Assembly (NCBI GenBank): GCA_020200135.1
Contig: JAIVJI010000064.1
Coordinates: 30,988-94,987 of the forward strand
Source: Acidobacteriota bacterium
GTDB lineage: Bacteria; Acidobacteriota; Blastocatellia; Pyrinomonadales; Pyrinomonadaceae
Direction: 5' to 3'
Length of the DNA stretch: 64,000 bases
In this document: positions 1 through 64,000 of the stretch, piece after piece
Position numbering within the stretch: position 1 is the first letter of the stretch
Layout: the number at the start of each line of letters is the position of its first letter
The notes under the pieces: generated by a model
Databases searched by the model: none
Told to the model about the DNA's origin: nothing
Seen by the model: the letters and a program-made list of their open reading frames with translations, nothing else
Position numbers and translations under genes: made by a program

Positions 1-198
1 TGCTCATCCCCTTTGCCCGCCGGCGCCGGGATACGGGGGCCGTAGCGGCTGATACGGAGGAGAGTCCGAAGAGTGTATTGATAGGTTAAAGGGGTTGAAG
101 TTATGGTTAAAAACTTGGCGGTGCGCAAATGGATGAGGTGAGGATTGGGAGCTTATACATGCGGCCGCGGAGGTAAATGCAGGCGCTTCTCGCTGGCC
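1..198. other. Window edge, no recognisable gene
   Basis: Short open frames exist here but none has a recognisable protein, a good ribosome binding site or a plausible partner. It lies downstream of the truncated umuC on the minus strand, and no terminator hairpin with a T-tract was seen. Confidence 0.5.
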
Positions 199-1071
199 TC
201 AGGCGACCCGGAGCACCTCGTCGAGGCGTGTCGTGTAGCACCGCGGGCGGCGCAGGAATTTCGTCTCCCACCTCCCCTTGGTGGGCACCGCGCCGAAGCG
301 GATGGTGTTCCTACCGTGCTTCGCGTTTATCTCGTCCACGGCCCTCATCCCTCGGCGCGACTTCTCGAAGCGGTCGTCCCCGAAAAGCCGCATTGAGAGC
401 TGTTCCGCCGGCCCGAGCTTGTTCAGCATCACCCCCGCCTTCTTGTACCTGTAGCCCGCGCGGTAGATCTGCTCCAGCCCCCTGAGAGCCCACGCCAGCA
501 GCTCGTCCGTCGAGTCGGTCGAATACGCCAGCTCGAACGTGGCGGAGTTGCTGTACTGAGGGCCGGGGTCGAAGCGGCTCGTGTTGACGAAGACGGTGAC
601 GACGCCGGCGGCGAGACGGGAGCGCCTCAGCCTCTCCGCCGCTATCGTCATGTAGACCGCGACGGCCTCGCGTAGTTCATCCGGCGACTCGACGAGTACC
701 CCGAAGGAGCGCGAGCAGGTTACAGACTTTCTTCCCTGTGGGCACTTCTCCAGCGGGATGCAGCTCACCCCGCGCAGCTCCTCGACGATGCGGGCGCCGA
801 CCACCGTCATCCTCTGCCGCACCCAGCGCCGGTCGGCGTCCCTCAACTGGCGTGCTGTTCCGATGCCCTTCCCCTTCAGGAGCTTCGCGTAGGCGGGCCC
901 GACGCCCCACACGGCGGCGACGGGGGTCTCGTCGAGCACGGCCGCCTGGTCTGCCGGGTCGGTGAGGTCGAGGACGCCTTGCGCCTCCGGGTGCTTCCCG
1001 AGATGCAGCAGAGCCTTTCTGGCAGCTTCGAGAGGCTGCTCGCGGAGACCGTTGGCAACCGACCGGCACAC
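199..1071 (-). pseudogene. umuC: 5'-truncated UmuC-type Y-family DNA polymerase
   Basis: The protein matches the C-terminal two thirds of UmuC, the catalytic subunit of error-prone DNA polymerase V used in SOS translesion synthesis. Visible blocks are the helix-hairpin-helix stretch VWGVGPAYAKLL (residues 54-65), LRGVSCIPLE (99-108), CSRSFG (119-124), the little-finger region, YRYKKAGVML (207-216) and the terminal YTTRLDE tail. Intact UmuC is about 420 residues; this has 290. The palm with the catalytic acidic residues and the SIDEAF motif is missing. The frame opens with GTG directly after an in-frame TAA, and the 168 bp before the next gene contain neither palm sequence nor umuD. The remaining two thirds show no stop or frameshift, so the loss may be recent. 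It cannot be an active polymerase. Confidence 0.85.
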
Positions 1072-1239
1072 TTAGACGCACCCGGCGACATGTAAGTGTT
1101 TGATAAGGCACCTATTTCTTCATACCCCTCTAACATTGCGGAGTTGTCTCGGGCGGGCGGGCGGTTCTCTTTGGCCCCGAACTGTGAGAACATCGCGCGA
1201 CCTCAGCGGGCGGTTAAGTCTTTCAAGGGGTGTGTGTAG

Positions 1240-2109
1240 ATGGGCAGGGCGGACGTTTCTTTGGGCGAGGCCGGGGGGAAGGCTGAACAGAGGGCCGAAC
1301 AACTGACGCGCGCCGCGCGGCCGTGGATAGAGCGGCTGGCGCGGTTCGGCTACGCGGCGAAGGGCGTCGTCTACGTCATCGTCGGCGCGCTCGCCGCGTT
1401 CGGCGCCGTCGAGGGCGGCGAGGAGCCGACCGACTCGCGCGGCGCGCTCACGCAGATAGTCCGCCAGCCTTACGGGCGCGTCCTGCTCGGCGTCGTCGCC
1501 GCGGGGCTGGCCGCCTACGCGCTCTGGCGGCTCGTGCAGGCGTTCAGGGACACCGAGGACAAGGGGACGAGTTGGAAGGGGCTCGCGGTGCGCTTCGGCT
1601 ACGGCTGCATCGGCGTCGTCTACGCGGGGCTCGGCTACTCGGCCGTCCAGCTCATCCTCGGTCACGGCGCGGGCAAGGGGAGCGACCAGCAGTCGAGGGA
1701 GTGGACGGCGCTCTTCTTCGCGCTCCCGCTCGGCCGCCTGCTGGTCGGGCTGGCCGGCCTGTCGGTCGTCGGCTTCGGCCTCTACCAGTGCTACAAGGCT
1801 TTCACCGCCAAGTTCTGCAAGAAGTGGAAGCGGCACGAGATGAGCGAGCGTGCGCGCCCGCTCGCCACGCGCGCCGGGCAGGTGGGGCTGGTGTCGCGCG
1901 GCGTCGTCTTCGGCATCGTCGGCATCTTCCTCGTCCAGGCGGCGCTGCGCGCGCGCGCCGAGGAGGCGCGGGGACTGAGCGGCGCGCTCCGCGCGCTCGA
2001 GCAGCAGCCGTACGGCCCTTACGTCCTCGGCGCGGTCGCGCTCGGCCTCGTCGCCTACGGCCTCTACATGTTCGTCGAGGCGCGCTACCGCCGGATGAGA
2101 ATCGACTGA
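1240..2109 (+). CDS. DUF1206 integral membrane protein
   Basis: Three homologous units of about 70-85 residues (roughly 33-102, 110-187 and 200-282) each hold two hydrophobic helices. Each begins with a G-rich helix of the GVVY type (KGVVYVIVG, IGVVYAGLG, RGVVFGIVG) and continues with a helix after a PYG or LPLG turn. This three-repeat, six-helix layout is that of DUF1206. The function of the family is unknown; it is a cytoplasmic membrane protein. The first 30 residues are charged and probably cytoplasmic. ATG is preceded by a weak purine stretch only. It stands alone between the umuC remnant and a PIN-like gene, so context gives no functional clue. Confidence 0.85.
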   Translation: MGRADVSLGEAGGKAEQRAEQLTRAARPWIERLARFGYAAKGVVYVIVGALAAFGAVEGGEEPTDSRGALTQIVRQPYGRVLLGVVAAGLAAYALWRLVQAFRDTEDKGTSWKGLAVRFGYGCIGVVYAGLGYSAVQLILGHGAGKGSDQQSREWTALFFALPLGRLLVGLAGLSVVGFGLYQCYKAFTAKFCKKWKRHEMSERARPLATRAGQVGLVSRGVVFGIVGIFLVQAALRARAEEARGLSGALRALEQQPYGPYVLGAVALGLVAYGLYMFVEARYRRMRID

Positions 2110-2180
2110 AGGGCGAGTTAAGGGGGCGGGCGTGGAACGGGGCGTGAACCGAATCCGGTCGGACTACGCTTGACCGAGAC

Positions 2181-2816
2181 GTGCGAACAAACTACGTACT
2201 CATCGACTACGAGAGCGTGCAACCTAAAGACTTATCCGCGCTCAAGCACGATTATGTCCGGGTGATCGTGTTTGTCGGCGCACATCAGAACAAAATCCCA
2301 TTCGAGACAGCGGCGGCACTTCAACAGATGGGATCGAACGTCGAGTACGTGAAGGTCTCGGGCACTGGTCCGAACGCGCTCGACTTCCACATCGCGTTCT
2401 ACATCGGCCAATTGGCCGGGAAGGACCCCGAAGCCTACTTTCATGTTGTTTCAAAGGACACGGGGTTCGACCCACTCCTAAGTCATCTAAAGACCCGCAA
2501 ACTCCGTGCGCTTCGGGTCCAGAAGGTCGGCGACATTCCATTCCTCAAGGCGGGCGACGCCAAGTCTGCGCCGGACAGGGTAAAGAAGGTGGGCAACGCG
2601 AAGTCTACGCCGGACAGGATTGCAGTGATTATCGGCGATCTCCGCAAGCGGGGCGCGGCCAAGCCTCGCACCGTGACAACCCTTACAAGCACCATCGGGG
2701 CTCTCTTCCTCAAGCAACTCACCCCCGATGAAATCAGCGCCCTGATGACGGCGCTGCAAGAGCGCGGCTATGTATCAGTTGCCGGGAGCAAGGTGTCTTA
2801 CAGCCTCCCGACCTAA
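2181..2816 (+). CDS. PIN-like domain protein with C-terminal winged-helix module
   Basis: Residues 1-120 resemble the PIN-like/NYN fold (PIN_7 type): strand YVLIDYESV with D9 and E11, then D68, D93 and D97 (VVSKDTGFDPLL) as the likely metal-binding acidic set of a ribonuclease. Residues 145-210 (RTVTTLTSTI to the terminal KVSYSLP) resemble the small helical/winged module that ends many PIN_7 proteins and probably binds nucleic acid. The linker contains a 39-nt near-duplication (from about 2563: GDAKSAPDRVKK then GNAKSTPDRIAV). Start is GTG. Third-position GC is lower than in neighbours, hinting at acquisition. No antitoxin-like gene is adjacent, so a VapBC toxin role is unlikely. RNase activity is inferred, not shown. 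Confidence 0.8.
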   Translation: MRTNYVLIDYESVQPKDLSALKHDYVRVIVFVGAHQNKIPFETAAALQQMGSNVEYVKVSGTGPNALDFHIAFYIGQLAGKDPEAYFHVVSKDTGFDPLLSHLKTRKLRALRVQKVGDIPFLKAGDAKSAPDRVKKVGNAKSTPDRIAVIIGDLRKRGAAKPRTVTTLTSTIGALFLKQLTPDEISALMTALQERGYVSVAGSKVSYSLPT

Positions 2817-2833
2817 AATCGCAAATCCCGACC

Positions 2834-3808
2834 ATGCCTTCCCCGGACCGTTTCATCACCGACCGCAAAGGCGCGTGGCAGCGCCTGGAGGAGTTGCTCA
2901 ACCTGCTCGACGGCTCTTCGATGCGGCGCCTGCACCGCGAGGAGGTGCGCGAGCTGGGTCGCATCTACCGGCGCACGGCCTCCGACCTCGCCATCGCGCG
3001 CGCCGAGTGCCGCGACCCCAAACTCGTCAACTACCTCAACAGCCTCGTCATCCGCGCGCACGGCCGCATCTACCGCGCCGACGCCTCCGAGGGGCGCACG
3101 CGGCTGCGCGACTTTTTCGCGCGCGACTTCCCGCGCGCCTTCCGCCGCGCCCGGCGCTTCGTGGCGCTGGCCTTCGCCACCTACATGCTCTTCGCCGCGC
3201 TGGCCTTCGTCGCGACGACGCGCGACCCCGAGTTTTCAGAGCTGGCCGGCGTCCCCGCGCACATGCGCGACTACATCCTCGAACGCAAGCCCCGCTGGTG
3301 GCACGACGTCAACGACGCGAACCAGATCGCCGCGAGCCAGATCGGCACGCACAACATCCGCGTCACCTTCAACGCCTTCGCGCTCGGCGCGACCTTCGGC
3401 ATCGGCACGCTGTACTACCTGGCGCTCAACGGCCTCGCCCACGCCTCCGTGCTCGCGCTCACCTACCGCGCCGGCTACGGCCACGAGCTGCTGACCTTCA
3501 TGTCGGCGCACGGCGTCGTCGAGCTGACCTGCATCTTCATCGCCGGCGGCGCCGGGATGCTCTTCGGCACGGCGCTCCTCTTCCCCGGCGACCTGCCGCG
3601 CTTCGACAGCCTGCGCCTCCGCGGCCGCGAGGCCGCGCAGCTCGTCGCCGGCTGCGTCCCGCTGCTCGCGCTCGCCGCCGCCATCGAGGGCTTCGTCTCG
3701 CCCTCCCCAGACATCTCCCCCGCCGCCAAGTTCACGGTCGCCGCCGCCACCGGCCTCGCCCTCTACGCCTACCTCCTCTTCGCCGGGAGGGGGGAAGGCT
3801 CGTCCTGA
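2834..3808 (+). CDS. spoIIM: Stage II sporulation protein M-like membrane protein
   Basis: The hydrophilic N-terminal ~105 residues (RREVRELGRIYRRTASDLA-like helix, then DPKLVNYLN) precede at least five membrane segments from about residue 118 to the C-terminus, including the conserved block TFNAFALGATFGIGT (~180-194) and FMSAHGVVELTCIFIAGG (~225-242). This is the layout of the SpoIIM/DUF95 family. In Bacillus SpoIIM acts in the engulfment complex; in non-sporulating bacteria homologues sit beside MoxR, DUF58 and DUF4129 genes. Here it faces exactly such an operon across a 100-bp hairpin, so it probably belongs to that membrane system rather than to sporulation. It starts 18 bp after the PIN-like gene. 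Confidence 0.85.
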   Translation: MPSPDRFITDRKGAWQRLEELLNLLDGSSMRRLHREEVRELGRIYRRTASDLAIARAECRDPKLVNYLNSLVIRAHGRIYRADASEGRTRLRDFFARDFPRAFRRARRFVALAFATYMLFAALAFVATTRDPEFSELAGVPAHMRDYILERKPRWWHDVNDANQIAASQIGTHNIRVTFNAFALGATFGIGTLYYLALNGLAHASVLALTYRAGYGHELLTFMSAHGVVELTCIFIAGGAGMLFGTALLFPGDLPRFDSLRLRGREAAQLVAGCVPLLALAAAIEGFVSPSPDISPAAKFTVAAATGLALYAYLLFAGRGEGSS

Positions 3809-3908
3809 AGAATTAACAGGGATGGACAGGATAGACAGCGATTAAGAACTTAAGATTTGAAATTCTTAAGTCCCTATCCTGTTCATCCTGTCCATCCCTG
3901 TTAATTCT
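3809..3908. repeat. Inverted repeat with 9-nt units between convergent genes
   Basis: Positions 3809-3831 and 3886-3908 are perfect 23-bp reverse complements. Each arm is made of about three degenerate 9-nt units (right arm atcctgttc, atcctgtcc, atccctgtt). The loop holds a smaller nested hairpin (aagaa with ttctt around 3844-3868). It fills the gap between spoIIM and the DUF58 gene, whose stops converge, and could end both transcripts. It resembles the 7-nt elements elsewhere in the window in design but has a longer unit. Confidence 0.85.
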
Positions 3909-3917
3909 ATTTTCCGC

Positions 3918-5252
3918 TCACAGCAGCCCGCGCTCTTTCACGCGGATGTAAGTCTCGAGCAGCGAGGGGACGAGGGCCGAGGCGGTGACGTCGAGGGCGA
4001 GGCCGCCCTGCGCTTCGACGAGGCGGAGCGCCGACTCGCGCTGGAGCATGATCTCTTCGGCGACCGACTGCGCGAAGAGTTCGCGCGCGTCGGCGGGCGC
4101 GTCGCGGACGGAGGCGCGGAGGTCGCGGTCGGCGATGGTCGTGACGAGCGGCAGGTGGCGCGGGCGCAGCAGCCGCAGGGAGGTCAGAAGCTCGCGCGAG
4201 CCTTCTTCGTCCACCAGATCAGTGAGGAGGACGACGAGCGAGCGGCGCTTGCAGTTGGCGGCCACGAACTCGAAGGCGCGCGTGTAGGACGGCTCGATCA
4301 GCTCGGGCTCGACGGCGTGAAGCGCTTCGAGCACGCGCTCCAACTGCTCGCGCCCCTTCGACGGCGGGACGTAAGCCTCGACGCGGCGGCCGAAGACGAG
4401 GAGCCCCGCGTGGTCGCCCGCGCGCCGCGCCGCGCTCATCAGGGCGAGCGCGGCGTGGATGGCCGTGTCGAACTTCGTCTCGCGCTCGATGCGCGCGGTC
4501 ATCAAGCGTCCCGCGTCGAGGGCGACGAGCACGGTCTGGTCGCGCTCTATCTGGTACTGCCGCGTCGTCAGGCGCCCCCGCCGCGCCGTCGCGCTCCACG
4601 AGACGTGGCGCAGCTCGTCGCCCGGCACGTACTCGCGCAGAGATTCGAAGTCGCGCCCCTCGCCGCGCCACGCCGCGCGCCGCTGCGCCGCGACGAGCGA
4701 CCGAGCGCCCAGAGCCTTCAGCTCCGCTTCGCGCGCGCGCCTCACGTTCGGGTAGACCTTGACCGCCGTGGGCTCGCCCGCCTGCCCCTCGCGCCACGCG
4801 AGCCCGAGCCGCGTGCGCCAGCGCAGCGCCACGCGCCCGAACTCGAAGCGGCCGCGCCTCTCGGGCCTGAGCGCGTAGGCGAAGACCTTCGACTCGTGCG
4901 GCCCGACGCTCAGCTCCGCCTCGCGCGGAGCCACGAGCGCAAGCTCCGGCGGGTGCTCGTCCTTGACCTTCAGACGGAAGGAGCGCGGCGCGTGATTCTC
5001 GACGCGGACGCGCACCTCCGTCTCCGCGCCGATGTGGAAGCGGCCGCCGAACTCGCGGAAGATTTCGAGCCCCTTGGGCAGGCGGCTCGCGCGCGCGTCG
5101 GCGAACGCCAGCGCCAGCAGCCCCGCGTCGTAGAGAAGCGCGGCCCAACGCAGCCCCGGCCGCCCCCACGAGAGCGACAGCGGCACGAAGCCCACGGCGA
5201 GCAGCGCGTAGAAGAGTTTTGTGAAGACGAAACGTATCACGCCGTCTCTCAA
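3918..5252 (-). CDS. DUF58 domain protein, MoxR-associated
   Basis: Two hydrophobic segments near the N-terminus (about 10-28 and 34-50) anchor the protein. A beta-rich region follows, then the DUF58 signature GDELRHVSWSATARRG (around residue 213) and a von Willebrand A-like fold with VLVALDAGR. Length 444 is typical. DUF58 proteins are encoded beside MoxR-type ATPases and are thought to be their client or partner; the biochemical role is unsettled. The start is TTG and overlaps the stop of the thioesterase gene (TTGA), so the two are probably translationally coupled. It is the last gene of the minus-strand operon, ending at the 3809-3908 hairpin. Confidence 0.88.
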   Translation of the reverse strand: MRDGVIRFVFTKLFYALLAVGFVPLSLSWGRPGLRWAALLYDAGLLALAFADARASRLPKGLEIFREFGGRFHIGAETEVRVRVENHAPRSFRLKVKDEHPPELALVAPREAELSVGPHESKVFAYALRPERRGRFEFGRVALRWRTRLGLAWREGQAGEPTAVKVYPNVRRAREAELKALGARSLVAAQRRAAWRGEGRDFESLREYVPGDELRHVSWSATARRGRLTTRQYQIERDQTVLVALDAGRLMTARIERETKFDTAIHAALALMSAARRAGDHAGLLVFGRRVEAYVPPSKGREQLERVLEALHAVEPELIEPSYTRAFEFVAANCKRRSLVVLLTDLVDEEGSRELLTSLRLLRPRHLPLVTTIADRDLRASVRDAPADARELFAQSVAEEIMLQRESALRLVEAQGGLALDVTASALVPSLLETYIRVKERGLL

Positions 5253-5689
5253 GCGCCGACCCGCATCATCGTGGCGAGCATGGTGGCGACCAGCTTCTCT
5301 TCGCCGCCGCCGCGGAGCGCGAACACGTCGCCCGCGCAGACCGTGATGTTGCGACCGGCGCGCACGACGCGAGCGCGCGCGACGAACCGCTCGCCCGCCG
5401 CCGGCGAGAGCAGGTTGAGCTTGAACTCGACGGAGAGCACTTCGGAGCCCGCGTCCGTGAGCGTCAGCGCCGCGTAGCCGCAGGCCGTGTCCACGGCCGC
5501 CGTCACCACCCCGGCGTGGAGGTATCCGTGCTGCTGCGTAAACTCCCCCCTGAAGTCCAACCCGATCTCGACCTCGCCGGGCGCGACGCGCAGGAGCCGC
5601 ATGCCGAGCGTCTCCATCGCGCGCTGCCGCGCGAAGCTCTCGCGCACGCGCCGCTCGTAGTCCGGGTCTCGCGGTTTGAAGTCTGTCAT
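5249..5689 (-). CDS. PaaI-type hotdog thioesterase
   Basis: A 146-residue single hotdog domain. QQHGYLHAGVVTAAVDTACG (residues 52-71) is the active-site segment in the position of the HGG..AxxDTA motif of PaaI thioesterases, here HAGVVTAAVDTA, and ARARVVRAGRNITV is the typical strand pair that follows. The family hydrolyses acyl-CoA or aryl-CoA thioesters in the cytoplasm as a tetramer. The ATG at 5687-5689 is chosen because sequence before it in the same frame is only the shadow of the ATPase gene. It lies 4 bp after the MoxR stop and overlaps the DUF58 start, firmly inside the operon, which is an unusual place for a thioesterase. Substrate unknown. Confidence 0.85.
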   Translation of the reverse strand: MTDFKPRDPDYERRVRESFARQRAMETLGMRLLRVAPGEVEIGLDFRGEFTQQHGYLHAGVVTAAVDTACGYAALTLTDAGSEVLSVEFKLNLLSPAAGERFVARARVVRAGRNITVCAGDVFALRGGGEEKLVATMLATMMRVGA

Positions 5690-5693
5690 AACC

Positions 5694-6647
<954 letters not shown>

Positions 6648-6648
6648 T

Positions 6649-6755
6649 GGCGATTTTAGATTTTTGATTTTCGATTTAAGAACTTGTCTTCGAGAGCCCG
6701 GGCCGCCGTATGTAACCACAGAAAATCGCAAATCAAAAATCTAAAATCGCCAATC
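6649..6755. repeat. Heptamer-array hairpin, unit gattttN
   Basis: Left arm 6652-6679 holds four 7-nt units (gatttta, gattttt, gattttc, gatttaa). Right arm 6721-6755 holds five inverse units (gaaaatc, gcaaatc, aaaaatc, taaaatc, gccaatc). The outer 22 bp pair perfectly, and the order of variant units is mirrored between arms. Loop about 40 nt. It fills the gap between the DUF4350 stop and the MoxR start. It is strikingly AT-rich inside a GC-rich operon. Confidence 0.9.
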
Positions 6756-6758
6756 TCC

Positions 6759-8159
6759 CTAACGCGCCTGGCGAATCTCGCGCGAGCGCATGAGGATGCC
6801 GAGGTCGCGTTCGAGCTCGCGCAGGCGCCGCGCGAGCGCCACGGCGCGGCGTGCGCCGAGCGGCGCGCCGGCCGCCGAGTCCTCGCACTCGCCGAGGAGT
6901 GCTTCCAGCTCCCGGCGGTCGCGGCCGGAGCGTGCGGCGACGCGCTCGGCGATCTGCGCGGCCGTCGCGGTCGCGGGCAGCCCACTGTAGCGCGCCAGCG
7001 CGCGGCGCGTGCGCTGGTAGATGTTCTCGACCGCGAGGTCGTAAGCGCGCGCTCTCTGTTGCAGCTCGGCCATCGAGGAGACGAACTCAAGCTTGGAGCG
7101 GCGGTCCGCGCGCGGCGCGGGCAGCGCGCGCGCGAAGCGGCGGCCCCGGGTCCAGACCACGGCCAGCGCGACGAGCGCGCCCTGCGCGAACATCCAGAGG
7201 ACGGGCGTGCCGCTGAAGTATGCGAAGAGGAGGTTGCGCGCCTCGCCGAAGCCGTGGTGCAACTCGTCGAAGGCGACGCGCCCGCGCCGGCCGCCCGTCA
7301 CCACGCCCACTGCGAGGAAGAGGTTGTCGGCGCGGTTGACGCCCGCGTTCGAGACTATGTAAGGGTCGGAGAGGACGACGATGCGCCCGCGCCCGTAGGC
7401 GTAATCGACGAGCAGCGCGCCCCGCCCTTCGCGCCCGTCGCGGAGGTGGACGACCGGCGCGCTCGTGTCAGGGCCCGTGTCGTCAACCTCGGGCGGCTCG
7501 GGCGGCGGGGCGTCTTCGGTCGCCCCGCCCCAGAAGTCCTCTTCCGCCGAGGGCGTCGGCCTCTCCGCGCCGACGCCGACGCCGACTCGGGCGGACGGCT
7601 GGTAGACGTAGAGGCGCGAGGCGAAGCGCGAGCGCGTCACCTCCGTGACGTGGCGCGTGAGCGCGGTCGGCTGCGCGGGCGAGACGAGGGGCACGCCGCG
7701 CGTCATGTTCTCGGCGTCGTGCGGGAGCACTTCGGGGCCGGGCAGCTCGACCGCCTCGGTGTAGATGCGCCAGCGACCCGAGGGCGGGAGCAGCGTCGGC
7801 GCGGGCGCGCGGTCGATGAGCACGAGGCGGCCGCCGTACCCGACCCAGCGGAGAACCGCGTCGGCCTCGTTCTTCTCGACTTCGCGCCGCAGCGGCCCGA
7901 CCATGACGAGGGTCTGCGGGCCCTCGGGGCCGTCGAGCGCGCTCATCGGCAGCCCCCAGCGCGAGACTTCGTGGCCGCTCTGCTTGAGGTACTCGAAGAG
8001 CGCGCGCGTCCCCGTCCCGCCCGAGTTTTGTGTCGAGCGGTCGGGCGCGAACTCGGTCTCGAACTCCTCCTCCACGCGCACGTACGACGCCGCGTTGAGC
8101 GCCGCGAACACCGCGACCAACACGACGAACGAGACGAAGATGAGCAGGCGGCTCTTCAT
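6759..8159 (-). CDS. DUF4350 domain membrane protein
   Basis: A 466-residue protein with an N-terminal membrane helix (5-24), an extracytoplasmic region starting RSTQNSGGTGTRALFEYLKQ (about 41-60) that is characteristic of DUF4350, an acidic Pro-rich loop (about 195-230, PPPEPPEVDDTGPD), and a second helix near 315-335 before a basic cytoplasmic tail. The N-terminal half resembles the GATase-like domains of proteins that accompany DUF4129 and MoxR genes. Its function is not known. It follows the DUF4129 gene and is followed by MoxR, each gap being filled by a heptamer hairpin. Confidence 0.82.
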   Translation of the reverse strand: MKSRLLIFVSFVVLVAVFAALNAASYVRVEEEFETEFAPDRSTQNSGGTGTRALFEYLKQSGHEVSRWGLPMSALDGPEGPQTLVMVGPLRREVEKNEADAVLRWVGYGGRLVLIDRAPAPTLLPPSGRWRIYTEAVELPGPEVLPHDAENMTRGVPLVSPAQPTALTRHVTEVTRSRFASRLYVYQPSARVGVGVGAERPTPSAEEDFWGGATEDAPPPEPPEVDDTGPDTSAPVVHLRDGREGRGALLVDYAYGRGRIVVLSDPYIVSNAGVNRADNLFLAVGVVTGGRRGRVAFDELHHGFGEARNLLFAYFSGTPVLWMFAQGALVALAVVWTRGRRFARALPAPRADRRSKLEFVSSMAELQQRARAYDLAVENIYQRTRRALARYSGLPATATAAQIAERVAARSGRDRRELEALLGECEDSAAGAPLGARRAVALARRLRELERDLGILMRSREIRQAR

Positions 8160-8165
8160 ATTTTT

Positions 8166-8259
8166 AAGTCTGAAGTCTGGAGTCTGGAGTCAACACAGCG
8201 GCACTCTCAAATTCGTTTTCATTTCCTGCTCAAGACTCCAGACTTCAGACTCCAGACTT
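8166..8259. repeat. Heptamer-array hairpin, unit RagtctG
   Basis: Left arm 8166-8193 has four units (aagtctg, aagtctg, gagtctg, gagtcaa); right arm 8232-8259 has four inverse units (aagactc, cagactt, cagactc, cagactt). Loop 38 nt. The right arm overlaps the last codons of the DUF4129 gene, whose final residues KSGV and stop codon are encoded by repeat units. Unit variants are not strictly mirrored here. Confidence 0.9.
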
Positions 8260-9459
8260 GTTTAGCGCCCGGCGGCAGCGCGTCTTGAAGCTCTCCCAGT
8301 CGGAGGCCGTGGCGTCGCGCAGTCCGTACCAGTGAACCTCGAAGTCGAAGGTGAGCGGGAGCATCTCGGCGTAGAGGCCGGGGCTTGCGGCGCGGCGGAC
8401 GGCGCTCAGGTAATCGCGGTTGGTCTTGTGCTGCGCGAGGCGCACGACGCCGCGGTCGCCCAGCTCGCAGAGCAGCGCGACGTAAGCCTTGCGTATCGCG
8501 CCGCGCAGGTCGCCCGCGAGCGCCAGCCGCTCGGCGTCGTCGAGCAGGTCGGCGACCGTCTGGTCGGCTTCGAGCCGTTCGCCCAGAACGACGCGCGCCC
8601 CGCGCCTTGGCTTGCGCGACCGGCGCCCGCGCCCGCGCCGCAGCCAGAGCAGGCGCGCCACGTACGCCAGCACCGCGAGGCAGAGCAGGAGGACGACCAC
8701 CTGCGTCGTCGTCGAGACGCGCGGGCTCGCGCCACGGCTGATGGGCCCGCCCTTCGGCAAAAGGCTCAGCACCCACTCGACGAAACGTTTGACCAGATTC
8801 TGGAGCGCGTTGCCCTGCTGCCGGCGCACCTCGCGGTCGAACACGGGCGAGCGCAGGATGGCGTTGAGCCGGCCGCGCTCGGCGTCCCTGTCGAGCGGCT
8901 CGGCAGCGCCGCCCTCGGCCTCGGCGAGCCGCGCTTCGAGCGAGCGCAGGCGCCCGGCCGCCGCGCGGAGCCCGGCCGCGTACTTCTCATACTCGTCCGC
9001 GTCCTCGGCGGCCTCGTCGAGCGCCTCGTGGAGCCAGGCGTTGTCAACGTCGATGAAGTCCGCGCCCCGGCCGACCCTCTCGCGCGGCGGCAGCGAGTCG
9101 CGGACTGCGCCGAGCACTTCGGGCGCCGTCTCCTCCAGCTCGGCCTCGACCTCCTCCAGCTCGGCCCCGGCGTCCGTGTCGGACTCTTCATCCGACTCGC
9201 CGGCCGCGGCCGCGCGCTCGTAGAGGGCCGCCAGCTCTTCGAGCGGCTCGACCGCGCCGCGCACGCGCGCGCGGTAGTCCGCGAGCGTCGAAGGGCTCCG
9301 GGCCGGCCGCGCGTCGGCGGCGGGACGAGACTGTGCGTGCTGAGCCGTCGGGAAGAAACAGGCGAGCCCCACGAAGAGGGGGAGTAAGACGGCGTGCGCG
9401 AGCCGCGAGCCGCTGGGCGCGCGTCCCGGCCGAACATTTTTACGGAGCGCGAATCTCAT
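8245..9459 (-). CDS. DUF4129 domain protein
   Basis: 404 residues: a signal-like N-terminal hydrophobic stretch (about 22-42), an acidic, partly coiled extracytoplasmic region (60-220), a membrane helix near 250-272 (VVVLLLCLAVLAYVARLLWL), a basic linker, and a C-terminal DUF4129 domain (about 300-400) with AIRKAYVALLCELGDRG and the TNRDYL and FDFEVHWYG blocks. DUF4129 proteins are found with MoxR/DUF58 and with transglutaminase-like genes; function unknown. The start ATG overlaps the preceding stop (ATGA), indicating coupling. The C-terminus runs into a heptamer hairpin. Confidence 0.85.
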   Translation of the reverse strand: MRFALRKNVRPGRAPSGSRLAHAVLLPLFVGLACFFPTAQHAQSRPAADARPARSPSTLADYRARVRGAVEPLEELAALYERAAAAGESDEESDTDAGAELEEVEAELEETAPEVLGAVRDSLPPRERVGRGADFIDVDNAWLHEALDEAAEDADEYEKYAAGLRAAAGRLRSLEARLAEAEGGAAEPLDRDAERGRLNAILRSPVFDREVRRQQGNALQNLVKRFVEWVLSLLPKGGPISRGASPRVSTTTQVVVLLLCLAVLAYVARLLWLRRGRGRRSRKPRRGARVVLGERLEADQTVADLLDDAERLALAGDLRGAIRKAYVALLCELGDRGVVRLAQHKTNRDYLSAVRRAASPGLYAEMLPLTFDFEVHWYGLRDATASDWESFKTRCRRALNKSGV

Positions 9460-10523
9460 CCGACTTCAGAGCCCGAGGACGGAGCCGGGCGGCTTCTCCG
9501 ACGCACCGTGCGGCCCTTCCTCCGGGGCGTGCGGCCCGGCGGCTGGCTCCGCGCGAATCGGCGCGGGCGCGTCCGTCCGCGTTCGGTGCGGCGGGGGGGC
9601 TCGTCGACGTAGAGCAGCGAGAGCCCCATTATCCAGACCGGCGCGAGCAGGATGGTCGAGACCTGCCCCAGCGCCGCCGAGCTGACCGTGTACCACGCCG
9701 GCAGGCGCGTCGCGTCCAGCTCCAGCGGGTTGACGCCGTTCAGGTGCGCGAACCAGCCCAGCGGCAGCAGCAGCAGTATCCCCGCCGAGCACCACGCGAA
9801 CCCCGTGAACAGGAACATCCCCATCAGCCGGCGGACGTTCCCGCGCGCCAGCCCGGCGCTGCGGCTGATGGAGTCGAAGACGCCGCGCCCCTCGACCATC
9901 AGCACCTGCGGCACGTAGGCCACGCGCCCCGCCACGAAGAAGAAGACGAAGAGTATCAGCAGCACCGAGGCCGCCGTCACCAGCAGGAAGAGGATGAGCG
10001 CGAGCCACTGCACGACCGCGGCCTGGGTCGTCGCCGCCAGGAGGCCCACCGCGAAGGCCGCCATCGTCCAGACCATCAGCCCCGAGCCGAGCGCCGCCAC
10101 CGTCGAGATGAACAGCCAGAAGAGGACGACCACCGACGCGCGGAACAGCGCCCACGCGCGCGAGCGCACGCTGCGGTAGATGAGCCGCGTCGTCACGGGC
10201 TCGCCCCAGAGCAGGTGCATCACGAGGTTGCGCGAAGCCCCGCCCATCACGGTCAACTGCGACAGCAGCCCGAAGACGTAGACGCCAAACCCGGCGGCCG
10301 CCCCCAGGAAGTAGACGACCACCCGCGCCTCGCTCGCGGCCGCCGACATCGCGCGCAGGCAGACGAGCAGCAGCACCCACCCCGCCGCCGAGACGACGAC
10401 GGGCGGCACGCTGGCGCGTATGAGTGCGCCGAAGTGCCGGCGGTAGAGCCGCACCGTGCGGTCGATGAGGTCGCCCGCGCCGAGCGGCGCCAGTTGCAGG
10501 TTTTTGACGGCGAGCGTCGCCAA
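9456..10523 (-). CDS. Multi-pass membrane protein, GPDPase-membrane-domain-like
   Basis: 355 residues, with a conserved opening LQLAPLGAGDLIDRTVRLYRRHF-like amphipathic segment, then about six to seven hydrophobic helices between residues 37 and 300, and a very basic C-terminal tail (last 45 residues, rich in R and P). The pattern resembles the membrane domain found in front of glycerophosphodiester phosphodiesterases, but no phosphodiesterase domain is present. It is the first gene of the operon and probably a scaffold or channel for the DUF4129/DUF4350 proteins. Its stop overlaps the next start by 4 bp. Assignment to a named family is tentative. Confidence 0.7.
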   Translation of the reverse strand: MATLAVKNLQLAPLGAGDLIDRTVRLYRRHFGALIRASVPPVVVSAAGWVLLLVCLRAMSAAASEARVVVYFLGAAAGFGVYVFGLLSQLTVMGGASRNLVMHLLWGEPVTTRLIYRSVRSRAWALFRASVVVLFWLFISTVAALGSGLMVWTMAAFAVGLLAATTQAAVVQWLALILFLLVTAASVLLILFVFFFVAGRVAYVPQVLMVEGRGVFDSISRSAGLARGNVRRLMGMFLFTGFAWCSAGILLLLPLGWFAHLNGVNPLELDATRLPAWYTVSSAALGQVSTILLAPVWIMGLSLLYVDEPPRRTERGRTRPRRFARSQPPGRTPRRKGRTVRRRSRPAPSSGSEVG

Positions 10524-10883
10524 GATTCTTCGCTTCCGCGACCCGAAACATTTAAGCCGTGGTGATTTGCGCGGCGGATTGTAGCACAGCGCCGCGGCGG
10601 CACACTTAGGCGCATCTGTGGCGAAACTTATTCAAAAATTTGAAGTCGCCTTCAAAAATTCGGTTTTTAGTTTCGGCGGCATCGCGGCCGGTGCCCGCGC
10701 GGCCACCTCCGGCAAACGCTTAAGTCCTGTATTTTTTGACTTAGTGTACAAAACCGAGAATACGGGACAAGGTGGCCTTCGAGTTGCTTTAATCCGGCAC
10801 AGGTAATCCTGTACAGCAATGTGCCTTCTGATCAAACACCAGAAACATCTAGAAGGTTAAACACAACGAAAGGAATAGTTAGC
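10524..10883. other. Divergent regulatory region of operon and TonB receptor
   Basis: A 360-bp gene-free stretch, more AT-rich than its surroundings. It contains two direct copies of ttcaaaaatt at 10631-10640 and 10651-10660, 20 bp apart, the first forming the palindrome ttcaaaaatttgaa, which is a possible operator. A weak promoter for the receptor may be TTGACT (about 10736-10741), 16-17 bp before GAATAC/AATACG. The purine-rich cgaaaggaatag at 10867-10878 is the receptor's ribosome binding site. A small open frame at 10618-10806 has no protein-like character. Confidence 0.4.
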
Positions 10884-13800
10884 ATGAGAAATCCGATACG
10901 GTTCGTGACCGTGATGCTGACGCTGGCGATCTCGCTCTTCGGGGCGATGAGCGCGGCGGCGCAGAACTCCACGACGGGATCGATTGAGGGGACTGTCGTC
11001 GACGTCAACGGCGCGGCGGTTCCGGGCGTGACCGTCACGGCCACCAGCCCGAACCTTATCCGCCCGCAGACGGCGGTCACCAACGAGGATGGCATCTACC
11101 GCCTCGGCAACCTCCCGCCGGGGCGCTACTCGGTGACGATTGAGTCCGACAAGGGCTTCGCCAGGTTCGAGCAGACGAACGTCGAGGTCAACCTGTCGAG
11201 GACCTCGACCGTCGCCGTCACGCTCCGCCCGGCGGGCGCGACCGAGACCGTCGAAGTGACGGCCAGCTCCGGCGCCGCCATCGACGTCACCCAGAACACG
11301 ACGGGGACGAACGTCTCCACCGAGCAGTTCTCGAACTTCCCGACGCAGCGCACCGTCCAGTCGCTCTACACCATCGCGCCGACGGTCTCGCGCTCGGGCC
11401 TGCGCGACTCCTCGGGCCGCGACCGCGACCCGTCGGTCGCCGGCTCGTCCGGCCCCGAGAACAACTACATCCTCGACGGCATCACCGTCAGCGACCCGGC
11501 CTTCGGCGGCTCGGGCGCCAACCTGCCGTTCGAGTTCGTCCAGGAGGTCGAGATCAAGACCGGCGCCTTCAGCGCCGAGTACGGCAAGTCGACCGGCGGC
11601 ATCTTCAACGTCATCACCAAGTCGGGCGGCAACGAGTTCCGCGGCGACCTCTTCGGCTACGTGACGACCAAGAGCATGGTGCGTGAGGTCGAGCAGTTCT
11701 CCTTCACGGGCTCGGCCCCGAGCGGCTTCTCCGAGCTCGACGCCGGCTTCGACCTCGGCGGCCCGATCGTCAAGAACAAGCTCTGGTTCTTCGGCGCGTT
11801 CAACCCGCAGCAGCGCAAGAACTTCTTCCTGACCCAGACCTTCCGCGACGAGGTCGAGAACAAGGTCACGACGCCCTTCTACTCGGGCAAGGTGACGTGG
11901 GGCATCAACCAGAACCACACGATGACCTTCTCGACCTTCGGCGACTTCTCGAAGGAGCAGGGCTTCCTCTACGGCAGCGCCAACCTCGGGGTCTCCGGCT
12001 TCGGCAACGACCCGGCGAGCTTCCGCGGCGAAATCCAGCGCGGCGGCCACAACTACACGACCCGCCTGAACTCGGTCTTCTCGCCGAACTTCATCGGCGA
12101 GTTCGCCTTCGGCCTGCACCTCCAGAGGCTGAACGCCCTCCCCGAGGACCCGGTCGACCCGCTCATCACCGACAACTTCGCGGTGCTGAACGGCGCCGGC
12201 ACGGCCGTGGCGGCGGTGACAAACACCAACGTCCAGGACATCCGCTGCGACGACGTTGACAACAACCCCGTGACGCCCTGCGTCAACCGCAGCTACGGCT
12301 TCGTCAGCTTCGTCAACTCGCCGGGCGGCTCGCTCCAGCGCAGCTTCGTCCAGCAAGGTTTCGGCCTCTTCACCACGCAGAACCGCGACCGCCTGGAGTT
12401 CCTCGGCCGCTTGCAGAACATCTTCGGCAAGCACACGCTCAAGTACGGTTTCGAGTTCAACCGGAACATGTACGAGATCGACACCCGCTCGACCGGCCCC
12501 GAGCGCACCTTCGCCAACTCGCAGGGTCTGCCCTTCGCGGGCGGCTTCACCGACACCAACCAGGTCAGCGGCTACCGCGTGACCAACAGCTTCGGCGTCT
12601 GCACGACCCGCGGCACGACCATCGTCTGCCCGAGCGCGGCGGCCACGAACCGCGCGGCGCTCATCGCCGCCAGCGCCGGCTACACCGGCGCGATCACGGG
12701 CGCGATCACGCTGGCCGAGGCTCAGAACAACCCGTTCCTCGTCCTGAACTCGACCCGCATCCGCGACTTCAAGAACATCGCCGACACCTACACGGATGTC
12801 GAGAGCTTCTACGTCCAGGACGAGTTCAAGGCGACGCGCAACCTCCAGTTGACGTTCGGCCTGCGCTGGGACTACCAGCAGGCGTACGGCCAGAACGACG
12901 TCTCCTACCTGAAGCTCAACGACTTCATCGCCAACCTCCAGCCGCGCCTCGGCATTAGCTGGGATTTCACCGGGACGGGGCGCGGCAAGGTCTTCGCCAA
13001 CTTCGCGCGCTTCGTCGAGGCGCCGATCCCGCTCGACGTCAACGTCCGCGCGGGCTCCGAGGACAGCCAGACCGACAAGAACTTCAACGTCAGCAACTAC
13101 GGCGGGCTCGCCGCCGGCTCGTTCATCGTCCCCGGCCGCACCATCGCCAACCTCGGCGCGCACCCGACCCCGATCGACCCGGGCCTCAGCCCGCAGACGG
13201 TCGAGGACTACACGGCCGGCATCGAGTACGAGCCCATCAAGGACCTCGCGCTCGGCTTCCGCGGCGTCTACCGCCGCCAGGACAACGTCATCGAGGACGG
13301 GTCGTTCAACCAGGGCGTTGACTACTTCCTGTTCAACCCCGGCCGCCGCGTCTCACAGGACGTGACGACCGAGGACCTGGCCTGCGTCCAGTTCAACGCC
13401 TGCTTCGGCCCGGCGCGCCGCTACTACCGCGCGCTCGAGTTCACGGCGCAGAAGCGTTTCACGAACAACTACCAGTTCATCGCTTCCTACGTCTACTCCA
13501 GCCTGATCGGCAACTACGAGGGCCTGTTCCGCAACGACAACGGTCAGAGCGACCCGAACATCACCTCGCTGTTCGACCTGGTCAGCCTGCTCAACGGGCT
13601 CTACGGCCGCCTGCCGAACGACCGCCCGCACCAGTTCAAGTTTGACGGCAGCTACCGCACGCCGTTCAAGCTGATGCTCAGCGGCTCGTTCCGCGCGCAG
13701 TCGGGCATCCCCTTCAACGCGCTGATCCCCGACGTCGACTACGGCGACAACGAGGGCTTCGGCGCGCCGCGCGGCACGGCCATCGTCCCCGCGACCGCGC

Positions 13801-14099
13801 CGGCGCCGGCCGGCTTCCCGAACGTCGTGGACAGCATCGGCAGCAACCGCACGCCGACGACCTGGAACCTCGACCTCGGCGCCTACTACCCGATCAACTT
13901 CGGCGAGGAGCGCCAGCTCCGGTTCCAGCTCGACTGGTTCAACGTCTTCAACAACCAGCGCGCCATCCGCCTCGACGAGACCTTCTCGATCACCAGCGGC
14001 GTCAACGGCGTGCCCGACGTCCCGAACCCGTTCTTCGGCTCGGGCAGGATCTTCCAGTTCCCGTCGGCTCTCCGGCTGGGCGCGAAGTTCTCGTTCTAG
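10884..14099 (+). CDS. TonB-dependent receptor, Oar-like, with carboxypeptidase-regulatory-like domain
   Basis: 1071 residues. Signal peptide 1-27 ending in AAAQ, then a carboxypeptidase-regulatory-like beta-sandwich (about 28-110: STTGSIEGTVVDVNGAAVPG, DGIYRLGNLPPGRYSV), a plug domain with YILDGITVSD and FSAEYGKSTGGIFNVITKSGGNEF, and a long outer-membrane beta barrel ending in LRLGAKFSF with the usual terminal Phe. Oar-type receptors are abundant in Acidobacteriota and import or bind large substrates or surface ligands; the substrate is unknown. The ATG at 10884 has an AAAGGA site 9 nt upstream and gives a clean signal peptide. A rho-independent terminator follows. Confidence 0.92.
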   Translation: MRNPIRFVTVMLTLAISLFGAMSAAAQNSTTGSIEGTVVDVNGAAVPGVTVTATSPNLIRPQTAVTNEDGIYRLGNLPPGRYSVTIESDKGFARFEQTNVEVNLSRTSTVAVTLRPAGATETVEVTASSGAAIDVTQNTTGTNVSTEQFSNFPTQRTVQSLYTIAPTVSRSGLRDSSGRDRDPSVAGSSGPENNYILDGITVSDPAFGGSGANLPFEFVQEVEIKTGAFSAEYGKSTGGIFNVITKSGGNEFRGDLFGYVTTKSMVREVEQFSFTGSAPSGFSELDAGFDLGGPIVKNKLWFFGAFNPQQRKNFFLTQTFRDEVENKVTTPFYSGKVTWGINQNHTMTFSTFGDFSKEQGFLYGSANLGVSGFGNDPASFRGEIQRGGHNYTTRLNSVFSPNFIGEFAFGLHLQRLNALPEDPVDPLITDNFAVLNGAGTAVAAVTNTNVQDIRCDDVDNNPVTPCVNRSYGFVSFVNSPGGSLQRSFVQQGFGLFTTQNRDRLEFLGRLQNIFGKHTLKYGFEFNRNMYEIDTRSTGPERTFANSQGLPFAGGFTDTNQVSGYRVTNSFGVCTTRGTTIVCPSAAATNRAALIAASAGYTGAITGAITLAEAQNNPFLVLNSTRIRDFKNIADTYTDVESFYVQDEFKATRNLQLTFGLRWDYQQAYGQNDVSYLKLNDFIANLQPRLGISWDFTGTGRGKVFANFARFVEAPIPLDVNVRAGSEDSQTDKNFNVSNYGGLAAGSFIVPGRTIANLGAHPTPIDPGLSPQTVEDYTAGIEYEPIKDLALGFRGVYRRQDNVIEDGSFNQGVDYFLFNPGRRVSQDVTTEDLACVQFNACFGPARRYYRALEFTAQKRFTNNYQFIASYVYSSLIGNYEGLFRNDNGQSDPNITSLFDLVSLLNGLYGRLPNDRPHQFKFDGSYRTPFKLMLSGSFRAQSGIPFNALIPDVDYGDNEGFGAPRGTAIVPATAPAPAGFPNVVDSIGSNRTPTTWNLDLGAYYPINFGEERQLRFQLDWFNVFNNQRAIRLDETFSITSGVNGVPDVPNPFFGSGRIFQFPSALRLGAKFSF

Positions 14100-14147
14100 T
14101 TTGTTCCGCCGCCGTCCCCCCGCGCGGGGGGACGACGAGTTTCGCGG

Positions 14148-14187
14148 GGAGGGGTGCAAAACTCTTGCACCCCTCCTAATTTTTTTC
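14148..14187 (+). terminator. Rho-independent terminator of TonB receptor gene
   Basis: A perfect 12-bp stem (14148-14159 with 14165-14176), 5-nt loop, followed by taattttttt. It lies 48 bp after the receptor stop codon. A shorter GC-rich hairpin (about 14115-14131) precedes it. Confidence 0.9.
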
Positions 14188-14269
14188 TGATATCCTGTCC
14201 CCCGCCGTTTTCCCCGGACAAACTAGCAGTAGACCCGGACCCCGCCTGGTCGCCTTCGGAGGAGCCGGA

Positions 14270-15358
14270 ATGTCCTCGAACCCCTCAAAACTTACGGCGC
14301 GCCGCCCGCTTGCCGCGCGCGCACTCCGCCCGGCCGCGCGCGCCCTGCTCGCGCTGCTCGCGCCCCTCGTCTGCGTGCCGGCGTCCGCGCTCGCGCAGTC
14401 GGGCGGCGGCATCGACACCATGGGCACGGGCGGCAGCCACGTCATACAGGGCCGCGTCTTCCTCCCCTCGGGGCGCATCTCGGACGCGCGCACGCGCGTG
14501 CTGCTGGAGAGCACACACTCGGGCACGCTCTCGGTGCTGACCGACCCGAACGGCGCCTTCCGCTTCACCTCGCTGATGTCCGGCTCCTACACCGTCGTCG
14601 TCGAGGGCACCGAGCAGTACGAGGCGGCGCGCGAGTCGGTCTACCTCGATCAGACGACGGGCCGCACCGTCAGGGAGGCGCCGCGCGTCGCCACCGTCTA
14701 CCTCAACCTCCGCCCCAAGCGCGCCGCCGGCACGGGCGAGTCGCGCCCGCCCGGCGTGCTGGACGCGTCGCTGGCCGATGCGCCCAAGGCCGCCGTGGAG
14801 CTTTACCACAAGGCGGTCGAGGCGGCGCGCAAGAAGGAGAACGAGCGCGCCGCCGAGCTGCTCAGGGGCGCGCTGGAGTTCCACCCGAACTTCCGCCTGG
14901 CGCTGAGCGACCTCGGCGCGCTCTACCTGAAGATGAAGCAGCCGGAGAGGGCGGCCGGGCCGCTGCGCGCCGCGCTCAAGCTCGCGCCCGACGACTTCCC
15001 GACGCTCCTCAACTACGGCATCGCGCTCTACGACCGGAAGGAGTTCGCAGAGGCCGAGGCGCAGTTCCGCAAGGCCGTGGGGCGGAACACGTCGTCGCCG
15101 ACGGCGCACTTCTACCTCGGCGTCATCCTGCTCAAGCGGCGCGAGACGGACGAGGCCGAGAAGGAGCTGCGCGCGGCGGTCGCGTCGGGCGGCGGCCAGA
15201 TCGCCGTCGCGCACTACTACCTCGGCGGCATCTACTGGGGGCGGCAGGACTACAAGCGCGCGGCCGACGAGCTGGAGACTTACCTGCGCCTCGCGCCCGA
15301 CGCGCCCGAGGCCGCGCGCGTCCGCTCGACGGTCAGGGAGCTGCGCGCCAGGCAGTGA
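14270..15358 (+). CDS. Secreted TPR protein with carboxypeptidase-regulatory-like domain
   Basis: 362 residues. A long basic N-terminal region with a hydrophobic core (about 17-42, ending SALAQ) is a signal peptide. Residues 60-150 form a carboxypeptidase-regulatory-like fold (HVIQGRVFLPSGRISDARTR, DPNGAFRFTSLMSGSYTVVVEG). From about 175 to the end there are four to five tetratricopeptide repeats (AVELYHKAVEAARKKENERA, FRLALSDLGALYLKMKQPERA, FPTLLNYGIALYDRKEFAEA, PTAHFYLGVILLKRRETDEA). Such proteins act as periplasmic or outer-membrane adaptors. It sits between two Oar-like receptor loci carrying the same N-terminal fold and may assist them; that is inference from context. Confidence 0.85.
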   Translation: MSSNPSKLTARRPLAARALRPAARALLALLAPLVCVPASALAQSGGGIDTMGTGGSHVIQGRVFLPSGRISDARTRVLLESTHSGTLSVLTDPNGAFRFTSLMSGSYTVVVEGTEQYEAARESVYLDQTTGRTVREAPRVATVYLNLRPKRAAGTGESRPPGVLDASLADAPKAAVELYHKAVEAARKKENERAAELLRGALEFHPNFRLALSDLGALYLKMKQPERAAGPLRAALKLAPDDFPTLLNYGIALYDRKEFAEAEAQFRKAVGRNTSSPTAHFYLGVILLKRRETDEAEKELRAAVASGGGQIAVAHYYLGGIYWGRQDYKRAADELETYLRLAPDAPEAARVRSTVRELRARQ

Positions 15359-15396
15359 CGGCGCGGCGCGTTTGAAAACATAGCGGTTGCAAACGG

Positions 15397-15433
15397 AAAG
15401 CGGGCGGGGACTTCAGAAGTCCCCGCCCGCTTT
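15397..15433. terminator. Bidirectional terminator between convergent genes
   Basis: 18-bp perfect inverted repeat (15397-15414 with 15416-15433) flanked by A and T runs on the respective sides. It lies between the TPR gene and the VWFA gene stops and can serve both strands. Confidence 0.88.
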
Positions 15434-15486
15434 TGTCACGCCCGCGCGCCGCGTCTAAGACGGCGCGCGTCCCGCCCCGCCCGGAG

Positions 15487-17676
15487 CTACTCAACGACGA
15501 AGTCGGCGCGGCGCTCGATGTCGATCTTCCCCTTCTTGTCCTTGTCCTGCACGAAGAAGATGATCGAGTAGCGCCCGCGCCGGGGCGGCACCTTGAGGCG
15601 CGTGCCCTGCGGCGCGACCGTCTGCCCGGCCGGCGGCGGCGCGATCGCGAGCGGGCTCTCCATCATCACCGTCCCCTTCGCGTCGACGAGCCGCACGCGC
15701 TGCGTCACGTCGTTCGGGTCCTTCGGCGCGTTGTAGAGCACGTAGCGGATGTCTATCTCGGAGTTCGGCTTGAAGGCGTTGGCGCCGCTGAACTCGGTCT
15801 TCCCGGCCTCGGAGAGCAGCAGGCTGCTCGCGGAGACGGCCTTGCGGTCGGCGAGGTTGGGCACCTCGAAGAACTGGTAGGACGAGCCGACGGCGCCGCT
15901 CGTCTTCTCGCGCATGACGACCCGCACCTGGTACTGGCCGGGCGCGAACGTCATCGGCTGCGGCACGAAGGTGAACCCCGAGGCCGCCAGCTTCTGCCGC
16001 TCCTCCGGCTTCGACAGGTCGAAGGCGAAGCTGCGCTTGACGCCGCCCTCGGGCTCGTCCTTGCCTGCGGCGAAGACCGCCGCGACCAGCTCGTAGGCGG
16101 CCGTCTGGTCGGCCGAGCCCTCGGCCGGGAGGCTCAGGTAGTTGCGCCCGACGTGGAAGCCGAGCTGGACGGACTGGCCGCCGCCCGCCGGGACGACGCG
16201 CGCCACGACCTCGACGGGCAGGTCGAGCACCGGCACCGGCGACAACAGCGCCGCCGCCAGCTCCGCGCCCGTCCCGCGCACGGTCTCCTGGTTGACCGCC
16301 AGGTAGCCGCGCCGCGTGCGCACGATGAGGTCGGGCTTGCCCTTCACGGTCACGGCGAGGCGGTGGAACTTGTTGTCGAGCGCCGCGGGGCGGAAGCCGA
16401 CGACGTAGTAGGAGCTGGAGTCCTCGACGGCGCGGTCTAAGCCCCCCGTGATGTCGTTGGTGTTGGCGATGACGGAGCCGCCCGTGCCGTAGGCGACCAT
16501 CCGCGCCGCGCTCAGCTTCTCGAACTCACTCATCGTGGCGCTGCCCGCGAGGTTATTCGCGAGAATGTCCACGCCGGTCAACTGCTCGGAGGCCTGCGAC
16601 GAGGTGGTGCGCAGGCCGCCGGCGTCGAGCGCGTAGACGCTGATGCCGCCGCGGCGCGCCTGCTCGATGAGCTGGTTCATCTGGTTGGTCTGGTCCTCGG
16701 TCGTGCCGCCGAGCGTGACGAACGACTCGGAGAGCAGCAGCACGACCTTGCGGCCGGGCAGGTCGGCCATGCCCTTGAAGAGGCTCGAGAGCGCGAGCGC
16801 GGTGTTGCGCGTGTCGGCGGCGATCTCCTGGACGCGCGTCTGCGCCGCGTTGCGGACGCGCGCGCGCATCAGCCCGGCCTCGGACGCGCCCGTCCCCTCG
16901 TCGTCACCGCCCGCCGAGCCGATGGGCGTCATCCCGCCGCCGCCGACGCGGCCATTGTCGGCGAGGGTCCCGGAGCTGCCCTGGTTGGCGAGGCTGGAGG
17001 CCGAGGCGCGCCGCGCCACCGCCTCCAGCACCGTCCGGTCGCCGGCGTTGATGCGCTGCGCTTCCTGGTAGGTCATGTCGATCTGGCCGCGCGCCATCTG
17101 GGTGCGGTTGGTCGGCGCGGTCAGGCGGTTGATGGCGGCGAGGAGCCGCTGCTTGTCGTTGGTGAACTGCTGCGAGGTGCCCATCCGCCCGCCGACGGAG
17201 ATGACGGCGGCCATGTCGGACGGGCCGAGCCTGTTGTTGACGTAGTCGGTGAGCGCCTTGCGCGTGCGGATGAAGTTGTCGTTCGTCATCGTCGTGTCGT
17301 CGACGACGAGCGCGATGTGGCGGCCCGGGTAGGGCCTGAGCAGGGTTGAACGCTGTGCGGCGTCGGCGTCGGGCTGGCCGCCCGTGCCCGCCGGCCGGCT
17401 CAGCCGCGAGCCCTCGATGGCGGCGAAGTAGTCGATGGCGACCGGCTGCTTCTCGTCGAGCACCTGGAAGTCCGAGGCCGTCAGCCCCGTGACGCGCCGC
17501 CCCGACTTGTCCGTCACGATGACGTCGACGTGGACGGCGGACGCGCCGATGCGGACGGTCTCCTCCTGCCCGGCCGCGTCCGGCGGCGGCTGCTGAGGAG
17601 GCGGCTGTTGCCGGGCGCTTAGGGCCGGGGCGATGAAGACGAGCGCGAGTAGTGTCGCAAGGATTCTTTTACGCAT
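15487..17676 (-). CDS. VWFA-related domain secreted protein, acidobacterial type
   Basis: 729 residues. Signal peptide 1-21 (ALSA), Pro/Gln-rich linker, then VHVDVIVTDKSGRRVTGL and FQVLDEKQPVAIDYF, the opening typical of the acidobacterial VWFA-related family (TIGR03436 type). A von Willebrand A-like domain follows with HIALVVDDTTMTNDNF (MIDAS-like D.T.T) and a long insertion rich in S, G and A (about 225-270). The C-terminal half is beta-rich. The VWA fold is a metal-dependent adhesion/protein-binding module; the exact ligand is unknown. The start is supported by a good AGAGGT site. It may interact with the receptor-rich cell surface encoded around it. Confidence 0.88.
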   Translation of the reverse strand: MRKRILATLLALVFIAPALSARQQPPPQQPPPDAAGQEETVRIGASAVHVDVIVTDKSGRRVTGLTASDFQVLDEKQPVAIDYFAAIEGSRLSRPAGTGGQPDADAAQRSTLLRPYPGRHIALVVDDTTMTNDNFIRTRKALTDYVNNRLGPSDMAAVISVGGRMGTSQQFTNDKQRLLAAINRLTAPTNRTQMARGQIDMTYQEAQRINAGDRTVLEAVARRASASSLANQGSSGTLADNGRVGGGGMTPIGSAGGDDEGTGASEAGLMRARVRNAAQTRVQEIAADTRNTALALSSLFKGMADLPGRKVVLLLSESFVTLGGTTEDQTNQMNQLIEQARRGGISVYALDAGGLRTTSSQASEQLTGVDILANNLAGSATMSEFEKLSAARMVAYGTGGSVIANTNDITGGLDRAVEDSSSYYVVGFRPAALDNKFHRLAVTVKGKPDLIVRTRRGYLAVNQETVRGTGAELAAALLSPVPVLDLPVEVVARVVPAGGGQSVQLGFHVGRNYLSLPAEGSADQTAAYELVAAVFAAGKDEPEGGVKRSFAFDLSKPEERQKLAASGFTFVPQPMTFAPGQYQVRVVMREKTSGAVGSSYQFFEVPNLADRKAVSASSLLLSEAGKTEFSGANAFKPNSEIDIRYVLYNAPKDPNDVTQRVRLVDAKGTVMMESPLAIAPPPAGQTVAPQGTRLKVPPRRGRYSIIFFVQDKDKKGKIDIERRADFVVE

Positions 17677-17773
17677 GATTACCTCTCTGAGGCCGGGTGT
17701 CGTCTCGGGCTTAGGTTGCGCGCGGCCCGGCGGGGGACGTGTCGGGTCGGGGCTCGGCGGGACGGATTATACG

Positions 17774-17809
17774 AAAAAAAGAGGGGGAGAGCACGGCGGC
17801 TCTCCCCCT
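17774..17809 (-). terminator. Rho-independent terminator of downstream TonB receptor
   Basis: On the minus strand an 11-bp stem (17782-17792 with 17799-17809) is followed by a run of seven T (A7 on the plus strand at 17774-17780). It lies about 55 bp after the stop of the minus-strand receptor gene. A second, very GC-rich inverted repeat (about 17820-17850) precedes it. Confidence 0.85.
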
Positions 17810-17864
17810 TTGAAGCAAGACCCGGCGCCGCCGGGTGGGCGGCGCCGGGCGGCCCGGGGGCCGT

Positions 17865-20800
17865 TTAGAAGATGAAGCGGAGGCCGAACCTCATGGTGCG
17901 GTTGCCGCCGTTGTTGTAGCCCGGGTTCTGGAAGCTGCCCACGAAGCTGCCGAACGAGGCGTCCTCGGTGAACGGGTCGGGCACGCCGAAGTTCCGGTGG
18001 TTCAGGATGTTGAAGGCTTCGGCGCGGAACTCGACCTTCACCGACTCGGTGATGTTGGTCGTCTTGAAGAGCGAGAGGTTCGCCAGCGCGAAATTCTCGC
18101 CGAAGAACGTGTTGCGCCCGACGTCGCCGAAGGGCGTGCGGAAGAGGCTGACGGCTTCAAGGTCGGTCAGCGGGATGCCGAACTGCGAGAACATCCCGAA
18201 GTCGTTGTAGATGAGGCGCGCCTGCTGGCGTGCCTCGGCGGCCGTCACGATGCGGCCGGTCGAACCGACGTTGCGCGTGTCGTAGATGACGAAGTTGCCG
18301 GGGACGGCGTTGGCACTGGCACACTCCGGCCCGCCGAAGAGCAGGAAGCAGGCCGTGGTCACCCCGAAGGCGATGGTGCCGTTCGGCGCGCTCGGGTTGC
18401 CGTTGAACGGGCGCAGGGCCCCGGAGCCGATGAAGCCGTTCTCGAAGCCGGGGTCATACGTGGCGAAGAAGTTCGTCGGCGTGTAGGGGCGGCCCGAGCC
18501 GACGCGGATGAGCCCGCCCACCTGGAAGCCGCCGAGCAACTTGCCGAGCGCCCCGCGCTGCTCCTTCATGAAGGGCAGCTCGTAGAGGAAGTTCGACGTA
18601 AAGTTGTGCTTCTGGTGGAAGGCCGACAGCCCGCGCTCGCCGTCAGTGTAGTCGAACGGGTTCTGCGATTGGGCGACGGTCTGGCCGCCGCCGAAGGTCG
18701 AGAAGATCTCGGACGCGTTGTCGATGGTCTTCGAAAAGGTGTAGTTGGCGTTGAAGGTCAGGTCGTTGGTGAACCGGGTGTCGAAGCGCACCTGGAGGCC
18801 GTTGTAGGTCGAGCTGGCGCCGTTGATGCGCGTGCGCGTCAGGCCGAATTCCGGGTTGACGCGGCCGCTGCCGAGGATGCGCGCGCCGGTCGCGTCCGTC
18901 GTGCGCGTGTTGAAGAGGTTGGCCGCGTTGCCCACCTGGCAGGTCGCCTGCGCGCAGGTCGCGGGCAGGCGGCCGCCCGTGAAGGCGCCCGGGTCGTTGC
19001 GCAACGCCACGCCGGCGCGGGCCAGGAAGCGCAGGTCGGGGTTGCCGTTGATGGTCTGGAACTGGCCGACGATGCGCGACCCGACGAAGCGGACTTCGAG
19101 CACGCTGCGGCGGAAGATCTCCTGCTGCACGCCGAAGTTGTACGACATCGTGTACGGGTTGTAGAAGTCGGGGTCAACCCTCGTCTGGTTGAACAGGCGC
19201 GGGTCGCCGCCGTTGGTGCCCGGCGTGCCGTTGAGCGCCGCGGTCGTCTGCGGCAGGAACGGGAACGAGACCGAGCCGGCCCCGCCCGGGGTCTGGGTCA
19301 GCGTGCCGACGCCGGCGAACGGCGCGGCCGTCACGGTGTTGAGCACGATGTTGAAGTACGGCGGGTCGTAGGCGACGCCGAAGCCGCCGCGCACGACCGT
19401 CCGCCCCTCGCGGAAGCGGTCGCCCATGAAGTTGAAGTTCGGCGACCAGGCGAAGCCGACGCGCGGGCCGAAGTTGTTCTTGTCAATCGGCAGCTCCTGC
19501 GCCGTGCGGAACTCGATCGGGAAGGCCGTGTTGAAGATGGCCGTCGCCGAGTTCGACTCGCGCTCGCGGACTCGCTTGATGATCGGGTTGAACGGCGTGG
19601 TCGAGACTTCGTAGCGCAGCCCGAGGTTTAAGGTCAGCGTCGGGCGGACGCGCCAGTCGTCCTGGACGAAGAAGAAGAAGTCGTTCTGCGTCGTCTCGAT
19701 CTGCGGGTTGCCGAGCGCGAAGGCGATGGTGCCCGGGCGGCCGAGCAGGAAGTTCTCGAACGCCGTGGCGGTCGTGCGCGCCGTGCCGTTGGTGTTGAAG
19801 AAGGTGTTGGCCGGCAGCGCGCCGCCGTTGCGGAAGGTGTAGGTGCCGAGGAAGTTCGGCAGGAAGAAGTTGTCAACCTTCTGGTGGCGGATGTCGGCGC
19901 CGTACTTGAGCGCGTGGTTGCCGACCGTCTGCGAGACGGTGTCCTGGAACTGCCAGACGTCAACGACGCGCGACTGCGGCAGGTTGTTCTGCGTGCCGAA
20001 GGCCGTGATCAGGCTGCCGGGGGTGATCGACCGGGTGCCGGCGAACTGGATGCCCGGGCCGGGGTTGTTCGAGCCCGGCTGCGCCGAGGACGGGTCGCCG
20101 AACTTCACGTCGAGGCGCGAGAAGTTGAAGCGCGCCTCGTTGACCATCGCCGGGTTGAGCGTGCGCGTGTAGGTCAGGCCGAGGTTGTTGTTGCGCGACG
20201 GGACGTCGAAGAACGAGCCGCCGACGAAGCGGAAGCCGATGTCGGGGAACTCGCTCTTGTCGAAGATGTAACGCGCGACGAGGACGTCCTTGTCGGTCAG
20301 GTTCCAGTCGGCGCGGCCGATGAACTGGTGCGTCGTCGAGGAGCTGCGGGCGCTGCGGACGCCCTCGCAGCCGAAGAGGGTGCGGCGGCCGCCCGGCGCG
20401 GTCGGGTCGGCGACGATGGCGAGCGGCGCGAAGTTGTTCGGGCCGCCGAAGGTGAACTCGTCGGGGATGCCGTCGCCGTCGGAGTCATTCACGGGCGGGG
20501 CGCAGAGGAAGCTGCCGGTGCCGGCGCGGGTCGCGGGGCCGAGCTCGCCCAGCGCGGTCGTCGCCGCGTTGCCGAAGAGGCGGTTGGCGTTGGAGGCCAC
20601 GTCCGCGTTCGGCTGGAAGGTGAAGCTGCCCAGCGCGTCACCGACGTCCTCGCCGCGGGTGAAGGTGCCCTCATAGGTGAAGAAGAAGAAGGCCTTGTTC
20701 TTCACGATGGGGCCGCCGAGACGCCCGCCGAAGCGGTTCTCGCGGGAAGGGGCCGGCCCCTCGCTGAAGCGGTTGGCGAAGCCGGCGAACTGCGAGAGGC

Positions 20801-21662
20801 CGTTCTGCGCCAGGAAGCCGAAGCGCGCGGCCTGCCGCTTCTCGATGTTGTCGCGCGCGTTGAGCGCCGAGTTCTGGTGGAACTCGAAGAGCGCGCCGTG
20901 GTACTCGTTCGTCCCGGAGCGGGTGACGACGTTGATCTGCGCGCCGGAGTTGCGGCCGAACTCGGCCGAGAACGAGTTGGTGATGACCTGGTAGTCGCCG
21001 ATGGCCTCGGCGTTGCTGATGAAGAGCGAGGGGCCGGCCACCGAGTTGTCGTTGTTGTCCTGGCCGTCGATCTGGAAGTTGTTCGAGCGGCCGCGGTTGC
21101 CGTTGGCCGAGATGCCGACGCCGTTGGTGAAGTCCGCGTCGCCCGGCGTGACGACACCCGGCGTCAGGAGCGCCAGGTTGTCAATGGAGCCGACGAAGGG
21201 CAGCTGCGTCAGCTGCTGCGGTGTGTAGTTGGTCGAAAGCTGGCTCTGGCCGCTGTCGATGAGGGCGGTCTCGCCCGTCACCAGCACCGTCTCGCCCGTG
21301 ACGCCGGCGACGCCGAGTTGCACGTCGGCCGTGTTCTCGGTGGCGACGCGCACGACGACGTTCTCGATGGCGCGCGGGGCGAAACCCGAGGCCGTCACGT
21401 CAATGCGGTAGCGCTCGCCGGAGTTGAGGTTCGTCACGCGGTAGAACCCTTCGGCGTTCGTCGTCGCCTCCCTGGAAATCCCGGTTTCGAGGTTCGTAAT
21501 CTTGACGGTCGCACCCGCGACCGCCGCGTTGTTCGGATCGAGCACCACGCCCTGGAGGCTGCCCGTCGTCACCTGCGCCAGCGCGAGCGGCGCGGTGCAG
21601 ACGAGCAACGTAAACAGGGCCAGGGTGCGTGCGACCAAACTTCTGAGGCTAAATTCGCACAT
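17865..21662 (-). CDS. TonB-dependent receptor, Oar-like, with carboxypeptidase-regulatory-like domain
   Basis: 1265 residues. Signal peptide 1-29 (APLALAQ), regulatory-like beta-sandwich (about 30-115: TTGSLQGVVLDPNNAAVAGATV, AEGFYRVTNLNSGERYRIDV), plug with NNFQIDGQDNNDNSVAG and FSAEFGRNSGAQINVVTRSGTNEYHG, then a beta barrel ending TMRFGLRFIF. A calcium-like acidic insertion DSDGDGIPDEF lies near residue 400. Substrate unknown. The ATG has a GGGAG site about 9 nt upstream. It is monocistronic, with its own terminator. It is more like the third receptor (58.4 kb) in plug motifs than like the first. Confidence 0.92.
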   Translation of the reverse strand: MCEFSLRSLVARTLALFTLLVCTAPLALAQVTTGSLQGVVLDPNNAAVAGATVKITNLETGISREATTNAEGFYRVTNLNSGERYRIDVTASGFAPRAIENVVVRVATENTADVQLGVAGVTGETVLVTGETALIDSGQSQLSTNYTPQQLTQLPFVGSIDNLALLTPGVVTPGDADFTNGVGISANGNRGRSNNFQIDGQDNNDNSVAGPSLFISNAEAIGDYQVITNSFSAEFGRNSGAQINVVTRSGTNEYHGALFEFHQNSALNARDNIEKRQAARFGFLAQNGLSQFAGFANRFSEGPAPSRENRFGGRLGGPIVKNKAFFFFTYEGTFTRGEDVGDALGSFTFQPNADVASNANRLFGNAATTALGELGPATRAGTGSFLCAPPVNDSDGDGIPDEFTFGGPNNFAPLAIVADPTAPGGRRTLFGCEGVRSARSSSTTHQFIGRADWNLTDKDVLVARYIFDKSEFPDIGFRFVGGSFFDVPSRNNNLGLTYTRTLNPAMVNEARFNFSRLDVKFGDPSSAQPGSNNPGPGIQFAGTRSITPGSLITAFGTQNNLPQSRVVDVWQFQDTVSQTVGNHALKYGADIRHQKVDNFFLPNFLGTYTFRNGGALPANTFFNTNGTARTTATAFENFLLGRPGTIAFALGNPQIETTQNDFFFFVQDDWRVRPTLTLNLGLRYEVSTTPFNPIIKRVRERESNSATAIFNTAFPIEFRTAQELPIDKNNFGPRVGFAWSPNFNFMGDRFREGRTVVRGGFGVAYDPPYFNIVLNTVTAAPFAGVGTLTQTPGGAGSVSFPFLPQTTAALNGTPGTNGGDPRLFNQTRVDPDFYNPYTMSYNFGVQQEIFRRSVLEVRFVGSRIVGQFQTINGNPDLRFLARAGVALRNDPGAFTGGRLPATCAQATCQVGNAANLFNTRTTDATGARILGSGRVNPEFGLTRTRINGASSTYNGLQVRFDTRFTNDLTFNANYTFSKTIDNASEIFSTFGGGQTVAQSQNPFDYTDGERGLSAFHQKHNFTSNFLYELPFMKEQRGALGKLLGGFQVGGLIRVGSGRPYTPTNFFATYDPGFENGFIGSGALRPFNGNPSAPNGTIAFGVTTACFLLFGGPECASANAVPGNFVIYDTRNVGSTGRIVTAAEARQQARLIYNDFGMFSQFGIPLTDLEAVSLFRTPFGDVGRNTFFGENFALANLSLFKTTNITESVKVEFRAEAFNILNHRNFGVPDPFTEDASFGSFVGSFQNPGYNNGGNRTMRFGLRFIF

Positions 21663-21841
21663 GTGTAAAGCTCCCTTCAGCGTTCCGTTGTTATCTTGTC
21701 GAAAGTGTCTTCAGCGTGGCGGCCGGGGCAGTAAAAACCGTCGTGCCTGGCGCTGCTTGACGAGCGATGACTTGCGGTCGCTTCGCGTACAGGCAACACC
21801 TGTTCCCCTGCGCCGGAGCCGGTTAAGTTCAAGGTTTACCG

Positions 21842-21871
21842 GATTTAGTTAGCGATTTGGACGGCCGTCAA
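21842..21871 (-). promoter_or_regulatory. Candidate promoter for TonB receptor (minus strand)
   Basis: On the minus strand TTGACG (21866-21871) is followed after 18 bp by TAAATC (21842-21847). It lies in the 314-bp AT-enriched gap between the DUF512 gene and the receptor and would leave a leader of about 170 nt. The -10 box is a weak match. Confidence 0.35.
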
Positions 21872-21976
21872 TCCAAATTCTCGGAAACGGCTTCAATTTT
21901 CTGAAAAGTAAATTTTACGGGGGGGCGGGGCGGGAGGTTTTCCGTGCGGGCGTGGCGCGGCGCCGGGCGCCGGGGT

Positions 21977-23326
21977 TCAGGCGTTCGCGCCGGCGAGAAG
22001 GCGGCCGAACCCCGCGAGGTCGAGCGCGCGGACGGGGAGCCCGAGCCGTGCCGAGAGGTCTTCGAGCCGCGTGCCGTCGAGCATGACCGGCTCGTCCGAC
22101 TTGTGCGCGGTCGAGGGGAGGATGACGAAGTCGCCCTCCATTCGCTCGCGCGACTCCAGCACGCACTGACCCGTGATGAGACCGGCGACGACGATCTCCG
22201 ACCCGAAATACCGGTTCTCGACGGCGACGACCTTCAGGCGCGTCCCGGCCAGCGCGTTCAGACGCCCGACCAGCTCCTCGAGCACCGGCGCGAAGAGCGC
22301 CCCGGTCAGGATGGTGGCGTGGAGGCGCGCGGCGTCGGGAGGCCGGTTCTTCTCGACGCGGCGGAGCAGGCGCGCGAACTCCTCGCGGAACGAGCGCACC
22401 ATGCCGACGCCGTCCTCGATCTGCGGGTAGTCGCCGTAGTGCCGGCGCCCAGGCACGTCGAGCCCGGCGCGCAGGTAGATTTCGTCGCCCAGGAACGCGA
22501 AGTTCGTCCCCAGCCGCGCGCGCAAATCTTTCTGCGCCCGGCCGACCTCGCGGATGATGCGGCGGCACCACTCGGGCGTGACCGGCGTCAGACGCTCGTC
22601 GGTGTTGTAGCGCGTCAGGCCCAAAGGGACGATGGCGACGCTGCGGACGCGCGGGTACTCGGCGGCCAGGTCCTCGATTGTTTTGCTCAGCACCTCGCCG
22701 TCGTTGATGTCGGGGCAGAGCACGACCTGCGCGTGAATCTCGATGCCGGCGTCCATCATCCGGCGCATCTTGTCGGAGATGTCCGCGCGGCCTTCGTCCA
22801 CGCCGAGCAGATGAGCCCGCACCTTCAAGTCGGTCGCGTGGACTGAGACGTACTGCGGGGTCAGGCGCTGCTCGACGACGCGCGTCATCTCGTCCTCCGT
22901 GATAGAGGTGAGCGTCGTGTAGTTGCCGTAGAGGAAGGAGAGGCGCACGTCCTCGTCGCGGAAGAAGAGCGCGGGGCGCGCGTCGGGCGGGTTGCCCTTG
23001 CAGAAGCAGAAGAGGCACTCGTTGGCGCACTGGCGCGGCGCGATGTTCTCGAACTGGAGGCCGAAGTCCTCACCCTCGGCGCGCTCGACCTCGAGCTCCC
23101 ACTCCTCGCCGCCGCGCTTGAGCACGTCGAGCGTGAACTCGGTCTCGCCGCCGGTGTGGAAGCGGAAGTCGAGGTAGTCGCGCACCACGCGGCCGTTGAC
23201 ACGGACGACGCGGTCGCCGGGCTCAAGCTCAAGCTCGGCGCCCAAGCCCCCCGGCTCGACCTCCGTGATGGTCACGCCGCGGCGGCGTATCTGCGTGACG
23301 GCCGGCGTGACTGCGAATTCGTACAT
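21977..23326 (-). CDS. DUF512 protein with PDZ and radical-SAM-like cysteine motif
   Basis: 449 residues. Residues 12-80 form a PDZ-like domain (GVTITEVEPGGLGAELELEPGDRVVRVNG). A CxxxCxxC motif follows (C100, C104, C107), as in radical SAM enzymes, then a barrel-like region and the C-terminal DUF512 domain (about 235-440: TNFAFLGDEIYLRAGLDVP, ILTGALFAPVLEEL, VENRYFGSEIVVAGLITGQ). The family is conserved in Firmicutes, Cyanobacteria and Acidobacteriota and is annotated as a putative FeS-containing oxidoreductase; the reaction is unknown. It starts in a gene-free region, alone on its transcript. Confidence 0.88.
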   Translation of the reverse strand: MYEFAVTPAVTQIRRRGVTITEVEPGGLGAELELEPGDRVVRVNGRVVRDYLDFRFHTGGETEFTLDVLKRGGEEWELEVERAEGEDFGLQFENIAPRQCANECLFCFCKGNPPDARPALFFRDEDVRLSFLYGNYTTLTSITEDEMTRVVEQRLTPQYVSVHATDLKVRAHLLGVDEGRADISDKMRRMMDAGIEIHAQVVLCPDINDGEVLSKTIEDLAAEYPRVRSVAIVPLGLTRYNTDERLTPVTPEWCRRIIREVGRAQKDLRARLGTNFAFLGDEIYLRAGLDVPGRRHYGDYPQIEDGVGMVRSFREEFARLLRRVEKNRPPDAARLHATILTGALFAPVLEELVGRLNALAGTRLKVVAVENRYFGSEIVVAGLITGQCVLESRERMEGDFVILPSTAHKSDEPVMLDGTRLEDLSARLGLPVRALDLAGFGRLLAGANA

Positions 23327-23848
23327 CTCGAACGACCCCGTTCCGACTGACAGACTGACACCGAAGACTTTCTAAGCCCCGGCCCGACCGGCGAGTATGG
23401 CCGAAGGCGTGCGCCACTTCAAGCGCTCGGCGCGGGCGGTTTTGGCGAAAGAGGATAGATGTGCGCGGGCGTGGGCCGGTTCGCCGCCCCGAGCGGCTGG
23501 TGAGGAGGACAAGTCGGCGCGGTTTTTCGCCGTAGCAAACTGACCGGGCGGCGCGTCAGAAAGAACGAGCCCGACTTGATTCACTCGGGCGGCGGCGAGC
23601 CCTTCGCAGACGCGCGCGGGCGCGCAGTCGCACTCCAAAATGCCGGGCCAAACCGCTCGGACGGCGCGACTTGACGCCTCCGGGCGCGGCTCTTAAAGTA
23701 CGCCAGCCCGGCACGGCGGGCGCCGGGCTGCGGCGCGCCGCCGAGGGCGCGCGCGGCGGGCACGGGGGTTGCTGAAGTTCCGGGAGGCGTCCTCTCTTCC
23801 CCGCCCGGCTTCGGCCGGCGGACGCCCCCGAAAGGTTTTCCACGCACG
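23327..23848. other. Gene-free 520-bp stretch
   Basis: It lies between the divergent DUF512 and response-regulator genes. Open frames on the minus strand (23372-23638 and 23581-23925) lack conserved blocks and a good start. It contains several GC-rich short inverted repeats but no convincing promoter hexamer pair and no T-tract terminator. Nothing else was recognised. Confidence 0.5.
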
Positions 23849-24271
23849 ATGAGCACCACGCCCCAAGGGCTCGAACAGATGGCCGCCGAGCCAGTCCGCG
23901 CGGAGGCCGCGCACGCGCGCGCCACCGTCCTGCTCGCCGAAGACGACCGCTCGCTGCGGCGCTACCTGGAGGTCATCCTGCGGCGCGCCGGCTACGAAGT
24001 GCTGACGGCGGCCGACGGGCTCGAAGCGATGAAGGCGCTGCTCTCGACGACGGTGGACGCGGTCGTCACCGACGCCGTGATGCCGCACCTCTCGGGTCAC
24101 GAGCTGTGCCGCTTCCTGCGCAACCACCCGACGCTCAAAAGTCTCCCGGTCGTGCTCCTGAGCGGCGCCGACGCGCGGAACGCCGGCCCGGACGCGGGTG
24201 CCGACGTCTACCTCTCGAAGCCCGTCCCCGCCGAAGAGCTGGCCGCACACCTCGCGCGCCTGCTCGCCTGA
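23849..24271 (+). CDS. Single-domain response regulator (receiver only)
   Basis: 140 residues: a 25-residue hydrophilic N-terminal extension, then a complete CheY-like receiver domain with the acidic pocket E31/D32/D33, phospho-acceptor D75 (VVTDAVMP), S105 (LLSGAD) and K124 (LSKPV). There is no output domain, so it must signal by binding a partner, as CheY- or DivK-like regulators do. No histidine kinase is near. It is transcribed alone and ends at a strong terminator. Confidence 0.9.
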   Translation: MSTTPQGLEQMAAEPVRAEAAHARATVLLAEDDRSLRRYLEVILRRAGYEVLTAADGLEAMKALLSTTVDAVVTDAVMPHLSGHELCRFLRNHPTLKSLPVVLLSGADARNAGPDAGADVYLSKPVPAEELAAHLARLLA

Positions 24272-24300
24272 GAGTTCGGGAGTTTAAATAGGGAGAGGAA

Positions 24301-24325
24301 AGGCCGCCCCGATTCGGGGCGGCCT
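24301..24325. terminator. GC-rich terminator between response regulator and ald
   Basis: Perfect 11-bp stem (24301-24311 with 24315-24325) with a 3-nt loop, located between two convergent genes. The following tctcctcttcg is only weakly T-rich. Confidence 0.75.
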
Positions 24326-24382
24326 CTCCTCTTCGTCGGAGTTTTCTTCTCCGTCGGACTTGTCTGTGAGACTCGGAGGGCC

Positions 24383-25537
24383 TCAGCCCGCGCCGCCGGC
24401 CGTCGAGCTGGTCTGCGGCGTGAGGCCGAGTATTTCGTCGAGCGAAGCGTATTCGAGCCCCTGGTCGTCGGCGACGGCCTTGTAGGTCATCTTGCCGGCG
24501 TAGGTGTTGACGCCCTCCTTCAGACCGGGGTCGCCGGAGATGGCTTCGAGGAAGCCGCGGTTGGCGAGCCGGAGCGCGTAGGGCAGCGTCGCGTTCGTCA
24601 GCGCGAAGGTCGAGGTGCGCGGCACCGCGCCCGGCATGTTCGCCACGCAGTAGTGCAAAACGTCCTCGACGTAGTAGGTCGGGTTCGAGTGCGTCGTCGG
24701 CCGCGTCGTCTCGATGCAGCCGCCCTGGTCCACGGCCACGTCGACTATCACCGCGCCCTTCATCACGTCCTTGAGCATCTCGCGCGTGACGAGCTTGGGC
24801 GCGGCCGCGCCGGGGACGAGCACGCCGCCGATGATGAGGTCGGCCTCGGCAATCGCGCCGTGGATGGCGTAGGCCGAAGAGGCGAGTGTCGTAATCTTCG
24901 AGAGGAAGATGTCGTCCAGCTCGCGCAGGCGGTCGAGGTTCTTGTCCACGATGGTGACCTGCGCGCCCATGCCGACCGCTATCTTCGCCGCGTTGGTCCC
25001 GACCACGCCGCCGCCGAGGATGACGACGCGCGCGCCGGGCACGCCCGGCACGCCGCCGAGGAGCACGCCGCGCCCGCCGTTCATCTTCTCGAGGTACTGC
25101 GCGCCGACCTGCACGGCCATGCGCCCCGCCACCTCCGACATCGGCGTCAGGAGCGGGAGCGTCCCGCGCCGGTCGGTGATGGTCTCGTAGGCGATGCCGG
25201 TGACCTTGTGCTCCAAAAGCGCCTGCGTCTGCTTCGGGTCGGGCGCGAGGTGGAGGTAGGTGAAGAGCAGCAGCCCCTCCTTCATCCTCGGGTACTCGGG
25301 CTCGATGGGCTCCTTGACCTTGACGACCATCTCGGCCTCGGCCCACACGTCGTCGGCCGAGTCGAGGATGCGCGCCCCGGCCTTTTCGTAGAGCGAGTCC
25401 TCGAAGCCCGAGCCTTCGCCCGCGCTCTTCTCCACGACGACCTTATGTCCCGCGTCGTTCAGCGCGCGCACGCCGGCCGGCGTCAGACCGACGCGGTACT
25501 CGTTGTCCTTAATCTCCTTGGGGAGTCCGACGATCAC
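24383..25537 (-). CDS. ald: Alanine dehydrogenase
   Basis: 384 residues, the usual length is about 370. It opens with [21 protein letters not shown], the hallmark of alanine dehydrogenases, has YETI (residues ~128-131), [19 protein letters not shown], and the NAD-binding glycine motif [21 protein letters not shown] (about 168-188). The enzyme catalyses L-alanine + NAD+ + water to pyruvate + ammonia + NADH in the cytoplasm, linking amino-acid catabolism to carbon metabolism. Start is GTG. It lies 114 bp after the aldehyde dehydrogenase gene on the same strand. Confidence 0.93.
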
Positions 25538-25651
25538 TGTTGTTTGTCTCCAATCATTTAGTTTTGGGACGATGGCAAGGTGACTTCAGTGAACGATGCT
25601 CTCATCTCGTCGGGTCAGGAACCGCCGAAAACTTAAAGGGGCGAGCCCCGG

Positions 25652-27214
<1,563 letters not shown>

Positions 27215-27222
27215 TGTGTCGT

Positions 27223-27337
27223 GAATCGTAAACCGCGAGCCGTAAATCGTAAAGAGCCGTGAACCGTAAACCGCGAACCGTGACAAGAGAAAGACTATTC
27301 TTACTCGTCACGGTTCACGGTTTACGGTTCACGGCTC

Positions 27338-27339
<2 letters not shown>
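27223..27339. repeat. Heptamer-array hairpin, unit RaaccgT (largest)
   Basis: Left arm 27223-27281 contains eight 7-nt units (gaatcgt, aaaccgc, gagccgt, aaatcgt, then after 3 nt gagccgt, gaaccgt, aaaccgc, gaaccgt). Right arm 27310-27337 has four inverse units (acggttc, acggttt, acggttc, acggctc). Positions 27252-27283 pair with 27308-27339 with one mismatch in 32, and the order of variants is mirrored. The end of the element touches the htrA stop codon (27338-27340), and the other end is 8 bp from the aldehyde dehydrogenase start. Confidence 0.92.
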
Positions 27340-28945
<1,606 letters not shown>

Positions 28946-29073
28946 AAGAACTTTTCACCTTCTAAATTTCAAAAGGGACCTGGTGGGTCACGCGGCGGCC
29001 TTACGCGGGGCGGGGCGCCGCCTGGACTGTGCGCCGGAACGAGGGAGACTTTGGGCGACAGTGGCGAGCCCCG

Positions 29074-29102
29074 AGTATAACCAAGACGGCCACCCGCCGC
29101 AA
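29074..29102 (-). promoter_or_regulatory. Candidate sigma70-type promoter of htrA
   Basis: On the minus strand TTGCGG (29097-29102), 17-bp spacer, TATACT (29074-29079). It would give a leader of about 120 nt before the htrA start at 28945. It fits the spacing rule and is the best hexamer pair in this gap, but no expression data exist here. Confidence 0.55.
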
Positions 29103-29161
29103 AGACCCGGCCGTCGCAGGCCGCCGCGTAAAATAAGAAGTCCGGGGCCGCGCCGTAAGCC

Positions 29162-30181
29162 TCAGCCCTCGGCCACGCCGCGCGCGTCCGCTTCCGTCTC
29201 GCCGCCGGTCTCTCCCGGCCCGTCCTCCGAATCGATGGCGCGACGGCCTTCCCCTCCCCAGCGAAGCTCGGAGACGATGACGCCCGTGACGACGAGCAGC
29301 GCGCCGAGCGTCGCCCGCCCGCCCGTCCACTCGGCCGACCCGCGCAGCAGCACCGCGAAGATGGTGGCGAAGACCGGCTCCAGACTGAAGATGACCGCCG
29401 CGTGCGTGGCCGACATCCGCGCCTGCCCCCACGTCCAGAGCAGGAAGGTCGCGACCGTGGCGACGACCGACAGGTAGGCGAGCTGCCAGAGGACGGCCGG
29501 GCTCCACGCGAGCGGCTCGGTCTCGCGCGCGAGCCCCGGCGGGAGCGAGTCGGCGCCGGCGAGCGCCGCGTAGGCGCGCAGGAGCAGCCACGCCGCGGCG
29601 ACGAGCGCGGCGGCCGTCGTCACCTGCAAGGCGCTCAACTGGCCGGGGTCGAAGCGTCGCGCGTAGATGCTCATCAGGGTGATGTGCGCGGCGAAGAGCA
29701 GCGTCGTCGAGAGCGTGACGAGGTCGCCCGCGTTGACTCCCCCGGCGTTCGCGGGCGCGAGGATGAGCGCGCCGCCCGCGGAGGCGAGCACGATGCCGAG
29801 CAGGTTCTCGCGGCTCGGGCGCGCGCGCCAGATGAGGTAGGCGACGACGGGCACGAGCGGCGTCGTGATGCCCGTGATGAAGGCCGACTTGGCCGGCGTC
29901 GTGTAGAGCAGCCCGACCGTCTGCCCGATGAAGCCGAGGCCGATGAGCGCGCCCAGGGTGGCGCCCGCGCCCCACGCCGCGCGCGAGGCCCTGAAGACTT
30001 GCCGGGGGAAGAGCGCGGCGAAGAGGAGCGCCGCCAGCGGCATCCGCACCGCCAGGTACGAGAGCGGCGGCCAGTGGTCGAGCACGCCGCGCGCGACCGC
30101 GAAGGTCGAGCCCCAGATGAGCGTCGTCAAAAGTATCGCGCCGTCGGCGGCGAGGTTCGTCTTCAGTCTCATCCACTTCAA
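29162..30181 (-). CDS. EamA/DMT-family transporter
   Basis: 339 residues with ten predicted membrane helices arranged as two EamA repeats (about 12-150 and 165-300). The first has LIWGSTFAVARGVLDHWPP and YTTPAKSAFITG; the second has ATVATFLLWTWGQARMSATHAAVIFSLEPVFATIFAVLLRG, a very typical EamA ending. The acidic C-terminal tail is not conserved. The family exports metabolites or drugs across the inner membrane; substrate unknown. It is downstream of the MDR dehydrogenase on the same strand with a 30-bp gap, so co-transcription is likely. Confidence 0.9.
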   Translation of the reverse strand: MKWMRLKTNLAADGAILLTTLIWGSTFAVARGVLDHWPPLSYLAVRMPLAALLFAALFPRQVFRASRAAWGAGATLGALIGLGFIGQTVGLLYTTPAKSAFITGITTPLVPVVAYLIWRARPSRENLLGIVLASAGGALILAPANAGGVNAGDLVTLSTTLLFAAHITLMSIYARRFDPGQLSALQVTTAAALVAAAWLLLRAYAALAGADSLPPGLARETEPLAWSPAVLWQLAYLSVVATVATFLLWTWGQARMSATHAAVIFSLEPVFATIFAVLLRGSAEWTGGRATLGALLVVTGVIVSELRWGGEGRRAIDSEDGPGETGGETEADARGVAEG

Positions 30182-30211
30182 CGCCGAACTCGGAACGCCG
30201 GGAGGTTCGTC

Positions 30212-31174
30212 TCACACGCGCAGGAGGACTTTGAGGACGCCGGGCTCGGCGGCGCGCTCGAAGGCGCGGACGCCTTCCGAGAGCGGGAACTCTTCGTGGA
30301 CGAGGGCGTCCACCTCGACCGCGTCGCGGCGCAGCAGTTCGAGCGCGACGGGGAAGCGGCCGCAGCGCGAGCCGACGATGCTGATCTCGTCTACGACGAC
30401 GGGCGCGGCGTTCAGCTCGGTCGTGCCGTGGAACGTGGACTTGAGGACGAGCGTGCCGCGCGGCCGCAAAAGTTTGAGCGCCGTCGCGAGCCCGGCGGGC
30501 GAGCCCGACGCCTCGACCGCCACGTCGAAGCAGCGCCCGAACGAGACGGGCAGCTCTTCCGTCTTCAGCGCGCGCACGCCGCGGCCGCGCGCAATCTCCA
30601 GCTTCGAGTCGTGCCGGCCGACGAGCGTGACGCCCGCGCCCGTCGTCGCCTTCAGGGCCTGCGCGCAGAGCAGCCCGAGCTTGCCGTCGCCGACGACCGC
30701 GACGCGCGTCTCGGGCTCTAACCTCACGCGCTCCGCGACGGCGCAGGCGGCGGCGAGCGGCTCGGTGAAGACGGCGCGCGCGTCCGGCACCTCGTCGGGC
30801 ACGGGCAGGAGGTTCGCGGCCGGAAGTTGCAGGTACTCGGCGAACGCGCCGTCGCGGCCGACGATGCCGAGCACCGTTCGTTCGGGGCAGTGGCGAGGGT
30901 CGCCCGCGCGGCACCACTGGCAGCGCCCGCACCCGGCGTTGATCTCGCCGACCACGCGCCGCCCCTCAAGCTCTTCCGCGCCCGGCGCGCGCTCGACCAC
31001 GCCCACGAACTCGTGCCCCAGCGTCCCCTCGAACCCCGCGTACCCGCGCGCTATCTCCAAATCCGTGTTGCACACGCCCGCCAGCAGCACGCGCACCAGC
31101 GCCTCGCCCTCGCGCGAGGGCGCGGGCACGTCCGACAGACCCAGTCGATTGTTCTCGAACCTGAGAGCCTTCAT
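30212..31174 (-). CDS. Zinc-dependent medium-chain dehydrogenase/reductase
   Basis: 320 residues. Catalytic zinc ligands C35 and the GHE motif (H54, E55), four structural zinc cysteines (C82, C85, C88, C96 in GCGRCQWC...HC), and a Rossmann fold with VAVVGDGKLGLLCAQ (about 155). It reduces or oxidises an alcohol or aldehyde with NAD(P)(H); the substrate is unclear and the sequence is close to threonine/sorbitol-dehydrogenase-like members. The protein is slightly shorter than the usual 340-350. It ends 30 bp before the EamA gene, which may export its product or substrate. The gap upstream is filled by a heptamer hairpin. Confidence 0.85.
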   Translation of the reverse strand: MKALRFENNRLGLSDVPAPSREGEALVRVLLAGVCNTDLEIARGYAGFEGTLGHEFVGVVERAPGAEELEGRRVVGEINAGCGRCQWCRAGDPRHCPERTVLGIVGRDGAFAEYLQLPAANLLPVPDEVPDARAVFTEPLAAACAVAERVRLEPETRVAVVGDGKLGLLCAQALKATTGAGVTLVGRHDSKLEIARGRGVRALKTEELPVSFGRCFDVAVEASGSPAGLATALKLLRPRGTLVLKSTFHGTTELNAAPVVVDEISIVGSRCGRFPVALELLRRDAVEVDALVHEEFPLSEGVRAFERAAEPGVLKVLLRV

Positions 31175-31182
31175 AGATGGAA

Positions 31183-31261
31183 AGTGATAAGTGATGAGTG
31201 ACAGGTGATAAGAAGAAGCGACGGCTCTCTCTTATCACCTGTCGCTCATCACTTATCACCG
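31183..31261. repeat. Heptamer-array hairpin, unit aagtgat
   Basis: Left arm 31183-31210 has four units (aagtgat, aagtgat, gagtgac, aggtgat); right arm 31235-31261 has the inverse (atcacct, gtcgctc, atcactt, atcacc). 28 of 30 positions pair and the unit order is mirrored. The element occupies nearly the whole 90-bp gap between two co-directional minus-strand genes, beginning 3 bp after the stop of the upstream gene. Confidence 0.9.
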
Positions 31262-31264
31262 TCT

Positions 31265-31792
31265 TCAAAATCTTTTCGCGCGGAGGTAGGCGTTGTCTTT
31301 GGTCAGCTCGACCGTCTTCTCGCGCCCGGTGACGTTGACGGAGAGGCGCCAGGTCAGCTCGCGGTCGCCCTCGACGGTGGCGTGCACCCACCACTTGCCG
31401 GGCGGGACGGCGACGACGGCCTCGCCGCCCTCGTCGAGCTCGACGGTGAGCGGCGAGCGGCCGCCCATCAGGCGCGTGGCGAACTCCTCGAAACGTTGGC
31501 CTGGGCGGCGCTCGGAGTCGAACTCGCTGCGCGCCGCCGCCATGTTGATGGGGTAGAGCTGGACCGGGGTCTTCCGCGCGGAGACCGGGAAGCCGACCTC
31601 CTCGCGGCGCAGGCGCAGCCGCAGGAGCGTCGTGCGCTGTCTTCCGGGTCGCGCCGCGCGCTCGGCCGCGCGCTCGCCCTCCGGCAGGCGGCGGTAGACG
31701 CCCCACACGGCCGCCGCGGGCGCGGCGACGAGCGCGAACATCGCGCCGGCGGCGGCGAGTCTGCGTGTGAAGCCCTGTCGGTCCTCGCCCAT
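31265..31792 (-). CDS. Hypothetical secreted or membrane-anchored protein
   Basis: 175 residues, not recognised. Residues 10-31 (RLAAAGAMFALVAAPAAAVWGVY) form a membrane helix or uncleaved signal. The rest is soluble and extracytoplasmic; a beta-rich segment near 115-165 (SPLTVELDEGGEAVVAVPPGKWWVHATVEGD) resembles a small carboxypeptidase-regulatory-like or Ig-like sandwich, but this is weak. It starts 10 bp upstream of the glutaredoxin-like stop on the same strand, suggesting co-transcription. The heptamer hairpin at 31183-31261 follows its stop. Confidence 0.65.
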   Translation of the reverse strand: MGEDRQGFTRRLAAAGAMFALVAAPAAAVWGVYRRLPEGERAAERAARPGRQRTTLLRLRLRREEVGFPVSARKTPVQLYPINMAAARSEFDSERRPGQRFEEFATRLMGGRSPLTVELDEGGEAVVAVPPGKWWVHATVEGDRELTWRLSVNVTGREKTVELTKDNAYLRAKRF

Positions 31793-31802
31793 CTTCAGAC
31801 CA

Positions 31803-32063
31803 TCAGGCCATCAGGCCGCGCTCGCGCAGGGCGCCCGTCAACTCGTGGTCGGTCGGCACCGAGAGCACCTGCCCGGCCACGTCCACGGTCGGCTTACGCT
31901 CCTTGCCGTCGTTGTGTTCCCTGACCCAGTCGGCCGCCGCCTCGTCACGCTCGATGTCGACGTACTGGTACTGCACGCCGAGGCGATCGAGGAACGCGCG
32001 AGCGCGCCGCGTGTCCTCGCACCAGTCCGCGCCGTAGACCTTCACTCCGAACACGCGCCTCAC
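31803..32063 (-). CDS. Glutaredoxin-like protein with one-cysteine active site
   Basis: 86 residues with a thioredoxin fold: VKVYGADWCEDTRRARAFLD (7-26), YQYVDIERDEAAADWV and KPTVDV with the cis-proline. The active site is C15-E-D-T18; the second cysteine of the usual CxxC is replaced by threonine, so only a monothiol mechanism (glutathionylation, mycothiol-like or bacillithiol-like redox) is possible. Cytoplasmic. It is the first gene of a short minus-strand run, reading divergently from purF. Confidence 0.85.
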   Translation of the reverse strand: MRRVFGVKVYGADWCEDTRRARAFLDRLGVQYQYVDIERDEAAADWVREHNDGKERKPTVDVAGQVLSVPTDHELTGALRERGLMA

Positions 32064-32097
32064 CTCCGCCTCACGGAATTCTGCCCGGCCATCATAC

Positions 32098-32223
32098 AGT
32101 AGTCAGTAGTCAGTAGTCAGTAGCCAGTAGGGCTACCGCCCGGCGAACGTTGACGCCTGAAACCTGGCGGCTCGGCCCACGAAGGTTTTTCTACTGACTA
32201 CTGTCTACTGTCTCCTGACTACT
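32098..32223. repeat. Heptamer-array hairpin, unit agtagtc, between divergent genes
   Basis: Left arm 32098-32132 has five units (agtagtc three times, agtagcc, agtaggg); right arm 32196-32223 has four inverse units (gactact, gtctact, gtctcct, gactact). Loop about 60 nt. The same unit occurs at 41779-41881. Unlike the other elements it sits between two start codons, so it lies in promoter territory for purF and the glutaredoxin-like gene. A possible purF -10 box (TACAAT, 32233-32238) is just beyond it. Confidence 0.9.
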
Positions 32224-32275
32224 CCTTCCTGCTACAATGTCGCTTCAAACCCGGTCAAGGACTTTCGGCGACCAC

Positions 32276-33724
32276 ATGACTCCAGACGACGTCGGCGCGA
32301 GCGAAAACTTGAGGGGCGGCTTCCGCGACGAGTGCGGCGTGTTCGGCATCTACGGCCACGACGACGCCGCGCGGCTCACCTACCTCGGCCTCTACCAGTT
32401 GCAGCACCGCGGGCAGGAGTCGTGCGGCATCGTCGCCACCGACGGCAACGTGCTCCGGCAGGAGCGCGCGATGGGGCTCGTCAGTGAGGTCTTCGACGAG
32501 GAGCGCCTCAACCGCCTGCCCGGCGTCTCGGCCATCGGCCACACGCGCTACTCGACCGCCGGCGAGGTCTCGGTGCGCGAGGCGCAGCCTTTTCTCGTGG
32601 GCGCCGGCCCGCACGGCCAGGTCGCCGTCTGCCACAACGGCAACCTCCCGTTCGCCACCGAAGACCGCAAGCGGCTCCAGAGCCACGGCGCCATCTTCAC
32701 CTCGACCTCCGACACCGAGGTCGTCCTCCACGGCATCGCGCAGTCCGGGGCCGCCACCGTGCTCGAAGCCATCCCCGAGGTCTTGCGCGAGACCGAGGGC
32801 GCCTTCTCGATGCTCTTCCTCACTCCCGAGGCGCTCGTCGCCGTGCGCGACCCGCGGGGCTTCCGCCCGCTCGCGCTCGGACGGCTCGACGGCGCGTGGG
32901 TCGTCGCCTCCGAGACGTGCGCCTTCGACCTCATCGGCGCCGCGTACGTCCGCGACGTCGAGCCCGGCGAGATGGTCGTCATCGACGAAGGGGGCTTGCG
33001 CTCGACGTTCCCGCTCCCGGAGCGGCCCCGCTCCTTCTGCGTCTTCGAGCACGTCTACTTCTCGCGCCCCGACTCGATGGTCTACGGCCGCTCGGTCAAC
33101 GAGTCGCGGCACAAGATGGGCAAGCGGCTGGCGGTCGAGCAGCCGGCCGACGCAGACCTCGTCGTCCCCGTCCCCGACTCGGGCGTCGCGGCCGCCATCG
33201 GCTACGCCGCCGAGAGCGGCATCAGCTTCCGCTTCGGGCTGGTGCGCAACCACTACGTCGGCCGCACCTTCATCGAGCCCAGGCAGTCCATCCGCTCCTT
33301 CGGCGTCCGTCTCAAGCTCAACCCCGTGCGCGACCTCATCCGGGGGCGCAGCGTCGTCCTCATCGACGACTCCATCGTGCGCGGCACGACCTCGAAGAAG
33401 ATCGTCCGGCTCGTGCGCGAGGCGGGGGCGCGCGCGGTCCACGTCCGCATCAGCTGCCCGCCGACGGTGAGCCCGTGCTACTACGGCGTGGACACGCCGA
33501 ACAAGGAGGAGCTGATCGCCGCGCAACTGTCGGTCGAGGAGGTCTGCCGCTTCATCGAGGCCGACTCGCTCGGCTACCTCTCGATGGAGGGGATGCTCCA
33601 AGCCTGCGGCCTGCCCGCCGACACCTCCTGCGTCGCCTGCTGGACGGGGCGCTACCCGACCCGCATCTCGCCGCGCGCCGAGACCCAGTACGCGCGCGAG
33701 CACGAGCCCGTCCCGTCCGACTGA
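32276..33724 (+). CDS. purF: Amidophosphoribosyltransferase
   Basis: First enzyme of de novo purine synthesis: PRPP + glutamine to phosphoribosylamine. The N-terminal nucleophile glutamine amidotransferase domain begins at C20 (RDECGVFGIYGH); the first 19 residues are a propeptide to be cleaved. The phosphoribosyltransferase domain has VLIDDSIVRGTTSKKI. Cysteines in SFCVFEH, ISCPPTVSPC and SCVACW match the [4Fe-4S] ligands of the Bacillus-type enzyme. ATG 32276 is preferred because TACAAT at 32233-32238 is a plausible -10 box; an in-frame ATG at 32237 would add 13 residues. A conserved small gene follows 36 bp downstream. Confidence 0.93.
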   Translation: MTPDDVGASENLRGGFRDECGVFGIYGHDDAARLTYLGLYQLQHRGQESCGIVATDGNVLRQERAMGLVSEVFDEERLNRLPGVSAIGHTRYSTAGEVSVREAQPFLVGAGPHGQVAVCHNGNLPFATEDRKRLQSHGAIFTSTSDTEVVLHGIAQSGAATVLEAIPEVLRETEGAFSMLFLTPEALVAVRDPRGFRPLALGRLDGAWVVASETCAFDLIGAAYVRDVEPGEMVVIDEGGLRSTFPLPERPRSFCVFEHVYFSRPDSMVYGRSVNESRHKMGKRLAVEQPADADLVVPVPDSGVAAAIGYAAESGISFRFGLVRNHYVGRTFIEPRQSIRSFGVRLKLNPVRDLIRGRSVVLIDDSIVRGTTSKKIVRLVREAGARAVHVRISCPPTVSPCYYGVDTPNKEELIAAQLSVEEVCRFIEADSLGYLSMEGMLQACGLPADTSCVACWTGRYPTRISPRAETQYAREHEPVPSD

Positions 33725-33760
33725 CTTTCTAAAAACCACGACGACGACGAGAGGTTAAAA

Positions 33761-34003
33761 ATGCCGACGAAAAAGAAGCAGCCCGTCAGGAAACACAGGG
33801 TGACCGCGCAGGTTCAGATACTCGATCTGACGAAGGCCGGCAGCTCGATGGAGTTCGGGATTTACGCCAGCGAGGAGAAGATCGGCACCATCATCATCGG
33901 GCGGGGCTCGCTGACGTGGCGCGGCGGCCGGCGCCAGAAAGACAGGCGGCTGACGTGGTCGCAGTTCGCCGAGCTGATGGACAGGCACGCCTACGGCGAG
34001 TGA
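33761..34003 (+). CDS. Small hypothetical protein, basic N-terminus
   Basis: 80 residues, no recognised family. The first 15 residues are very basic (MPTKKKQPVRKHRV), then three or four beta strands (AQVQILDLTK, MEFGIYASEEKIGTIIIGRGSLTWRGG) and a C-terminal helix (TWSQFAELMDR). ATG is preceded by gagaggttaaaa. It sits 36 bp after purF and 29 bp before the truncated MBL gene on the same strand. The fold could be nucleic-acid binding, but that is a guess from charge only. Confidence 0.6.
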   Translation: MPTKKKQPVRKHRVTAQVQILDLTKAGSSMEFGIYASEEKIGTIIIGRGSLTWRGGRRQKDRRLTWSQFAELMDRHAYGE

Positions 34004-34032
34004 GGGCGGAGAGACTGCTGGAGGTCAACTGA

Positions 34033-34893
34033 GTGGCGGGAAGTAGACGCGGGTGCGGGTGCGTCGATCACATCGACCTGCTCGTCGCCACGCACCCGCA
34101 CGCCGACCACATCGGCGCGGCCGACGAGGTCATCCGCGGCACGAACGTCGGCAACGTCCTCTACTCCGGCGTCCCCCACACGACGAAGAACTACGAGGAC
34201 TTCCTCAAGGCGGTGGACGAGAAAAACATTAACCTCGTCCGCGCCGAACCCGGCCAGTCGTTCGAGCTGGGCGGCGGCGCCCTCATCCGCGTGCTCGCGC
34301 CCATCGCGCCGCTCTTCACCAGGGAAGACCTGCGCTCGGGCGGCAACGAGCCCAACGCCAACTCGGTCGTCGCGCGGCTCGACTACGGCGATTTCTCGAT
34401 GCTCCTGACGGGCGACGCCGAGGAGCAGACCGAGCGCGAGCGCCTGATTAAGAACGGCGCGAACATCCGCGCCACCGTCCTCAAGGTCGGCCACCACGGC
34501 TCGAAGTACGCGACCTCGGAAGACTTCCTCAAGCGCGGCGAGTTCAAGCTCGCGGTCATCTCGGCCGGGATGGACAACCGCTACGGCCACCCCTCGCAGG
34601 AGGTGCTCGACCGCCTGAAGGCCGCCGGCGTCCGTGTCTACCGGACCGACTTCCAGGGCGAGATTCTCATCTCGACGCGCGGCCAGGAGGGCGACGCGAA
34701 GGTTTCGACCGCGCGCGAGCCGAAGCCCAACGAGGACATGTGGGCCGGCCGCCAGGCGCTCAGGGACGACTCGGCGCGGCGCGGCTTCATAGACTTCGGC
34801 GACCTCCCGCCCGCGCCGAAGCCCAAAGACGAGGCGCGCTCGAACTCGAACAGGAACGCCAACGCGAACGCACGGAGAACCGGCACGCGTTGA
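34033..34893 (+). CDS. MBL-fold hydrolase of ComEC/Rec2 type, 5'-truncated
   Basis: 286 residues of a metallo-beta-lactamase fold: HxHxDH (H21, H23, D25, H26 in THPHADHIG), the metal-bridging aspartate in LLTGDAEEQ and GHHGS. Full-length relatives begin about 60-70 residues earlier with a strand ending DVGQGD and a substrate strand; here the frame opens at a GTG only 13 residues before DLLVATHPH, and the 29 bp to the previous stop contain no such strand. The first sheet of the fold is therefore lost. C-terminal tail is Asn/Arg-rich and disordered. A DUF3006 gene follows, the usual neighbour of this MBL class. Possibly inactive. Confidence 0.75.
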   Translation: MAGSRRGCGCVDHIDLLVATHPHADHIGAADEVIRGTNVGNVLYSGVPHTTKNYEDFLKAVDEKNINLVRAEPGQSFELGGGALIRVLAPIAPLFTREDLRSGGNEPNANSVVARLDYGDFSMLLTGDAEEQTERERLIKNGANIRATVLKVGHHGSKYATSEDFLKRGEFKLAVISAGMDNRYGHPSQEVLDRLKAAGVRVYRTDFQGEILISTRGQEGDAKVSTAREPKPNEDMWAGRQALRDDSARRGFIDFGDLPPAPKPKDEARSNSNRNANANARRTGTR

Positions 34894-34955
34894 GCGGCGG
34901 GCGCGCGGGGCTCGTGAGGTACGCGCCGGAGTTCAGGGACGTGTGAGGCGAAAAT

Positions 34956-35228
34956 ATGGAGAAGGGTGGAAAGTCGAAGCGCACGCGCGCCGTCGTCGAC
35001 CGCATCGAGGACGGCGGCGTGGCCGTCCTCCACGTCGGCGAGGACGAGGAGACGAAGGTCGAGCTGCCCGCCTCGCTCCTCCCCGAAGGGACGGAGTCGG
35101 GCAGCCACCTCGTCATCAACGTCTCGCTCGACGACGACTCGCGCAAAGAATCGGAAGACCGCGTCAAGGCTTTGCAGGAGAAGCTTGAGAAGCGCGGCGG
35201 CGGGGGTCGGAAGAACTTCAAGCTCTGA
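34956..35228 (+). CDS. DUF3006 domain protein
   Basis: 90 residues. TRAVVDRIEDGGVAVLHVG (about 9-27) and VELPASLLPEGTESGSHLV are the conserved strands of DUF3006, a small beta-barrel family usually encoded next to ComEC-like MBL hydrolases. The function is unknown. The C-terminal part is a charged helix and a glycine/lysine tail (about 60-90). It starts 62 bp after the MBL gene on the same strand. Confidence 0.83.
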   Translation: MEKGGKSKRTRAVVDRIEDGGVAVLHVGEDEETKVELPASLLPEGTESGSHLVINVSLDDDSRKESEDRVKALQEKLEKRGGGGRKNFKL

Positions 35229-35334
35229 GGGCAGTCGTCTCGTCCCCGACGCGTGGGGAGATGGAGTCTTTGAAGGCGAGGCCGGTGAAAGCCAAAGCTC
35301 GTTCAAGCGCCGGCCGGCAAAGCGTCCATAACCG

Positions 35335-36366
35335 ATGACCAAATCAATCACCTACTCCGACGCGGGCGTCTCCATCGACGCGGCGAACGCGGCGGTCGAG
35401 AAGATAAAGGGGCTGGCGCGCTCGACCTTCAACGCGCGGACGCTCTCCGAGATAGGGACGTTCGGCGGGATGTTCGACGGCGCGTTCCCCGGCATGAGTG
35501 AGCCGGTGCTCGTCGCCTCGGCCGACGGCGTGGGCACCAAGCTGAAAGTAGCCTTCATGACCGGCGTCCACGACACGGTGGGGCGCGACCTCGTCAACCA
35601 CTGCACCAACGACATCCTCGTGCAGGGCGCGCGCCCGCTCTTCTTCCTCGACTACGTGGCGACGGGCTCGCTCTCGCCCGGGGTGATCGTCTCGGTCGTG
35701 GACGGCATCTCGCGCGGCTGCCGCGAGAACGGGTGCGTCCTGCTCGGCGGCGAGACGGCCGAGATGCCCGGCTTCTACGCCGAGGGCGAGTACGACGTGG
35801 CGGGCTTCATCGTCGGCGTCGTCGACCGCGCGAAGGTCATCGACGGGGGGCGCGTCCGGCCGGGCGACGTGCTGCTCGGGCTCCCCTCGGCGGGGCTGCA
35901 CACCAACGGCTACTCGCTCGCGCGCAAGCTCTTCTTCGAGGTCGCGGGCTACGACGCGGGCACGCACCTCGACGCGCTCGGCGAGACCGTGGGCGAGGCG
36001 CTTTTGCGCCCGCACCTGAGCTACCTGCGCCCGCTCGAAGGCTTGCTCGACACGGGCGCGGTCAAGGCGCTCGCGCACATCACGGGCGGCGGGCTCCTTG
36101 AGAACATCCCGCGCGTGCTGCCCGAGGGCACGGCCGCCGAGGTCGAGCGCGGGTCGTGGCCCGTCCCGCCGGTCTTCGGGCTGATGCGGGAGCTAGGCAA
36201 CGTCGCCGAAGCCGAGATGCACCGCACCTTCAACATGGGCGTCGGGATGGTCGTCATCTGCTCGCCCGAGGACGCGGAGGCGGTCCGCCACCACTTCGAC
36301 AGCCCCGGCCAGTGCTTCGCCATCGGCCGCGTCGTCACGGGCGCGCGCGACGTCAGGCTGGTATGA
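35335..36366 (+). CDS. purM: Phosphoribosylformylglycinamidine cyclo-ligase (AIR synthetase)
   Basis: 343 residues, standard length. Fifth step of de novo purine synthesis: FGAM + ATP to AIR. Conserved blocks are TYSDAGVSIDAAN (6-18), FGGMFDG, ASADGVGTKLKVAF (ATP/phosphate site), NHCTNDILVQGARPLFFLDY, LLGGETAEMPGFY, HTNGYSLAR and HITGGGLLENIPR. Its stop overlaps the purN start (ATGA), so both are co-translated. The 106-bp gap before it has no recognisable promoter. Confidence 0.95.
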   Translation: MTKSITYSDAGVSIDAANAAVEKIKGLARSTFNARTLSEIGTFGGMFDGAFPGMSEPVLVASADGVGTKLKVAFMTGVHDTVGRDLVNHCTNDILVQGARPLFFLDYVATGSLSPGVIVSVVDGISRGCRENGCVLLGGETAEMPGFYAEGEYDVAGFIVGVVDRAKVIDGGRVRPGDVLLGLPSAGLHTNGYSLARKLFFEVAGYDAGTHLDALGETVGEALLRPHLSYLRPLEGLLDTGAVKALAHITGGGLLENIPRVLPEGTAAEVERGSWPVPPVFGLMRELGNVAEAEMHRTFNMGVGMVVICSPEDAEAVRHHFDSPGQCFAIGRVVTGARDVRLV

Positions 36367-36962
36367 GGGTCGGCGTCCTCATCTCGGGGCGCGGCTCGAA
36401 CATGGTCGCGCTGGCCGACGCCGCCCGCGAGGGGCGCGTGCCCGGCGCGCAGGTCGTCCTCGTCTTGAGCGACAAGCCGCGGGCGGGCGGGCTCGAACGC
36501 GCGCGGGAGCGCGGCATAGAGACGGCGGTCGTCGAGCGCCGCGGGCGCACGCGCGAGGAGCACGAGCGCGAGGTGGCGGCGGCGCTCCGCGCCGCGGGCG
36601 TCGAACTGGTCTGCCTCGCGGGCTACATGCGCCTGCTCTCGCCCTGCTTCCTCGGAGAGTTCCGCGGCCGCGTGCTCAACATACACCCGTCGCTGCTGCC
36701 GGCCTTCCCCGGCCTCGACGCGCAGCGCCAGGCCGTCGAGCACGGCGTCAAAGTCTCCGGCTGCACCGTCCACTTCGTCGACGAGACGCTCGACGGCGGC
36801 CCCGTCGTCACGCAGCGCGTCGTCCCCGTCCTCGACTCCGACACCCCCGAGACGCTCTCCGCACGCATCCTCGTCGAAGAGCACCGCGCCTACACGGAGG
36901 CGCTCGCGCTCGTCTGCTCCGGCCGCTACGAGGTCGTCGGCCGGCGCGTCGCGAGGCTTTGA
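36363..36962 (+). CDS. purN: Phosphoribosylglycinamide formyltransferase (GAR transformylase)
   Basis: 199 residues. Third step of purine synthesis, using 10-formyltetrahydrofolate. Landmarks are VGVLISGRGSNMVAL (3-17), SDKPRAGGLERA, CLAGYMRLLSP, the catalytic NIHPSLLPAFPG (with His) and VHFVDETLDGGPVV with the catalytic aspartate. The start at 36363 overlaps the purM stop by 4 bp. A frame that reads through upstream is only a shadow of purM. Confidence 0.95.
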   Translation: MRVGVLISGRGSNMVALADAAREGRVPGAQVVLVLSDKPRAGGLERARERGIETAVVERRGRTREEHEREVAAALRAAGVELVCLAGYMRLLSPCFLGEFRGRVLNIHPSLLPAFPGLDAQRQAVEHGVKVSGCTVHFVDETLDGGPVVTQRVVPVLDSDTPETLSARILVEEHRAYTEALALVCSGRYEVVGRRVARL

Positions 36963-37001
36963 AGGCCGCCCCGCCGCCGGGGCCGCAAGGGAGGGCGCGC
37001 G

Positions 37002-37550
37002 TTGGCCGTAATCAACCCCTGGAAGGTCGTGCTGGACGAGGGCTCGCACTGCATCATCAGGGCGGCCGAGGAGCGCGACGCCAGGGAAATGGTCGGACAC
37101 TCCGATCTGGTCGGCGGCGAATCGCCCTACCTCGACTACGGCGCGGGCGAGTTCTTCTACACGGCGAAGGAGGAGGCCCAGGTCATCCGGTACGCCCGCG
37201 CCGCCGCGAACAGCCTCGTCCTCGTCGCCGTCGTGTCCGAAGAGATCGTCGGCACGCTCACCCTGCAAGGGCAGATATCGGAGCGCCTGAAGCACGGGGC
37301 GTGGCTCGGCATCACCGTCGCGCGCGACTTCTGGGGGACGGGGCTGGCGCGGGCGCTCATGGGGGCCGGGCTGCACTGGGCCGAGGGGAACGCCGCGCTG
37401 CGCGTGCTCTACCTCCTGACCCACCCGGAGAACGCGCGCGCCGTCGCCCTCTTCAAAAACTTCGGATTCGAGGAGCAGGGACGCCTCAAGCACATGTTCA
37501 GGTCGGGCGACCACTTTGAAGACGCGCTCTGCATGTGGCGTGAGGTCTGA
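37002..37550 (+). CDS. GNAT-family N-acetyltransferase
   Basis: 182 residues. The acyl-CoA-binding segment [17 protein letters not shown] (about 105-121) fits the GNAT pattern, followed by [28 protein letters not shown], the usual C-terminal motif B region. It probably acetylates a small molecule or a protein N-terminus, like RimI/RimL-type enzymes; the acceptor is unknown. TTG start with an AAGGGA site upstream. It begins 39 bp after purN, likely the same transcript. Confidence 0.85.
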
Positions 37551-37564
37551 GCCGCGCCGCGCCC

Positions 37565-37585
37565 TCAACTTTGAACTTTGAACTT
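37565..37585 (+). repeat. Single-armed heptamer array, unit tgaactt
   Basis: Three tandem 7-nt units (tcaactt, tgaactt, tgaactt) between the GNAT stop and the tyrS start. No inverse array was found within 150 bp, so this may be a half element or a decayed one. If the in-frame TTG at 37571 were used for tyrS, the array would encode its first residues. Confidence 0.7.
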
Positions 37586-37606
37586 CCCGACCTTACACTC
37601 TCGCGC

Positions 37607-38884
37607 ATGGACATCGACGAACGGCTGGAGTTTTTGCGCAAGGGCGCGGTCGAGCTGATCCGCGAGGAAGACCTGCGCGCGAAGCTTCTGAAGAGTGAGA
37701 AGGAGGGGCGCCCCCTGCGCGTCAAGCTCGGCGCAGACCCGACCGCGCCCGACATACACCTCGGCCACACGGTCGTCATCCGCAAGCTCCGGCACTTCCA
37801 GGAGCTGGGGCACACGGTCATCTTCCTCATCGGCGACTTCACCGGGATGATCGGCGACCCCTCGGGCAAGTCGGCCACGCGCCCGCAGCTCACGCGCGAG
37901 GAGATAGAGGCCAACGCGGAGACTTACAAGAAGCAAATCTTCAAGCTGCTCGACCCCGAGCGAACCGAGGTGCGCTTCAACTCCGATTGGATGTCAAAGC
38001 TCGGCTCGGACGGCTTCATCCGCCTCGCCTCGCACGTCACGGTCAAGCAGATTCTGGAGCGCGACGACTTCCAGAAGCGACTCGCGGAGGAGCGCCCCGT
38101 CGCGCTCCACGAGCTGCTCTACCCTCTGACGCAAGGGTACGACTCGGTCGCGCTCCGCGCGGACGTGGAGCTGGGCGGCACCGACCAGAAGTTCAACCTC
38201 CTCGTCGGCCGCAACCTCCAGCGCGAGTACGGGCAGGAGCCGCAGGTCGTCCTCATCACCCCGCTCCTCGAAGGCACCGACGGCGTCCAGAAGATGTCGA
38301 AGTCTCTGGGCAACTACATCGGCATCGACGAGCCGCCGCAGGAGATGTTCGGCAAGGTCATGTCCATCAGCGACGACCTCATGTGGCGCTACTACGAGAT
38401 GCTCACAGACCTCACCGTCGCCGACATCCGCGAGATGCGCGCGCGCGCCGAGTCGGGCGAGGCCAACCCGCGCGACTTCAAAGTGGCCCTCGCCAAGCGC
38501 ATCATCTCGGACTTCCACCCCGGCGGGGCGGCCGACGCCGCCGAGGAGGAGTTTAACCGCGTCTTCAAACGCAAGGAGGTGCCCACCGAGATTGAGGTCT
38601 GGGCAGTACCGTATGGCAAATATAAGCTGCCGCGCTTACTGATTGAGATGCCGTTCATCGCATCCTCAAAAGCGGAAGCGCGCCGCTTAATACAGCAGGG
38701 GGCGGTGCGCGTTAATGGAGAGCGCTGCACCGACGTTCAAGCGGTCGTTGACTTAACCGAAGTTGGTAGGATGGTGCTTCTGCAAGTTGGCAAGAAGCGT
38801 TTTGTTAACGTGGTTCCAGCAATCGGCCAAAGCAGCTATGACCCAAACATGCCTGCTGATGGTACCGACGACGTTATTGAGTAA
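37607..38884 (+). CDS. tyrS: Tyrosyl-tRNA synthetase with a compositionally distinct 3' end
   Basis: 425 residues of class I TyrRS: HLGH (51-54), the [14 protein letters not shown] block, and KMSKS (about 228). The C-terminal S4 RNA-binding domain spans roughly 365-415 ([20 protein letters not shown]). The enzyme charges tRNA-Tyr. ATG 37607 (MDIDERLEF) is preferred over a TTG at 37571 lying in repeat units. From about 38600 codon use changes abruptly to AT-richer third positions (gcatcctcaaaagcggaagc, gttaacgtggttccagc) while the protein stays intact, suggesting recombination or an assembly join. A palindromic repeat follows directly. Confidence 0.93.
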
Positions 38885-38892
38885 TTGGAGTC

Positions 38893-39037
38893 TGCGCTCC
38901 GTAGGAGCGGCATGTTTATAGTCTCCGCAGTCTATGCGACACGAGCCCCGTCAGGGGCGACATACACATGTCGCCCCTACGGAGCTTAGAAGGTAAATAA
39001 ACGTCTTAGACTATAAACATTCTGTCCCTACGGGACT
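38893..39037. repeat. Palindromic interspersed repeat after tyrS
   Basis: The left part (from about 38893, ctccgtaggagcggcatgtt) and the right part (up to 39037) are imperfect inverse copies, sharing agactataaacat with its complement. Nested inside is a perfect 10-bp hairpin (38954-38963 with 38968-38977). Motifs of the type ctccgtaggagcg...catgtttatag are known as dispersed palindromic repeats in several environmental bacteria. It could also end the tyrS transcript. Confidence 0.75.
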
Positions 39038-39061
39038 CCTTAAATTAGGGGTATTGCCAAC

Positions 39062-39163
39062 GTCAGGCTCTACGATGGTACGATACGGCTGGCGGAGATA
39101 CACTGGTTCGAGGCGCACGGCATCGGCAAAAGGAAGATGCGAATCAAGCGCTACCTCGACTGA
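39062..39163 (+). pseudogene. C-terminal fragment of a small conserved protein
   Basis: 33 codons ending in a stop read VRLYDGTIRLAEIHWF...GIGKRKMRIKRYLD, which looks like the tail of a small conserved protein, but no start codon or upstream coding sequence is present: the frame dissolves into the palindromic repeat. It lies 7 bp before another small gene. The family name is not known to me. This is probably a gene cut by the same event that changed the 3' end of tyrS. Confidence 0.45.
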
Positions 39164-39169
39164 GCAAAC

Positions 39170-39403
39170 ATGTCCAAGCGTCGGAACATAACGCCGAGGT
39201 TCGCGGTCTGCGTCGAGACGGACGACCCGGACTTGCTCACCCCGCGCATGATCTATCAGGTGCTGCCCGACGAGAGCGCGGCGCGCTCGGAATACGTCCG
39301 CGTGATCGACAACGAGGGCGAAGACTATCTCTACCCCGCGAAGTTTTTTGTCCTCGTAGACTTGCCGCGCGAAGTCGAACGCGCACTCCTGCGCGCGTCC
39401 TGA
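39170..39403 (+). CDS. Small conserved hypothetical protein
   Basis: 77 residues: RFAVCVETDDPDLLTPRMIYQVLPDESAARSEYVRVIDNEGEDYLYP. The pattern of strand, YxVLPD, VRVIDxxGEDYLYPAxxF and a short C-terminal helix matches a family of small proteins seen in Acidobacteriota and Cyanobacteria with unknown function. It has no signal peptide or metal site. It follows the gene fragment at 39062-39163, with which it may have formed a pair. Confidence 0.65.
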   Translation: MSKRRNITPRFAVCVETDDPDLLTPRMIYQVLPDESAARSEYVRVIDNEGEDYLYPAKFFVLVDLPREVERALLRAS

Positions 39404-39484
39404 GCACGGCCGAACGTCGCACTCGCCCCGTCAACAACGCCTGCGCTAATGCCCCGCCCCTGCCGCTCGTGTGGGCACGTTCAT

Positions 39485-40873
39485 ATGGCCAAAAACACAA
39501 AACACGGAGAAGGCATCACGCGCCGCGAGTTCGTCGCTTCGGCGGTCGCGGCGTCGGCCGCGGCGGGCGCGGCGTCGGGCGAGACGCGCGCCCGGCCGCC
39601 GGCGCGGCCGAACGTGCTCTACGTGATGGCGGACGACCTGGGGTGGGGCGACCTCAGCTGCTACGGGCGGCCCGACTACCGGACGCCGAACCTCGACCGG
39701 CTGGCGGCCGAAGGCGTGCGCTTCACGCAGGCTTACTCGGCCTCGGCGGTCTGCACGCCGACGCGGTGCGCCTTCGTCACGGGGCGCTACCCGGCGCGCA
39801 CCGCCGTCGGGCTCGAAGAGCCCGTCGTCGCGAGAGAGGCTCTGCGGCGGCAGGGGCGCGACCCGGGCCTGCCGCCCGAGCACCCGACCGTCGCGTCGCT
39901 CCTGAAGGCGGCCGGCTACCGGACGGCGCTCGTCGGCAAGTGGCACCTCGGCTACCTGCCGAAATACAGTCCCATCAAGAGCGGCTTCGACGAGTTCTTC
40001 GGCATCATGAGCGGCGCGGGCGACTACTTCACGCACAGGGACCCGGACGGCGAGGCCGACCTCTTCGAGGCGGAGACGCCGGTCGAGCGCGTCGGCTACA
40101 TGACCGACCTCATCACCGAGCGCGCCGTCGAATACCTCAGACGACAGAAGCGTGGTGCGCCCTTCTTCCTGAGCCTCAACTACACCGCGCCGCACTGGCC
40201 CTGGGAGGGGCCGCGCGACGAGGCCGTCAGTCAAACGCTCGCGGGGCGTGGCCGCCTCGCCTTCACCTCGGGCGGGTCGCTTAAGACCTACGCCGGGATG
40301 ATGCGGAGCTTAGACTCCGGCGTCGGCCGCGTGCTGCGCGCGCTCGCCGACTCGGGGCACGCCCGCTCGACGCTCGTCGTCTTCACGAGCGACAACGGCG
40401 GCGAGCGCTTCTCCTTCAACTGGCCTTTCAGGGGGCAGAAGTACGACCTGTACGAGGGCGGCATCCGCGTCCCCGCGCTCGTCCGCTGGCCGGGGGTCGT
40501 CCCCGCCGGGCGCACGACCGAGCAGGTCGCGGTGACGATGGACTGGACGGCGACCTTCCTCGCCGCGGCCGGCGCGCGCGCGCACCCCGGCTACCCGCTC
40601 GACGGCCAGAACCTCCTCCCCGCCCTGCGGGGCGAGCGCCCGGCCTTCCCACGCACGCTCTTCTGGCGCATCGGCGCGCAGGCGGCGGCGCGCTCCGGCG
40701 ACTGGAAGTACCTGAAGGTTGACGAGAAGACCGAGCACCTCTTCGACCTCTCGGCCGACGCACGCGAGCAGGCCGACTCGCGCAACTCACAAGGGGAAGT
40801 CTTCGAGCGCCTGCGCGCGGAGTATCTGGGTTGGGAAGCACAGATGTTGAAGCGGCCGGCGCGGGCCAACTGA
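39485..40873 (+). CDS. Tat-exported arylsulfatase-type sulfatase
   Basis: 462 residues. Twin-arginine signal ITRREFVASAVAAS (11-24). The alkaline-phosphatase-superfamily core has the metal ligands D50/D51 (VMADDLGWGD), the formylglycine site C90 in CTPTR, LVGKWHLG with the catalytic Lys and His, and TSDNGG. It hydrolyses sulfate esters of an organic or polysaccharide substrate in the periplasm; it needs a formylglycine-generating enzyme, not seen in this window. ATG 39485 gives the Tat signal; an in-frame ATG 36 bp upstream would only add residues in front of it. It begins 81 bp after the small gene. Confidence 0.9.
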   Translation: MAKNTKHGEGITRREFVASAVAASAAAGAASGETRARPPARPNVLYVMADDLGWGDLSCYGRPDYRTPNLDRLAAEGVRFTQAYSASAVCTPTRCAFVTGRYPARTAVGLEEPVVAREALRRQGRDPGLPPEHPTVASLLKAAGYRTALVGKWHLGYLPKYSPIKSGFDEFFGIMSGAGDYFTHRDPDGEADLFEAETPVERVGYMTDLITERAVEYLRRQKRGAPFFLSLNYTAPHWPWEGPRDEAVSQTLAGRGRLAFTSGGSLKTYAGMMRSLDSGVGRVLRALADSGHARSTLVVFTSDNGGERFSFNWPFRGQKYDLYEGGIRVPALVRWPGVVPAGRTTEQVAVTMDWTATFLAAAGARAHPGYPLDGQNLLPALRGERPAFPRTLFWRIGAQAAARSGDWKYLKVDEKTEHLFDLSADAREQADSRNSQGEVFERLRAEYLGWEAQMLKRPARAN

Positions 40874-40885
40874 AGGAGGAGTGAA

Positions 40886-41374
40886 ATGTCCGAAGAGTAC
40901 GAAGCCTTAGACAACGCGGCGCTCATCCGCCGTTGGTTCGAGGAGGTCTGGAACAAGGGGCGGGCGGAGGCCATCGACGAGTTGTTCGACGAGGAGGGCG
41001 TCGCGCACGGGCTCGCCGGCGAGGGCGCCGAGGGCTTACGCGGCCCCACGGGCTTCAGGCCCTTCCACCGGCAGTTCCGCGAGGCCTTCCCCGGCGTCGA
41101 GGTCGTCGTGGACGACACCATCACCGAGGGCGACAAGGTCGCGGCGCGCTGCACCGTGCGCGGCCGCCACGAGGGCGACACGCTCGGCTTCCGCGCGACG
41201 CAACAGCCCGTCGAGTTCACCGGGATAACCTTCGCCCGCGTGCGCGGCGGCAAGATCGTGGAGGCCTGGAACAACTTCGACTTCATGTCGATGTACAGCC
41301 AGCTCGGCGCGCTCCGGCTCGACGCGGGCGCGGAGCCGCCCGACCCGGACGACGCGCTGCCGTCGCTCGACTGA
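40886..41374 (+). CDS. SnoaL-like ester cyclase-type protein
   Basis: 162 residues of a NTF2-like alpha+beta barrel: ALIRRWFEEVWNKGRAEAIDELFDEE (13-38), FREAFPGVEVVVDDTITEGDKVAARCTVRGRHEG and GGKIVEAWNNFDFMSMYSQLG (about 128-148). The SnoaL family includes polyketide cyclases, but most members outside such clusters have unknown substrates. AAGGAG-like site (tgaaggaggagtgaaATG) is excellent. It lies 13 bp after the sulfatase, so it is in the same transcript. Confidence 0.85.
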   Translation: MSEEYEALDNAALIRRWFEEVWNKGRAEAIDELFDEEGVAHGLAGEGAEGLRGPTGFRPFHRQFREAFPGVEVVVDDTITEGDKVAARCTVRGRHEGDTLGFRATQQPVEFTGITFARVRGGKIVEAWNNFDFMSMYSQLGALRLDAGAEPPDPDDALPSLD

Positions 41375-41416
41375 AGGCCGGGAGAGAGGGCGGGCGGGCA
41401 AGGGGGTTTCGTTTTT

Positions 41417-41770
41417 ATGGAACGGGGCAGCGGGCGGGAAGGCTGGCACGAGCGCAGGCGCGCCACGCGCTACAGGGTCAACCTCCGGGCGCGCTGGGAG
41501 GGGAGCCGGGCCGCGCGCGACGCGACGGTCACGGACCTCAGCGAGTACGGCTGCTTCGTCCTCACCGACGACCTCGTCGAGAAGCGCGAGACGGTGAGGC
41601 TCGAAATCCAACTCCCGCGCGCCGGCCGCATCACGCTCTGGGGCACGGTCGTCTACCAGGCCGAGGAGATCGGCTTCGCGCTCAACTTCGAGCGCTTCGC
41701 GGACGAGGCCGACCGCAGGAAACTCGAATGGCTCCTGCGCATCGCGGCGCACCGGAGCGAGAAGCAGTAG
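41417..41770 (+). CDS. PilZ domain protein
   Basis: 117 residues. RRATRYRV (about 12-19) carries the RxxxR c-di-GMP-binding arginines and VTDLSEYGCFV (38-48) the D/NxSxxG motif of PilZ. It is a single-domain c-di-GMP effector that would act by partner binding to regulate motility, surface attachment or polysaccharide. No diguanylate cyclase is in the window. A heptamer hairpin fills the gap to the RDD gene downstream. Confidence 0.88.
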   Translation: MERGSGREGWHERRRATRYRVNLRARWEGSRAARDATVTDLSEYGCFVLTDDLVEKRETVRLEIQLPRAGRITLWGTVVYQAEEIGFALNFERFADEADRRKLEWLLRIAAHRSEKQ

Positions 41771-41778
41771 GTAGAAGC

Positions 41779-41881
41779 AGTAGTCAGCAGTCAGTAGAAG
41801 AACTTTCTTATGACGAATCGTCCGTGTGTCAGCGTCAACATCCGCCGAGCGGAGCCTACTGTCTACTGACTACTGTCTACT
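41779..41881. repeat. Heptamer-array hairpin, unit agtagtc (second locus)
   Basis: Left arm 41779-41799 has three units (agtagtc, agcagtc, agtagaa), right arm 41854-41881 four inverse units (gcctact, gtctact, gactact, gtctact). It begins 8 bp after the PilZ stop and ends 7 bp before the RDD start. The unit is shared with the 32098-32223 element 9 kb away; order of variants is not strictly mirrored. Confidence 0.88.
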
Positions 41882-41888
41882 TTAAAAG

Positions 41889-42719
41889 ATGTCCGCCGTC
41901 GAGCCCACGGAAGAGACGCTGGTCATCGAGACGCCGGAGCGCGTGCCGCTGCACTTCGCGCTGGCCTCGACGGGGAACCGCTTCCTCGCGTGCGCCTTCG
42001 ACCACTTCCTCCAGCTCGTGCTGATCGCGGTCGTGGCGCTCTTCGTCATCTGGTGGATCGGCTTCTCCGACCTCGGCCGCTGGGTGACGAACGCGCCCAA
42101 GTGGCTGCTCGCGCTCCTCGTCGTCGCGGTCTTCCTCATCTGGTCGGGCTACTTCGTGCTCTTCGAGTGGGCGTGGTCGGGGCAGACGCCGGGCAAGCGC
42201 CGGCTCCGCCTGCGGGTCATCCGCGAGGACGGCCGCCCCGTCACCTTCTGGGAGGCCGCGGCGCGCAACCTCGTCCGCCTCCTCGACATGATGCCCTGGT
42301 TCGTCATCCCCTTCTACTCGGTCGGGCTCGTCTCGGTCTTCGTCAGCTCGCGCGACCAGCGGCTCGGCGACCTCGTCGCCGGCACCGTCGTCGTGCGCGA
42401 GCGCGAGGCGCAGGCGCCCTCCTTCGAGCAGGTCTTCTCGGCGCCGACGGCCGACGCCGCGCTCAGGCGCTCGTTCAAGGCGGTCGCCTTCCGCGCCGAC
42501 GTTAACCTGCTCTCGGCGCGCGAGGTCGAGGTGGTCGAGGCGTTCCTGCGCCGCCGCTGGGACATGGAGGAGATGCCGCGCCAGTGGATGGCCTGGCGCA
42601 TCGCCACGCCCATCCTCTACCGGCTCCGCCCCGAGTACGACCTCGCCGAGTTCACCTACGAAGGCTTCCTCGAAGAGCTGCTCCACCGCTACCGCGCCAC
42701 GCACAGATTCACGGACTGA
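41889..42719 (+). CDS. RDD-family membrane protein
   Basis: 276 residues. The RDD domain (about 17-170) contains three helices and the patterns ASTGNRFLACAFDHFLQ, WAWSGQTPGKRRLRLRVIREDGRPV and VSSRDQRLGDLVAGTVVV. The C-terminal 100 residues are soluble and mostly helical. RDD genes usually accompany SpoIIM, DUF58 and MoxR genes; here the rest of that set is at 2.8-10.5 kb. The family may be an ion antiporter or a membrane scaffold. Its stop overlaps the convergent S41 peptidase stop by 11 bp. Confidence 0.88.
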   Translation: MSAVEPTEETLVIETPERVPLHFALASTGNRFLACAFDHFLQLVLIAVVALFVIWWIGFSDLGRWVTNAPKWLLALLVVAVFLIWSGYFVLFEWAWSGQTPGKRRLRLRVIREDGRPVTFWEAAARNLVRLLDMMPWFVIPFYSVGLVSVFVSSRDQRLGDLVAGTVVVREREAQAPSFEQVFSAPTADAALRRSFKAVAFRADVNLLSAREVEVVEAFLRRRWDMEEMPRQWMAWRIATPILYRLRPEYDLAEFTYEGFLEELLHRYRATHRFTD

Positions 42720-44055
42720 GCGGCCCCTCTTTGAACAGGAAGAGGTCGCCGGCCTTGGCCGGGTCCAGCCCCACGCCGGCGAGCGCCGCCGCGTGCGCGA
42801 GGACGGGGTCGCGCCTCTGCTGGAGGTCCGAGGCCGTCGGCAGCAGCGCCACGTCCGGCGTGACGCCGACGTGCTCGAGGCTCTTGCCGTCGGTCATGAT
42901 GAGGTCGGCCACCGTCAGCGTCAGGCCGTAGAAGACCGGGTCGTCGTCGCCGATCTGGTAGTCGTAGGCGAGGCTCTGCATGACCTTGCCCGCGGTGCGG
43001 TCGCCCAGAACCGTCCCGCGCTTCTCCAACTGGATGACGCGCGCGAAGACCTCGGCGGCCGACCCCGAGTCGCTGTCGACGAGCACGACGAGCCGGCCCG
43101 AGAAGTTGTTCTTCTTGCGCGGCTTGACCTTGACCTCCTTCATCCCGCCGCGCCGCTTCAGGTCGGCCACCTTGACCTCGCGGTCGAAGAAGTACCCGAC
43201 GAAGCGTTCGAGGGCGTCGGCGCGCCCGCCGCCGTTGCGGCGCAGGTCGAGGACGAGCGCCTTGTGCCCGGCCACCCTCTTCATCACCTTGTCGACCCGC
43301 TCCTCCGCCAGGTCGAAGTCGGGCAGCTTGCAGACGATGAGGTCTTCGCCGAACTCGTGGTAGAGCGGCTCGTCGCTCTCGTCGTCCACGTCGGGGCGCG
43401 TCGGCTCGAACAGGTAGTAGCCGAAGAACCTCACGAACTTCCGCTTGCGCACCTTCGACAGTATCTCGATCTGGCGCTCCCGCCCCTCGGGGGCGCGCAC
43501 GTCGAGCACCATGCGGGCGCGCGGCCGCAGCATGTAGTAGTAGTACTGCATCTTCCAGAGGTTCTCGCGCGTCGGCTCGTAGTTGTCTATGCCGAGCACC
43601 CTGTCGCCGGCGCGCAGCCCCTTGGCCTCGGCGTCGCTGCCGGGCATGACGGAGGTGACGTAACACGCGTCGCCTATCATCTGCATCCGCCAGCCGTAGA
43701 CGACGATGTTGTTGCGGATGGGCGGGATGAAGTTCGTGTGCGAGTCGTTCAGGTCCATCACCGCCTGCGCGATGACGCCGAGCACCTGGCCGGTCTGCGT
43801 CGCCTCCCTGATCTTCCCCTCGGCGGCGCGGAAGCGCGCCTCCACGTCCACCCCGTGGAACGCGGGGTCGTAGTAGTCGCGCTTGATCTGTTCCTTGATG
43901 ACCTTGAGCATCTTCAGACCGAGTTTCCGGTTCTCCTCCAACTGCTTCGGCGTCTCCTGCGGCAGCGCGCGGGCCGCCGACAGGCACACGAGCGCCGCCG
44001 CGAGCACGGCGCGCGCCGCCGGCGCGAGACCCCGGCGTGAGGCTCTCTTGCTCAT
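42709..44055 (-). CDS. S41-family C-terminal-processing-like peptidase
   Basis: 448 residues. Signal peptide 1-33 (ALPQ), an N-terminal helical domain, a PDZ domain (about 118-200: GWRMQMIGDACYVTSVMPGSDAEAKGLRAGDRVLGIDNYEP), and the S41 catalytic domain with LRRNGGG, nucleophile S332 in DSDSGSAAE and K357 in GDRTAGK. These serine-lysine proteases process envelope proteins. GGAGAG precedes the ATG at 44053-44055; a longer frame upstream adds low-quality sequence. The 3' end overlaps the RDD gene. Downstream of the start, a long GC-rich gap holds the thiolase promoter. Confidence 0.9.
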   Translation of the reverse strand: MSKRASRRGLAPAARAVLAAALVCLSAARALPQETPKQLEENRKLGLKMLKVIKEQIKRDYYDPAFHGVDVEARFRAAEGKIREATQTGQVLGVIAQAVMDLNDSHTNFIPPIRNNIVVYGWRMQMIGDACYVTSVMPGSDAEAKGLRAGDRVLGIDNYEPTRENLWKMQYYYYMLRPRARMVLDVRAPEGRERQIEILSKVRKRKFVRFFGYYLFEPTRPDVDDESDEPLYHEFGEDLIVCKLPDFDLAEERVDKVMKRVAGHKALVLDLRRNGGGRADALERFVGYFFDREVKVADLKRRGGMKEVKVKPRKKNNFSGRLVVLVDSDSGSAAEVFARVIQLEKRGTVLGDRTAGKVMQSLAYDYQIGDDDPVFYGLTLTVADLIMTDGKSLEHVGVTPDVALLPTASDLQQRRDPVLAHAAALAGVGLDPAKAGDLFLFKEGPLSP

Positions 44056-44260
44056 ACGTCTCTCCTTAATCCTTGAAAGGGCGTGGCGGCGGGGGCGGCA
44101 GCGCGGCCGTTCCCCCGCCCCGTAAGTTCGTCTCACGGGTAGTGACACCGCTCGCGGGGCGTAAAGCCTGTGTGGAGCCGTGTGCGCGGTCGGCCGCAAA
44201 GCCTTTTGAGGTTTACCGCGGCCGCCGGCCGAGATTATCACCGGCCGGGCGGGCGGTAAA

Positions 44261-44309
44261 GTCAATTTTTCGGGCTAAATTGACGGCGCCGCGGGCGCTC
44301 GGCTACACT
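44261..44309 (+). promoter_or_regulatory. Thiolase promoter with overlapping palindromic operator
   Basis: TTGACG (44280-44285), 18-bp spacer, TACACT (44304-44309) is the best sigma70-type promoter in the window, 54 bp before the thiolase start. A perfect 8-bp inverted repeat, gtcaattt (44261-44268) and aaattgac (44277-44284), overlaps the -35 box. A dimeric repressor bound there would block the promoter; this suggests substrate-controlled expression. Confidence 0.55.
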
Positions 44310-44362
44310 GCGTGGTTATTTCGGCGGGCAGATTTTCGACGGAGAGGCACATCTAAAACATC

Positions 44363-45544
44363 ATGAGTAAAGACATCTTCATCCTCGGCGGCAAGCGCAC
44401 GCCGATGACAGAGTACGTCGGCGCGCTCAAGGACGTGAAGGCCATCGACCTGGGCGCGGCGGCGGCGCGCGGCGCGCTCGAGGCGTCGGGGGTGGCGGCC
44501 GAAGACATCGACCACACCATCGTCGGCAACGCCCTCCAGACCTCGGGCGACGCCATCTACGGCGCGCGCCACGTCGCGCTCAAGGCGGGGGTGCCCGCAG
44601 ACCGCCCGGCGCTCACCGTCAACCGCCTCTGCGGCAGCGGCATCCAGGCCGTCGTCTCGGGCGCGCACATGATCCTGCTGGACGAGGCGCGCACGGCGCT
44701 CGTCGGCGGGATGGAGTCGATGTCGATGGCGCCGCACGTCATCTACGGCGCGCGCTCGGGCTTCGGGCTGGGGCAGGGCAAGCTCGAAGACTCGCTGATG
44801 GTCGCGCTCTTAGACACCTACTGCAACACGACGATGGCGGGCACGGCCGAGAACCTCGCGCGCCGCTACGAGATCACGCGCGAGGAGCAGGACGCCTACG
44901 CGCTGCGCTCGCAACAGGAGGCCAAGCGCGCGCAGGACGCGGGCGTCTTCGCCGAGGAGATCGTCCCCTACGAGGTGAAGACGCGCAAGGGCGTGAAGGT
45001 CGTGGACAAAGACGACCACCTGCGCCCCGACACGACGCTCGAAGTGCTGGCGAAACTCCCGACCGCGTTCAGCAAGGACGGCTTCGTCACCGCCGGCAAC
45101 GCCTCGGGGATAGTTGACGGCGCGGCCGCGCTCGTCATCGCGGGCGAGGAGTTCGTCCGCCGGCACGGCCCCGCGCCGCTGGGGCGCATCGTCTCTTGGG
45201 CCTACGCGGGCGTCGAGCCCGACGTGATGGGCATCGGCCCCGTCCCGGCCATCCGCAAGGCGCTGGAGAAGGCGAGCCTCAAGCTCGAAGACATCGACCT
45301 CGTCGAGGTCAACGAGGCTTTCGCCTGCCAGTACCTCGCCGTCGAGAAGGAGCTGGGGCTCGACCGCTCGAAGACGAACGTCAACGGCGGCGCCATCGCG
45401 CTGGGCCACCCGCTCGGCGCCTCGGGCGCGCGCCTCGTCCTGACGGCGCTCGGAGAGCTGAGGCGGCGCGGCGGCCGCTACGGCCTCGCCTCCGCCTGCA
45501 TCGGCGGCGGACAGGGCATCGCCATCATCTTCGAGCGCGTCTGA
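44363..45544 (+). CDS. Thiolase (acetyl-CoA acyltransferase)
   Basis: 393 residues. Nucleophile C90 in [17 protein letters not shown], the second-loop [19 protein letters not shown] (with catalytic His near 349) and the terminal ACIGGGQG with the second catalytic Cys. All active-site residues are present. It condenses two acetyl-CoA or cleaves 3-ketoacyl-CoA. The sequence is nearest to degradative/biosynthetic acetyl-CoA C-acetyltransferases; no beta-oxidation genes are adjacent. It ends at a strong terminator. Confidence 0.93.
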
Positions 45545-45580
45545 AGATTTGTTGGAGCGCCCGGCAAAAAGGGCGTGACG

Positions 45581-45629
45581 CGCGGGGCGCCCCGGCGGGG
45601 TTTGCATGACTCTGCCGGGGCGCCCCGCG
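45581..45629 (+). terminator. Terminator of thiolase gene
   Basis: Perfect 16-bp stem (45581-45596 with 45614-45629), 17-nt loop, 37 bp after the stop; followed by ccgtttctgg, a modest T-run. Confidence 0.8.
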
Positions 45630-45739
45630 CCGTTTCTGGATTCCCGCCATCAATGCTTATTTAACTGCACTTCAACACCGTCCTGAAAGCAACCGCGCCC
45701 AGGGGGCCTGGCATCTTAAGCGGGCTCATCTACAGCGGT

Positions 45740-45768
45740 TTGACCTAACAGTAAAAATCGAGTAAAAG
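45740..45768 (+). promoter_or_regulatory. Candidate promoter of LTD nuclease gene
   Basis: TTGACC (45740-45745), 17-bp spacer, TAAAAG (45763-45768), in an AT-richer 200-bp gap. The distance to the start is about 90 bp. Confidence 0.5.
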
Positions 45769-45856
45769 CATCGCCTCGACTTTACACACACGCGCCTTCC
45801 CGGCTGCCCCGGACTGCGCCAACCTTTAAACCCCCTTTTCCACGAAAGGAATGTTC

Positions 45857-48800
45857 ATGCACCCACCCGCCAGTGGGCCGAAGCATGCACCCGTGCGCTT
45901 CCGCCTGACCGCCCTCTTGCTCGTCTTTTCACTCCTGGCCCTGGCCATCCCGACACAATTTATTCCGTTCATACCCACGGCCGAAGCCGCGGCCGGAGAC
46001 CTCTTCTTCTCGGAATATATCGAAGGCAGTTCTAACAATAAGGCGCTCGAAATCTATAACCCTTCCGGCGCGGCGGTGAACCTGGGGACGGCCGGTTATA
46101 CCGTCGAGATGTATTTCAACGGCGCAACCACCGCCGGATTCACAGCCACTCTGGCCGGCAACGTCCCCGCAAACGGCACTTTTGTCCTCGCCCCCACGAA
46201 CGCCAACGCTACTATCTTAGCCGCCGCCAATCAGCAGGCCGGCGCAAGTTGGTTTAACGGCGACGACGCGGTTCTTCTGAAGAAGAGCGGCGTCATCGTC
46301 GATTCAATCGGCCAAGTAGGGGTTGACCCCGGCACGGAGTGGGGCACGGGCGTCCAGTCCACCGCCGACAACACCATCCGCCGCAAGTCCACCGTCTGCG
46401 TTGGCGACGCCATCCATAACGACGCCTTCAGCCCCGCCGTCGAGTGGGACGGCTTGGCCACCGACACCTTCGGCGGCCTCGGCTCGCACAGCGCCTCGTG
46501 CGGCGGTGACCCGACACCGGAGCCGACGGCGACGCCGACCGCGACTCCCACTCCCACTCCCACTCCCACGCCGACGCCGACGCCGACGCCGACCCCCGTG
46601 CCGACGCCGTCGCCCGTCACGCCCGGCTCGGTCGTCATCAGCCAGGTCTACGGCGGCGGCGGCAACTCCGGCGCGACCTACAGGAATGACTTCGTCGAGA
46701 TTTTCAACCGCAGCCAGACGGCCATCAACCTCGCCGGCTGGTCGGTGCAGTACGCAGGGGCGACGGGCACCTCCTGGAACGTGTCCCCGCTGACGAGCGT
46801 CATCCTCCAGCCGGGCCAGTACTACCTGGTTCAGCAGTCGCAGGGCGCCGGCGGCACGGTCAACCTGCCGACCCCCGACGCGTCTGACACCACCCTCATG
46901 AGTTCCGGCAACGCCAAGGTCGCGCTCGTGCGTTCGACCACGGCCATTACGGGCGGCAACCCCCTCGGCAACCCGAACCTGATGGACTTCGTCGGGTACG
47001 GCACCGCGGACGCCTTCGAGGGCACGGCCGCGGCGCCGGGGCTGACGAACACGACGGCGGCGCTGCGCGCGCGCGGCGGGTGCCGCGACACCGACCAGAA
47101 CGGCGCCAACTTCGTCGCCGGGGCGCCTACCCCGCGCAACACCTCGACGCCCCTCAACGTCTGCCCGACCGGCGACCTCCCGCCCGAGGTCTCCACGACC
47201 AACCCGGCCAACGGCGGGACGAGCTTCCCGCTGGCCGCCAACGTCACCGTCACCTTTGACGACTCGGTGACGGTGCAGAACGGCGGCTTCACGCTCTCCT
47301 GCACCGAGAGCGGCCCGCACACGCTGGCCGTGACGGGCGGCCCGACGACTTTCACTCTCAACCCCGACACCGACTTCGCATCCGGCGAGCAGTGCACCGG
47401 GACCGTGCTGGCGAGCCACGTCAGCACCCAGAGCGCGACGCCCGTCCCGATGGCCGCCAACTACTTTTGGACGTTCGAGACGCTGGTCGTCCGCGACCCG
47501 GCCGCGCACGTGGTGATGGGCAACCCGTCGGGCGCGGTCGCCGACGCGGGCACGCCGCTCAACTACCTGATGATGAAGCCGCAGTACGCCCTCTCCTACA
47601 ACAACGACCGCGGGATTCCGAACTGGACGAGCTGGCACCTCGACGCCACCTGGACGACGAGCGTCGCCGACCGCCAGAACGACTTCCGCTCCGACCTGAC
47701 GCTCCCGGCCGGCTTCAAGCGCGTGACGAGCGGCTACAACTTCGCCACCTACGGCTTCGACCGCGGCCACATGGTCCCGTCGGCCGACCGCACCTCGTCC
47801 GTCGAGGACAACTCGGCCACCTTCCTGATGACCAACATGGTCCCGCAGGCTTCGGGCAACAACCAGGGGCCGTGGAACGACCTTGAGGGCCACATCCGCA
47901 CGATGCTCAACGGCTCGGCCAACGAGATTTACATCGTCTCGGGCGGCCACGGCGTCGGCGGCCAGAGCAGCACGGGGAACTGGAACACCATCCAGGACAC
48001 CGGCGGCAACACCGTCACCGTGCCCGACCTGACGTGGAAAGTCGTGATGGTGATGCCGCGCGCCAACGGCGACGACGTGGCGCGGGTAGACGCCGCGACG
48101 CGCACCTTCGCCGTCATCATGCCGAACGACGACAACATCCGTAACGTGGACTGGAAGAAGTACCTCGCCACGGTCGATCAGGTCGAGGCGCTCACCGGCT
48201 ACGACTTCTTCTCGAACGTCCCCGAGGCCATCCAGAACGTCATCGAGGCGAAACTCGACGCGGAGTACGACACCGCGCCCGCGGCCAACGGCCAGACGGT
48301 CGCGACGGCCGAGGACACCGCGCAGGCGATAACGCTGACCGCGTCCGACTTCAACGTCAACAACGAGCTGACCTACGCGGTCGTGGGCCAGCCCGCGCAC
48401 GGCCAGCTCTCGGGCACGGGCGACAGTCTGACCTACACGCCCTTCGCCGACTACAACGGCCCCGACAGCTTCACCTTCAAGGCGAACGACGGCGGCAAGG
48501 ACTCGGCGGCGGCGACCGTCAACATCAACGTCACGCCGGTCAACGACGCGCCCGCGCTCGCGGGCGTGCCGGAGTCGGCGAGCGTCGTCGAGCTGACCGC
48601 CTTCACCTTCACGGCGACGGCGGGCGACGTCGACGGCGGGCAGACGCTCACCTTCTCGCTCGCGGGCGCGCCGGCCGGCGCGAGCATCAACCCGACGACG
48701 GGCGAATTCAACTGGACGCCGACCGAGGCGCAGGGCGGCACGGGCGTGCCCTTCGTCTTCACGGTCAGCGTCTCGGACGGCGTCGAGAGCACCGGCTCGC

Positions 48801-49444
48801 CGGTGGCGTTGACGGTGGGCGAGGTCAACCAGGCGCCCGCGCTCGCCGCCATCGGGCCGAAGGTCGTCGTCTACGGCGGCACGCTCGCGTTCACGGCCTC
48901 GGGCTCAGACGCCGATCTGCCGGCGCAGGGTCTGAGCTACAGCCTGACGGGCGCCGTCCCGCAGGGCGCGTCCATCAACCCCGCGACCGGCCAGTTCGCG
49001 TGGACGCCGACGGCGGCGCAGGCCGGGCACGTCTACGAGTTCGGCGTCCGCGTCACCGACGGCGGCGGACTCTTCGCCGAGGAGACCATCGGCGTCGGCG
49101 TGCAGCACTCGTGGTCGGGCTACCTCCAGCCGATCAACGCGGGCGGCGGCTCGGTCTTCAAGCTCGGGCAGACCGTCCCCGTCAAGTTCCGGCTGACGGG
49201 CGCGAGCGCCCCCGTCACCGACGCCGTCGCGCGGCTCTACGTGACGAAGATCAGCGACGGCGTCGCCGGCACGGAGGAGGAGGCCGGCTCCACCTCGGAC
49301 GCGACCGAGGGGAACCTGTTCCGCTACGCGGACGGCCAGTACATCTTCAACCTCGGCACGAAGGGGCTGACGGCGGGGACGTACCGGCTGAGGGTTGACC
49401 TGGGCGACGGCGCGCAGCACACCGTCAACGTCTCGCTCAGGTAG
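45857..49444 (+). CDS. Secreted multidomain DNA/RNA non-specific endonuclease with two lamin-tail domains
   Basis: 1195 residues. Signal peptide (ends TAEAAAG, about 45), LTD1 (about 46-215), a Pro-Thr linker of repeated TP (219-255), LTD2 (256-425: VVISQVYGGGGNSGATYRNDFVEIFNRS), an Ig-like domain (440-545), a NUC-type ββα-metal nuclease (551-801) with the catalytic FDRGHMVPSADR and metal Asn in NNQGPWNDLEG, then two or three cadherin-like repeats (810-1090) and a PxKF-type C-terminal domain (1092-1195). All nuclease motifs are present. It should be secreted or surface-held and degrade nucleic acid. ATG 45857 fits the AAAGGA site better than ATG 45851. It opens a 12-kb block of LTD proteins. 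Confidence 0.88.
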   Translation: MHPPASGPKHAPVRFRLTALLLVFSLLALAIPTQFIPFIPTAEAAAGDLFFSEYIEGSSNNKALEIYNPSGAAVNLGTAGYTVEMYFNGATTAGFTATLAGNVPANGTFVLAPTNANATILAAANQQAGASWFNGDDAVLLKKSGVIVDSIGQVGVDPGTEWGTGVQSTADNTIRRKSTVCVGDAIHNDAFSPAVEWDGLATDTFGGLGSHSASCGGDPTPEPTATPTATPTPTPTPTPTPTPTPTPVPTPSPVTPGSVVISQVYGGGGNSGATYRNDFVEIFNRSQTAINLAGWSVQYAGATGTSWNVSPLTSVILQPGQYYLVQQSQGAGGTVNLPTPDASDTTLMSSGNAKVALVRSTTAITGGNPLGNPNLMDFVGYGTADAFEGTAAAPGLTNTTAALRARGGCRDTDQNGANFVAGAPTPRNTSTPLNVCPTGDLPPEVSTTNPANGGTSFPLAANVTVTFDDSVTVQNGGFTLSCTESGPHTLAVTGGPTTFTLNPDTDFASGEQCTGTVLASHVSTQSATPVPMAANYFWTFETLVVRDPAAHVVMGNPSGAVADAGTPLNYLMMKPQYALSYNNDRGIPNWTSWHLDATWTTSVADRQNDFRSDLTLPAGFKRVTSGYNFATYGFDRGHMVPSADRTSSVEDNSATFLMTNMVPQASGNNQGPWNDLEGHIRTMLNGSANEIYIVSGGHGVGGQSSTGNWNTIQDTGGNTVTVPDLTWKVVMVMPRANGDDVARVDAATRTFAVIMPNDDNIRNVDWKKYLATVDQVEALTGYDFFSNVPEAIQNVIEAKLDAEYDTAPAANGQTVATAEDTAQAITLTASDFNVNNELTYAVVGQPAHGQLSGTGDSLTYTPFADYNGPDSFTFKANDGGKDSAAATVNINVTPVNDAPALAGVPESASVVELTAFTFTATAGDVDGGQTLTFSLAGAPAGASINPTTGEFNWTPTEAQGGTGVPFVFTVSVSDGVESTGSPVALTVGEVNQAPALAAIGPKVVVYGGTLAFTASGSDADLPAQGLSYSLTGAVPQGASINPATGQFAWTPTAAQAGHVYEFGVRVTDGGGLFAEETIGVGVQHSWSGYLQPINAGGGSVFKLGQTVPVKFRLTGASAPVTDAVARLYVTKISDGVAGTEEEAGSTSDATEGNLFRYADGQYIFNLGTKGLTAGTYRLRVDLGDGAQHTVNVSLR
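46511..46615 (+). repeat. Hexamer tandem repeat encoding a Thr-Pro linker
   Basis: About 17 copies of a 6-nt unit (actccc, then acgccg) encode alternating TP between the two LTDs. The unit is a multiple of three, so copy changes would lengthen or shorten the linker without frameshift. Confidence 0.9.
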
Positions 49445-49450
49445 CACGCG

Positions 49451-49532
49451 CGCGCGCCCGCCGGCGGCGGCGACCGACCGACCGGGCGGCCCTCGCGGCC
49501 GCCCGCCGGCCGGTCGCCACCCCCGGCGGGCG
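49451..49532. terminator. Three-tier GC-rich hairpin after LTD nuclease gene
   Basis: Nested perfect arms: 12 bp (49451-49462 with 49521-49532), 8 bp (49467-49474 with 49509-49516) and 8 bp (49482-49489 with 49495-49502). It begins 6 bp after the stop. No long T-tract follows, so it may be an mRNA 3' end protector or a factor-dependent terminator. Confidence 0.7.
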
Positions 49533-49669
49533 CGTGTAAGATTTGCGGGCTTAATTTTCGCAGGGCGCTCAAACTTCTCCCCGCGCCCGTCCTTCAACCC
49601 AAACCGCATCTCGCCCGGCCGAGGACGCCGGCTCGCCCTTTCACTTCCTACCGCAGGAGGAACCTCGCC

Positions 49670-51556
49670 ATGCCCCGAACGCTTCTCGAAGCAACCGCCA
49701 ACGCCCCCGCGCGCCGCCGGCTGCTGACGCGCGCGCTCTTCGCCGCCCTCTGCCTCGCGGGACTCGCCGGCTCGGCGCGCGACGTGTCGGCGCAGCCCGC
49801 GATGGGCTCGCGCGACCTCGTCATCAGCCAGGTCTACACGCGCGGCGGCGAGTCGGGCGCGACCTACCAGAACGACTTCGTCGAAATCTTCAACCGCGGC
49901 AACGTGACCGTGAACCTCTCGGACTACACGCTCCAGGTGCTGGTGGTCGCGCCGAGGATGACGGGCGGCGTCCTCACCCCCGTCGGCATCCGCGTCGTCT
50001 CGTCGGGCGGCTCCGTGGGCCTCGACCCCGGCAAGTATTACCTCTTCCAGTTCGCGGGCGCCGGCAACAGCGGCGCGCCGCTCCCGACGCCCGACAGCGG
50101 CGGCGGCTTCTTCCCCACGAACCTCGCGCTGCCGAGCGCGAGCGGGCGCGTCGCGCTCGTCAAAGGCATACCCACGCACCTCTACGCGCAGTTCGGCTGC
50201 TCGGTCGGCGTTGACGCGGCGCTCGCGGACTTCTTCTCCTACGGCCCCACGAACTGCGTCGAGGGGAGCGCGAACTTCCGCGCGCCTTCGCAGACGACAG
50301 CCGCCGTACGCAACACCGACGGCTGCGCCGACACCGACGACAACGTCGCCGACTTCACGACGGCCGCGCCCACGCCGCGCAACAGCTCGACGGCGCAGCG
50401 GCTCTGCACCTTCGCCTCGCCGACCAGCACCGTGCAGTTCGAGTCCTCGACCGCCTCGGTCGGCGAGGGCGCCGGCTTCGCCGAGATTTTCGTCACGCGC
50501 GCCGGCTCGACCGGCCCGACCTCCGTCCAGTACGCCACCGTCGACGACACCGCCAGCGAGCGCACCGACTACACGACGGCCCTCGGCACGCTCAGCTTCG
50601 CGGCGGGCGAGACGCGCAAGAGCTTCCGCGTGCTCATCACCGACGACGCGCGCACGGAGGGCGGCGAGACGCTGACTCTCGCGCTCAACCACCCGACCGG
50701 CGGCGTCGTGCTCGACACGCGCCACATCATGCGCCTGTCCATCAACGACAACGACGCGACCGCAGGGCCGAACCCCATCGACACGGCCGAGTTCTTCGTC
50801 CGCCAGCACTACGCCGACTTCCTCTCGCGCGTGCCCGACGAGACGGGGCGGACGTTCTGGACGAACGACATCGACATCTGCGGCGCGGACGCCCGGTGCC
50901 TGGAGGTCAAGCGCATCAACGTCAGCGCGGCCTTCTTCCTGTCGATAGAGTTTCAGGACACGGGCTACTTCGCCTACCGCGCCTACAAGGCGTCGTTCCC
51001 CGGCAACTCCTCGCGGCTGCGCGGCTTCCCGCTCTACCGCGAGCTGTGGCGCGACGCGCAGCAGATAGGGCGCGGCGTGGTCGTCGGGCAGGGCGACTGG
51101 ACGGGGCAGTTCAACGCGAACAAGCAGGCGTACACGGCCGAGTTCGTGACCCGGCCCGAGTTCCTGCTCCGCTACCCGGCTTCGCAGTCGCCCGGGGAGT
51201 TCGTCGAAGTGCTCAACGCGACGGCCGGCGGCTACCTCTCGCAGGCCGAGCGCAATCAGGCGGCCGCCGAACTGACGGCGGCCGGCAACACCCCGGCCGG
51301 CCGCGCCGCCGTGCTCACGCGCGTCATCGAGAACCCGACCTTTAAGACGGGCGGCGAATTCAACCGCGCGTTCGTGCTGATGGAGTACTTCGGCTACCTG
51401 AGGAGGAACCCGAACGACCCGCCCGAAGGCTTGAGCTTCTCGGGCTACGACTTCTGGCTGGGCAAGCTGAACAGCTTCAACGGCGACTACATTCAGGCCG
51501 AGATGGTGAAAGCCTTCATCTCGTCGGCCGAGTACCGCCAGCGGTTCGGGCAGTAA
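49670..51556 (+). CDS. Secreted LTD/Calx-beta/DUF4214 protein
   Basis: 628 residues. Signal peptide (1-41, ending VSAQ), lamin-tail domain (45-230, opening DLVISQVYTRGGESGATYQNDFVEIFNRG), Calx-beta domain (about 250-360, SVGEGAGFAEIFVTRAGS), and a DUF4214 region (about 375-628) with FFVRQHYADFLSRVPDETGR, IEFQDTGYFAYR, FVLMEYFGYLRRNPNDPP and MVKAFISSAEYRQRFG. DUF4214 is common in secreted and surface proteins; its role is not settled. Cysteines in the LTD are paired. No catalytic motif. GGAGG-like site upstream. It is a paralogue of the next gene and shares its LTD with LTD2 of the nuclease gene. Confidence 0.88.
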   Translation: MPRTLLEATANAPARRRLLTRALFAALCLAGLAGSARDVSAQPAMGSRDLVISQVYTRGGESGATYQNDFVEIFNRGNVTVNLSDYTLQVLVVAPRMTGGVLTPVGIRVVSSGGSVGLDPGKYYLFQFAGAGNSGAPLPTPDSGGGFFPTNLALPSASGRVALVKGIPTHLYAQFGCSVGVDAALADFFSYGPTNCVEGSANFRAPSQTTAAVRNTDGCADTDDNVADFTTAAPTPRNSSTAQRLCTFASPTSTVQFESSTASVGEGAGFAEIFVTRAGSTGPTSVQYATVDDTASERTDYTTALGTLSFAAGETRKSFRVLITDDARTEGGETLTLALNHPTGGVVLDTRHIMRLSINDNDATAGPNPIDTAEFFVRQHYADFLSRVPDETGRTFWTNDIDICGADARCLEVKRINVSAAFFLSIEFQDTGYFAYRAYKASFPGNSSRLRGFPLYRELWRDAQQIGRGVVVGQGDWTGQFNANKQAYTAEFVTRPEFLLRYPASQSPGEFVEVLNATAGGYLSQAERNQAAAELTAAGNTPAGRAAVLTRVIENPTFKTGGEFNRAFVLMEYFGYLRRNPNDPPEGLSFSGYDFWLGKLNSFNGDYIQAEMVKAFISSAEYRQRFGQ

Positions 51557-51561
51557 CGCAG

Positions 51562-51647
51562 GGGTCGGGGAGTCGTGAGTCGGGAGTCAGAATGAAGAAG
51601 GCATCCGCCTTTTAATTCTGACTCCCGACTCCCGACTCCCCGACGCC
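51562..51647. repeat. Heptamer-array hairpin, unit gagtcgg
   Basis: Left arm 51562-51590 (gggtcgg, then gagtcgt, gagtcgg, gagtcag), right arm 51619-51647 (tgactcc, cgactcc, cgactcc, cgacgcc). 28 of 30 positions pair and variants are mirrored. It begins 6 bp after the stop of the upstream gene and lies between two co-directional LTD paralogues. Confidence 0.9.
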
Positions 51648-51728
51648 CTTTCTTCGGGCACGCGCCTTGCCGTCTACACGCGCGTCAAGGGGGCTTCCGA
51701 TGTAATCCGTCTTTTTTGGAGTCTAGCC

Positions 51729-52421
51729 ATGTTTAGTTCCCCCCGCGCCGCGAAAATCCGCCGCTCCAACTGTCGCGGTCTTGCTGCGTTCGCGGCGGCC
51801 GCCGCCGCGCTCGTCGCGCTCTGTCTCTTCACGCCGCGGACGCCGGCGGCGCACGCGCAGACCATCAGCGGCTCGCCCAACCTCGTCATCAGTCAGGTCT
51901 ACACGCGCGGCGGCGAGCCGGGCGCGTCCTACCAGAAGGACTTCGTCGAAATCTTCAACCGCGGCGCCGAGCCGGTGGACATGAACAACTACGCGCTGCA
52001 CATGTCCACGATCAGCGGGCCCGCCTCGGTCTTCGTCCGGTTCGCGTCCAGCCGCGGCATCGTCGTCCAGCCGGGCCGCTACCTGCTCATCGGCTTGAAG
52101 GGCGACGGCGCCGTCGGCCAGCCGCTGCCCGCGCCCGACTTCGACCTGAGCATCCTTCCGGGGCCCGTGCCCCTCAACCTCAACACCACGACCGGCCTCA
52201 TCGCGCTGCTCGCGCCCGACGGCTCCTTCCAGGGCTGCCCGGGTTTGCAGTCGGCGGGCGTCGTGGACTTCGTCGGCTACGGCTCGGCCTCGGTCTGCTA
52301 CGAAGGGCCGGCCGGGCCCGCGCCCGCGCCCGCGCTCGCCACCGAGTCGGCGCAACGCGCCGGCGGGGGCTGCGCGGACAACAACCTCAACGCGGGAGGC
52401 CCGCGGGCGCCGGGGCCGTGA
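51729..52421 (+). pseudogene. N-terminal half of a broken LTD/DUF4214 gene
   Basis: 230 residues: signal peptide (1-44, AHAQ) and an almost full LTD (48-220; NLVISQVYTRGGEPGASYQKDFVEIFNRG). Compared with the paralogue at 49670 the frame runs off into GGPRAPGP and a stop where the LTD should end (CADNNLNA...). The Calx-beta domain that follows in the paralogue is not present in any frame. The stop overlaps a GTG that opens the DUF4214 part (GTGA), so a coupled second protein could still be made. Most likely a deletion of about 300 bp with a frame change. Confidence 0.7.
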
Positions 52422-53263
52422 CGGGCCTGCGCGACCGCGCCGCGCTCGTCATCCACGACAACGACTTCGGCCCGGCCGCCTCGAACCCCGCCGACGACTC
52501 GGCCTTCTTCGTCCGGCAGCACTACCACGACTTTCTCAACCGCGAGCCCGACGCGGCCGGCCTACAGTTCTGGGTGGGCGGCATCGAGTCGTGCGGCGCC
52601 GACGCCGCGTGCCGCGAGGTCAAGCGCATCGACACGTCGGCCGCCTTCTTCCTCTCCATCGAGTTTCAGCGCACGGGCTTCCTCGTCTACAGCCTCTACC
52701 GCGCGTCGCTCCCCGAGAGGGACTACCGCGTCCGCTCGCTGCCGCGCTATCTGGAGTTCGTGCGCGACACGCAGGAGGTGGGGCGCGGGGTCGTCGTCGG
52801 CGAGGCCGGCTGGGAGTTAAGGCTCGAACAGAACATCGCGCTCTTCCTCGGGGACTTCATGGCGCGCCCCGAGTTCGCGCTGGCCTACCCGCAGAGTCTC
52901 ACGCCCGACGAGTACGTCGAGAAGCTCAACGCGCAGGCCGGCAACGTCCTGACGCTCGAAGAGCGGCTCGGACTCGCCGCCGGCCTCACCGCCGGCACCG
53001 AGACGCGCGCGACCGTGCTGCGCAAGGTGGCGGAGGACGCCGAGTTCTCGCGCCGCGAGACGAGCCGCGCCTTCGTCCTCATGCAGTACTTCGGCTACCT
53101 GCGGCGCGCGCCGACCGAGGCGCCCGACACGGACTTCTCGGGTCTCGACTTCTGGCTCTCGAAGCTCGAACGTTTCGGCGGCGACTACCGCCGCGCCGAG
53201 ATGGTCAAGGCGTTCCTCTCCTCGACCGAGTACCGCGCCCGCTTCCTCACGCCCGCGCCCTGA
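52418..53263 (+). pseudogene. C-terminal half: DUF4214 fragment without signal peptide
   Basis: 281 residues beginning with the last strand of a Calx-beta domain (RAALVIHDND) and then a full DUF4214 region (FFVRQHYHDFLNREPDAAGLQFW, IEFQRTGFLVYSLYRAS, FVLMQYFGYLRRAPTEAPD, MVKAFLSSTEYRARF). The paralogue 1 kb upstream has the same order after its Calx-beta domain. Without a signal peptide this half would stay in the cytoplasm. Together with 51729-52421 it is read as one damaged gene; alternatively both halves are translated by stop-start coupling. Confidence 0.7.
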
Positions 53264-53283
53264 ACCACCGGACAAGGCCCGGA

Positions 53284-53322
53284 CGGCGCGGCGTCGAGGC
53301 TCTTTAGCTTGACGCCGCGCCG
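53284..53322 (+). terminator. Terminator after LTD/DUF4214 locus
   Basis: 12-bp perfect stem (53284-53295 with 53311-53322) and 15-nt loop, 20 bp after the stop, followed by ccttatcctataaaa. Confidence 0.75.
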
Positions 53323-53444
53323 CCTTATCCTATAAAACCCTAACGCCGCAATTCGTCCGCGCGTGCGTCTCGCCTACAGCCCAGAAGAAAGGGTCAGGAC
53401 GCCAGCCCGCGAAGCATTCAAGCCAGGAAAGGAATAGGAATTCC

Positions 53445-56400
53445 GTGCCCACTTCATTCCCCAGCGGAAGGCGTGTCGCCTCTGCCCGCCGCCCCCTGCT
53501 CGCTATTTTCACGGCCGCCTTCATCCTGCTCCAGCAGGTCGCCTTCATCTTCCCCGTAGCCGCGCAGGTGCGCCGCATCTCGCCCGACGCGGCCGCCGGC
53601 GTGACGAGGCAGAGCGTGACGCCGGCCGGCTCGCCGAAGTCTCCGTCGTCGTCCGCCGCGCTCGATGAGCCCGGCCCGCCCAACATAGATAGGGGCACCG
53701 GCAGCGTCTCCCTGACCACGGTGGGCTCGGCCTACACGCAGAACTTCAACACGCTCTCGAACACCGCCGCCAGCACGACGAACGAGACGCTCCCGACGGG
53801 GTGGTACATCACCGAGTCGGGCGGCGGCGCGCGCGACAACGACCAGTACGGCGTGGACACCGGCGGCAGCGCCACGGGCGACACCTACAGCTACGGCGCG
53901 GCCGGCAACACCGACCGCGCCCTCGGCGGCCTCCTAAGCGGCACGCTCATCCCCACCTTCGGCGCGCAGTTCACCAACAACACCGGCGGCACCATCACCT
54001 CGCTCGACATCGCCTACACCGGCGAGCAGTGGCGCATCGGCAACACGGCGGCGGCCCGCGACGACCGCCTCGACTTTCAAATCAGCACCAACGCCACCAA
54101 CCTCTGCGGGGCGGACTCCGGGGCGTGCGCCGGGACGTACACCGACGTGAACGCGCTCGACTTCACGAACCCGATTAAGACCGCCGCCTCCGCCGCCGCG
54201 CTCGACGGGAATGCCGCCGCCAACCGCACTGCGCTCTCGACGACCATCCCCAGCCTGAGCATCCCCAACGGCGCGACCTTCTGGATTCGCTGGAACGACC
54301 TCAACGCCTCGGGCTCGGACGACGGCCTCTCGGTGGATGACTTCTCCATCACGCCGCAGGGTACGGGCGGCGGCGGCGTCACCCTCTCCGTCAACGACGT
54401 TTCGCAGGACGAGGGCAACGCGGGCACGACCGCCTACACCTTCGCCGTCACGCTCTCGGCCCCGGCGGGCGCGGGCGGCGTCACCTTCGACATCTGCTCC
54501 GCCGACGGCACGGCGCAGGACGACAACCCGACGACCGAGGACAACGATTACACCGCGAACTGCCTGACCGGCCAGTCCATCCCGACGGGGAGCACCGGCC
54601 CCTACAACTTCACCGTCAACGTCAACGGCGATACGACGGTCGAGCCCAACGAGACCTTCTTCGTCAACGTCACCAACGTCGTCGGCGCGACCGTCTCGGA
54701 CGGGCAGGGGCAAGGCACGATTGTTAACGACGACTTCGCGCTCTCGCTCATCAGCCAGGTGCAGGGCAGCGGCACGTCTTCCCCCGTCGCGGGCGCGACC
54801 GTCACCGTGCGCGGCATCGTCACGCTGCTGAAGTCCAACGGCTTCTTCCTGCAGGAGGAGGTCGGCGACAACGACGCCGACCCGAACACCTCCGAGGGCA
54901 TCTTCGTCTTCACCTCCGCCGCGCCCACGGTCGCCGTCGCAGACCAGGCGACCGTCACCGGCACGGCCGTCGAGTTCAACGGCCTGACCGAGATCAGCGC
55001 CTCGAACGCCAACGTCTCGGTCAACAGCACCGGCAACACTTTGCCGACCGCCGTCACGCTCGACACGACCATCCTCAACCCGGCGGCGGCACCGACGCAG
55101 CCGCAGCTAGAGAAGTACGAGGGCATGAGGTTGTCGGCCGCCTCGCTGACGACGGTCTCGCCCAACGACAACTTCTTCGACGTGTCCACGGTCATCACCG
55201 GCCAGCCGCGCCCCATGCGCGAGCCGGGCATCCCGGCGAGTGACCCCGTCCCGCCCGACCCGACCACGGGGATGCCCGACTGCTGCATCCCCATCTGGGA
55301 CGAGAACCCCGAGCGCCTCCTGCTCGACACCAACGGCCGCGCCGGCTCGACCGGCGAGACCATCACCTCGAACGTCATCATCACGAACGTCGCCGGGCCG
55401 CTCGACTTCGCCTTCGGCCAGTACCGCCTCATCAACGAGGCGGCGCTCACGCGCACCGCCAACATGGCGGCCGTGCCTGTGCCCGTGCCGAACGCCGGCG
55501 AGTTCACCGTCGCCAGCTACAACATCGAAAACTTCGACAACGGCAGCGCGACGCAGCGCGAGAAGGCCGCGCTCACCGTCCGCACCGTCCTCCACTACCC
55601 GGACATCATCGGCCTGATCGAGATCGACGACCTCGTACACCTCCAGGCGCTGCGCGACGAGATCAACAACGACGCCGTCGCCGCCGGAGACCCGAACCCG
55701 CTCTACGAGGCTTACCTCTCCGAGGGGAACCGCGAAGGGGGAGGTGACCTTGACCAGAACGTCGGCTTCCTCATCAAGACCGCGCGCGTCTCGGTGACGA
55801 GCGTCACGCAGGAGCGCAAGGACGAGACCTACACTCCGCCGGGCGGCGCGACGACCTTCCTGAATGACCGGCCGCCCCTCGTCTTCGACGGGACGGTTGA
55901 CCCGACGGGGCCAAACCCGCGGCGCGTCATCGTCGTCGTCAACCACCTCCGCTCCTTCCTCGGCATCGAAGAGGTCGCGGGCGACGGGCCGCGCGTGCGC
56001 GAGAAGCGCAAGAAGCAGGCCGAGAGTCTGGCCGACCTTTTGAACGACTTGCAGACGGCCAACCCCGGTGTCCCCGTCATCTCGGTCGGCGACTACAACG
56101 CCTTCCAGTTCAGCAGCGGCTACGACGACTCCGTCTCGGTCATCAAGGGCAACCCGACGCCCGACGACCAGATCGTGGTTGACCAGAGCCCCGATCTCGT
56201 CGACCCCGACTTCGTCAACCTCATCGACACGCTGCCCGCCGCCGAGCGGTACAGCTTCATCTTCGAGCACACGCCGCAGGCGCTCGACCACCACATCGTC
56301 AACGCGGCCGCGCGCGCCCGCAACACGCGCACCGCCGTCGCGCGCGTCAACTCGGACTTCCCCGAAGTGCCGGCCGCGGCCTTCGCCTCGGACGCCGCGC

Positions 56401-57767
56401 GCCCCGAGCGCAACTCCGACCACGACCCCGTCGTCTCCTACTACGCGCTCGGCGACGGGCAGGCGGCCGGCTCGCTCATCATCAGCGAGTTCCGCTTCCA
56501 CGGCCCGGATCAGGCCGAGGAGGCGTCGCCCGAGACCGGCGGCGGCGACACGCCGGGCGGCCCCAACGCGCCGGGGACGCCGGCCGAGAACGACGAGTTC
56601 ATCGAGTTCTACAACAACACGGACTCCGACATCACGGTCTCGACCATCGACGGCTCGGCGGGCTGGGCGCTGGTGGCCTCGGACGGTCAGGTGAGGTTCA
56701 TCATCCCGAACGGCACCGTCATCCGGGCGCGCCACCACTTCCTCGCCGCCAACACCGACGGCTACTCGCTCGCCGACTACGGCGTGGCCGACGGCGTGCT
56801 GCTACCCGACGGCGTAACGCCCGCGGGCGGGTACAACATCGACATCCTCGACGAGTCGGGCATCGCGCTCTTCCGCACGGCCAACCCGGCGTTCTTCACG
56901 CTCACCGAGCGGCTCGACGCCGTCGGCTACTCCAGCGTCCCCGAGTTGTACCGCGAGGGGACGGGTCTGACGCCGGGGCTCGAAGTCGGCGGCGCGCAGG
57001 ACTACAGCTGGCTGCGCCAGATGTGCGCCTTCGTCCAGGGCGTCGGCTGCACCACGCCGGGCATCCCGAAGGACTCGGGCGTCAACCAGAATGACTTCGT
57101 CAGCGTTGACACCTCGGGCACGACGCAGAGCCTCGGCGCGCCGGGCCCCGAGGGGCTCAGCAGCCCCGTCCAGCGCAACCCCGACTTCCCGTTCGCGCTG
57201 CTCGACACCGCCCGCTCGGCGGGCGCGGCACCGAACCGCGTGCGCGACTTCGGCGACACGGGGCAGAACAAATCGTTCGGCACGATGTCCATCCGCCGCA
57301 CGTTCACCAACAACACGGGCGGCCCCGTCGATTACCTGAGCTTCCGCGTCGTGCAGATCACGACCTTCCCGCAGACGCCGGCCTACGCCGACCTGCGCGT
57401 GCTCGACTCCGGCGACATCACGGTCACGCGCTCGGACGGGACGGAGGTGGACGTGCGCGGCACCTACGTCGAGCAGCCGCCCACGCAGCCCAACGGCGGC
57501 GCGCTCAACTCCTCGCTCGGGGTCGGCTACATCAACCTCGACGGCAACACGATTGAGGACGGCGAGACGGTCAGCGTGCAGTTCCTCCTCGGCGTCGAGA
57601 AGACCGGCTCGTTCCGCTTCTACATCAACGTCGAGGCGTTCGACGACTGCGTCTGCCCCGCGCCCGCTGTGCTACAGAGCCAGAAGGATCAGAAGTCGCA
57701 GCCGCGCGCCAGCGAACAGGACGCCGTCAGGCCGAAGCCACGCCGCGCGCGCGGCCGCCGGCGCTAA
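53445..57767 (+). CDS. Secreted ExeM/NucH-like endonuclease/exonuclease/phosphatase protein
   Basis: 1440 residues. Signal peptide (about 1-41, VAAQ), an ExeM-type N-terminal region opening YTQNFNTL (about 89-300), a Calx-beta domain (312-435), an OB-like domain with ISQVQGSGTSSPVAGATVTVRGIV, and an EEP nuclease domain (about 688-995) with SYNIENF, LIEIDD, VVNHLRSF, VGDYNAF and the catalytic SDHDPV. An LTD (about 1008-1210) and a basic C-terminal tail follow. All EEP catalytic residues appear intact. It is an extracellular DNase candidate, probably surface-bound by the LTD. GTG start with an AGGAAAGGA site. It ends with a strong terminator. Confidence 0.87.
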   Translation: MPTSFPSGRRVASARRPLLAIFTAAFILLQQVAFIFPVAAQVRRISPDAAAGVTRQSVTPAGSPKSPSSSAALDEPGPPNIDRGTGSVSLTTVGSAYTQNFNTLSNTAASTTNETLPTGWYITESGGGARDNDQYGVDTGGSATGDTYSYGAAGNTDRALGGLLSGTLIPTFGAQFTNNTGGTITSLDIAYTGEQWRIGNTAAARDDRLDFQISTNATNLCGADSGACAGTYTDVNALDFTNPIKTAASAAALDGNAAANRTALSTTIPSLSIPNGATFWIRWNDLNASGSDDGLSVDDFSITPQGTGGGGVTLSVNDVSQDEGNAGTTAYTFAVTLSAPAGAGGVTFDICSADGTAQDDNPTTEDNDYTANCLTGQSIPTGSTGPYNFTVNVNGDTTVEPNETFFVNVTNVVGATVSDGQGQGTIVNDDFALSLISQVQGSGTSSPVAGATVTVRGIVTLLKSNGFFLQEEVGDNDADPNTSEGIFVFTSAAPTVAVADQATVTGTAVEFNGLTEISASNANVSVNSTGNTLPTAVTLDTTILNPAAAPTQPQLEKYEGMRLSAASLTTVSPNDNFFDVSTVITGQPRPMREPGIPASDPVPPDPTTGMPDCCIPIWDENPERLLLDTNGRAGSTGETITSNVIITNVAGPLDFAFGQYRLINEAALTRTANMAAVPVPVPNAGEFTVASYNIENFDNGSATQREKAALTVRTVLHYPDIIGLIEIDDLVHLQALRDEINNDAVAAGDPNPLYEAYLSEGNREGGGDLDQNVGFLIKTARVSVTSVTQERKDETYTPPGGATTFLNDRPPLVFDGTVDPTGPNPRRVIVVVNHLRSFLGIEEVAGDGPRVREKRKKQAESLADLLNDLQTANPGVPVISVGDYNAFQFSSGYDDSVSVIKGNPTPDDQIVVDQSPDLVDPDFVNLIDTLPAAERYSFIFEHTPQALDHHIVNAAARARNTRTAVARVNSDFPEVPAAAFASDAARPERNSDHDPVVSYYALGDGQAAGSLIISEFRFHGPDQAEEASPETGGGDTPGGPNAPGTPAENDEFIEFYNNTDSDITVSTIDGSAGWALVASDGQVRFIIPNGTVIRARHHFLAANTDGYSLADYGVADGVLLPDGVTPAGGYNIDILDESGIALFRTANPAFFTLTERLDAVGYSSVPELYREGTGLTPGLEVGGAQDYSWLRQMCAFVQGVGCTTPGIPKDSGVNQNDFVSVDTSGTTQSLGAPGPEGLSSPVQRNPDFPFALLDTARSAGAAPNRVRDFGDTGQNKSFGTMSIRRTFTNNTGGPVDYLSFRVVQITTFPQTPAYADLRVLDSGDITVTRSDGTEVDVRGTYVEQPPTQPNGGALNSSLGVGYINLDGNTIEDGETVSVQFLLGVEKTGSFRFYINVEAFDDCVCPAPAVLQSQKDQKSQPRASEQDAVRPKPRRARGRRR

Positions 57768-57807
57768 CCGCCGCCCGCCCGGCGGACCCGACCAGCCCGA
57801 CCGCCGA

Positions 57808-57847
57808 GAGGCCGGGCCGAAGGTTCAAAAACCTTCGGCCCGGCCTC
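57808..57847 (+). terminator. Rho-independent terminator of EEP nuclease gene
   Basis: Perfect 18-bp stem (57808-57825 with 57830-57847), 4-nt loop, followed by ttcgtattc, 40 bp after the stop. Confidence 0.85.
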
Positions 57848-58420
57848 TTCGTATTCACCCCGTCGGCGCGCCCGGCGCGCCGGCTTGCTGGCATACTTTT
57901 TGATTCGTCCGAAGGCGCAGGAAAGCGCCCGCGGTACGCCCCGAGTAAGGATTTGACGCGGGGGCAGTGAAACCCTTCCCGCCCTGCTAGTTAAGTTTGG
58001 GGGGCCGAAAAACCCACGCGAACCGGGCGGAGAAGGCGTATGCCAGCATCCGATTTTTTGGACTTTTTGATTCAGGTTTTTGGACGGAATACTTTACGCC
58101 CCGTGACGGTTCTGGTCGCACCAAACTCCCCTCAACACTCGCCCCGACGCCCCTTCGGAGTGGACGCCGGCGCGGGCGCTTCGGGCGGGGGCGTGCGGCC
58201 TTTTTTCGTCTTGCGCGTGCCGGCGAAGTGTAGTATTAACACCGCGTTTTCGCGGGCGTAACGGTCGCGAAACCTTCTTCCCGTATGGTATAAGTTTCCG
58301 TTCTCTTTCTAGCCATCTTTCTTAATCAAACAGGTCGGCCGACACCCTCGGGAGACGTTGGAAAGCATGGCACCCGATTCCCGAACCACCGCAACACCTA
58401 AAGCAGGAAAAGGAAGAAAT
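57848..58420 (+). promoter_or_regulatory. Regulatory gap upstream of third TonB receptor
   Basis: A 570-bp gene-free region that becomes AT-rich. Two candidate promoters: an extended -10 TGGTATAAG at 58286-58294 and a pair TTGATT (58067-58072), 17-bp spacer, TACTTT (58090-58095). The ribosome site aaaaggaagaa precedes ATG 58421. Small frames at 57997-58233 and 58040-58261 lack protein-like features. Confidence 0.45.
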
Positions 58421-61400
58421 ATGCCGAAAAATCCCCTCCGCAAGTTCGCCTCCGCGCTGGCCTTGCTCATGTTCTGCCTCGCCCTTGGGGCGCCCGCCGC
58501 TTGGGCGCAGTCCACGACCCAGGGTGCCATCGGCGGCACGGTCAAGGACCCGCAGGGCGCGGTCGTGGCCAACGCCCCGGTCACCGTCAGGAACGAGGAG
58601 ACGAGCAAGGAAGTCTCCGCCACCACCGACGACGAGGGACGCTTCCGCGTCGTGCAGCTCGACCCGGGTAACTACAGTGTGACGGTCGGCGCCTCGGGCT
58701 TCGCCGCCTTCACGCAGCAGAAGGTCGTCGTCGAGGTCGGCCGCGTCACGCCCGTCGACATCAGCCTCGGGCTCGCCGGCGCGCAGGAGACCGTCCAGGT
58801 GACGAGCGAGGCGCCGGTCATCAACACCGAGCAGCAGGACTTCTCGACCAACATCAACCAGACCTCGATCAACAACCTGCCGATCAACGGCCGCCGCTGG
58901 TCGAACTTCGCCATCCTCACGCCCGGCGCGGTGCCCGACGGCACCTTCGGCCTCATAAGTTTCCGCGGCATCTCGGGGCTACTCAATAACAACACCATCG
59001 ACGGCGGCGACAACAACCAGGCGTTCTTCGCCGAGGAGCGCGGCCGCACCCGCATCAGCTACTCGGTCAGCCAGTCGGCCATCCGCGAGTTCCAGGTCAA
59101 CACGTCGAGCTACTCGGCCGAGTACGGCCGCTCGGCCGGCGGCGTCGTCAACGCCGTCACCAAGTCGGGGACCAACGAGTTCCACGGCGACATCTTCTAC
59201 TTCCAGCGCAACAACAAGTGGGGCGCGCGCAACCCGCTGGCGACCAACACCGTGCTCGTCAACGGCGTCTTCACGCCCGTCGGCATCAAGCCCAAGGACG
59301 TGCGCCACCAGTTCGGCGGCACCGTCGGCGGCCCCATCGTCAAGGACAAGGCGTTCTTCTTCTTCTCCTACGACCAGCAGAAGCGCGACTTCCCCGGCCT
59401 GGCCCGCTTCAGCAACCCGAACTTCCTCAACCTGTCGGCCGCCAACCGCACCACGCTCAACGCGCGCGGCATCACCAACCCGCAGATCGACGCCTCGCTC
59501 GTCTTCCTCAACAGCCTGACGGGCGAGGTCACGCGCCGCGGCGACCAGACGCTCTTCCTGCCGAAGGTCGACTGGAGCATCAACGACGCCAACAAGTTCA
59601 CCGTCACCTACAACCGCCTGCGCTGGGACTCGCCCAACGGCATCCAGACCCAGGCGACCAACACGCGCGCGCGCGACAACTTCGGCGACGACCTCGTCGA
59701 CATCGACTGGGTGACGCTGCGCCTGACCTCGACGCTCACCAACACGCTCCTCAACGAGGCGCGCTTCCAGTACGGCCGCGACCTCGAGCGCCAGTTCAGC
59801 CAGGCGCCGCAGTCGGGCGAGCCGAGCAACTCCTTCAACGGCCGCGCGCCGCAGACCTTCATCACCAACGGCCTCAGCTTCGGCATCCCCGACTTCCTCG
59901 AGCGCCCGGCCTTCCCCGACGAGCGCCGCAAGCAGTTCGCCGACACGATGACCTACTCGACCGGCAACCACACGGTCAAGTTCGGCGGCGACATCAACTA
60001 CGTCAAGGACATCATCAACAACATCCGCTTCATCGGCGGCGAGTTCAACTACACCGGGGGCGGCGCGCTCGGCGACTTCATCGTCGACTACACCAACTTC
60101 GCGACCAACGGCGCGACCCGCGCGCTCGCGGGCGGCACCAACGGCCAGTGCTTCAGCTCGACGCGCCGCGCCGGCCAGTGCTACGCGGGCGCCTTCAACC
60201 AGGGCATCGGGCCGCTCGGCCTCGAGATGAGCACGGTCGACTACAACTTCTTCGTCCAGGACGACTGGCGCATCCACCCGCGCCTGACGCTCAACCTGGG
60301 ACTGCGCTACGAGTACCAGGCGAACCCCGACCCGATCAGCCCCAACGCGGCGATCCCGGGCACGTCGAACATGGTCAACGACAAGAACAACTTCGGCCCG
60401 CGCCTCGGCTTCGCCCACGCGCTGACCACCGACGGGAAGACGAGCTTGCGCGGCGGCTGGGGGCTCTACTACGGCCGCGTCATCAACTCGACCGTCTACA
60501 ACGCGCTCATCAACACCGGGCTCGACGCCACGCGCTCGCAGCAGCAGCTCTCCATCGCGGCGAACAACCTGCCGGCGGGCTGCACCGCGGCGGCCTGCCT
60601 GCCCATCTACCCGAACCTGCTGGTGCCCATCGGCTCGACCACGTCGAGCGTTGTCGTCCGCCCGGCGGTGCAGTACTTCGCCGACGACTTCCAGCTCCCG
60701 CAGATTCACCAGGCCGACCTGATCTTCGAGCGCCAGATCTCGCGCAACACCGTGCTCTCGGCCTCGTACCTCTTCAGCTTCGGCAACTCGCTGCCGACCT
60801 TCATCGACACCAACCTGCCGGCGCCCTCGGGCACCGTCAACATCCCGGTCGTCGGCGGCGACTTCAACGGGCAGACCTACACGACGCCCATCTTCGTCGG
60901 CAACCGGCCGAACCAGAACTTCGGCGCCATCACCGAAATCCGCAGCAACATCTTCTCGAAGTACCACGCGCTGGTGCTCCAGGCGAACCGCCGCCTGACC
61001 GGCGGCCTCCAGTTCCAGACGAGCTACACGCTCTCCAGGGCTGAGGACAACGGCCAGACCTCGGCGACGTTCACGCAGAACAACACGCCCTTCAACGCCT
61101 TCGACCAGCAGAACGAGAAGGCGCTCTCGTCCTTCGACCGCCGGCACAAGTTCGTCGCCAGCGTCGTCTACAACACGGACTTCGCGAGCCTGAAGGACAG
61201 CCAGGTCGGCCGCGCCATCTTCAACGGCTGGACCATCGCGCCCATCTTCAACGCCTTCTCGGGCGCGCGCGTGACGGGCGGCCTCTCGGGCTCCATCACG
61301 CCGACGGCCTACGGCTTCGCGTCGAACACGACGCCGGGCGGCGGCGTCAACGGCTCGGGCGGCGCCAACCGCTTCGCGCTGCTTGACCGCAACTTCTTCA

Positions 61401-61678
61401 AGCAGCCGAAAATCTGGTACCTCGACATGCGCGTCTCCCGCCGCTTCAACCTCGGGGAGAACATGCGGTTCGAGGTGCTGGCCGAGGGCTTCAACCTCTT
61501 CAACCGGACGCAGGTCACCGGCGTCAACAGCTCCATCTACAACTTCTCCACGACCGGCTGCCCGGCCGGCGCCGCCCAGTGTCTGACGGCCAACGCGCCG
61601 TTCTTCCAGACGACCGGCGCCGACAGCACGCTCTTCCGCGAGCGTCAGGTTCAGCTCGGCGCGCGCTTCGAGTTCTAA
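58421..61678 (+). CDS. TonB-dependent receptor, Oar-like
   Basis: 1085 residues. Signal peptide 1-30 (AAWAQ), regulatory-like domain (about 31-115: TTQGAIGGTVKDPQGAVVANAPV, EGRFRVVQLDPGNYSVTV), plug with NNNTIDGGDNNQAFF and YSAEYGRSAGGVVNAVTKSGTNEFHGD, and a beta barrel ending VQLGARFEF. ATG 58421 has an AAAAGGA site 8 nt upstream and opens a clean signal peptide; an in-frame codon at 58358 would add 21 charged residues. Ligand unknown. It shares its plug motifs with the receptor at 17.9-21.7 kb. Confidence 0.92.
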   Translation: MPKNPLRKFASALALLMFCLALGAPAAWAQSTTQGAIGGTVKDPQGAVVANAPVTVRNEETSKEVSATTDDEGRFRVVQLDPGNYSVTVGASGFAAFTQQKVVVEVGRVTPVDISLGLAGAQETVQVTSEAPVINTEQQDFSTNINQTSINNLPINGRRWSNFAILTPGAVPDGTFGLISFRGISGLLNNNTIDGGDNNQAFFAEERGRTRISYSVSQSAIREFQVNTSSYSAEYGRSAGGVVNAVTKSGTNEFHGDIFYFQRNNKWGARNPLATNTVLVNGVFTPVGIKPKDVRHQFGGTVGGPIVKDKAFFFFSYDQQKRDFPGLARFSNPNFLNLSAANRTTLNARGITNPQIDASLVFLNSLTGEVTRRGDQTLFLPKVDWSINDANKFTVTYNRLRWDSPNGIQTQATNTRARDNFGDDLVDIDWVTLRLTSTLTNTLLNEARFQYGRDLERQFSQAPQSGEPSNSFNGRAPQTFITNGLSFGIPDFLERPAFPDERRKQFADTMTYSTGNHTVKFGGDINYVKDIINNIRFIGGEFNYTGGGALGDFIVDYTNFATNGATRALAGGTNGQCFSSTRRAGQCYAGAFNQGIGPLGLEMSTVDYNFFVQDDWRIHPRLTLNLGLRYEYQANPDPISPNAAIPGTSNMVNDKNNFGPRLGFAHALTTDGKTSLRGGWGLYYGRVINSTVYNALINTGLDATRSQQQLSIAANNLPAGCTAAACLPIYPNLLVPIGSTTSSVVVRPAVQYFADDFQLPQIHQADLIFERQISRNTVLSASYLFSFGNSLPTFIDTNLPAPSGTVNIPVVGGDFNGQTYTTPIFVGNRPNQNFGAITEIRSNIFSKYHALVLQANRRLTGGLQFQTSYTLSRAEDNGQTSATFTQNNTPFNAFDQQNEKALSSFDRRHKFVASVVYNTDFASLKDSQVGRAIFNGWTIAPIFNAFSGARVTGGLSGSITPTAYGFASNTTPGGGVNGSGGANRFALLDRNFFKQPKIWYLDMRVSRRFNLGENMRFEVLAEGFNLFNRTQVTGVNSSIYNFSTTGCPAGAAQCLTANAPFFQTTGADSTLFRERQVQLGARFEF

Positions 61679-61719
61679 GACTTTCAAGGCTTAGACTCGG
61701 AGGCCGCCTTAACTCCGAA

Positions 61720-61761
61720 AGGGCGCGCGAACCCACGCGGTTCGCGCGCCCTATTTTTTTT
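61720..61761 (+). terminator. Rho-independent terminator of third TonB receptor
   Basis: 14-bp perfect stem (61720-61733 with 61739-61752), 5-nt loop, followed by a run of eight T, about 42 bp after the stop. Confidence 0.93.
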
Positions 61762-62022
61762 CGACGCCGCCCACGCCCTTGTAAAGCTTCGCCCGCGCCT
61801 TGTCTCAAGACAGGCCGCGCGGCGTACGGAAACGAACCCGCGCCGCGCCCGCGCCTTCGGCGACCGATTCGACCACGCGCCCGCATCTTCGCCGCTCACA
61901 ACACCTTCCGCCCACACGCCGGCCGGGCGACACGTTGGCATGGACGTTGCCATCTTTACAACCCGAACAGCGTTAGTTCGCGTACTCTCCCGGTTTTGAA
62001 TTAATCAAGGAGGATTGACGAA

Positions 62023-62235
62023 ATGGGTGTTCAGAACAGCGACGAGATGGAAGGCAAATATGAGCAGGCGAAGGGCTCCGTCAAAGAGGGTCTCGGCCGC
62101 CTGACCGGCGACGACGATTTGCAGGCCGAGGGCTCGGCCGACAAGCTCAAGGGTGACGTTCAGGAAGGCTGGGGCGGCGCCAAGCGCAAGGTCGGCGACG
62201 TGCTCGAAGACGCGGGCGACGCCATCAAACGCTGA
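62023..62235 (+). CDS. CsbD-family stress protein
   Basis: 70 residues, very hydrophilic, with EGKYEQAKGSVKEGLGRLTGDDDLQAEG (10-37) and DKLKGDVQEGWGGAKRKVGD, the two repeated motifs of CsbD. The family is induced by general stress in many bacteria (sigma-B in Bacillus) and is thought to be a disordered protective protein. An ideal ribosome site (aaggaggattgacgaaATG) suggests high expression. It faces the minus-strand stress protein across a terminator, perhaps a shared stress island. Confidence 0.92.
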   Translation: MGVQNSDEMEGKYEQAKGSVKEGLGRLTGDDDLQAEGSADKLKGDVQEGWGGAKRKVGDVLEDAGDAIKR

Positions 62236-62257
62236 CCCCTCTGAAAGGGTCACACAC

Positions 62258-62302
62258 CGTGAGGCGGCCGGGCGGGCGAACAACCCGTCCGGCCGCCTCA
62301 CG
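62258..62302. terminator. Bidirectional terminator between csbD and stress protein gene
   Basis: 19-bp imperfect stem (62258-62276 with 62284-62302, 14 bp outer perfect) between convergent genes, with no long T-tract. Confidence 0.7.
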
Positions 62303-62349
62303 ATGAACTAAAAGCTTTTGACTTACAGTCCAGCGTTCAGCGTTCGTCC

Positions 62350-62850
62350 TTACTCCTGTCTGACGTGCTCCGCGCCGAGGTCGCCGAGCAGCTCTTCGAG
62401 CTTGTCGGCCTCCTCGTCCGTCTTCGCCTCGACGCCGATGAGGATGCCGCCCGCGCGCAGTGTCGCGTCGTAGACCTTCGCGCGGTGCTCCGGGATGCCC
62501 GCGCCGACGAGCGCGCCGATGAGCCCGCCCGCCATGCCGCCCGCGCCCGCGCCCGCCAGCGCCGCCGCCAGAGGCCCGGCGACGACGAGCCCGAGGCCGG
62601 GCAGCACCACGTTCGTCCCGACCGCGACGATGGCCGCCACCACCGCGCCGACCGTCCCGCCGACGGCCGCGCCGTAGCCGAGCCCGTCGGCCGCGTGCGT
62701 GCGCGTCTCGATGGCGAACTCCTTCGACTTGGTCGCGTCGGACATGAGCACCGAGATGTCGTCGCGCGTGTAGCCGCGCTTCAGAATCGCGTCCACGGCC
62801 GCCTCGGCCGCCACGCGCGTCTTGAAAATCCCCGTCACAAGCTTGGCCAT
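62350..62850 (-). CDS. YflT-like general stress protein with glycine-zipper membrane segment
   Basis: 166 residues. The N-terminal 45 residues (VTGIFKTRVAAEAAVDAIL, YTRDDISVLMSDATKSKEF) resemble the general stress protein 17M/YflT domain. Residues 57-118 are a glycine/alanine-rich membrane hairpin (GLGYGAAVGGTVGAVVAAI, GAGAGGMAGGLIGALVGAG), and the C-terminus returns to an alpha/beta region (GGILIGVEAKTDEEADKLEELL). The ATG at 62848-62850 has an AAGGAG site; longer frames upstream are shadows. Function unknown, likely membrane stress. Confidence 0.8.
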   Translation of the reverse strand: MAKLVTGIFKTRVAAEAAVDAILKRGYTRDDISVLMSDATKSKEFAIETRTHAADGLGYGAAVGGTVGAVVAAIVAVGTNVVLPGLGLVVAGPLAAALAGAGAGGMAGGLIGALVGAGIPEHRAKVYDATLRAGGILIGVEAKTDEEADKLEELLGDLGAEHVRQE

Positions 62851-63180
62851 AACTGACTCCTTCGCCTTCAACCCCCGAAGTGGGCGCGGGCGGCGAGAGA
62901 ACACGCCACGCGCGCCGGAGAGACCTGTCCGCCCACACATAATGGCAAGACCCGTGCCGACTGCGCCCGCCCGCGCGCGCCGCGCAAACCGAAGCGGTAG
63001 AACCAACGCCGGCACGATTGTCCCGCGTTCGCGTACCAAAGCGGAACGAGCGGGCGCGGCTGTGTTCTGTTCGGCGTCAGCGGCCGCGGGCGCGGCACGC
63101 CCGCGACGCGCGACGCGGCGCGCTGGTATAATCCGTGCCTCGCACTTACGTCGGCTCAAAACTTTCAGGGGGGAATTCCT
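62851..63180 (+). promoter_or_regulatory. Gap with extended -10 promoter upstream of HAD gene
   Basis: 330 bp between divergent genes without a gene. TGGTATAAT at 63124-63132 is an extended -10 element; no -35 box is visible, as usual for such promoters. The start would be about 50 bp downstream, with caggggggaattcct as ribosome site. Confidence 0.5.
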
Positions 63181-63873
63181 TTGGTCAAGGCGGTCATCTT
63201 CGACGTGGACGGGACGCTCGTCAACTCCGTTGACCTGCACGCGCGCGCGTGGCAGGAGGCGCTCGCGCACTTCGGCAAGCGCGTCGAGTACGAACGCGTG
63301 CGCTACCAGATAGGCAAGGGCGGCGACCAGTTGATGCCGGTCTTCCTCTCGGAGGAGGAGTTGGACGAGTTCGGCGAAGAGCTCGAGAAGTACCGCGGTG
63401 AAATCTTCAAGCGCGACTACCTGCCGCGCGTCGAGGGCTTCCCCGCGGTGCGCGAGCTGTTCGAGCGCGTCAAGCGCGAAGGGCTCCGGATAGCCCTCGC
63501 CTCCTCGGCCAAAGCCGACGAGCTGAAGACTTATAAAAAGATCGCCGACATCGAAGACCTCGTCGAGGAGGAGACCTCGGCGGACGACGCGGAGAAGTCG
63601 AAGCCGCACCCCGACATCTTCGAGGCCGCGCTCGAACGTCTCGACGGCGTGAGCCCTTCCGAGGCGTTCGTCGTCGGCGACACGCCCTACGACGCCGAGG
63701 CCGCCGGCAAGGCCGGGCTCAAGACCATCGGACTGCTCGGCGGCGGCTTCCCCGAAGCAGACCTGCGTGCGGCGGGCTGCGTCCGCATCTACCGCGACGC
63801 CGCGCACCTCCTCGCCGAATACGACTCGTCGCCGCTCGCGTCGCGCGCGTCGGACGCCGCCGCGAGCGACTAG
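63181..63873 (+). CDS. HAD-family phosphatase, beta-phosphoglucomutase-like
   Basis: 230 residues. Motif [10 protein letters not shown] (8-16) with the nucleophile Asp and proton-donor Asp, cap domain 17-90, motif II LASSAK, motif III lysine in KSKPHPDIF and motif [12 protein letters not shown]. Cap type I, as in phosphoglycolate phosphatase and beta-phosphoglucomutase; the substrate is unclear. TTG start. A few Ser/Ala residues form the tail. It is followed 26 bp later by a glycosyltransferase start. Confidence 0.88.
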
Positions 63874-63898
63874 GCACGCCGTCAAGCCCTTCGACCCG

Positions 63899-64000
63899 AT
63901 GAGAATCCTCCAGGTCAGCTCGGCGCGCGCGTTCGGCGGGGGCGAGCGGCACCTCTCCGACCTCGCGCGCGGCCTCCGCGGTCGCGGCCACGAACTCTTC
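63899..64000 (+). CDS. N-terminus of GT4-family glycosyltransferase (partial)
   Basis: 34 residues before the window ends. [34 protein letters not shown] is not given in full here, but the strand ILQVSSA, the glycine-rich GGGERHL and the helix to RGRGHEL fit the first beta-alpha unit of a GT-B glycosyltransferase of family 4, which transfers sugars from nucleotide-sugars to lipid or polysaccharide. Only the start is seen. Confidence 0.75.

What the first reader, a model, noticed from the sequence alone, without database searches (positions are those of the whole stretch)
6649..51647. A family of intergenic hairpins built from opposed 7-nt tandem arrays, conserved in unit length and design but not in sequence
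Seven gaps (6649-6755, 8166-8259, 27223-27339, 31183-31261, 32098-32223, 41779-41881, 51562-51647) each hold two 3-8-unit heptamer arrays in inverse orientation with a 20-65 nt loop. The unit differs between loci (gattttN, RagtctG, RaaccgT, aagtgat, agtagtc, gagtcgg), yet it is always 7 nt. Heptameric STRR arrays are known from heterocystous cyanobacteria, but I do not know of a described palindromic family with free unit sequence. A process that amplifies any 7-nt seed and then copies it inversely would explain it; the sequence itself shows only the pattern.
Basis: partly seen in the sequence, partly recalled or inferred. Interest (0 to 1): 0.9.

Follow-up and report, generated by a model that had tools for sequence, protein, structure and literature searches.

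The report
Heptamer-repeat hairpins from S23-protein elements
The seven hairpins are real members of a dispersed, fast-changing class of palindromes built from 7-base repeats that sit at gene ends, and longer palindromes of the same design in several bacterial phyla enclose the gene of a small protein of unknown function (S23, a four-helix bundle), which points to a widespread mobile-like element.

Summary
All seven gaps contain a hairpin with 7-nt-periodic arms. In 1.12 Mb of this genome and eight relatives, intergenic periodic hairpins number 112 at lag 7, 15 at lag 8 and one each at five other lags; arrays in shuffled intergenic DNA: 0 at lag 7.

Units form recurrent dispersed families. At conserved gene junctions relatives often carry different units in the same place. 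Hairpins abut stop codons (median 3 bp), and the inward-reading arm is mostly G- and purine-rich.

Key result: the PF05635 protein (S23 / 23S rRNA intervening-sequence protein) is encoded in the loop of such palindromes: both copies found in this genome, and 86 of 99 loci examined in Acidobacteriota and other phyla, against 9 of 238 and 2 of 309 controls. Unit sequence tracks protein similarity even between genera with unrelated flanks. At both S23 sites of this genome a congener carries a short hairpin of the same unit family without the gene.

Best reading: the seven are gene-less derivatives of S23-bearing elements, kin to 23S rRNA intervening sequences. Mobility, repeat recognition and RNase III removal are inferred.

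The parts
6646..6754 (.). hairpin, unit GATTTTN, arms 6646-6677 and 6723-6754, loop 45
   Evidence: 32 bp, 97% complementary, lag-7 self-match 0.80; gap 6648-6758 between two minus-strand genes
8166..8259 (.). hairpin, unit RAGTCTG, arms 8167-8189 and 8229-8251, arrays run 8166-8191 and 8229-8259
   Evidence: lies between the start of gene 6759-8159 and the stop of gene 8245-9459, both minus strand, overlapping that stop
27223..27339 (.). hairpin, unit RAACCGT, arms 27252-27284 and 27307-27339, loop 22; degenerate units continue to the left
   Evidence: between aldehyde dehydrogenase and trypsin/PDZ protease genes; same junction occupied in 9 of 11 relatives read
31184..31259 (.). hairpin, unit GTGATAA, arms 31184-31213 and 31230-31259, loop 16
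   Evidence: different units at this junction in G001, G002, G003
32098..32223 (.). hairpin, unit CAGTAGT, arms 32098-32130 and 32191-32223, loop 60; divergent gene gap
41778..41875 (.). hairpin, unit CAGTAGT, arms 41778-41797 and 41856-41875, loop 58; weakest of the seven
   Evidence: 20 bp, 90%; between PilZ and RDD genes
51564..51644 (.). hairpin, unit GAGTCGG, arms 51564-51593 and 51615-51644, loop 21
   Evidence: GGATGAA and GCAGTAG units at this junction in G003 and G002

Best explanation
The seven hairpins are short, gene-less members of a class of palindromic elements, found in several phyla, whose two arms are opposed tandem arrays of a 7-nt (less often 8- or 9-nt) unit. Full-length members carry in the loop one gene, a four-helix-bundle S23/23S-IVP protein (PF05635, TIGR02436). 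Shown: anatomy, dispersal, anchoring at stop codons, polarity, enclosure of S23 genes by such arms, co-variation of unit with protein, and gene-bearing and gene-less forms of one unit family at the same junction in congeners. Inferred: the element spreads as a unit; the S23 protein recognises its cognate repeat in folded DNA or RNA and helps copying or insertion; gene-less copies are mobilised in trans or are relics; insertion is tolerated because an arm can supply a stop codon and because the long stem collapses or is cut out of mRNA by RNase III, as in 23S rRNA intervening sequences; old copies are lost and the same permissive junctions are refilled from the genome's current stock, giving conserved place with changing unit. 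Why 7 nt is not explained.
For: Enclosure: G000 has two PF05635 matches, L040:3939-4304 between yebC and ruvC and L036:15205-15561 after queF (families), and both lie inside opposed heptamer arrays, RAACCGT and CAGTAGT. Of 100 S23 loci (70 in relatives, 30 in genomes behind named records) 99 gave an ORF and 86 had opposed arms within 300 bp: 27 of 30, 36 of 40 and 23 of 29; period 7 in 73, 8 in 5, 9 in 5, other in 3. Controls: 9 of 238 genes of 250-700 bp, two of the nine being these S23 genes, and 2 of 309 random segments. Ten of 37 plasmid records with the gene were opened: 10 of 10 have opposed arms, period 7 in 8 and 8 in 2. Cognate repeat: between different genera units agree (rotation distance 0-1) in 29 of 46 protein pairs at 65% identity or more, 18 of 40 at 60-65%, 24 of 156 at 50-60%, 35 of 2310 below 50%; 5 of the 71 agreeing pairs at 50% or more have homologous flanks; Mantel 0 of 500. 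The five 9-nt members cluster on the protein tree (2 changes against 4.9, 0 of 500 shuffles). Same-site exchange: yebC-ruvC holds arms plus S23 gene in G000 and a 92-bp RAACCGT hairpin in G001; the queF junction holds arms plus S23 gene in G000 and short CAGTAGG-type hairpins in G003 and G020. Protein constraint: dN 0.014, dS 0.202 for the closest pair; dN 0.12-0.28 with dS high or saturated for the rest. Tolerance: hairpins occur inside operons, e.g. just before the ribosomal protein L14 gene.
Against: No movement was observed, and no target-site duplication could be read at the divergence of the closest pair (median gene identity 88%). 13 of 99 S23 loci show no arms within 300 bp. G004 has no PF05635 match (88% complete) yet 8 hairpins in 54 kb, and G041 has 9-nt palindromes with none. 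Four of the six unit families in the window have no S23 gene of their own found in G000. Of 20-kb samples of six further family members only one showed lag-7 hairpins, so high density is not family-wide. The five 8-nt members do not cluster on the protein tree (5 changes, 500 of 500 shuffles). Linked inheritance of gene and arms could give part of the unit-protein correlation. Stem mismatches show no G-U tolerance on the transcript (35 GU against 43 AC). No reverse transcriptase match (PF00078) was found in G000 and only two Y1 transposases, so no engine is known. Coxiella S23p is reported as probably not expressed (PMC4990558, section 16).
Confidence: 0.72

Rival explanations
1. Functional hairpins without mobility: certain gene ends need a stable 3' stem (mRNA protection, ribosome or polymerase control, REP-like), and replication slippage plus template switching keep making such stems, with 7 nt favoured by the polymerase. 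The S23 genes are passengers.
For: Occupied junctions are shared between species beyond chance in 6 of 36 genome pairs (p<0.05), all among the better-sampled ones, and stay so when short empty gaps are dropped; edges lie at stop codons; arms share variants; template switching is known to make and mend hairpins (PMC8794818, abstract); REPs within 15 nt of stops are reported to lower translation (PMC12306157, passages).
Against: Units recur as dispersed families with common inner ends, loops are replaced together with units, S23 genes sit inside the arms far above control and the unit follows the protein, and there is no G-U bias.
Confidence: 0.15
2. Free amplification: a general process amplifies any 7-nt seed and copies it inversely.
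For: Many unit families in all (23 by a greedy grouping of 118 arms); mirrored variants; single arrays without partner exist (22 of 96).
Against: In G000 two families make up 22 of 34 hairpins; variant order is shared between dispersed copies; unit tracks S23 protein.
Confidence: 0.05
3. Telomerase-like or RT-made repeats (as in DRT10, which makes tandem-repeat DNA) added to both ends of a break and then joined.
For: Polarity: G-rich strand runs inward from both sides in 100 of 118; DRT10 makes 9-nt repeats in one system (PMC12632851, preprint, passages); the S23 protein has a weak, below-cut-off match to the retroelement protein Avd.
Against: No PF00078 match in G000, G001, G004, G017, G022, all with hairpins; mirrored variant order is not expected from independent additions.
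Confidence: 0.04
4. Intrinsic bidirectional terminators.
For: At stop codons; 5' flank A 0.35 and 3' flank T 0.38 in GC-rich genomes; some loops hold terminator-like stems (seen).
Against: 34 of 83 hairpins in co-directional gaps lie within 15 bp of both the stop and the next start, one just before the L14 gene, where termination would cut an operon; no T-run rule (whose loop limit makes it a weak test).
Confidence: 0.04

Closest known systems
23S rRNA intervening sequences (IVS) with S23p/IVP gene, e.g. that of Coxiella burnetii (PMC4990558: passages and section 16 seen)
   Same: Terminal inverted repeats forming a 28-bp stem, S23p ORF in the loop, and two to three tandem heptamers before the ORF, number varying by strain
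   Different: That IVS lies in 23S rRNA; the elements here lie between protein genes, have tandem-repeat arms on both sides, many unit families and many gene-less copies. The window has no Rfam match, hence no rRNA
Heptameric repeat arrays: GGGNATC in Xanthomonas and Nostoc (PMC4692102: abstract, introduction, passages), TAACTGA in Beggiatoaceae, Cyanobacteria, Bacteroidetes (PMC4679880: abstract, passages)
   Same: 7-nt units, mostly intergenic; Xanthomonas has 70 and 75 convergent pairs; TAACTGA arrays lie just before start codons and in ribosomal protein operons
   Different: Each report treats one unit; S23, 'four helix' and (second paper) 'intervening sequence' do not occur in their texts; no exchange of units at a fixed site is told in what I saw
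REP extragenic palindromes (with RAYT transposases, recalled; RepRanger survey PMC12306157: passages seen)
   Same: Intergenic, dispersed palindromes, some within 15 nt of stops (446 of 4,072 in E. coli by that survey)
   Different: Longer stems with tandem-repeat arms; two Y1_Tnp matches in G000; 'tandem' and 'heptamer' do not occur in the survey's text
MITEs (recalled)
   Same: Gene-less inverted-repeat copies beside a gene-bearing form with the same ends
   Different: The enclosed gene is a four-helix bundle, not a transposase; no target-site duplication shown

Membership tests
23S rRNA IVS (S23p element) | inserted in a 23S rRNA helix | tested here: not met
   Rfam scan of the window at gathering scores: 0 matches; the seven lie in gaps between called protein genes
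23S rRNA IVS (S23p element) | terminal inverted repeats forming a long stem | tested here: met
   20-33 bp arms in the window; 86 of 99 S23 loci
23S rRNA IVS (S23p element) | S23p/IVP ORF in the loop | tested here: not met
   loops of the seven are 16-60 nt; met by the full-length relatives, 2 of 2 found in G000
23S rRNA IVS (S23p element) | excision from RNA by RNase III | not testable with these tools
   needs RNA data
REP/RAYT | cognate Y1 (RAYT) transposase | tested here: inconclusive
   two PF01797 matches in G000; not examined further
heptameric STRR/SSR arrays | head-to-tail 7-nt units, intergenic | tested here: met
MITE | target-site duplication and empty sites | tested here: inconclusive
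   junctions without a hairpin seen (G024 yebC-ruvC; others) but no duplication could be read
intrinsic terminator | GC-rich stem with U-tract | tested here: inconclusive
   none of the hairpins at 26-45 kb matched, but the scan allows loops of 3-8 only

The most novel reading that the evidence does not exclude
S23/IVP four-helix-bundle proteins specify their own repeat: each clade reads, and perhaps propagates, a cognate 7-nt (or 8/9-nt) unit. With the palindromic arms they form a selfish element without transposase or reverse transcriptase of its own that has spread through many phyla, left hundreds of gene-less hairpins in some genomes, and is the common source of 23S rRNA intervening sequences and of many heptameric repeat arrays.
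Probability: 0.4. Interest if true: 0.95.

Novelty: new variant of a known kind. Interest (0 to 1): 0.87.

Why it matters
Three loose ends would be tied together: the excess of 7-nt repeats in many bacteria, the unknown function of a common small protein family (annotated 'four helix bundle protein' or 'S23 ribosomal protein'), and the origin of intervening sequences in 23S rRNA. The unit-protein correlation makes a direct, cheap prediction: each protein binds its own heptamer. It is also a case where place and design of a non-coding element are kept while its sequence is swapped, which alignment-based annotation misses.

Tried and rejected
All-frame stop cassette as the reason for 7 nt: inward arms hold 2.83 stop codons against 0.71 outward, above a unit-permutation null per arm (2.43 on trimmed arms against 1.61), but at the level of 23 unit families it is weak (27 of 1000 permutations as high; GTTTCAR, GTTCAAR, AGTTTTC and AGCTGTC families go the other way). 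A gene's own stop codon has another stop exactly 7 nt on in 33 of 116 sides, against 2-15 at other offsets from 3 to 13, so arrays often supply the stop, but this does not explain the period.

Gradual drift of units in place: at 79 co-occupied junction pairs (genome pairs are not independent) units differ by 3 or more in 50; where they do, loops are like each other about as often as chance (5 of 50 at p<0.05); units agree in 22.8% of orthologous against 8.9% of other pairs. So mostly replacement, with some inheritance.

RNA-stem selection by a wobble test: not supported. Reverse transcriptase and Y1 transposase as drivers: not supported. A loop-side AAGA motif is enriched (72 against 25.8 in shuffles); not pursued. 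Phage records: no match to the S23 protein. PADLOC scan of seven window proteins: nothing. 20-kb samples of 20 more genomes: lag-7 hairpins with self-match of 0.6 or more only in G025 (two) and G038 (one); 9-nt ones in G011, G025, G041, G057 and G098 with looser criteria. My first reading, that 8-nt and 9-nt groups both cluster, compared only those ten rows; one search corrected it (9-nt yes, 8-nt no).
Full report
Observation. The window lies at G000:C76:30988-94987 of a 5.27-Mb, 137-contig genome. A congener, G003, is the MAG CP_BM_RX_R9_16, titled Acidobacteriota (100% over 6000 bases), and a family member, G010, shares a 75-base stretch exactly with a Pyrinomonadaceae MAG; that the window belongs to Pyrinomonadaceae is inferred. 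All seven fold beyond shuffles and the window has no Rfam match. Six lie in co-directional gaps, one in a divergent gap (my own codon-usage gene caller).

Excess of 7. In 338 kb of other own-genome stretches, 24 of 30 hairpins with self-match of at least 0.6 had lag 7. Over 1.12 Mb from nine genomes the intergenic ones were 112 at lag 7, 15 at lag 8 and one each at five other lags. Density is 0.72 to 2.75 per 10 kb; 34 in 453 kb of G000 extrapolates to about 395 per genome. The RAACCGT pattern alone gives 256 hits (overlapping registers counted) in G000 and 0 for the reversed pattern.

Anatomy. Median arm 28 nt, median loop 23 nt. The hairpin edge is a median 3 bp from stop codons (n 127; 10-90%: -12 to 17) and 41 bp from start codons (n 109); aperiodic intergenic hairpins lie a median 29 bp from stops (n 46). 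17 of 22 hairpins in convergent gaps have both edges within 20 bp of stops; 75 of 83 in co-directional gaps are within 20 bp of the upstream stop, and 16 of the 17 whose next start is over 100 bp away still hug the stop (within 25 bp). The inward-reading arm has G>C in 100 of 118, C>G in 12. In 60 whole genomes the CAGT-inward palindrome occurs in 25 and the opposite polarity in 2; the tool's backward-read control of the first pattern also matched in 6 genomes, most in G004, G044 and G052, which I did not follow. Arms share unit variants in RAACCGT elements picked without regard to complementarity; within-element arm identity is 0.951 against 0.889 between copies, the first biased upward by how hairpins were found.

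Same place, other unit. At the 27223 junction 9 of 11 relatives read carry a lag-7 hairpin, with RAACCGT, RAATGGT, GGTTTCA, AAGGTTC and GTCAGTC-like units; G013 and G016 have opposed arrays that did not pass the finder. At 31183 four members of the genus carry four units. Co-occupancy of conserved junctions: 6 of 36 genome pairs at p<0.05 (e.g. G000/G003 7.8e-4, G002/G003 0.0026, G003/G022 7.1e-4), and these three stay below 0.05 when unoccupied gaps under 60 bp are dropped (4.7e-4, 0.031, 0.0054); most other pairs have few junctions, and G000/G004 shows no sharing (1 both, 5 and 6 alone, p 0.94). When units differ the loops do too, and families recur within a genome with common inner ends and variant order. 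So elements are mostly replaced rather than drifting, while junctions stay occupied.

The S23 link. Arrays without a near partner led to two pairs of opposed arrays separated by roughly 450 bp, each enclosing a ~120-aa ORF. Both ORFs are PF05635 / TIGR02436 four helix bundle proteins (E 8e-39 and 5e-34) and are the only two matches in G000, a 93%-complete assembly. Neighbours are yebC and ruvC for one, queF upstream of the other. I then scored S23 loci chosen by the protein model alone: 30 best-per-genome loci of relatives; 40 more taken in score order from the same list, three with internal stops left out; and 30 loci from genomes behind named palindrome-bearing records (39 of 40 such genomes have the gene; 0 of 14 control genomes). 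86 of 99 with an ORF have opposed arms, periods 7/8/9/other = 73/5/5/3. Controls gave 9 of 238 and 2 of 309. An earlier, narrower count of the first 30 gave 25, 22 of them at lag 7. On plasmids 37 records carry the gene; the 10 opened all have arms: between cas6 and cas4 in two cyanobacteria with different units, between cas10 and a Cmr3-family gene, between two ribonucleotide reductase genes, and elsewhere.

Unit and protein. Among 73 seven-nt S23 elements unit similarity follows protein identity (Mantel 0 of 500). Restricted to different genera: 29 of 46 pairs at 65% or more agree in unit, 18 of 40 at 60-65%, 11 of 59 at 55-60%, 13 of 97 at 50-55%, 11 of 794 at 40-50%, 24 of 1516 below; 66 of the 71 agreeing pairs at 50% or more lack detectable flank homology. 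Pairs share sequences and are not independent. On a poorly resolved tree the 9-nt label clusters (2 changes, shuffled mean 4.9, 0 of 500) and the 8-nt label does not (5 changes, 500 of 500). Non-coding arms would be scrambled at such distances unless tied to the protein or kept for themselves; this is the ground for proposing recognition, and it is not proof.

Gene-bearing and gene-less forms. Of 22 yebC loci read, 12 have ruvC next door: G000 with RAACCGT arms around the S23 gene; G001 with a 92-bp RAACCGT hairpin in the same place; G022, G007, G020, G014, G010 and G018 with repeat-armed hairpins of other units; G005, G009, G019 and G024 with none. In the other 10 only yebC matched: by eye G016, G012, G017, G041 and G008 have repeat arrays there, G002, G003, G004 and G011 none, and G021 another palindrome. 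In G000 and G001 the yebC stop codon is part of the first unit. After queF, G000 has CAGTAGT arms around the gene; 9 of 27 relatives read have a periodic hairpin there, G003 and G020 with CAGTAGG-type units, others with different ones. The short forms are therefore best read as gene-less versions of the S23 element. The two S23 units of G000 are its two commonest hairpin families, 11 each of 34.

Mechanism. Shown: the above. Inferred: spreading, recognition by S23, and tolerance by stem collapse or RNase III cutting. The last rests on 23S rRNA intervening sequences, where RNase III excises a stem-loop with an S23p ORF and, in Coxiella, tandem heptamers of strain-variable number precede the ORF (PMC4990558, passages and section 16). 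The solved homologue 2gsc (XCC0516, E 3.9e-32) is, by that paper, a homopentamer of four-helix bundles. S23 genes look constrained (closest pair, both from one genome, dN 0.014 and dS 0.202). No PF00078 match was found in G000 and two Y1 transposases, so how copies are made is open.

Print. Ten searches of the held library listed no paper that links S23/IVP genes to tandem-heptamer palindromes, as far as titles, abstract starts and the passages read show; subscription papers and most preprints are outside it. Known: heptamer excess and single-unit families, convergent pairs in Xanthomonas, TAACTGA arrays, IVSs.

Limits. Most genomes are draft assemblies, one per species; the genome pairs in the occupancy tests are not independent; the gene caller is mine; the extra S23 loci favour strong protein matches; the named genomes were picked because they carry CAGT palindromes.

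Noticed in passing
window 3809-3908: Perfect 24-bp hairpin AGAATTAACAGGGATGGACAGGAT, not 7-periodic; a like one at L045:9990-10084.
   Followed up: no
window 38896-38985: Hairpin GCTCCGTAGGAGCGGCATGTTTAT; a similar GGATGTTTATAG sequence sits inside the loop of the G003 element at the 32098 junction and GAGATGTTTATAG in L434.
   Followed up: no
G003 and G004-related junctions: CACAGAGA-type 8-nt palindromes in G003 occupy junctions where other relatives carry heptamer hairpins.
   Followed up: partly
L450, L452, L455, L449: S23 gene with 7- or 8-nt arms lies between cas6 and cas4 in two cyanobacterial plasmids, between cas10 and a Cmr3-family gene in a third, and between two ribonucleotide reductase genes in a fourth.
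   Followed up: partly
L050:1619-1694: RAACCGT hairpin just before the gene of ribosomal protein L14.
   Followed up: partly
L145:3062-3278 (G003): A stretch of about 215 bp has many 80-88% copies in G003, possibly a composite element around a CAGTAG hairpin.
   Followed up: no
L131, L136 (G041, G057): Palindromes with 9-nt units (ACGGAACAA-like) in another family of the class; G041 has no PF05635 match.
   Followed up: no
window 46511-46614: About 17 degenerate copies of a 6-nt CCGACG repeat inside ORF 45893-49444.
   Followed up: no

Follow-up and report, generated by a model that had tools for sequence, protein, structure and literature searches.

Inverted heptamer elements at acidobacterial operon stop codons are probably derived from selfish elements that encode the 23S-rRNA-intervening-sequence protein

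In the 64,000-nucleotide stretch of an Acidobacteriota genome analyzed here (the window), a minus-strand gene of the DUF4129 family (8245–9459) ends inside a repeat, which raises the question of how an intergenic element comes to supply the end of a coding sequence and where such elements originate. The element (8166–8259) comprises two inverted arms of 26 nt (8166–8191 and 8234–8259) that are 92% complementary and enclose a 42-nt loop (8192–8233); the arms have a 7-bp period and consist of tandem AGTCTGG/AGTCTGA units. It occupies the gap between the DUF4129-family gene and the next gene of the operon, a DUF4350 gene (PF14258; 6759–8159, minus strand), whose start lies 6 nt past the other arm. 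As the preliminary description had stated, the right arm encodes the last four residues of the DUF4129-family protein and its stop: read on the minus strand, AAG TCT GGA GTC TGA (KSGV and stop) follows directly on ...RALN. PF13559 is matched by 12 of 13 aligned DUF4129 orthologs, the protein of the window alone having no Pfam DUF4129 match. In the ortholog alignment the KSGV tail is absent and homology stops near residue 400 of 404, so the tail derives from the element. The DUF4129 proteins of other relatives end in different short element-encoded tails, for example SGQ, SAEY, and TSDK, each followed by a stop.

The same description had the elements supply the ends of coding sequences in general, and comparison of the C termini with those of orthologs divides this claim. 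It holds for DUF4129 but not for the htrA-like gene (27338–28945, minus strand), whose stop TAA overlaps the outer end of the element at 27252–27339 (family A, CCGTRAA units), which had been described as abutting that stop; the C-terminal QFTYQ of HtrA is conserved, unchanged by the element, and simply abutted by it. An element adjoins the htrA stop in 12 of the 14 genomes with a readable C terminus, with CCGTRAA units in the genus and in genome G004 and different units elsewhere. This regular occupation suggests that some elements may be useful as 3′ hairpins.

Under strict criteria, the window contains seven complete inverted period-7 elements, six of them in co-directional gaps. In addition to those at 8166–8259 and 27252–27339, these are an element of AAATCNN units between the DUF4350 gene and a MoxR-like AAA gene (6646–6754), one of AGTGATR units that lies 5 nt past a stop (31184–31259), one of family B (CAGTAGT units) in a divergent gap (32098–32223), a second of family B located 7 nt past the stop of a PilZ gene (41778–41875), and one of GAGTCGG units, again 7 nt past a stop (51564–51644). 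The proximity to stops noted earlier for the elements at 31.2, 41.8, and 51.6 kb is therefore confirmed. The earlier count of six among nine is close to this result. Two other repeats are a one-armed TTGAACT array in a co-directional gap (37565–37585) and the inverted repeat AGAATTAACAGGGATGGACAGGAT (3809–3908), which has a 52-nt loop, takes up a convergent gap beginning at the stop codon, and is not 7-periodic.

The source genome is a 5.27-Mb draft from a soil acidobacterium whose closest named relatives belong to the gp4 Acidobacteriota (Blastocatellia/Pyrinomonadaceae), and samples of 773 kb and 1.15 Mb were scanned for such elements. The smaller sample has 60 inverted elements of period 7 versus 0–5 for periods 5, 8, 10, and 11, and the pattern CAGTAGTCAGTAGTCAGTAG, with up to two mismatches, has 487 matches genome-wide versus one for the reversed pattern; the heptamer elements are therefore not a product of chance. 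The density of elements with inverted arms of seven-base repeats is ∼89 per Mb. Among 102 elements in 1.15 Mb, 68 are in co-directional, 24 in convergent, and 8 in divergent gaps, and one is within a gene. In co-directional gaps the median arm start is at +1.5 nt from the stop and 75% are within 12 nt, genes having been called with a home-made codon-bias caller that makes individual starts approximate. Where at least 40 nt of other sequence is left in the gap, most elements are still at the stop and only 1 of 26 is near a start, and in two congeneric genomes (400 kb) 92% of elements are within 12 nt of a stop. The position at stop codons is thus an observed property of the elements.

The two most abundant families of small elements in the sample are A (CCGTRAA) and B (CAGTAGT), and loops are conserved within families. 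Compared unit by unit, the two arms of a family A element agree at 0.90, versus 0.65 between elements, which suggests hairpin-templated homogenization or a recent origin; for family B the values are 0.49 and 0.39. Family B elements in convergent gaps (C76:18821, C76:172793, C95:8642, C95:33840, and C98:30501) often have a GC-rich inner hairpin, GGCGGCGCG...CGCGCCGCC, with flanking A/T runs, which resembles a bidirectional terminator. Other family B loops have another sequence in common, GGCTCCGCT...AAGGTTTTT, which gives loop and arms a modular appearance.

The orthologous gaps show what these sites look like with and without an element. Between the DUF4129 and DUF4350 genes the gap is empty (0–17 nt) in about 20 genomes, and in about 20 others it is filled by an inverted element that starts at or just before the stop. 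The units at this one place (GTTCAAA, GGCAGTA, GTTTCAA, TTTTCAG, CTGAGTA, AGTGATG, and CGGATTT) differ in a way that looks like repeated, independent gain. In two genomes the gap measures ∼440 nt, and between the arms lies an open reading frame for the 23S-rRNA-intervening-sequence protein (IVP/S23p; PF05635).

The source genome has two PF05635 genes, one in arms of family A and one in arms of family B. The first has CCGTRAA arms with the inner core GACAAGA/TCTTGTC that is found in family A hairpins; it is adjoined by genes that we take, from reading their sequences, to be YebC-like and RuvC-like, and the stop of the YebC-like gene is formed by the first bases of the arm. The second has CAGTAGT arms. 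The arms of each of these families of small elements, including the GACAAGA core in family A, thus recur in one of the two IVP elements. To these were added loci from other genomes, giving a sample of 108 that was drawn from Blastocatellia genomes, included 15 plasmid loci, and covered Acidobacteriota, Cyanobacteriota, and others. Inverted arms bracket the IVP gene in 88 of the 108 by a strict ungapped test; the 20 that failed count against the explanation preferred below. The unit is 7 bp long in 64 of the arm-bearing loci, and units of 8 and 9 bp occur in 12 and 7 loci, respectively. As a control, 442 genes of 200–900 nt were scored for such arms, and only the IVP gene itself exceeded 15 (1/442). 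In 68 of 86 IVP elements a co-directional upstream reading frame has its stop no more than 20 nt from the left arm, versus 11% at random positions. The elements are small (∼430–660 bp) and probably selfish; in the cyanobacterial plasmids L196, L198, and L204 they separate cas6 from cas4 and cas10 from cmr3 in CRISPR-Cas operons. A search of the window and the IVP loci against Rfam gave no match at gathering score.

Several further features of the IVP loci were observed. Arms with 8-bp units belong to a distinct IVP clade (L252, L254, L255, L256, L258, L262, L267, and L208), the arms of L254 scoring 106, and 9-bp units to another set (L175, L179, L181, L213, L224, and L250). The leaders of the two full-length elements, L162 and L163, from left arm to IVP start, share CCGCCAGCGG(G)TGAG..GT.CCGG despite unlike arms. 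In genome G003 a gene of ∼600 nt lies between CAGTAGG inverted repeats (C5:174519–175127, score 15); the listed IVP genes of G003 are on other contigs, and this locus may represent other cargo or two neighboring elements.

Evidence on the gain of an element comes from closely related cyanobacterial plasmids. The site is empty, AAAAAGTAATTAAC, in plasmids of N. linckia and N. carneum and filled, AAAAAGTAAT-AAATCAG...IVP...TTCTTT-GTAATTAAC, in those of T. variabilis and Scytonema, whose flanks are ∼98% identical to the empty plasmids. At the stop codon of the upstream gene, arms and IVP are either both there or both missing. The sequence without an element is AAAAAG-TAA-TTAAC, and the filled site carries GTAAT, stop included, on both sides. 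In three more pairs (L206/L275, L276 with L206 and L275, and L195/L278) the junctions, at TAATG, TTCTAG, and TTAG, fall at the stop triplet, with less exact repeats; plasmid pairs at a TraM site (L200, L272, and L281) are too diverged to give an exact junction. A general test for duplications outside the arms revealed no excess of repeats of at least 5 nt, either for IVP elements (13.8% versus 10.6%) or for small elements (8.7% versus 9.4%), so target duplication has its support in a single clean pair and three less clear ones. Insertion at stop codons, which the preliminary description had offered as one of two possibilities, is strongly supported by the genome-wide placement, by the element-free orthologous sites with abutting genes, and by the filled and empty plasmid sites. 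At the site that is occupied in T. variabilis but not in N. linckia, a plasmid of Nostoc C052 (L280) has a decayed copy with one arm and an IVP fragment, which shows how forms lacking IVP could arise.

These plasmids also bear on two other origins. Plain microsatellite expansion, in which slippage makes the heptamer tracts, template switching makes the palindromes, and no mobile element is involved, would account for the tandem period and for the agreement of family A unit variants between arms, as fold-back copying would give, and heptamers are over-represented in bacteria (PMC4692102). It is contradicted by the gain of arms and IVP together at an empty site, and conserved loops and the occurrence of the same unit in the IVP element of the genome also speak against it; we have rejected it as very improbable. 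Alternatively, IVP genes could be passengers taken up in the loops of heptamer hairpins of some other, earlier origin, as might be expected from the excess of small elements over IVP forms (about 89 per Mb versus two IVP genes in the genome). However, arms and IVP are missing together from plasmids ∼98% identical to that of T. variabilis, the arm unit follows the IVP clade, and the L280 copy, having lost most of its IVP, points in the opposite direction. The passenger model is unlikely on these grounds and was also rejected.

The correspondence between unit and protein is observed at two levels. IVP identity correlates with the similarity of units read on the same strand (Mantel r 0.29, 0/2000 permutations) but not on the reverse strand (−0.03). 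The clade with the MRPHEKL motif has GTRAAYN-like units, the FEDIxAWQKAR clade has AGTYT-type units, the kind found in the element at 8.2 kb, and most 8-mer units belong to a DLEVYKKAFEAAM-like clade. The abundance of a unit also goes together with the IVP that carries it. CAGTAGT arrays are abundant in 3 of 40 genomes (G026, G000, and G037, with 1092, 272, and 234 matches; at most 44 in the others), and CAGTAG-type arms accompany a sampled IVP in exactly these three; CCGTRAA, stray matches aside, is limited to the genus and G004. Co-inheritance alone could be a sufficient cause of the correlation, and recognition of the unit by the protein is an inference from it. Mobilization of REP/REPIN elements by a Y1 (RAYT) transposase would fit palindromic, abundant, intergenic elements in a genome that has two Y1_Tnp genes. 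Neither of these genes has arms or heptamer tracts around it, and the units vary freely without a fixed REP tag; this origin is disfavored and, in our estimate, extremely improbable.

We therefore consider it probable that the hairpins of the window are nonautonomous, MITE-like derivatives of IVP-encoding selfish elements that insert at, or survive only at, the stop codons of operons. The small elements are short, have terminal inverted repeats, lack an open reading frame, and occur in many copies, and they have a putative autonomous partner with the same termini. Two further points count against this explanation. The AGTCTGG unit of 8166–8259 is unlike the units of both IVP elements in the same genome, so this element would be a relic, and we know of no transposase-like catalytic domain in IVP.

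A complete element, in the proposed mechanism, would have an arm of roughly four units in tandem, each of 7 bp or, in some clades, of 8 or 9 bp, followed by a brief leader, the reading frame for the four-helix-bundle protein IVP/S23p, and an inverted copy of the arm; this anatomy is itself observed in the sampled loci. The protein would recognize the tandem units and mobilize small derivatives in trans, a step that we favor with some reserve. Insertion may produce a staggered target duplication of 4–6 bp, although we place this a little short of probable. The upstream gene would still end in a stop, which could be the original, a duplicate of it, or, after a tail such as KSGV, one contributed by the arm, and the downstream gene would retain its start region. 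The closest solved homolog of IVP, at E 3.9e-32, is Xanthomonas campestris XCC0516 (2gsc, five chains), and the Xanthomonas S23p is described as a homopentameric ring (PMC4990558). Speculatively, arms with about four or five units might match such a pentamer.

As RNA, the elements of the window fold far better than shuffled sequences (z −4.3 to −14.5), with −47.5 kcal/mol and z −7.3 for 8166–8259, z −14.5 for 27252–27339, and z −12.6 for 51564–51644. RNase III cleaves rRNA intervening sequences that carry S23p (PMC4990558), and it may, by analogy, act likewise on the stems of the present elements; that a stem of 20–40 bp in mRNA would act as an RNase III substrate or as a barrier at the 3′ end, as in 23S rRNA, is a role for which the case is nearly, but not quite, even. 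The stability of the stems is also what would be expected if the hairpins were host-beneficial 3′-end elements (terminators, RNA stabilizers, or processing sites) selected beside stops, their origin being secondary. The elements lie at stops and within convergent gaps but rarely in divergent ones, which agrees with such selection, as do the occupation of most htrA sites by differing units, some loops that resemble bidirectional terminators, and the report that in Xanthomonas the starts or ends of transcripts coincide with quadruplex-forming repeats more often than with control repeats (PMC4692102). However, about 20 DUF4129-DUF4350 gaps have no element, the units at one site are unrelated between genera, many elements lie within operons, a T-run is missing from most, and the IVP inside the arms is left unexplained. 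As a primary explanation we hold host use to be possible but rather doubtful; as a secondary role, by domestication, it can be true of elements that derive from IVP-encoding parasites.

Heptamer arrays and S23p/IVP have each been without explanation for decades, and a link between hairpin and IVP would give both an origin. The gene inside the arrays, the unit that follows the protein clade, and their joint arrival at a stop connect the two problems in a form that can be tested. A parasite can enter gene-dense operons with little harm at stop codons, sometimes adding residues to the upstream protein. More tentatively, selfish elements that lack a transposase may form a widespread class in which a pentameric IVP reads the tandem 7–9-bp units of the inverted arms, approximately one per subunit, and brings about insertion at stop codons through a new, possibly RNA-linked mechanism; such a class would explain the cyanobacterial, xanthomonad, and acidobacterial heptamers, with rRNA intervening sequences as one branch.

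Heptamer repeats near stops and IVP-bearing intervening sequences in 23S rRNA are each known; the joining of the two appears to be new, no paper that connects IVP with heptamer arrays having been found in the open-licence literature. The cyanobacterial short tandemly repeated repetitive (STRR) sequences are said to have been described by Mazel in 1990 as tandem heptanucleotide arrays of Calothrix and Nostoc with an unexplained origin. The present elements are likewise tandem heptamer arrays between genes, and IVP elements with such arms occur in Nostocales plasmids; none of the papers found links STRR to IVP. MITEs and REPIN/RAYT systems resemble the present elements as small, palindromic, nonautonomous intergenic repeats but differ in having a transposase, the protein linked to the present elements being the four-helix-bundle IVP. 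The TAACTGA repeats of Beggiatoaceae (PMC4679880) are also abundant intergenic heptamer arrays, found in Cyanobacteria and Bacteroidetes as well, but they are direct arrays of one unit that are mostly just upstream of start codons. The heptamers of Xanthomonas and Nostoc (GGGAATC and GGGGA(C/T)T), with four units preferred and 70–75 inverted pairs per Xanthomonas genome, are closer, since they too lie near or overlap stop codons and are under-represented between divergent genes (PMC4692102); in contrast to the present reading, they were interpreted as quadruplex-forming, a connection with mobile elements was not seen by the authors, and S23p/IVP is not mentioned in the text (PMC4692102). The intervening sequences of 23S rRNA that carry an S23p/IVP reading frame, for example in Coxiella burnetii, have the same protein family, a size of ∼430–500 bp, and a patchy distribution, and their reading frame is flanked by terminal inverted repeats that pair into a stem of ∼28 bp; they have been termed selfish elements (PMC4990558). 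The present elements differ from them in lying between protein genes at stop codons rather than inside the 23S rRNA gene, in having arms of tandem 7–9-mers, and in having many derivatives without IVP in each genome.
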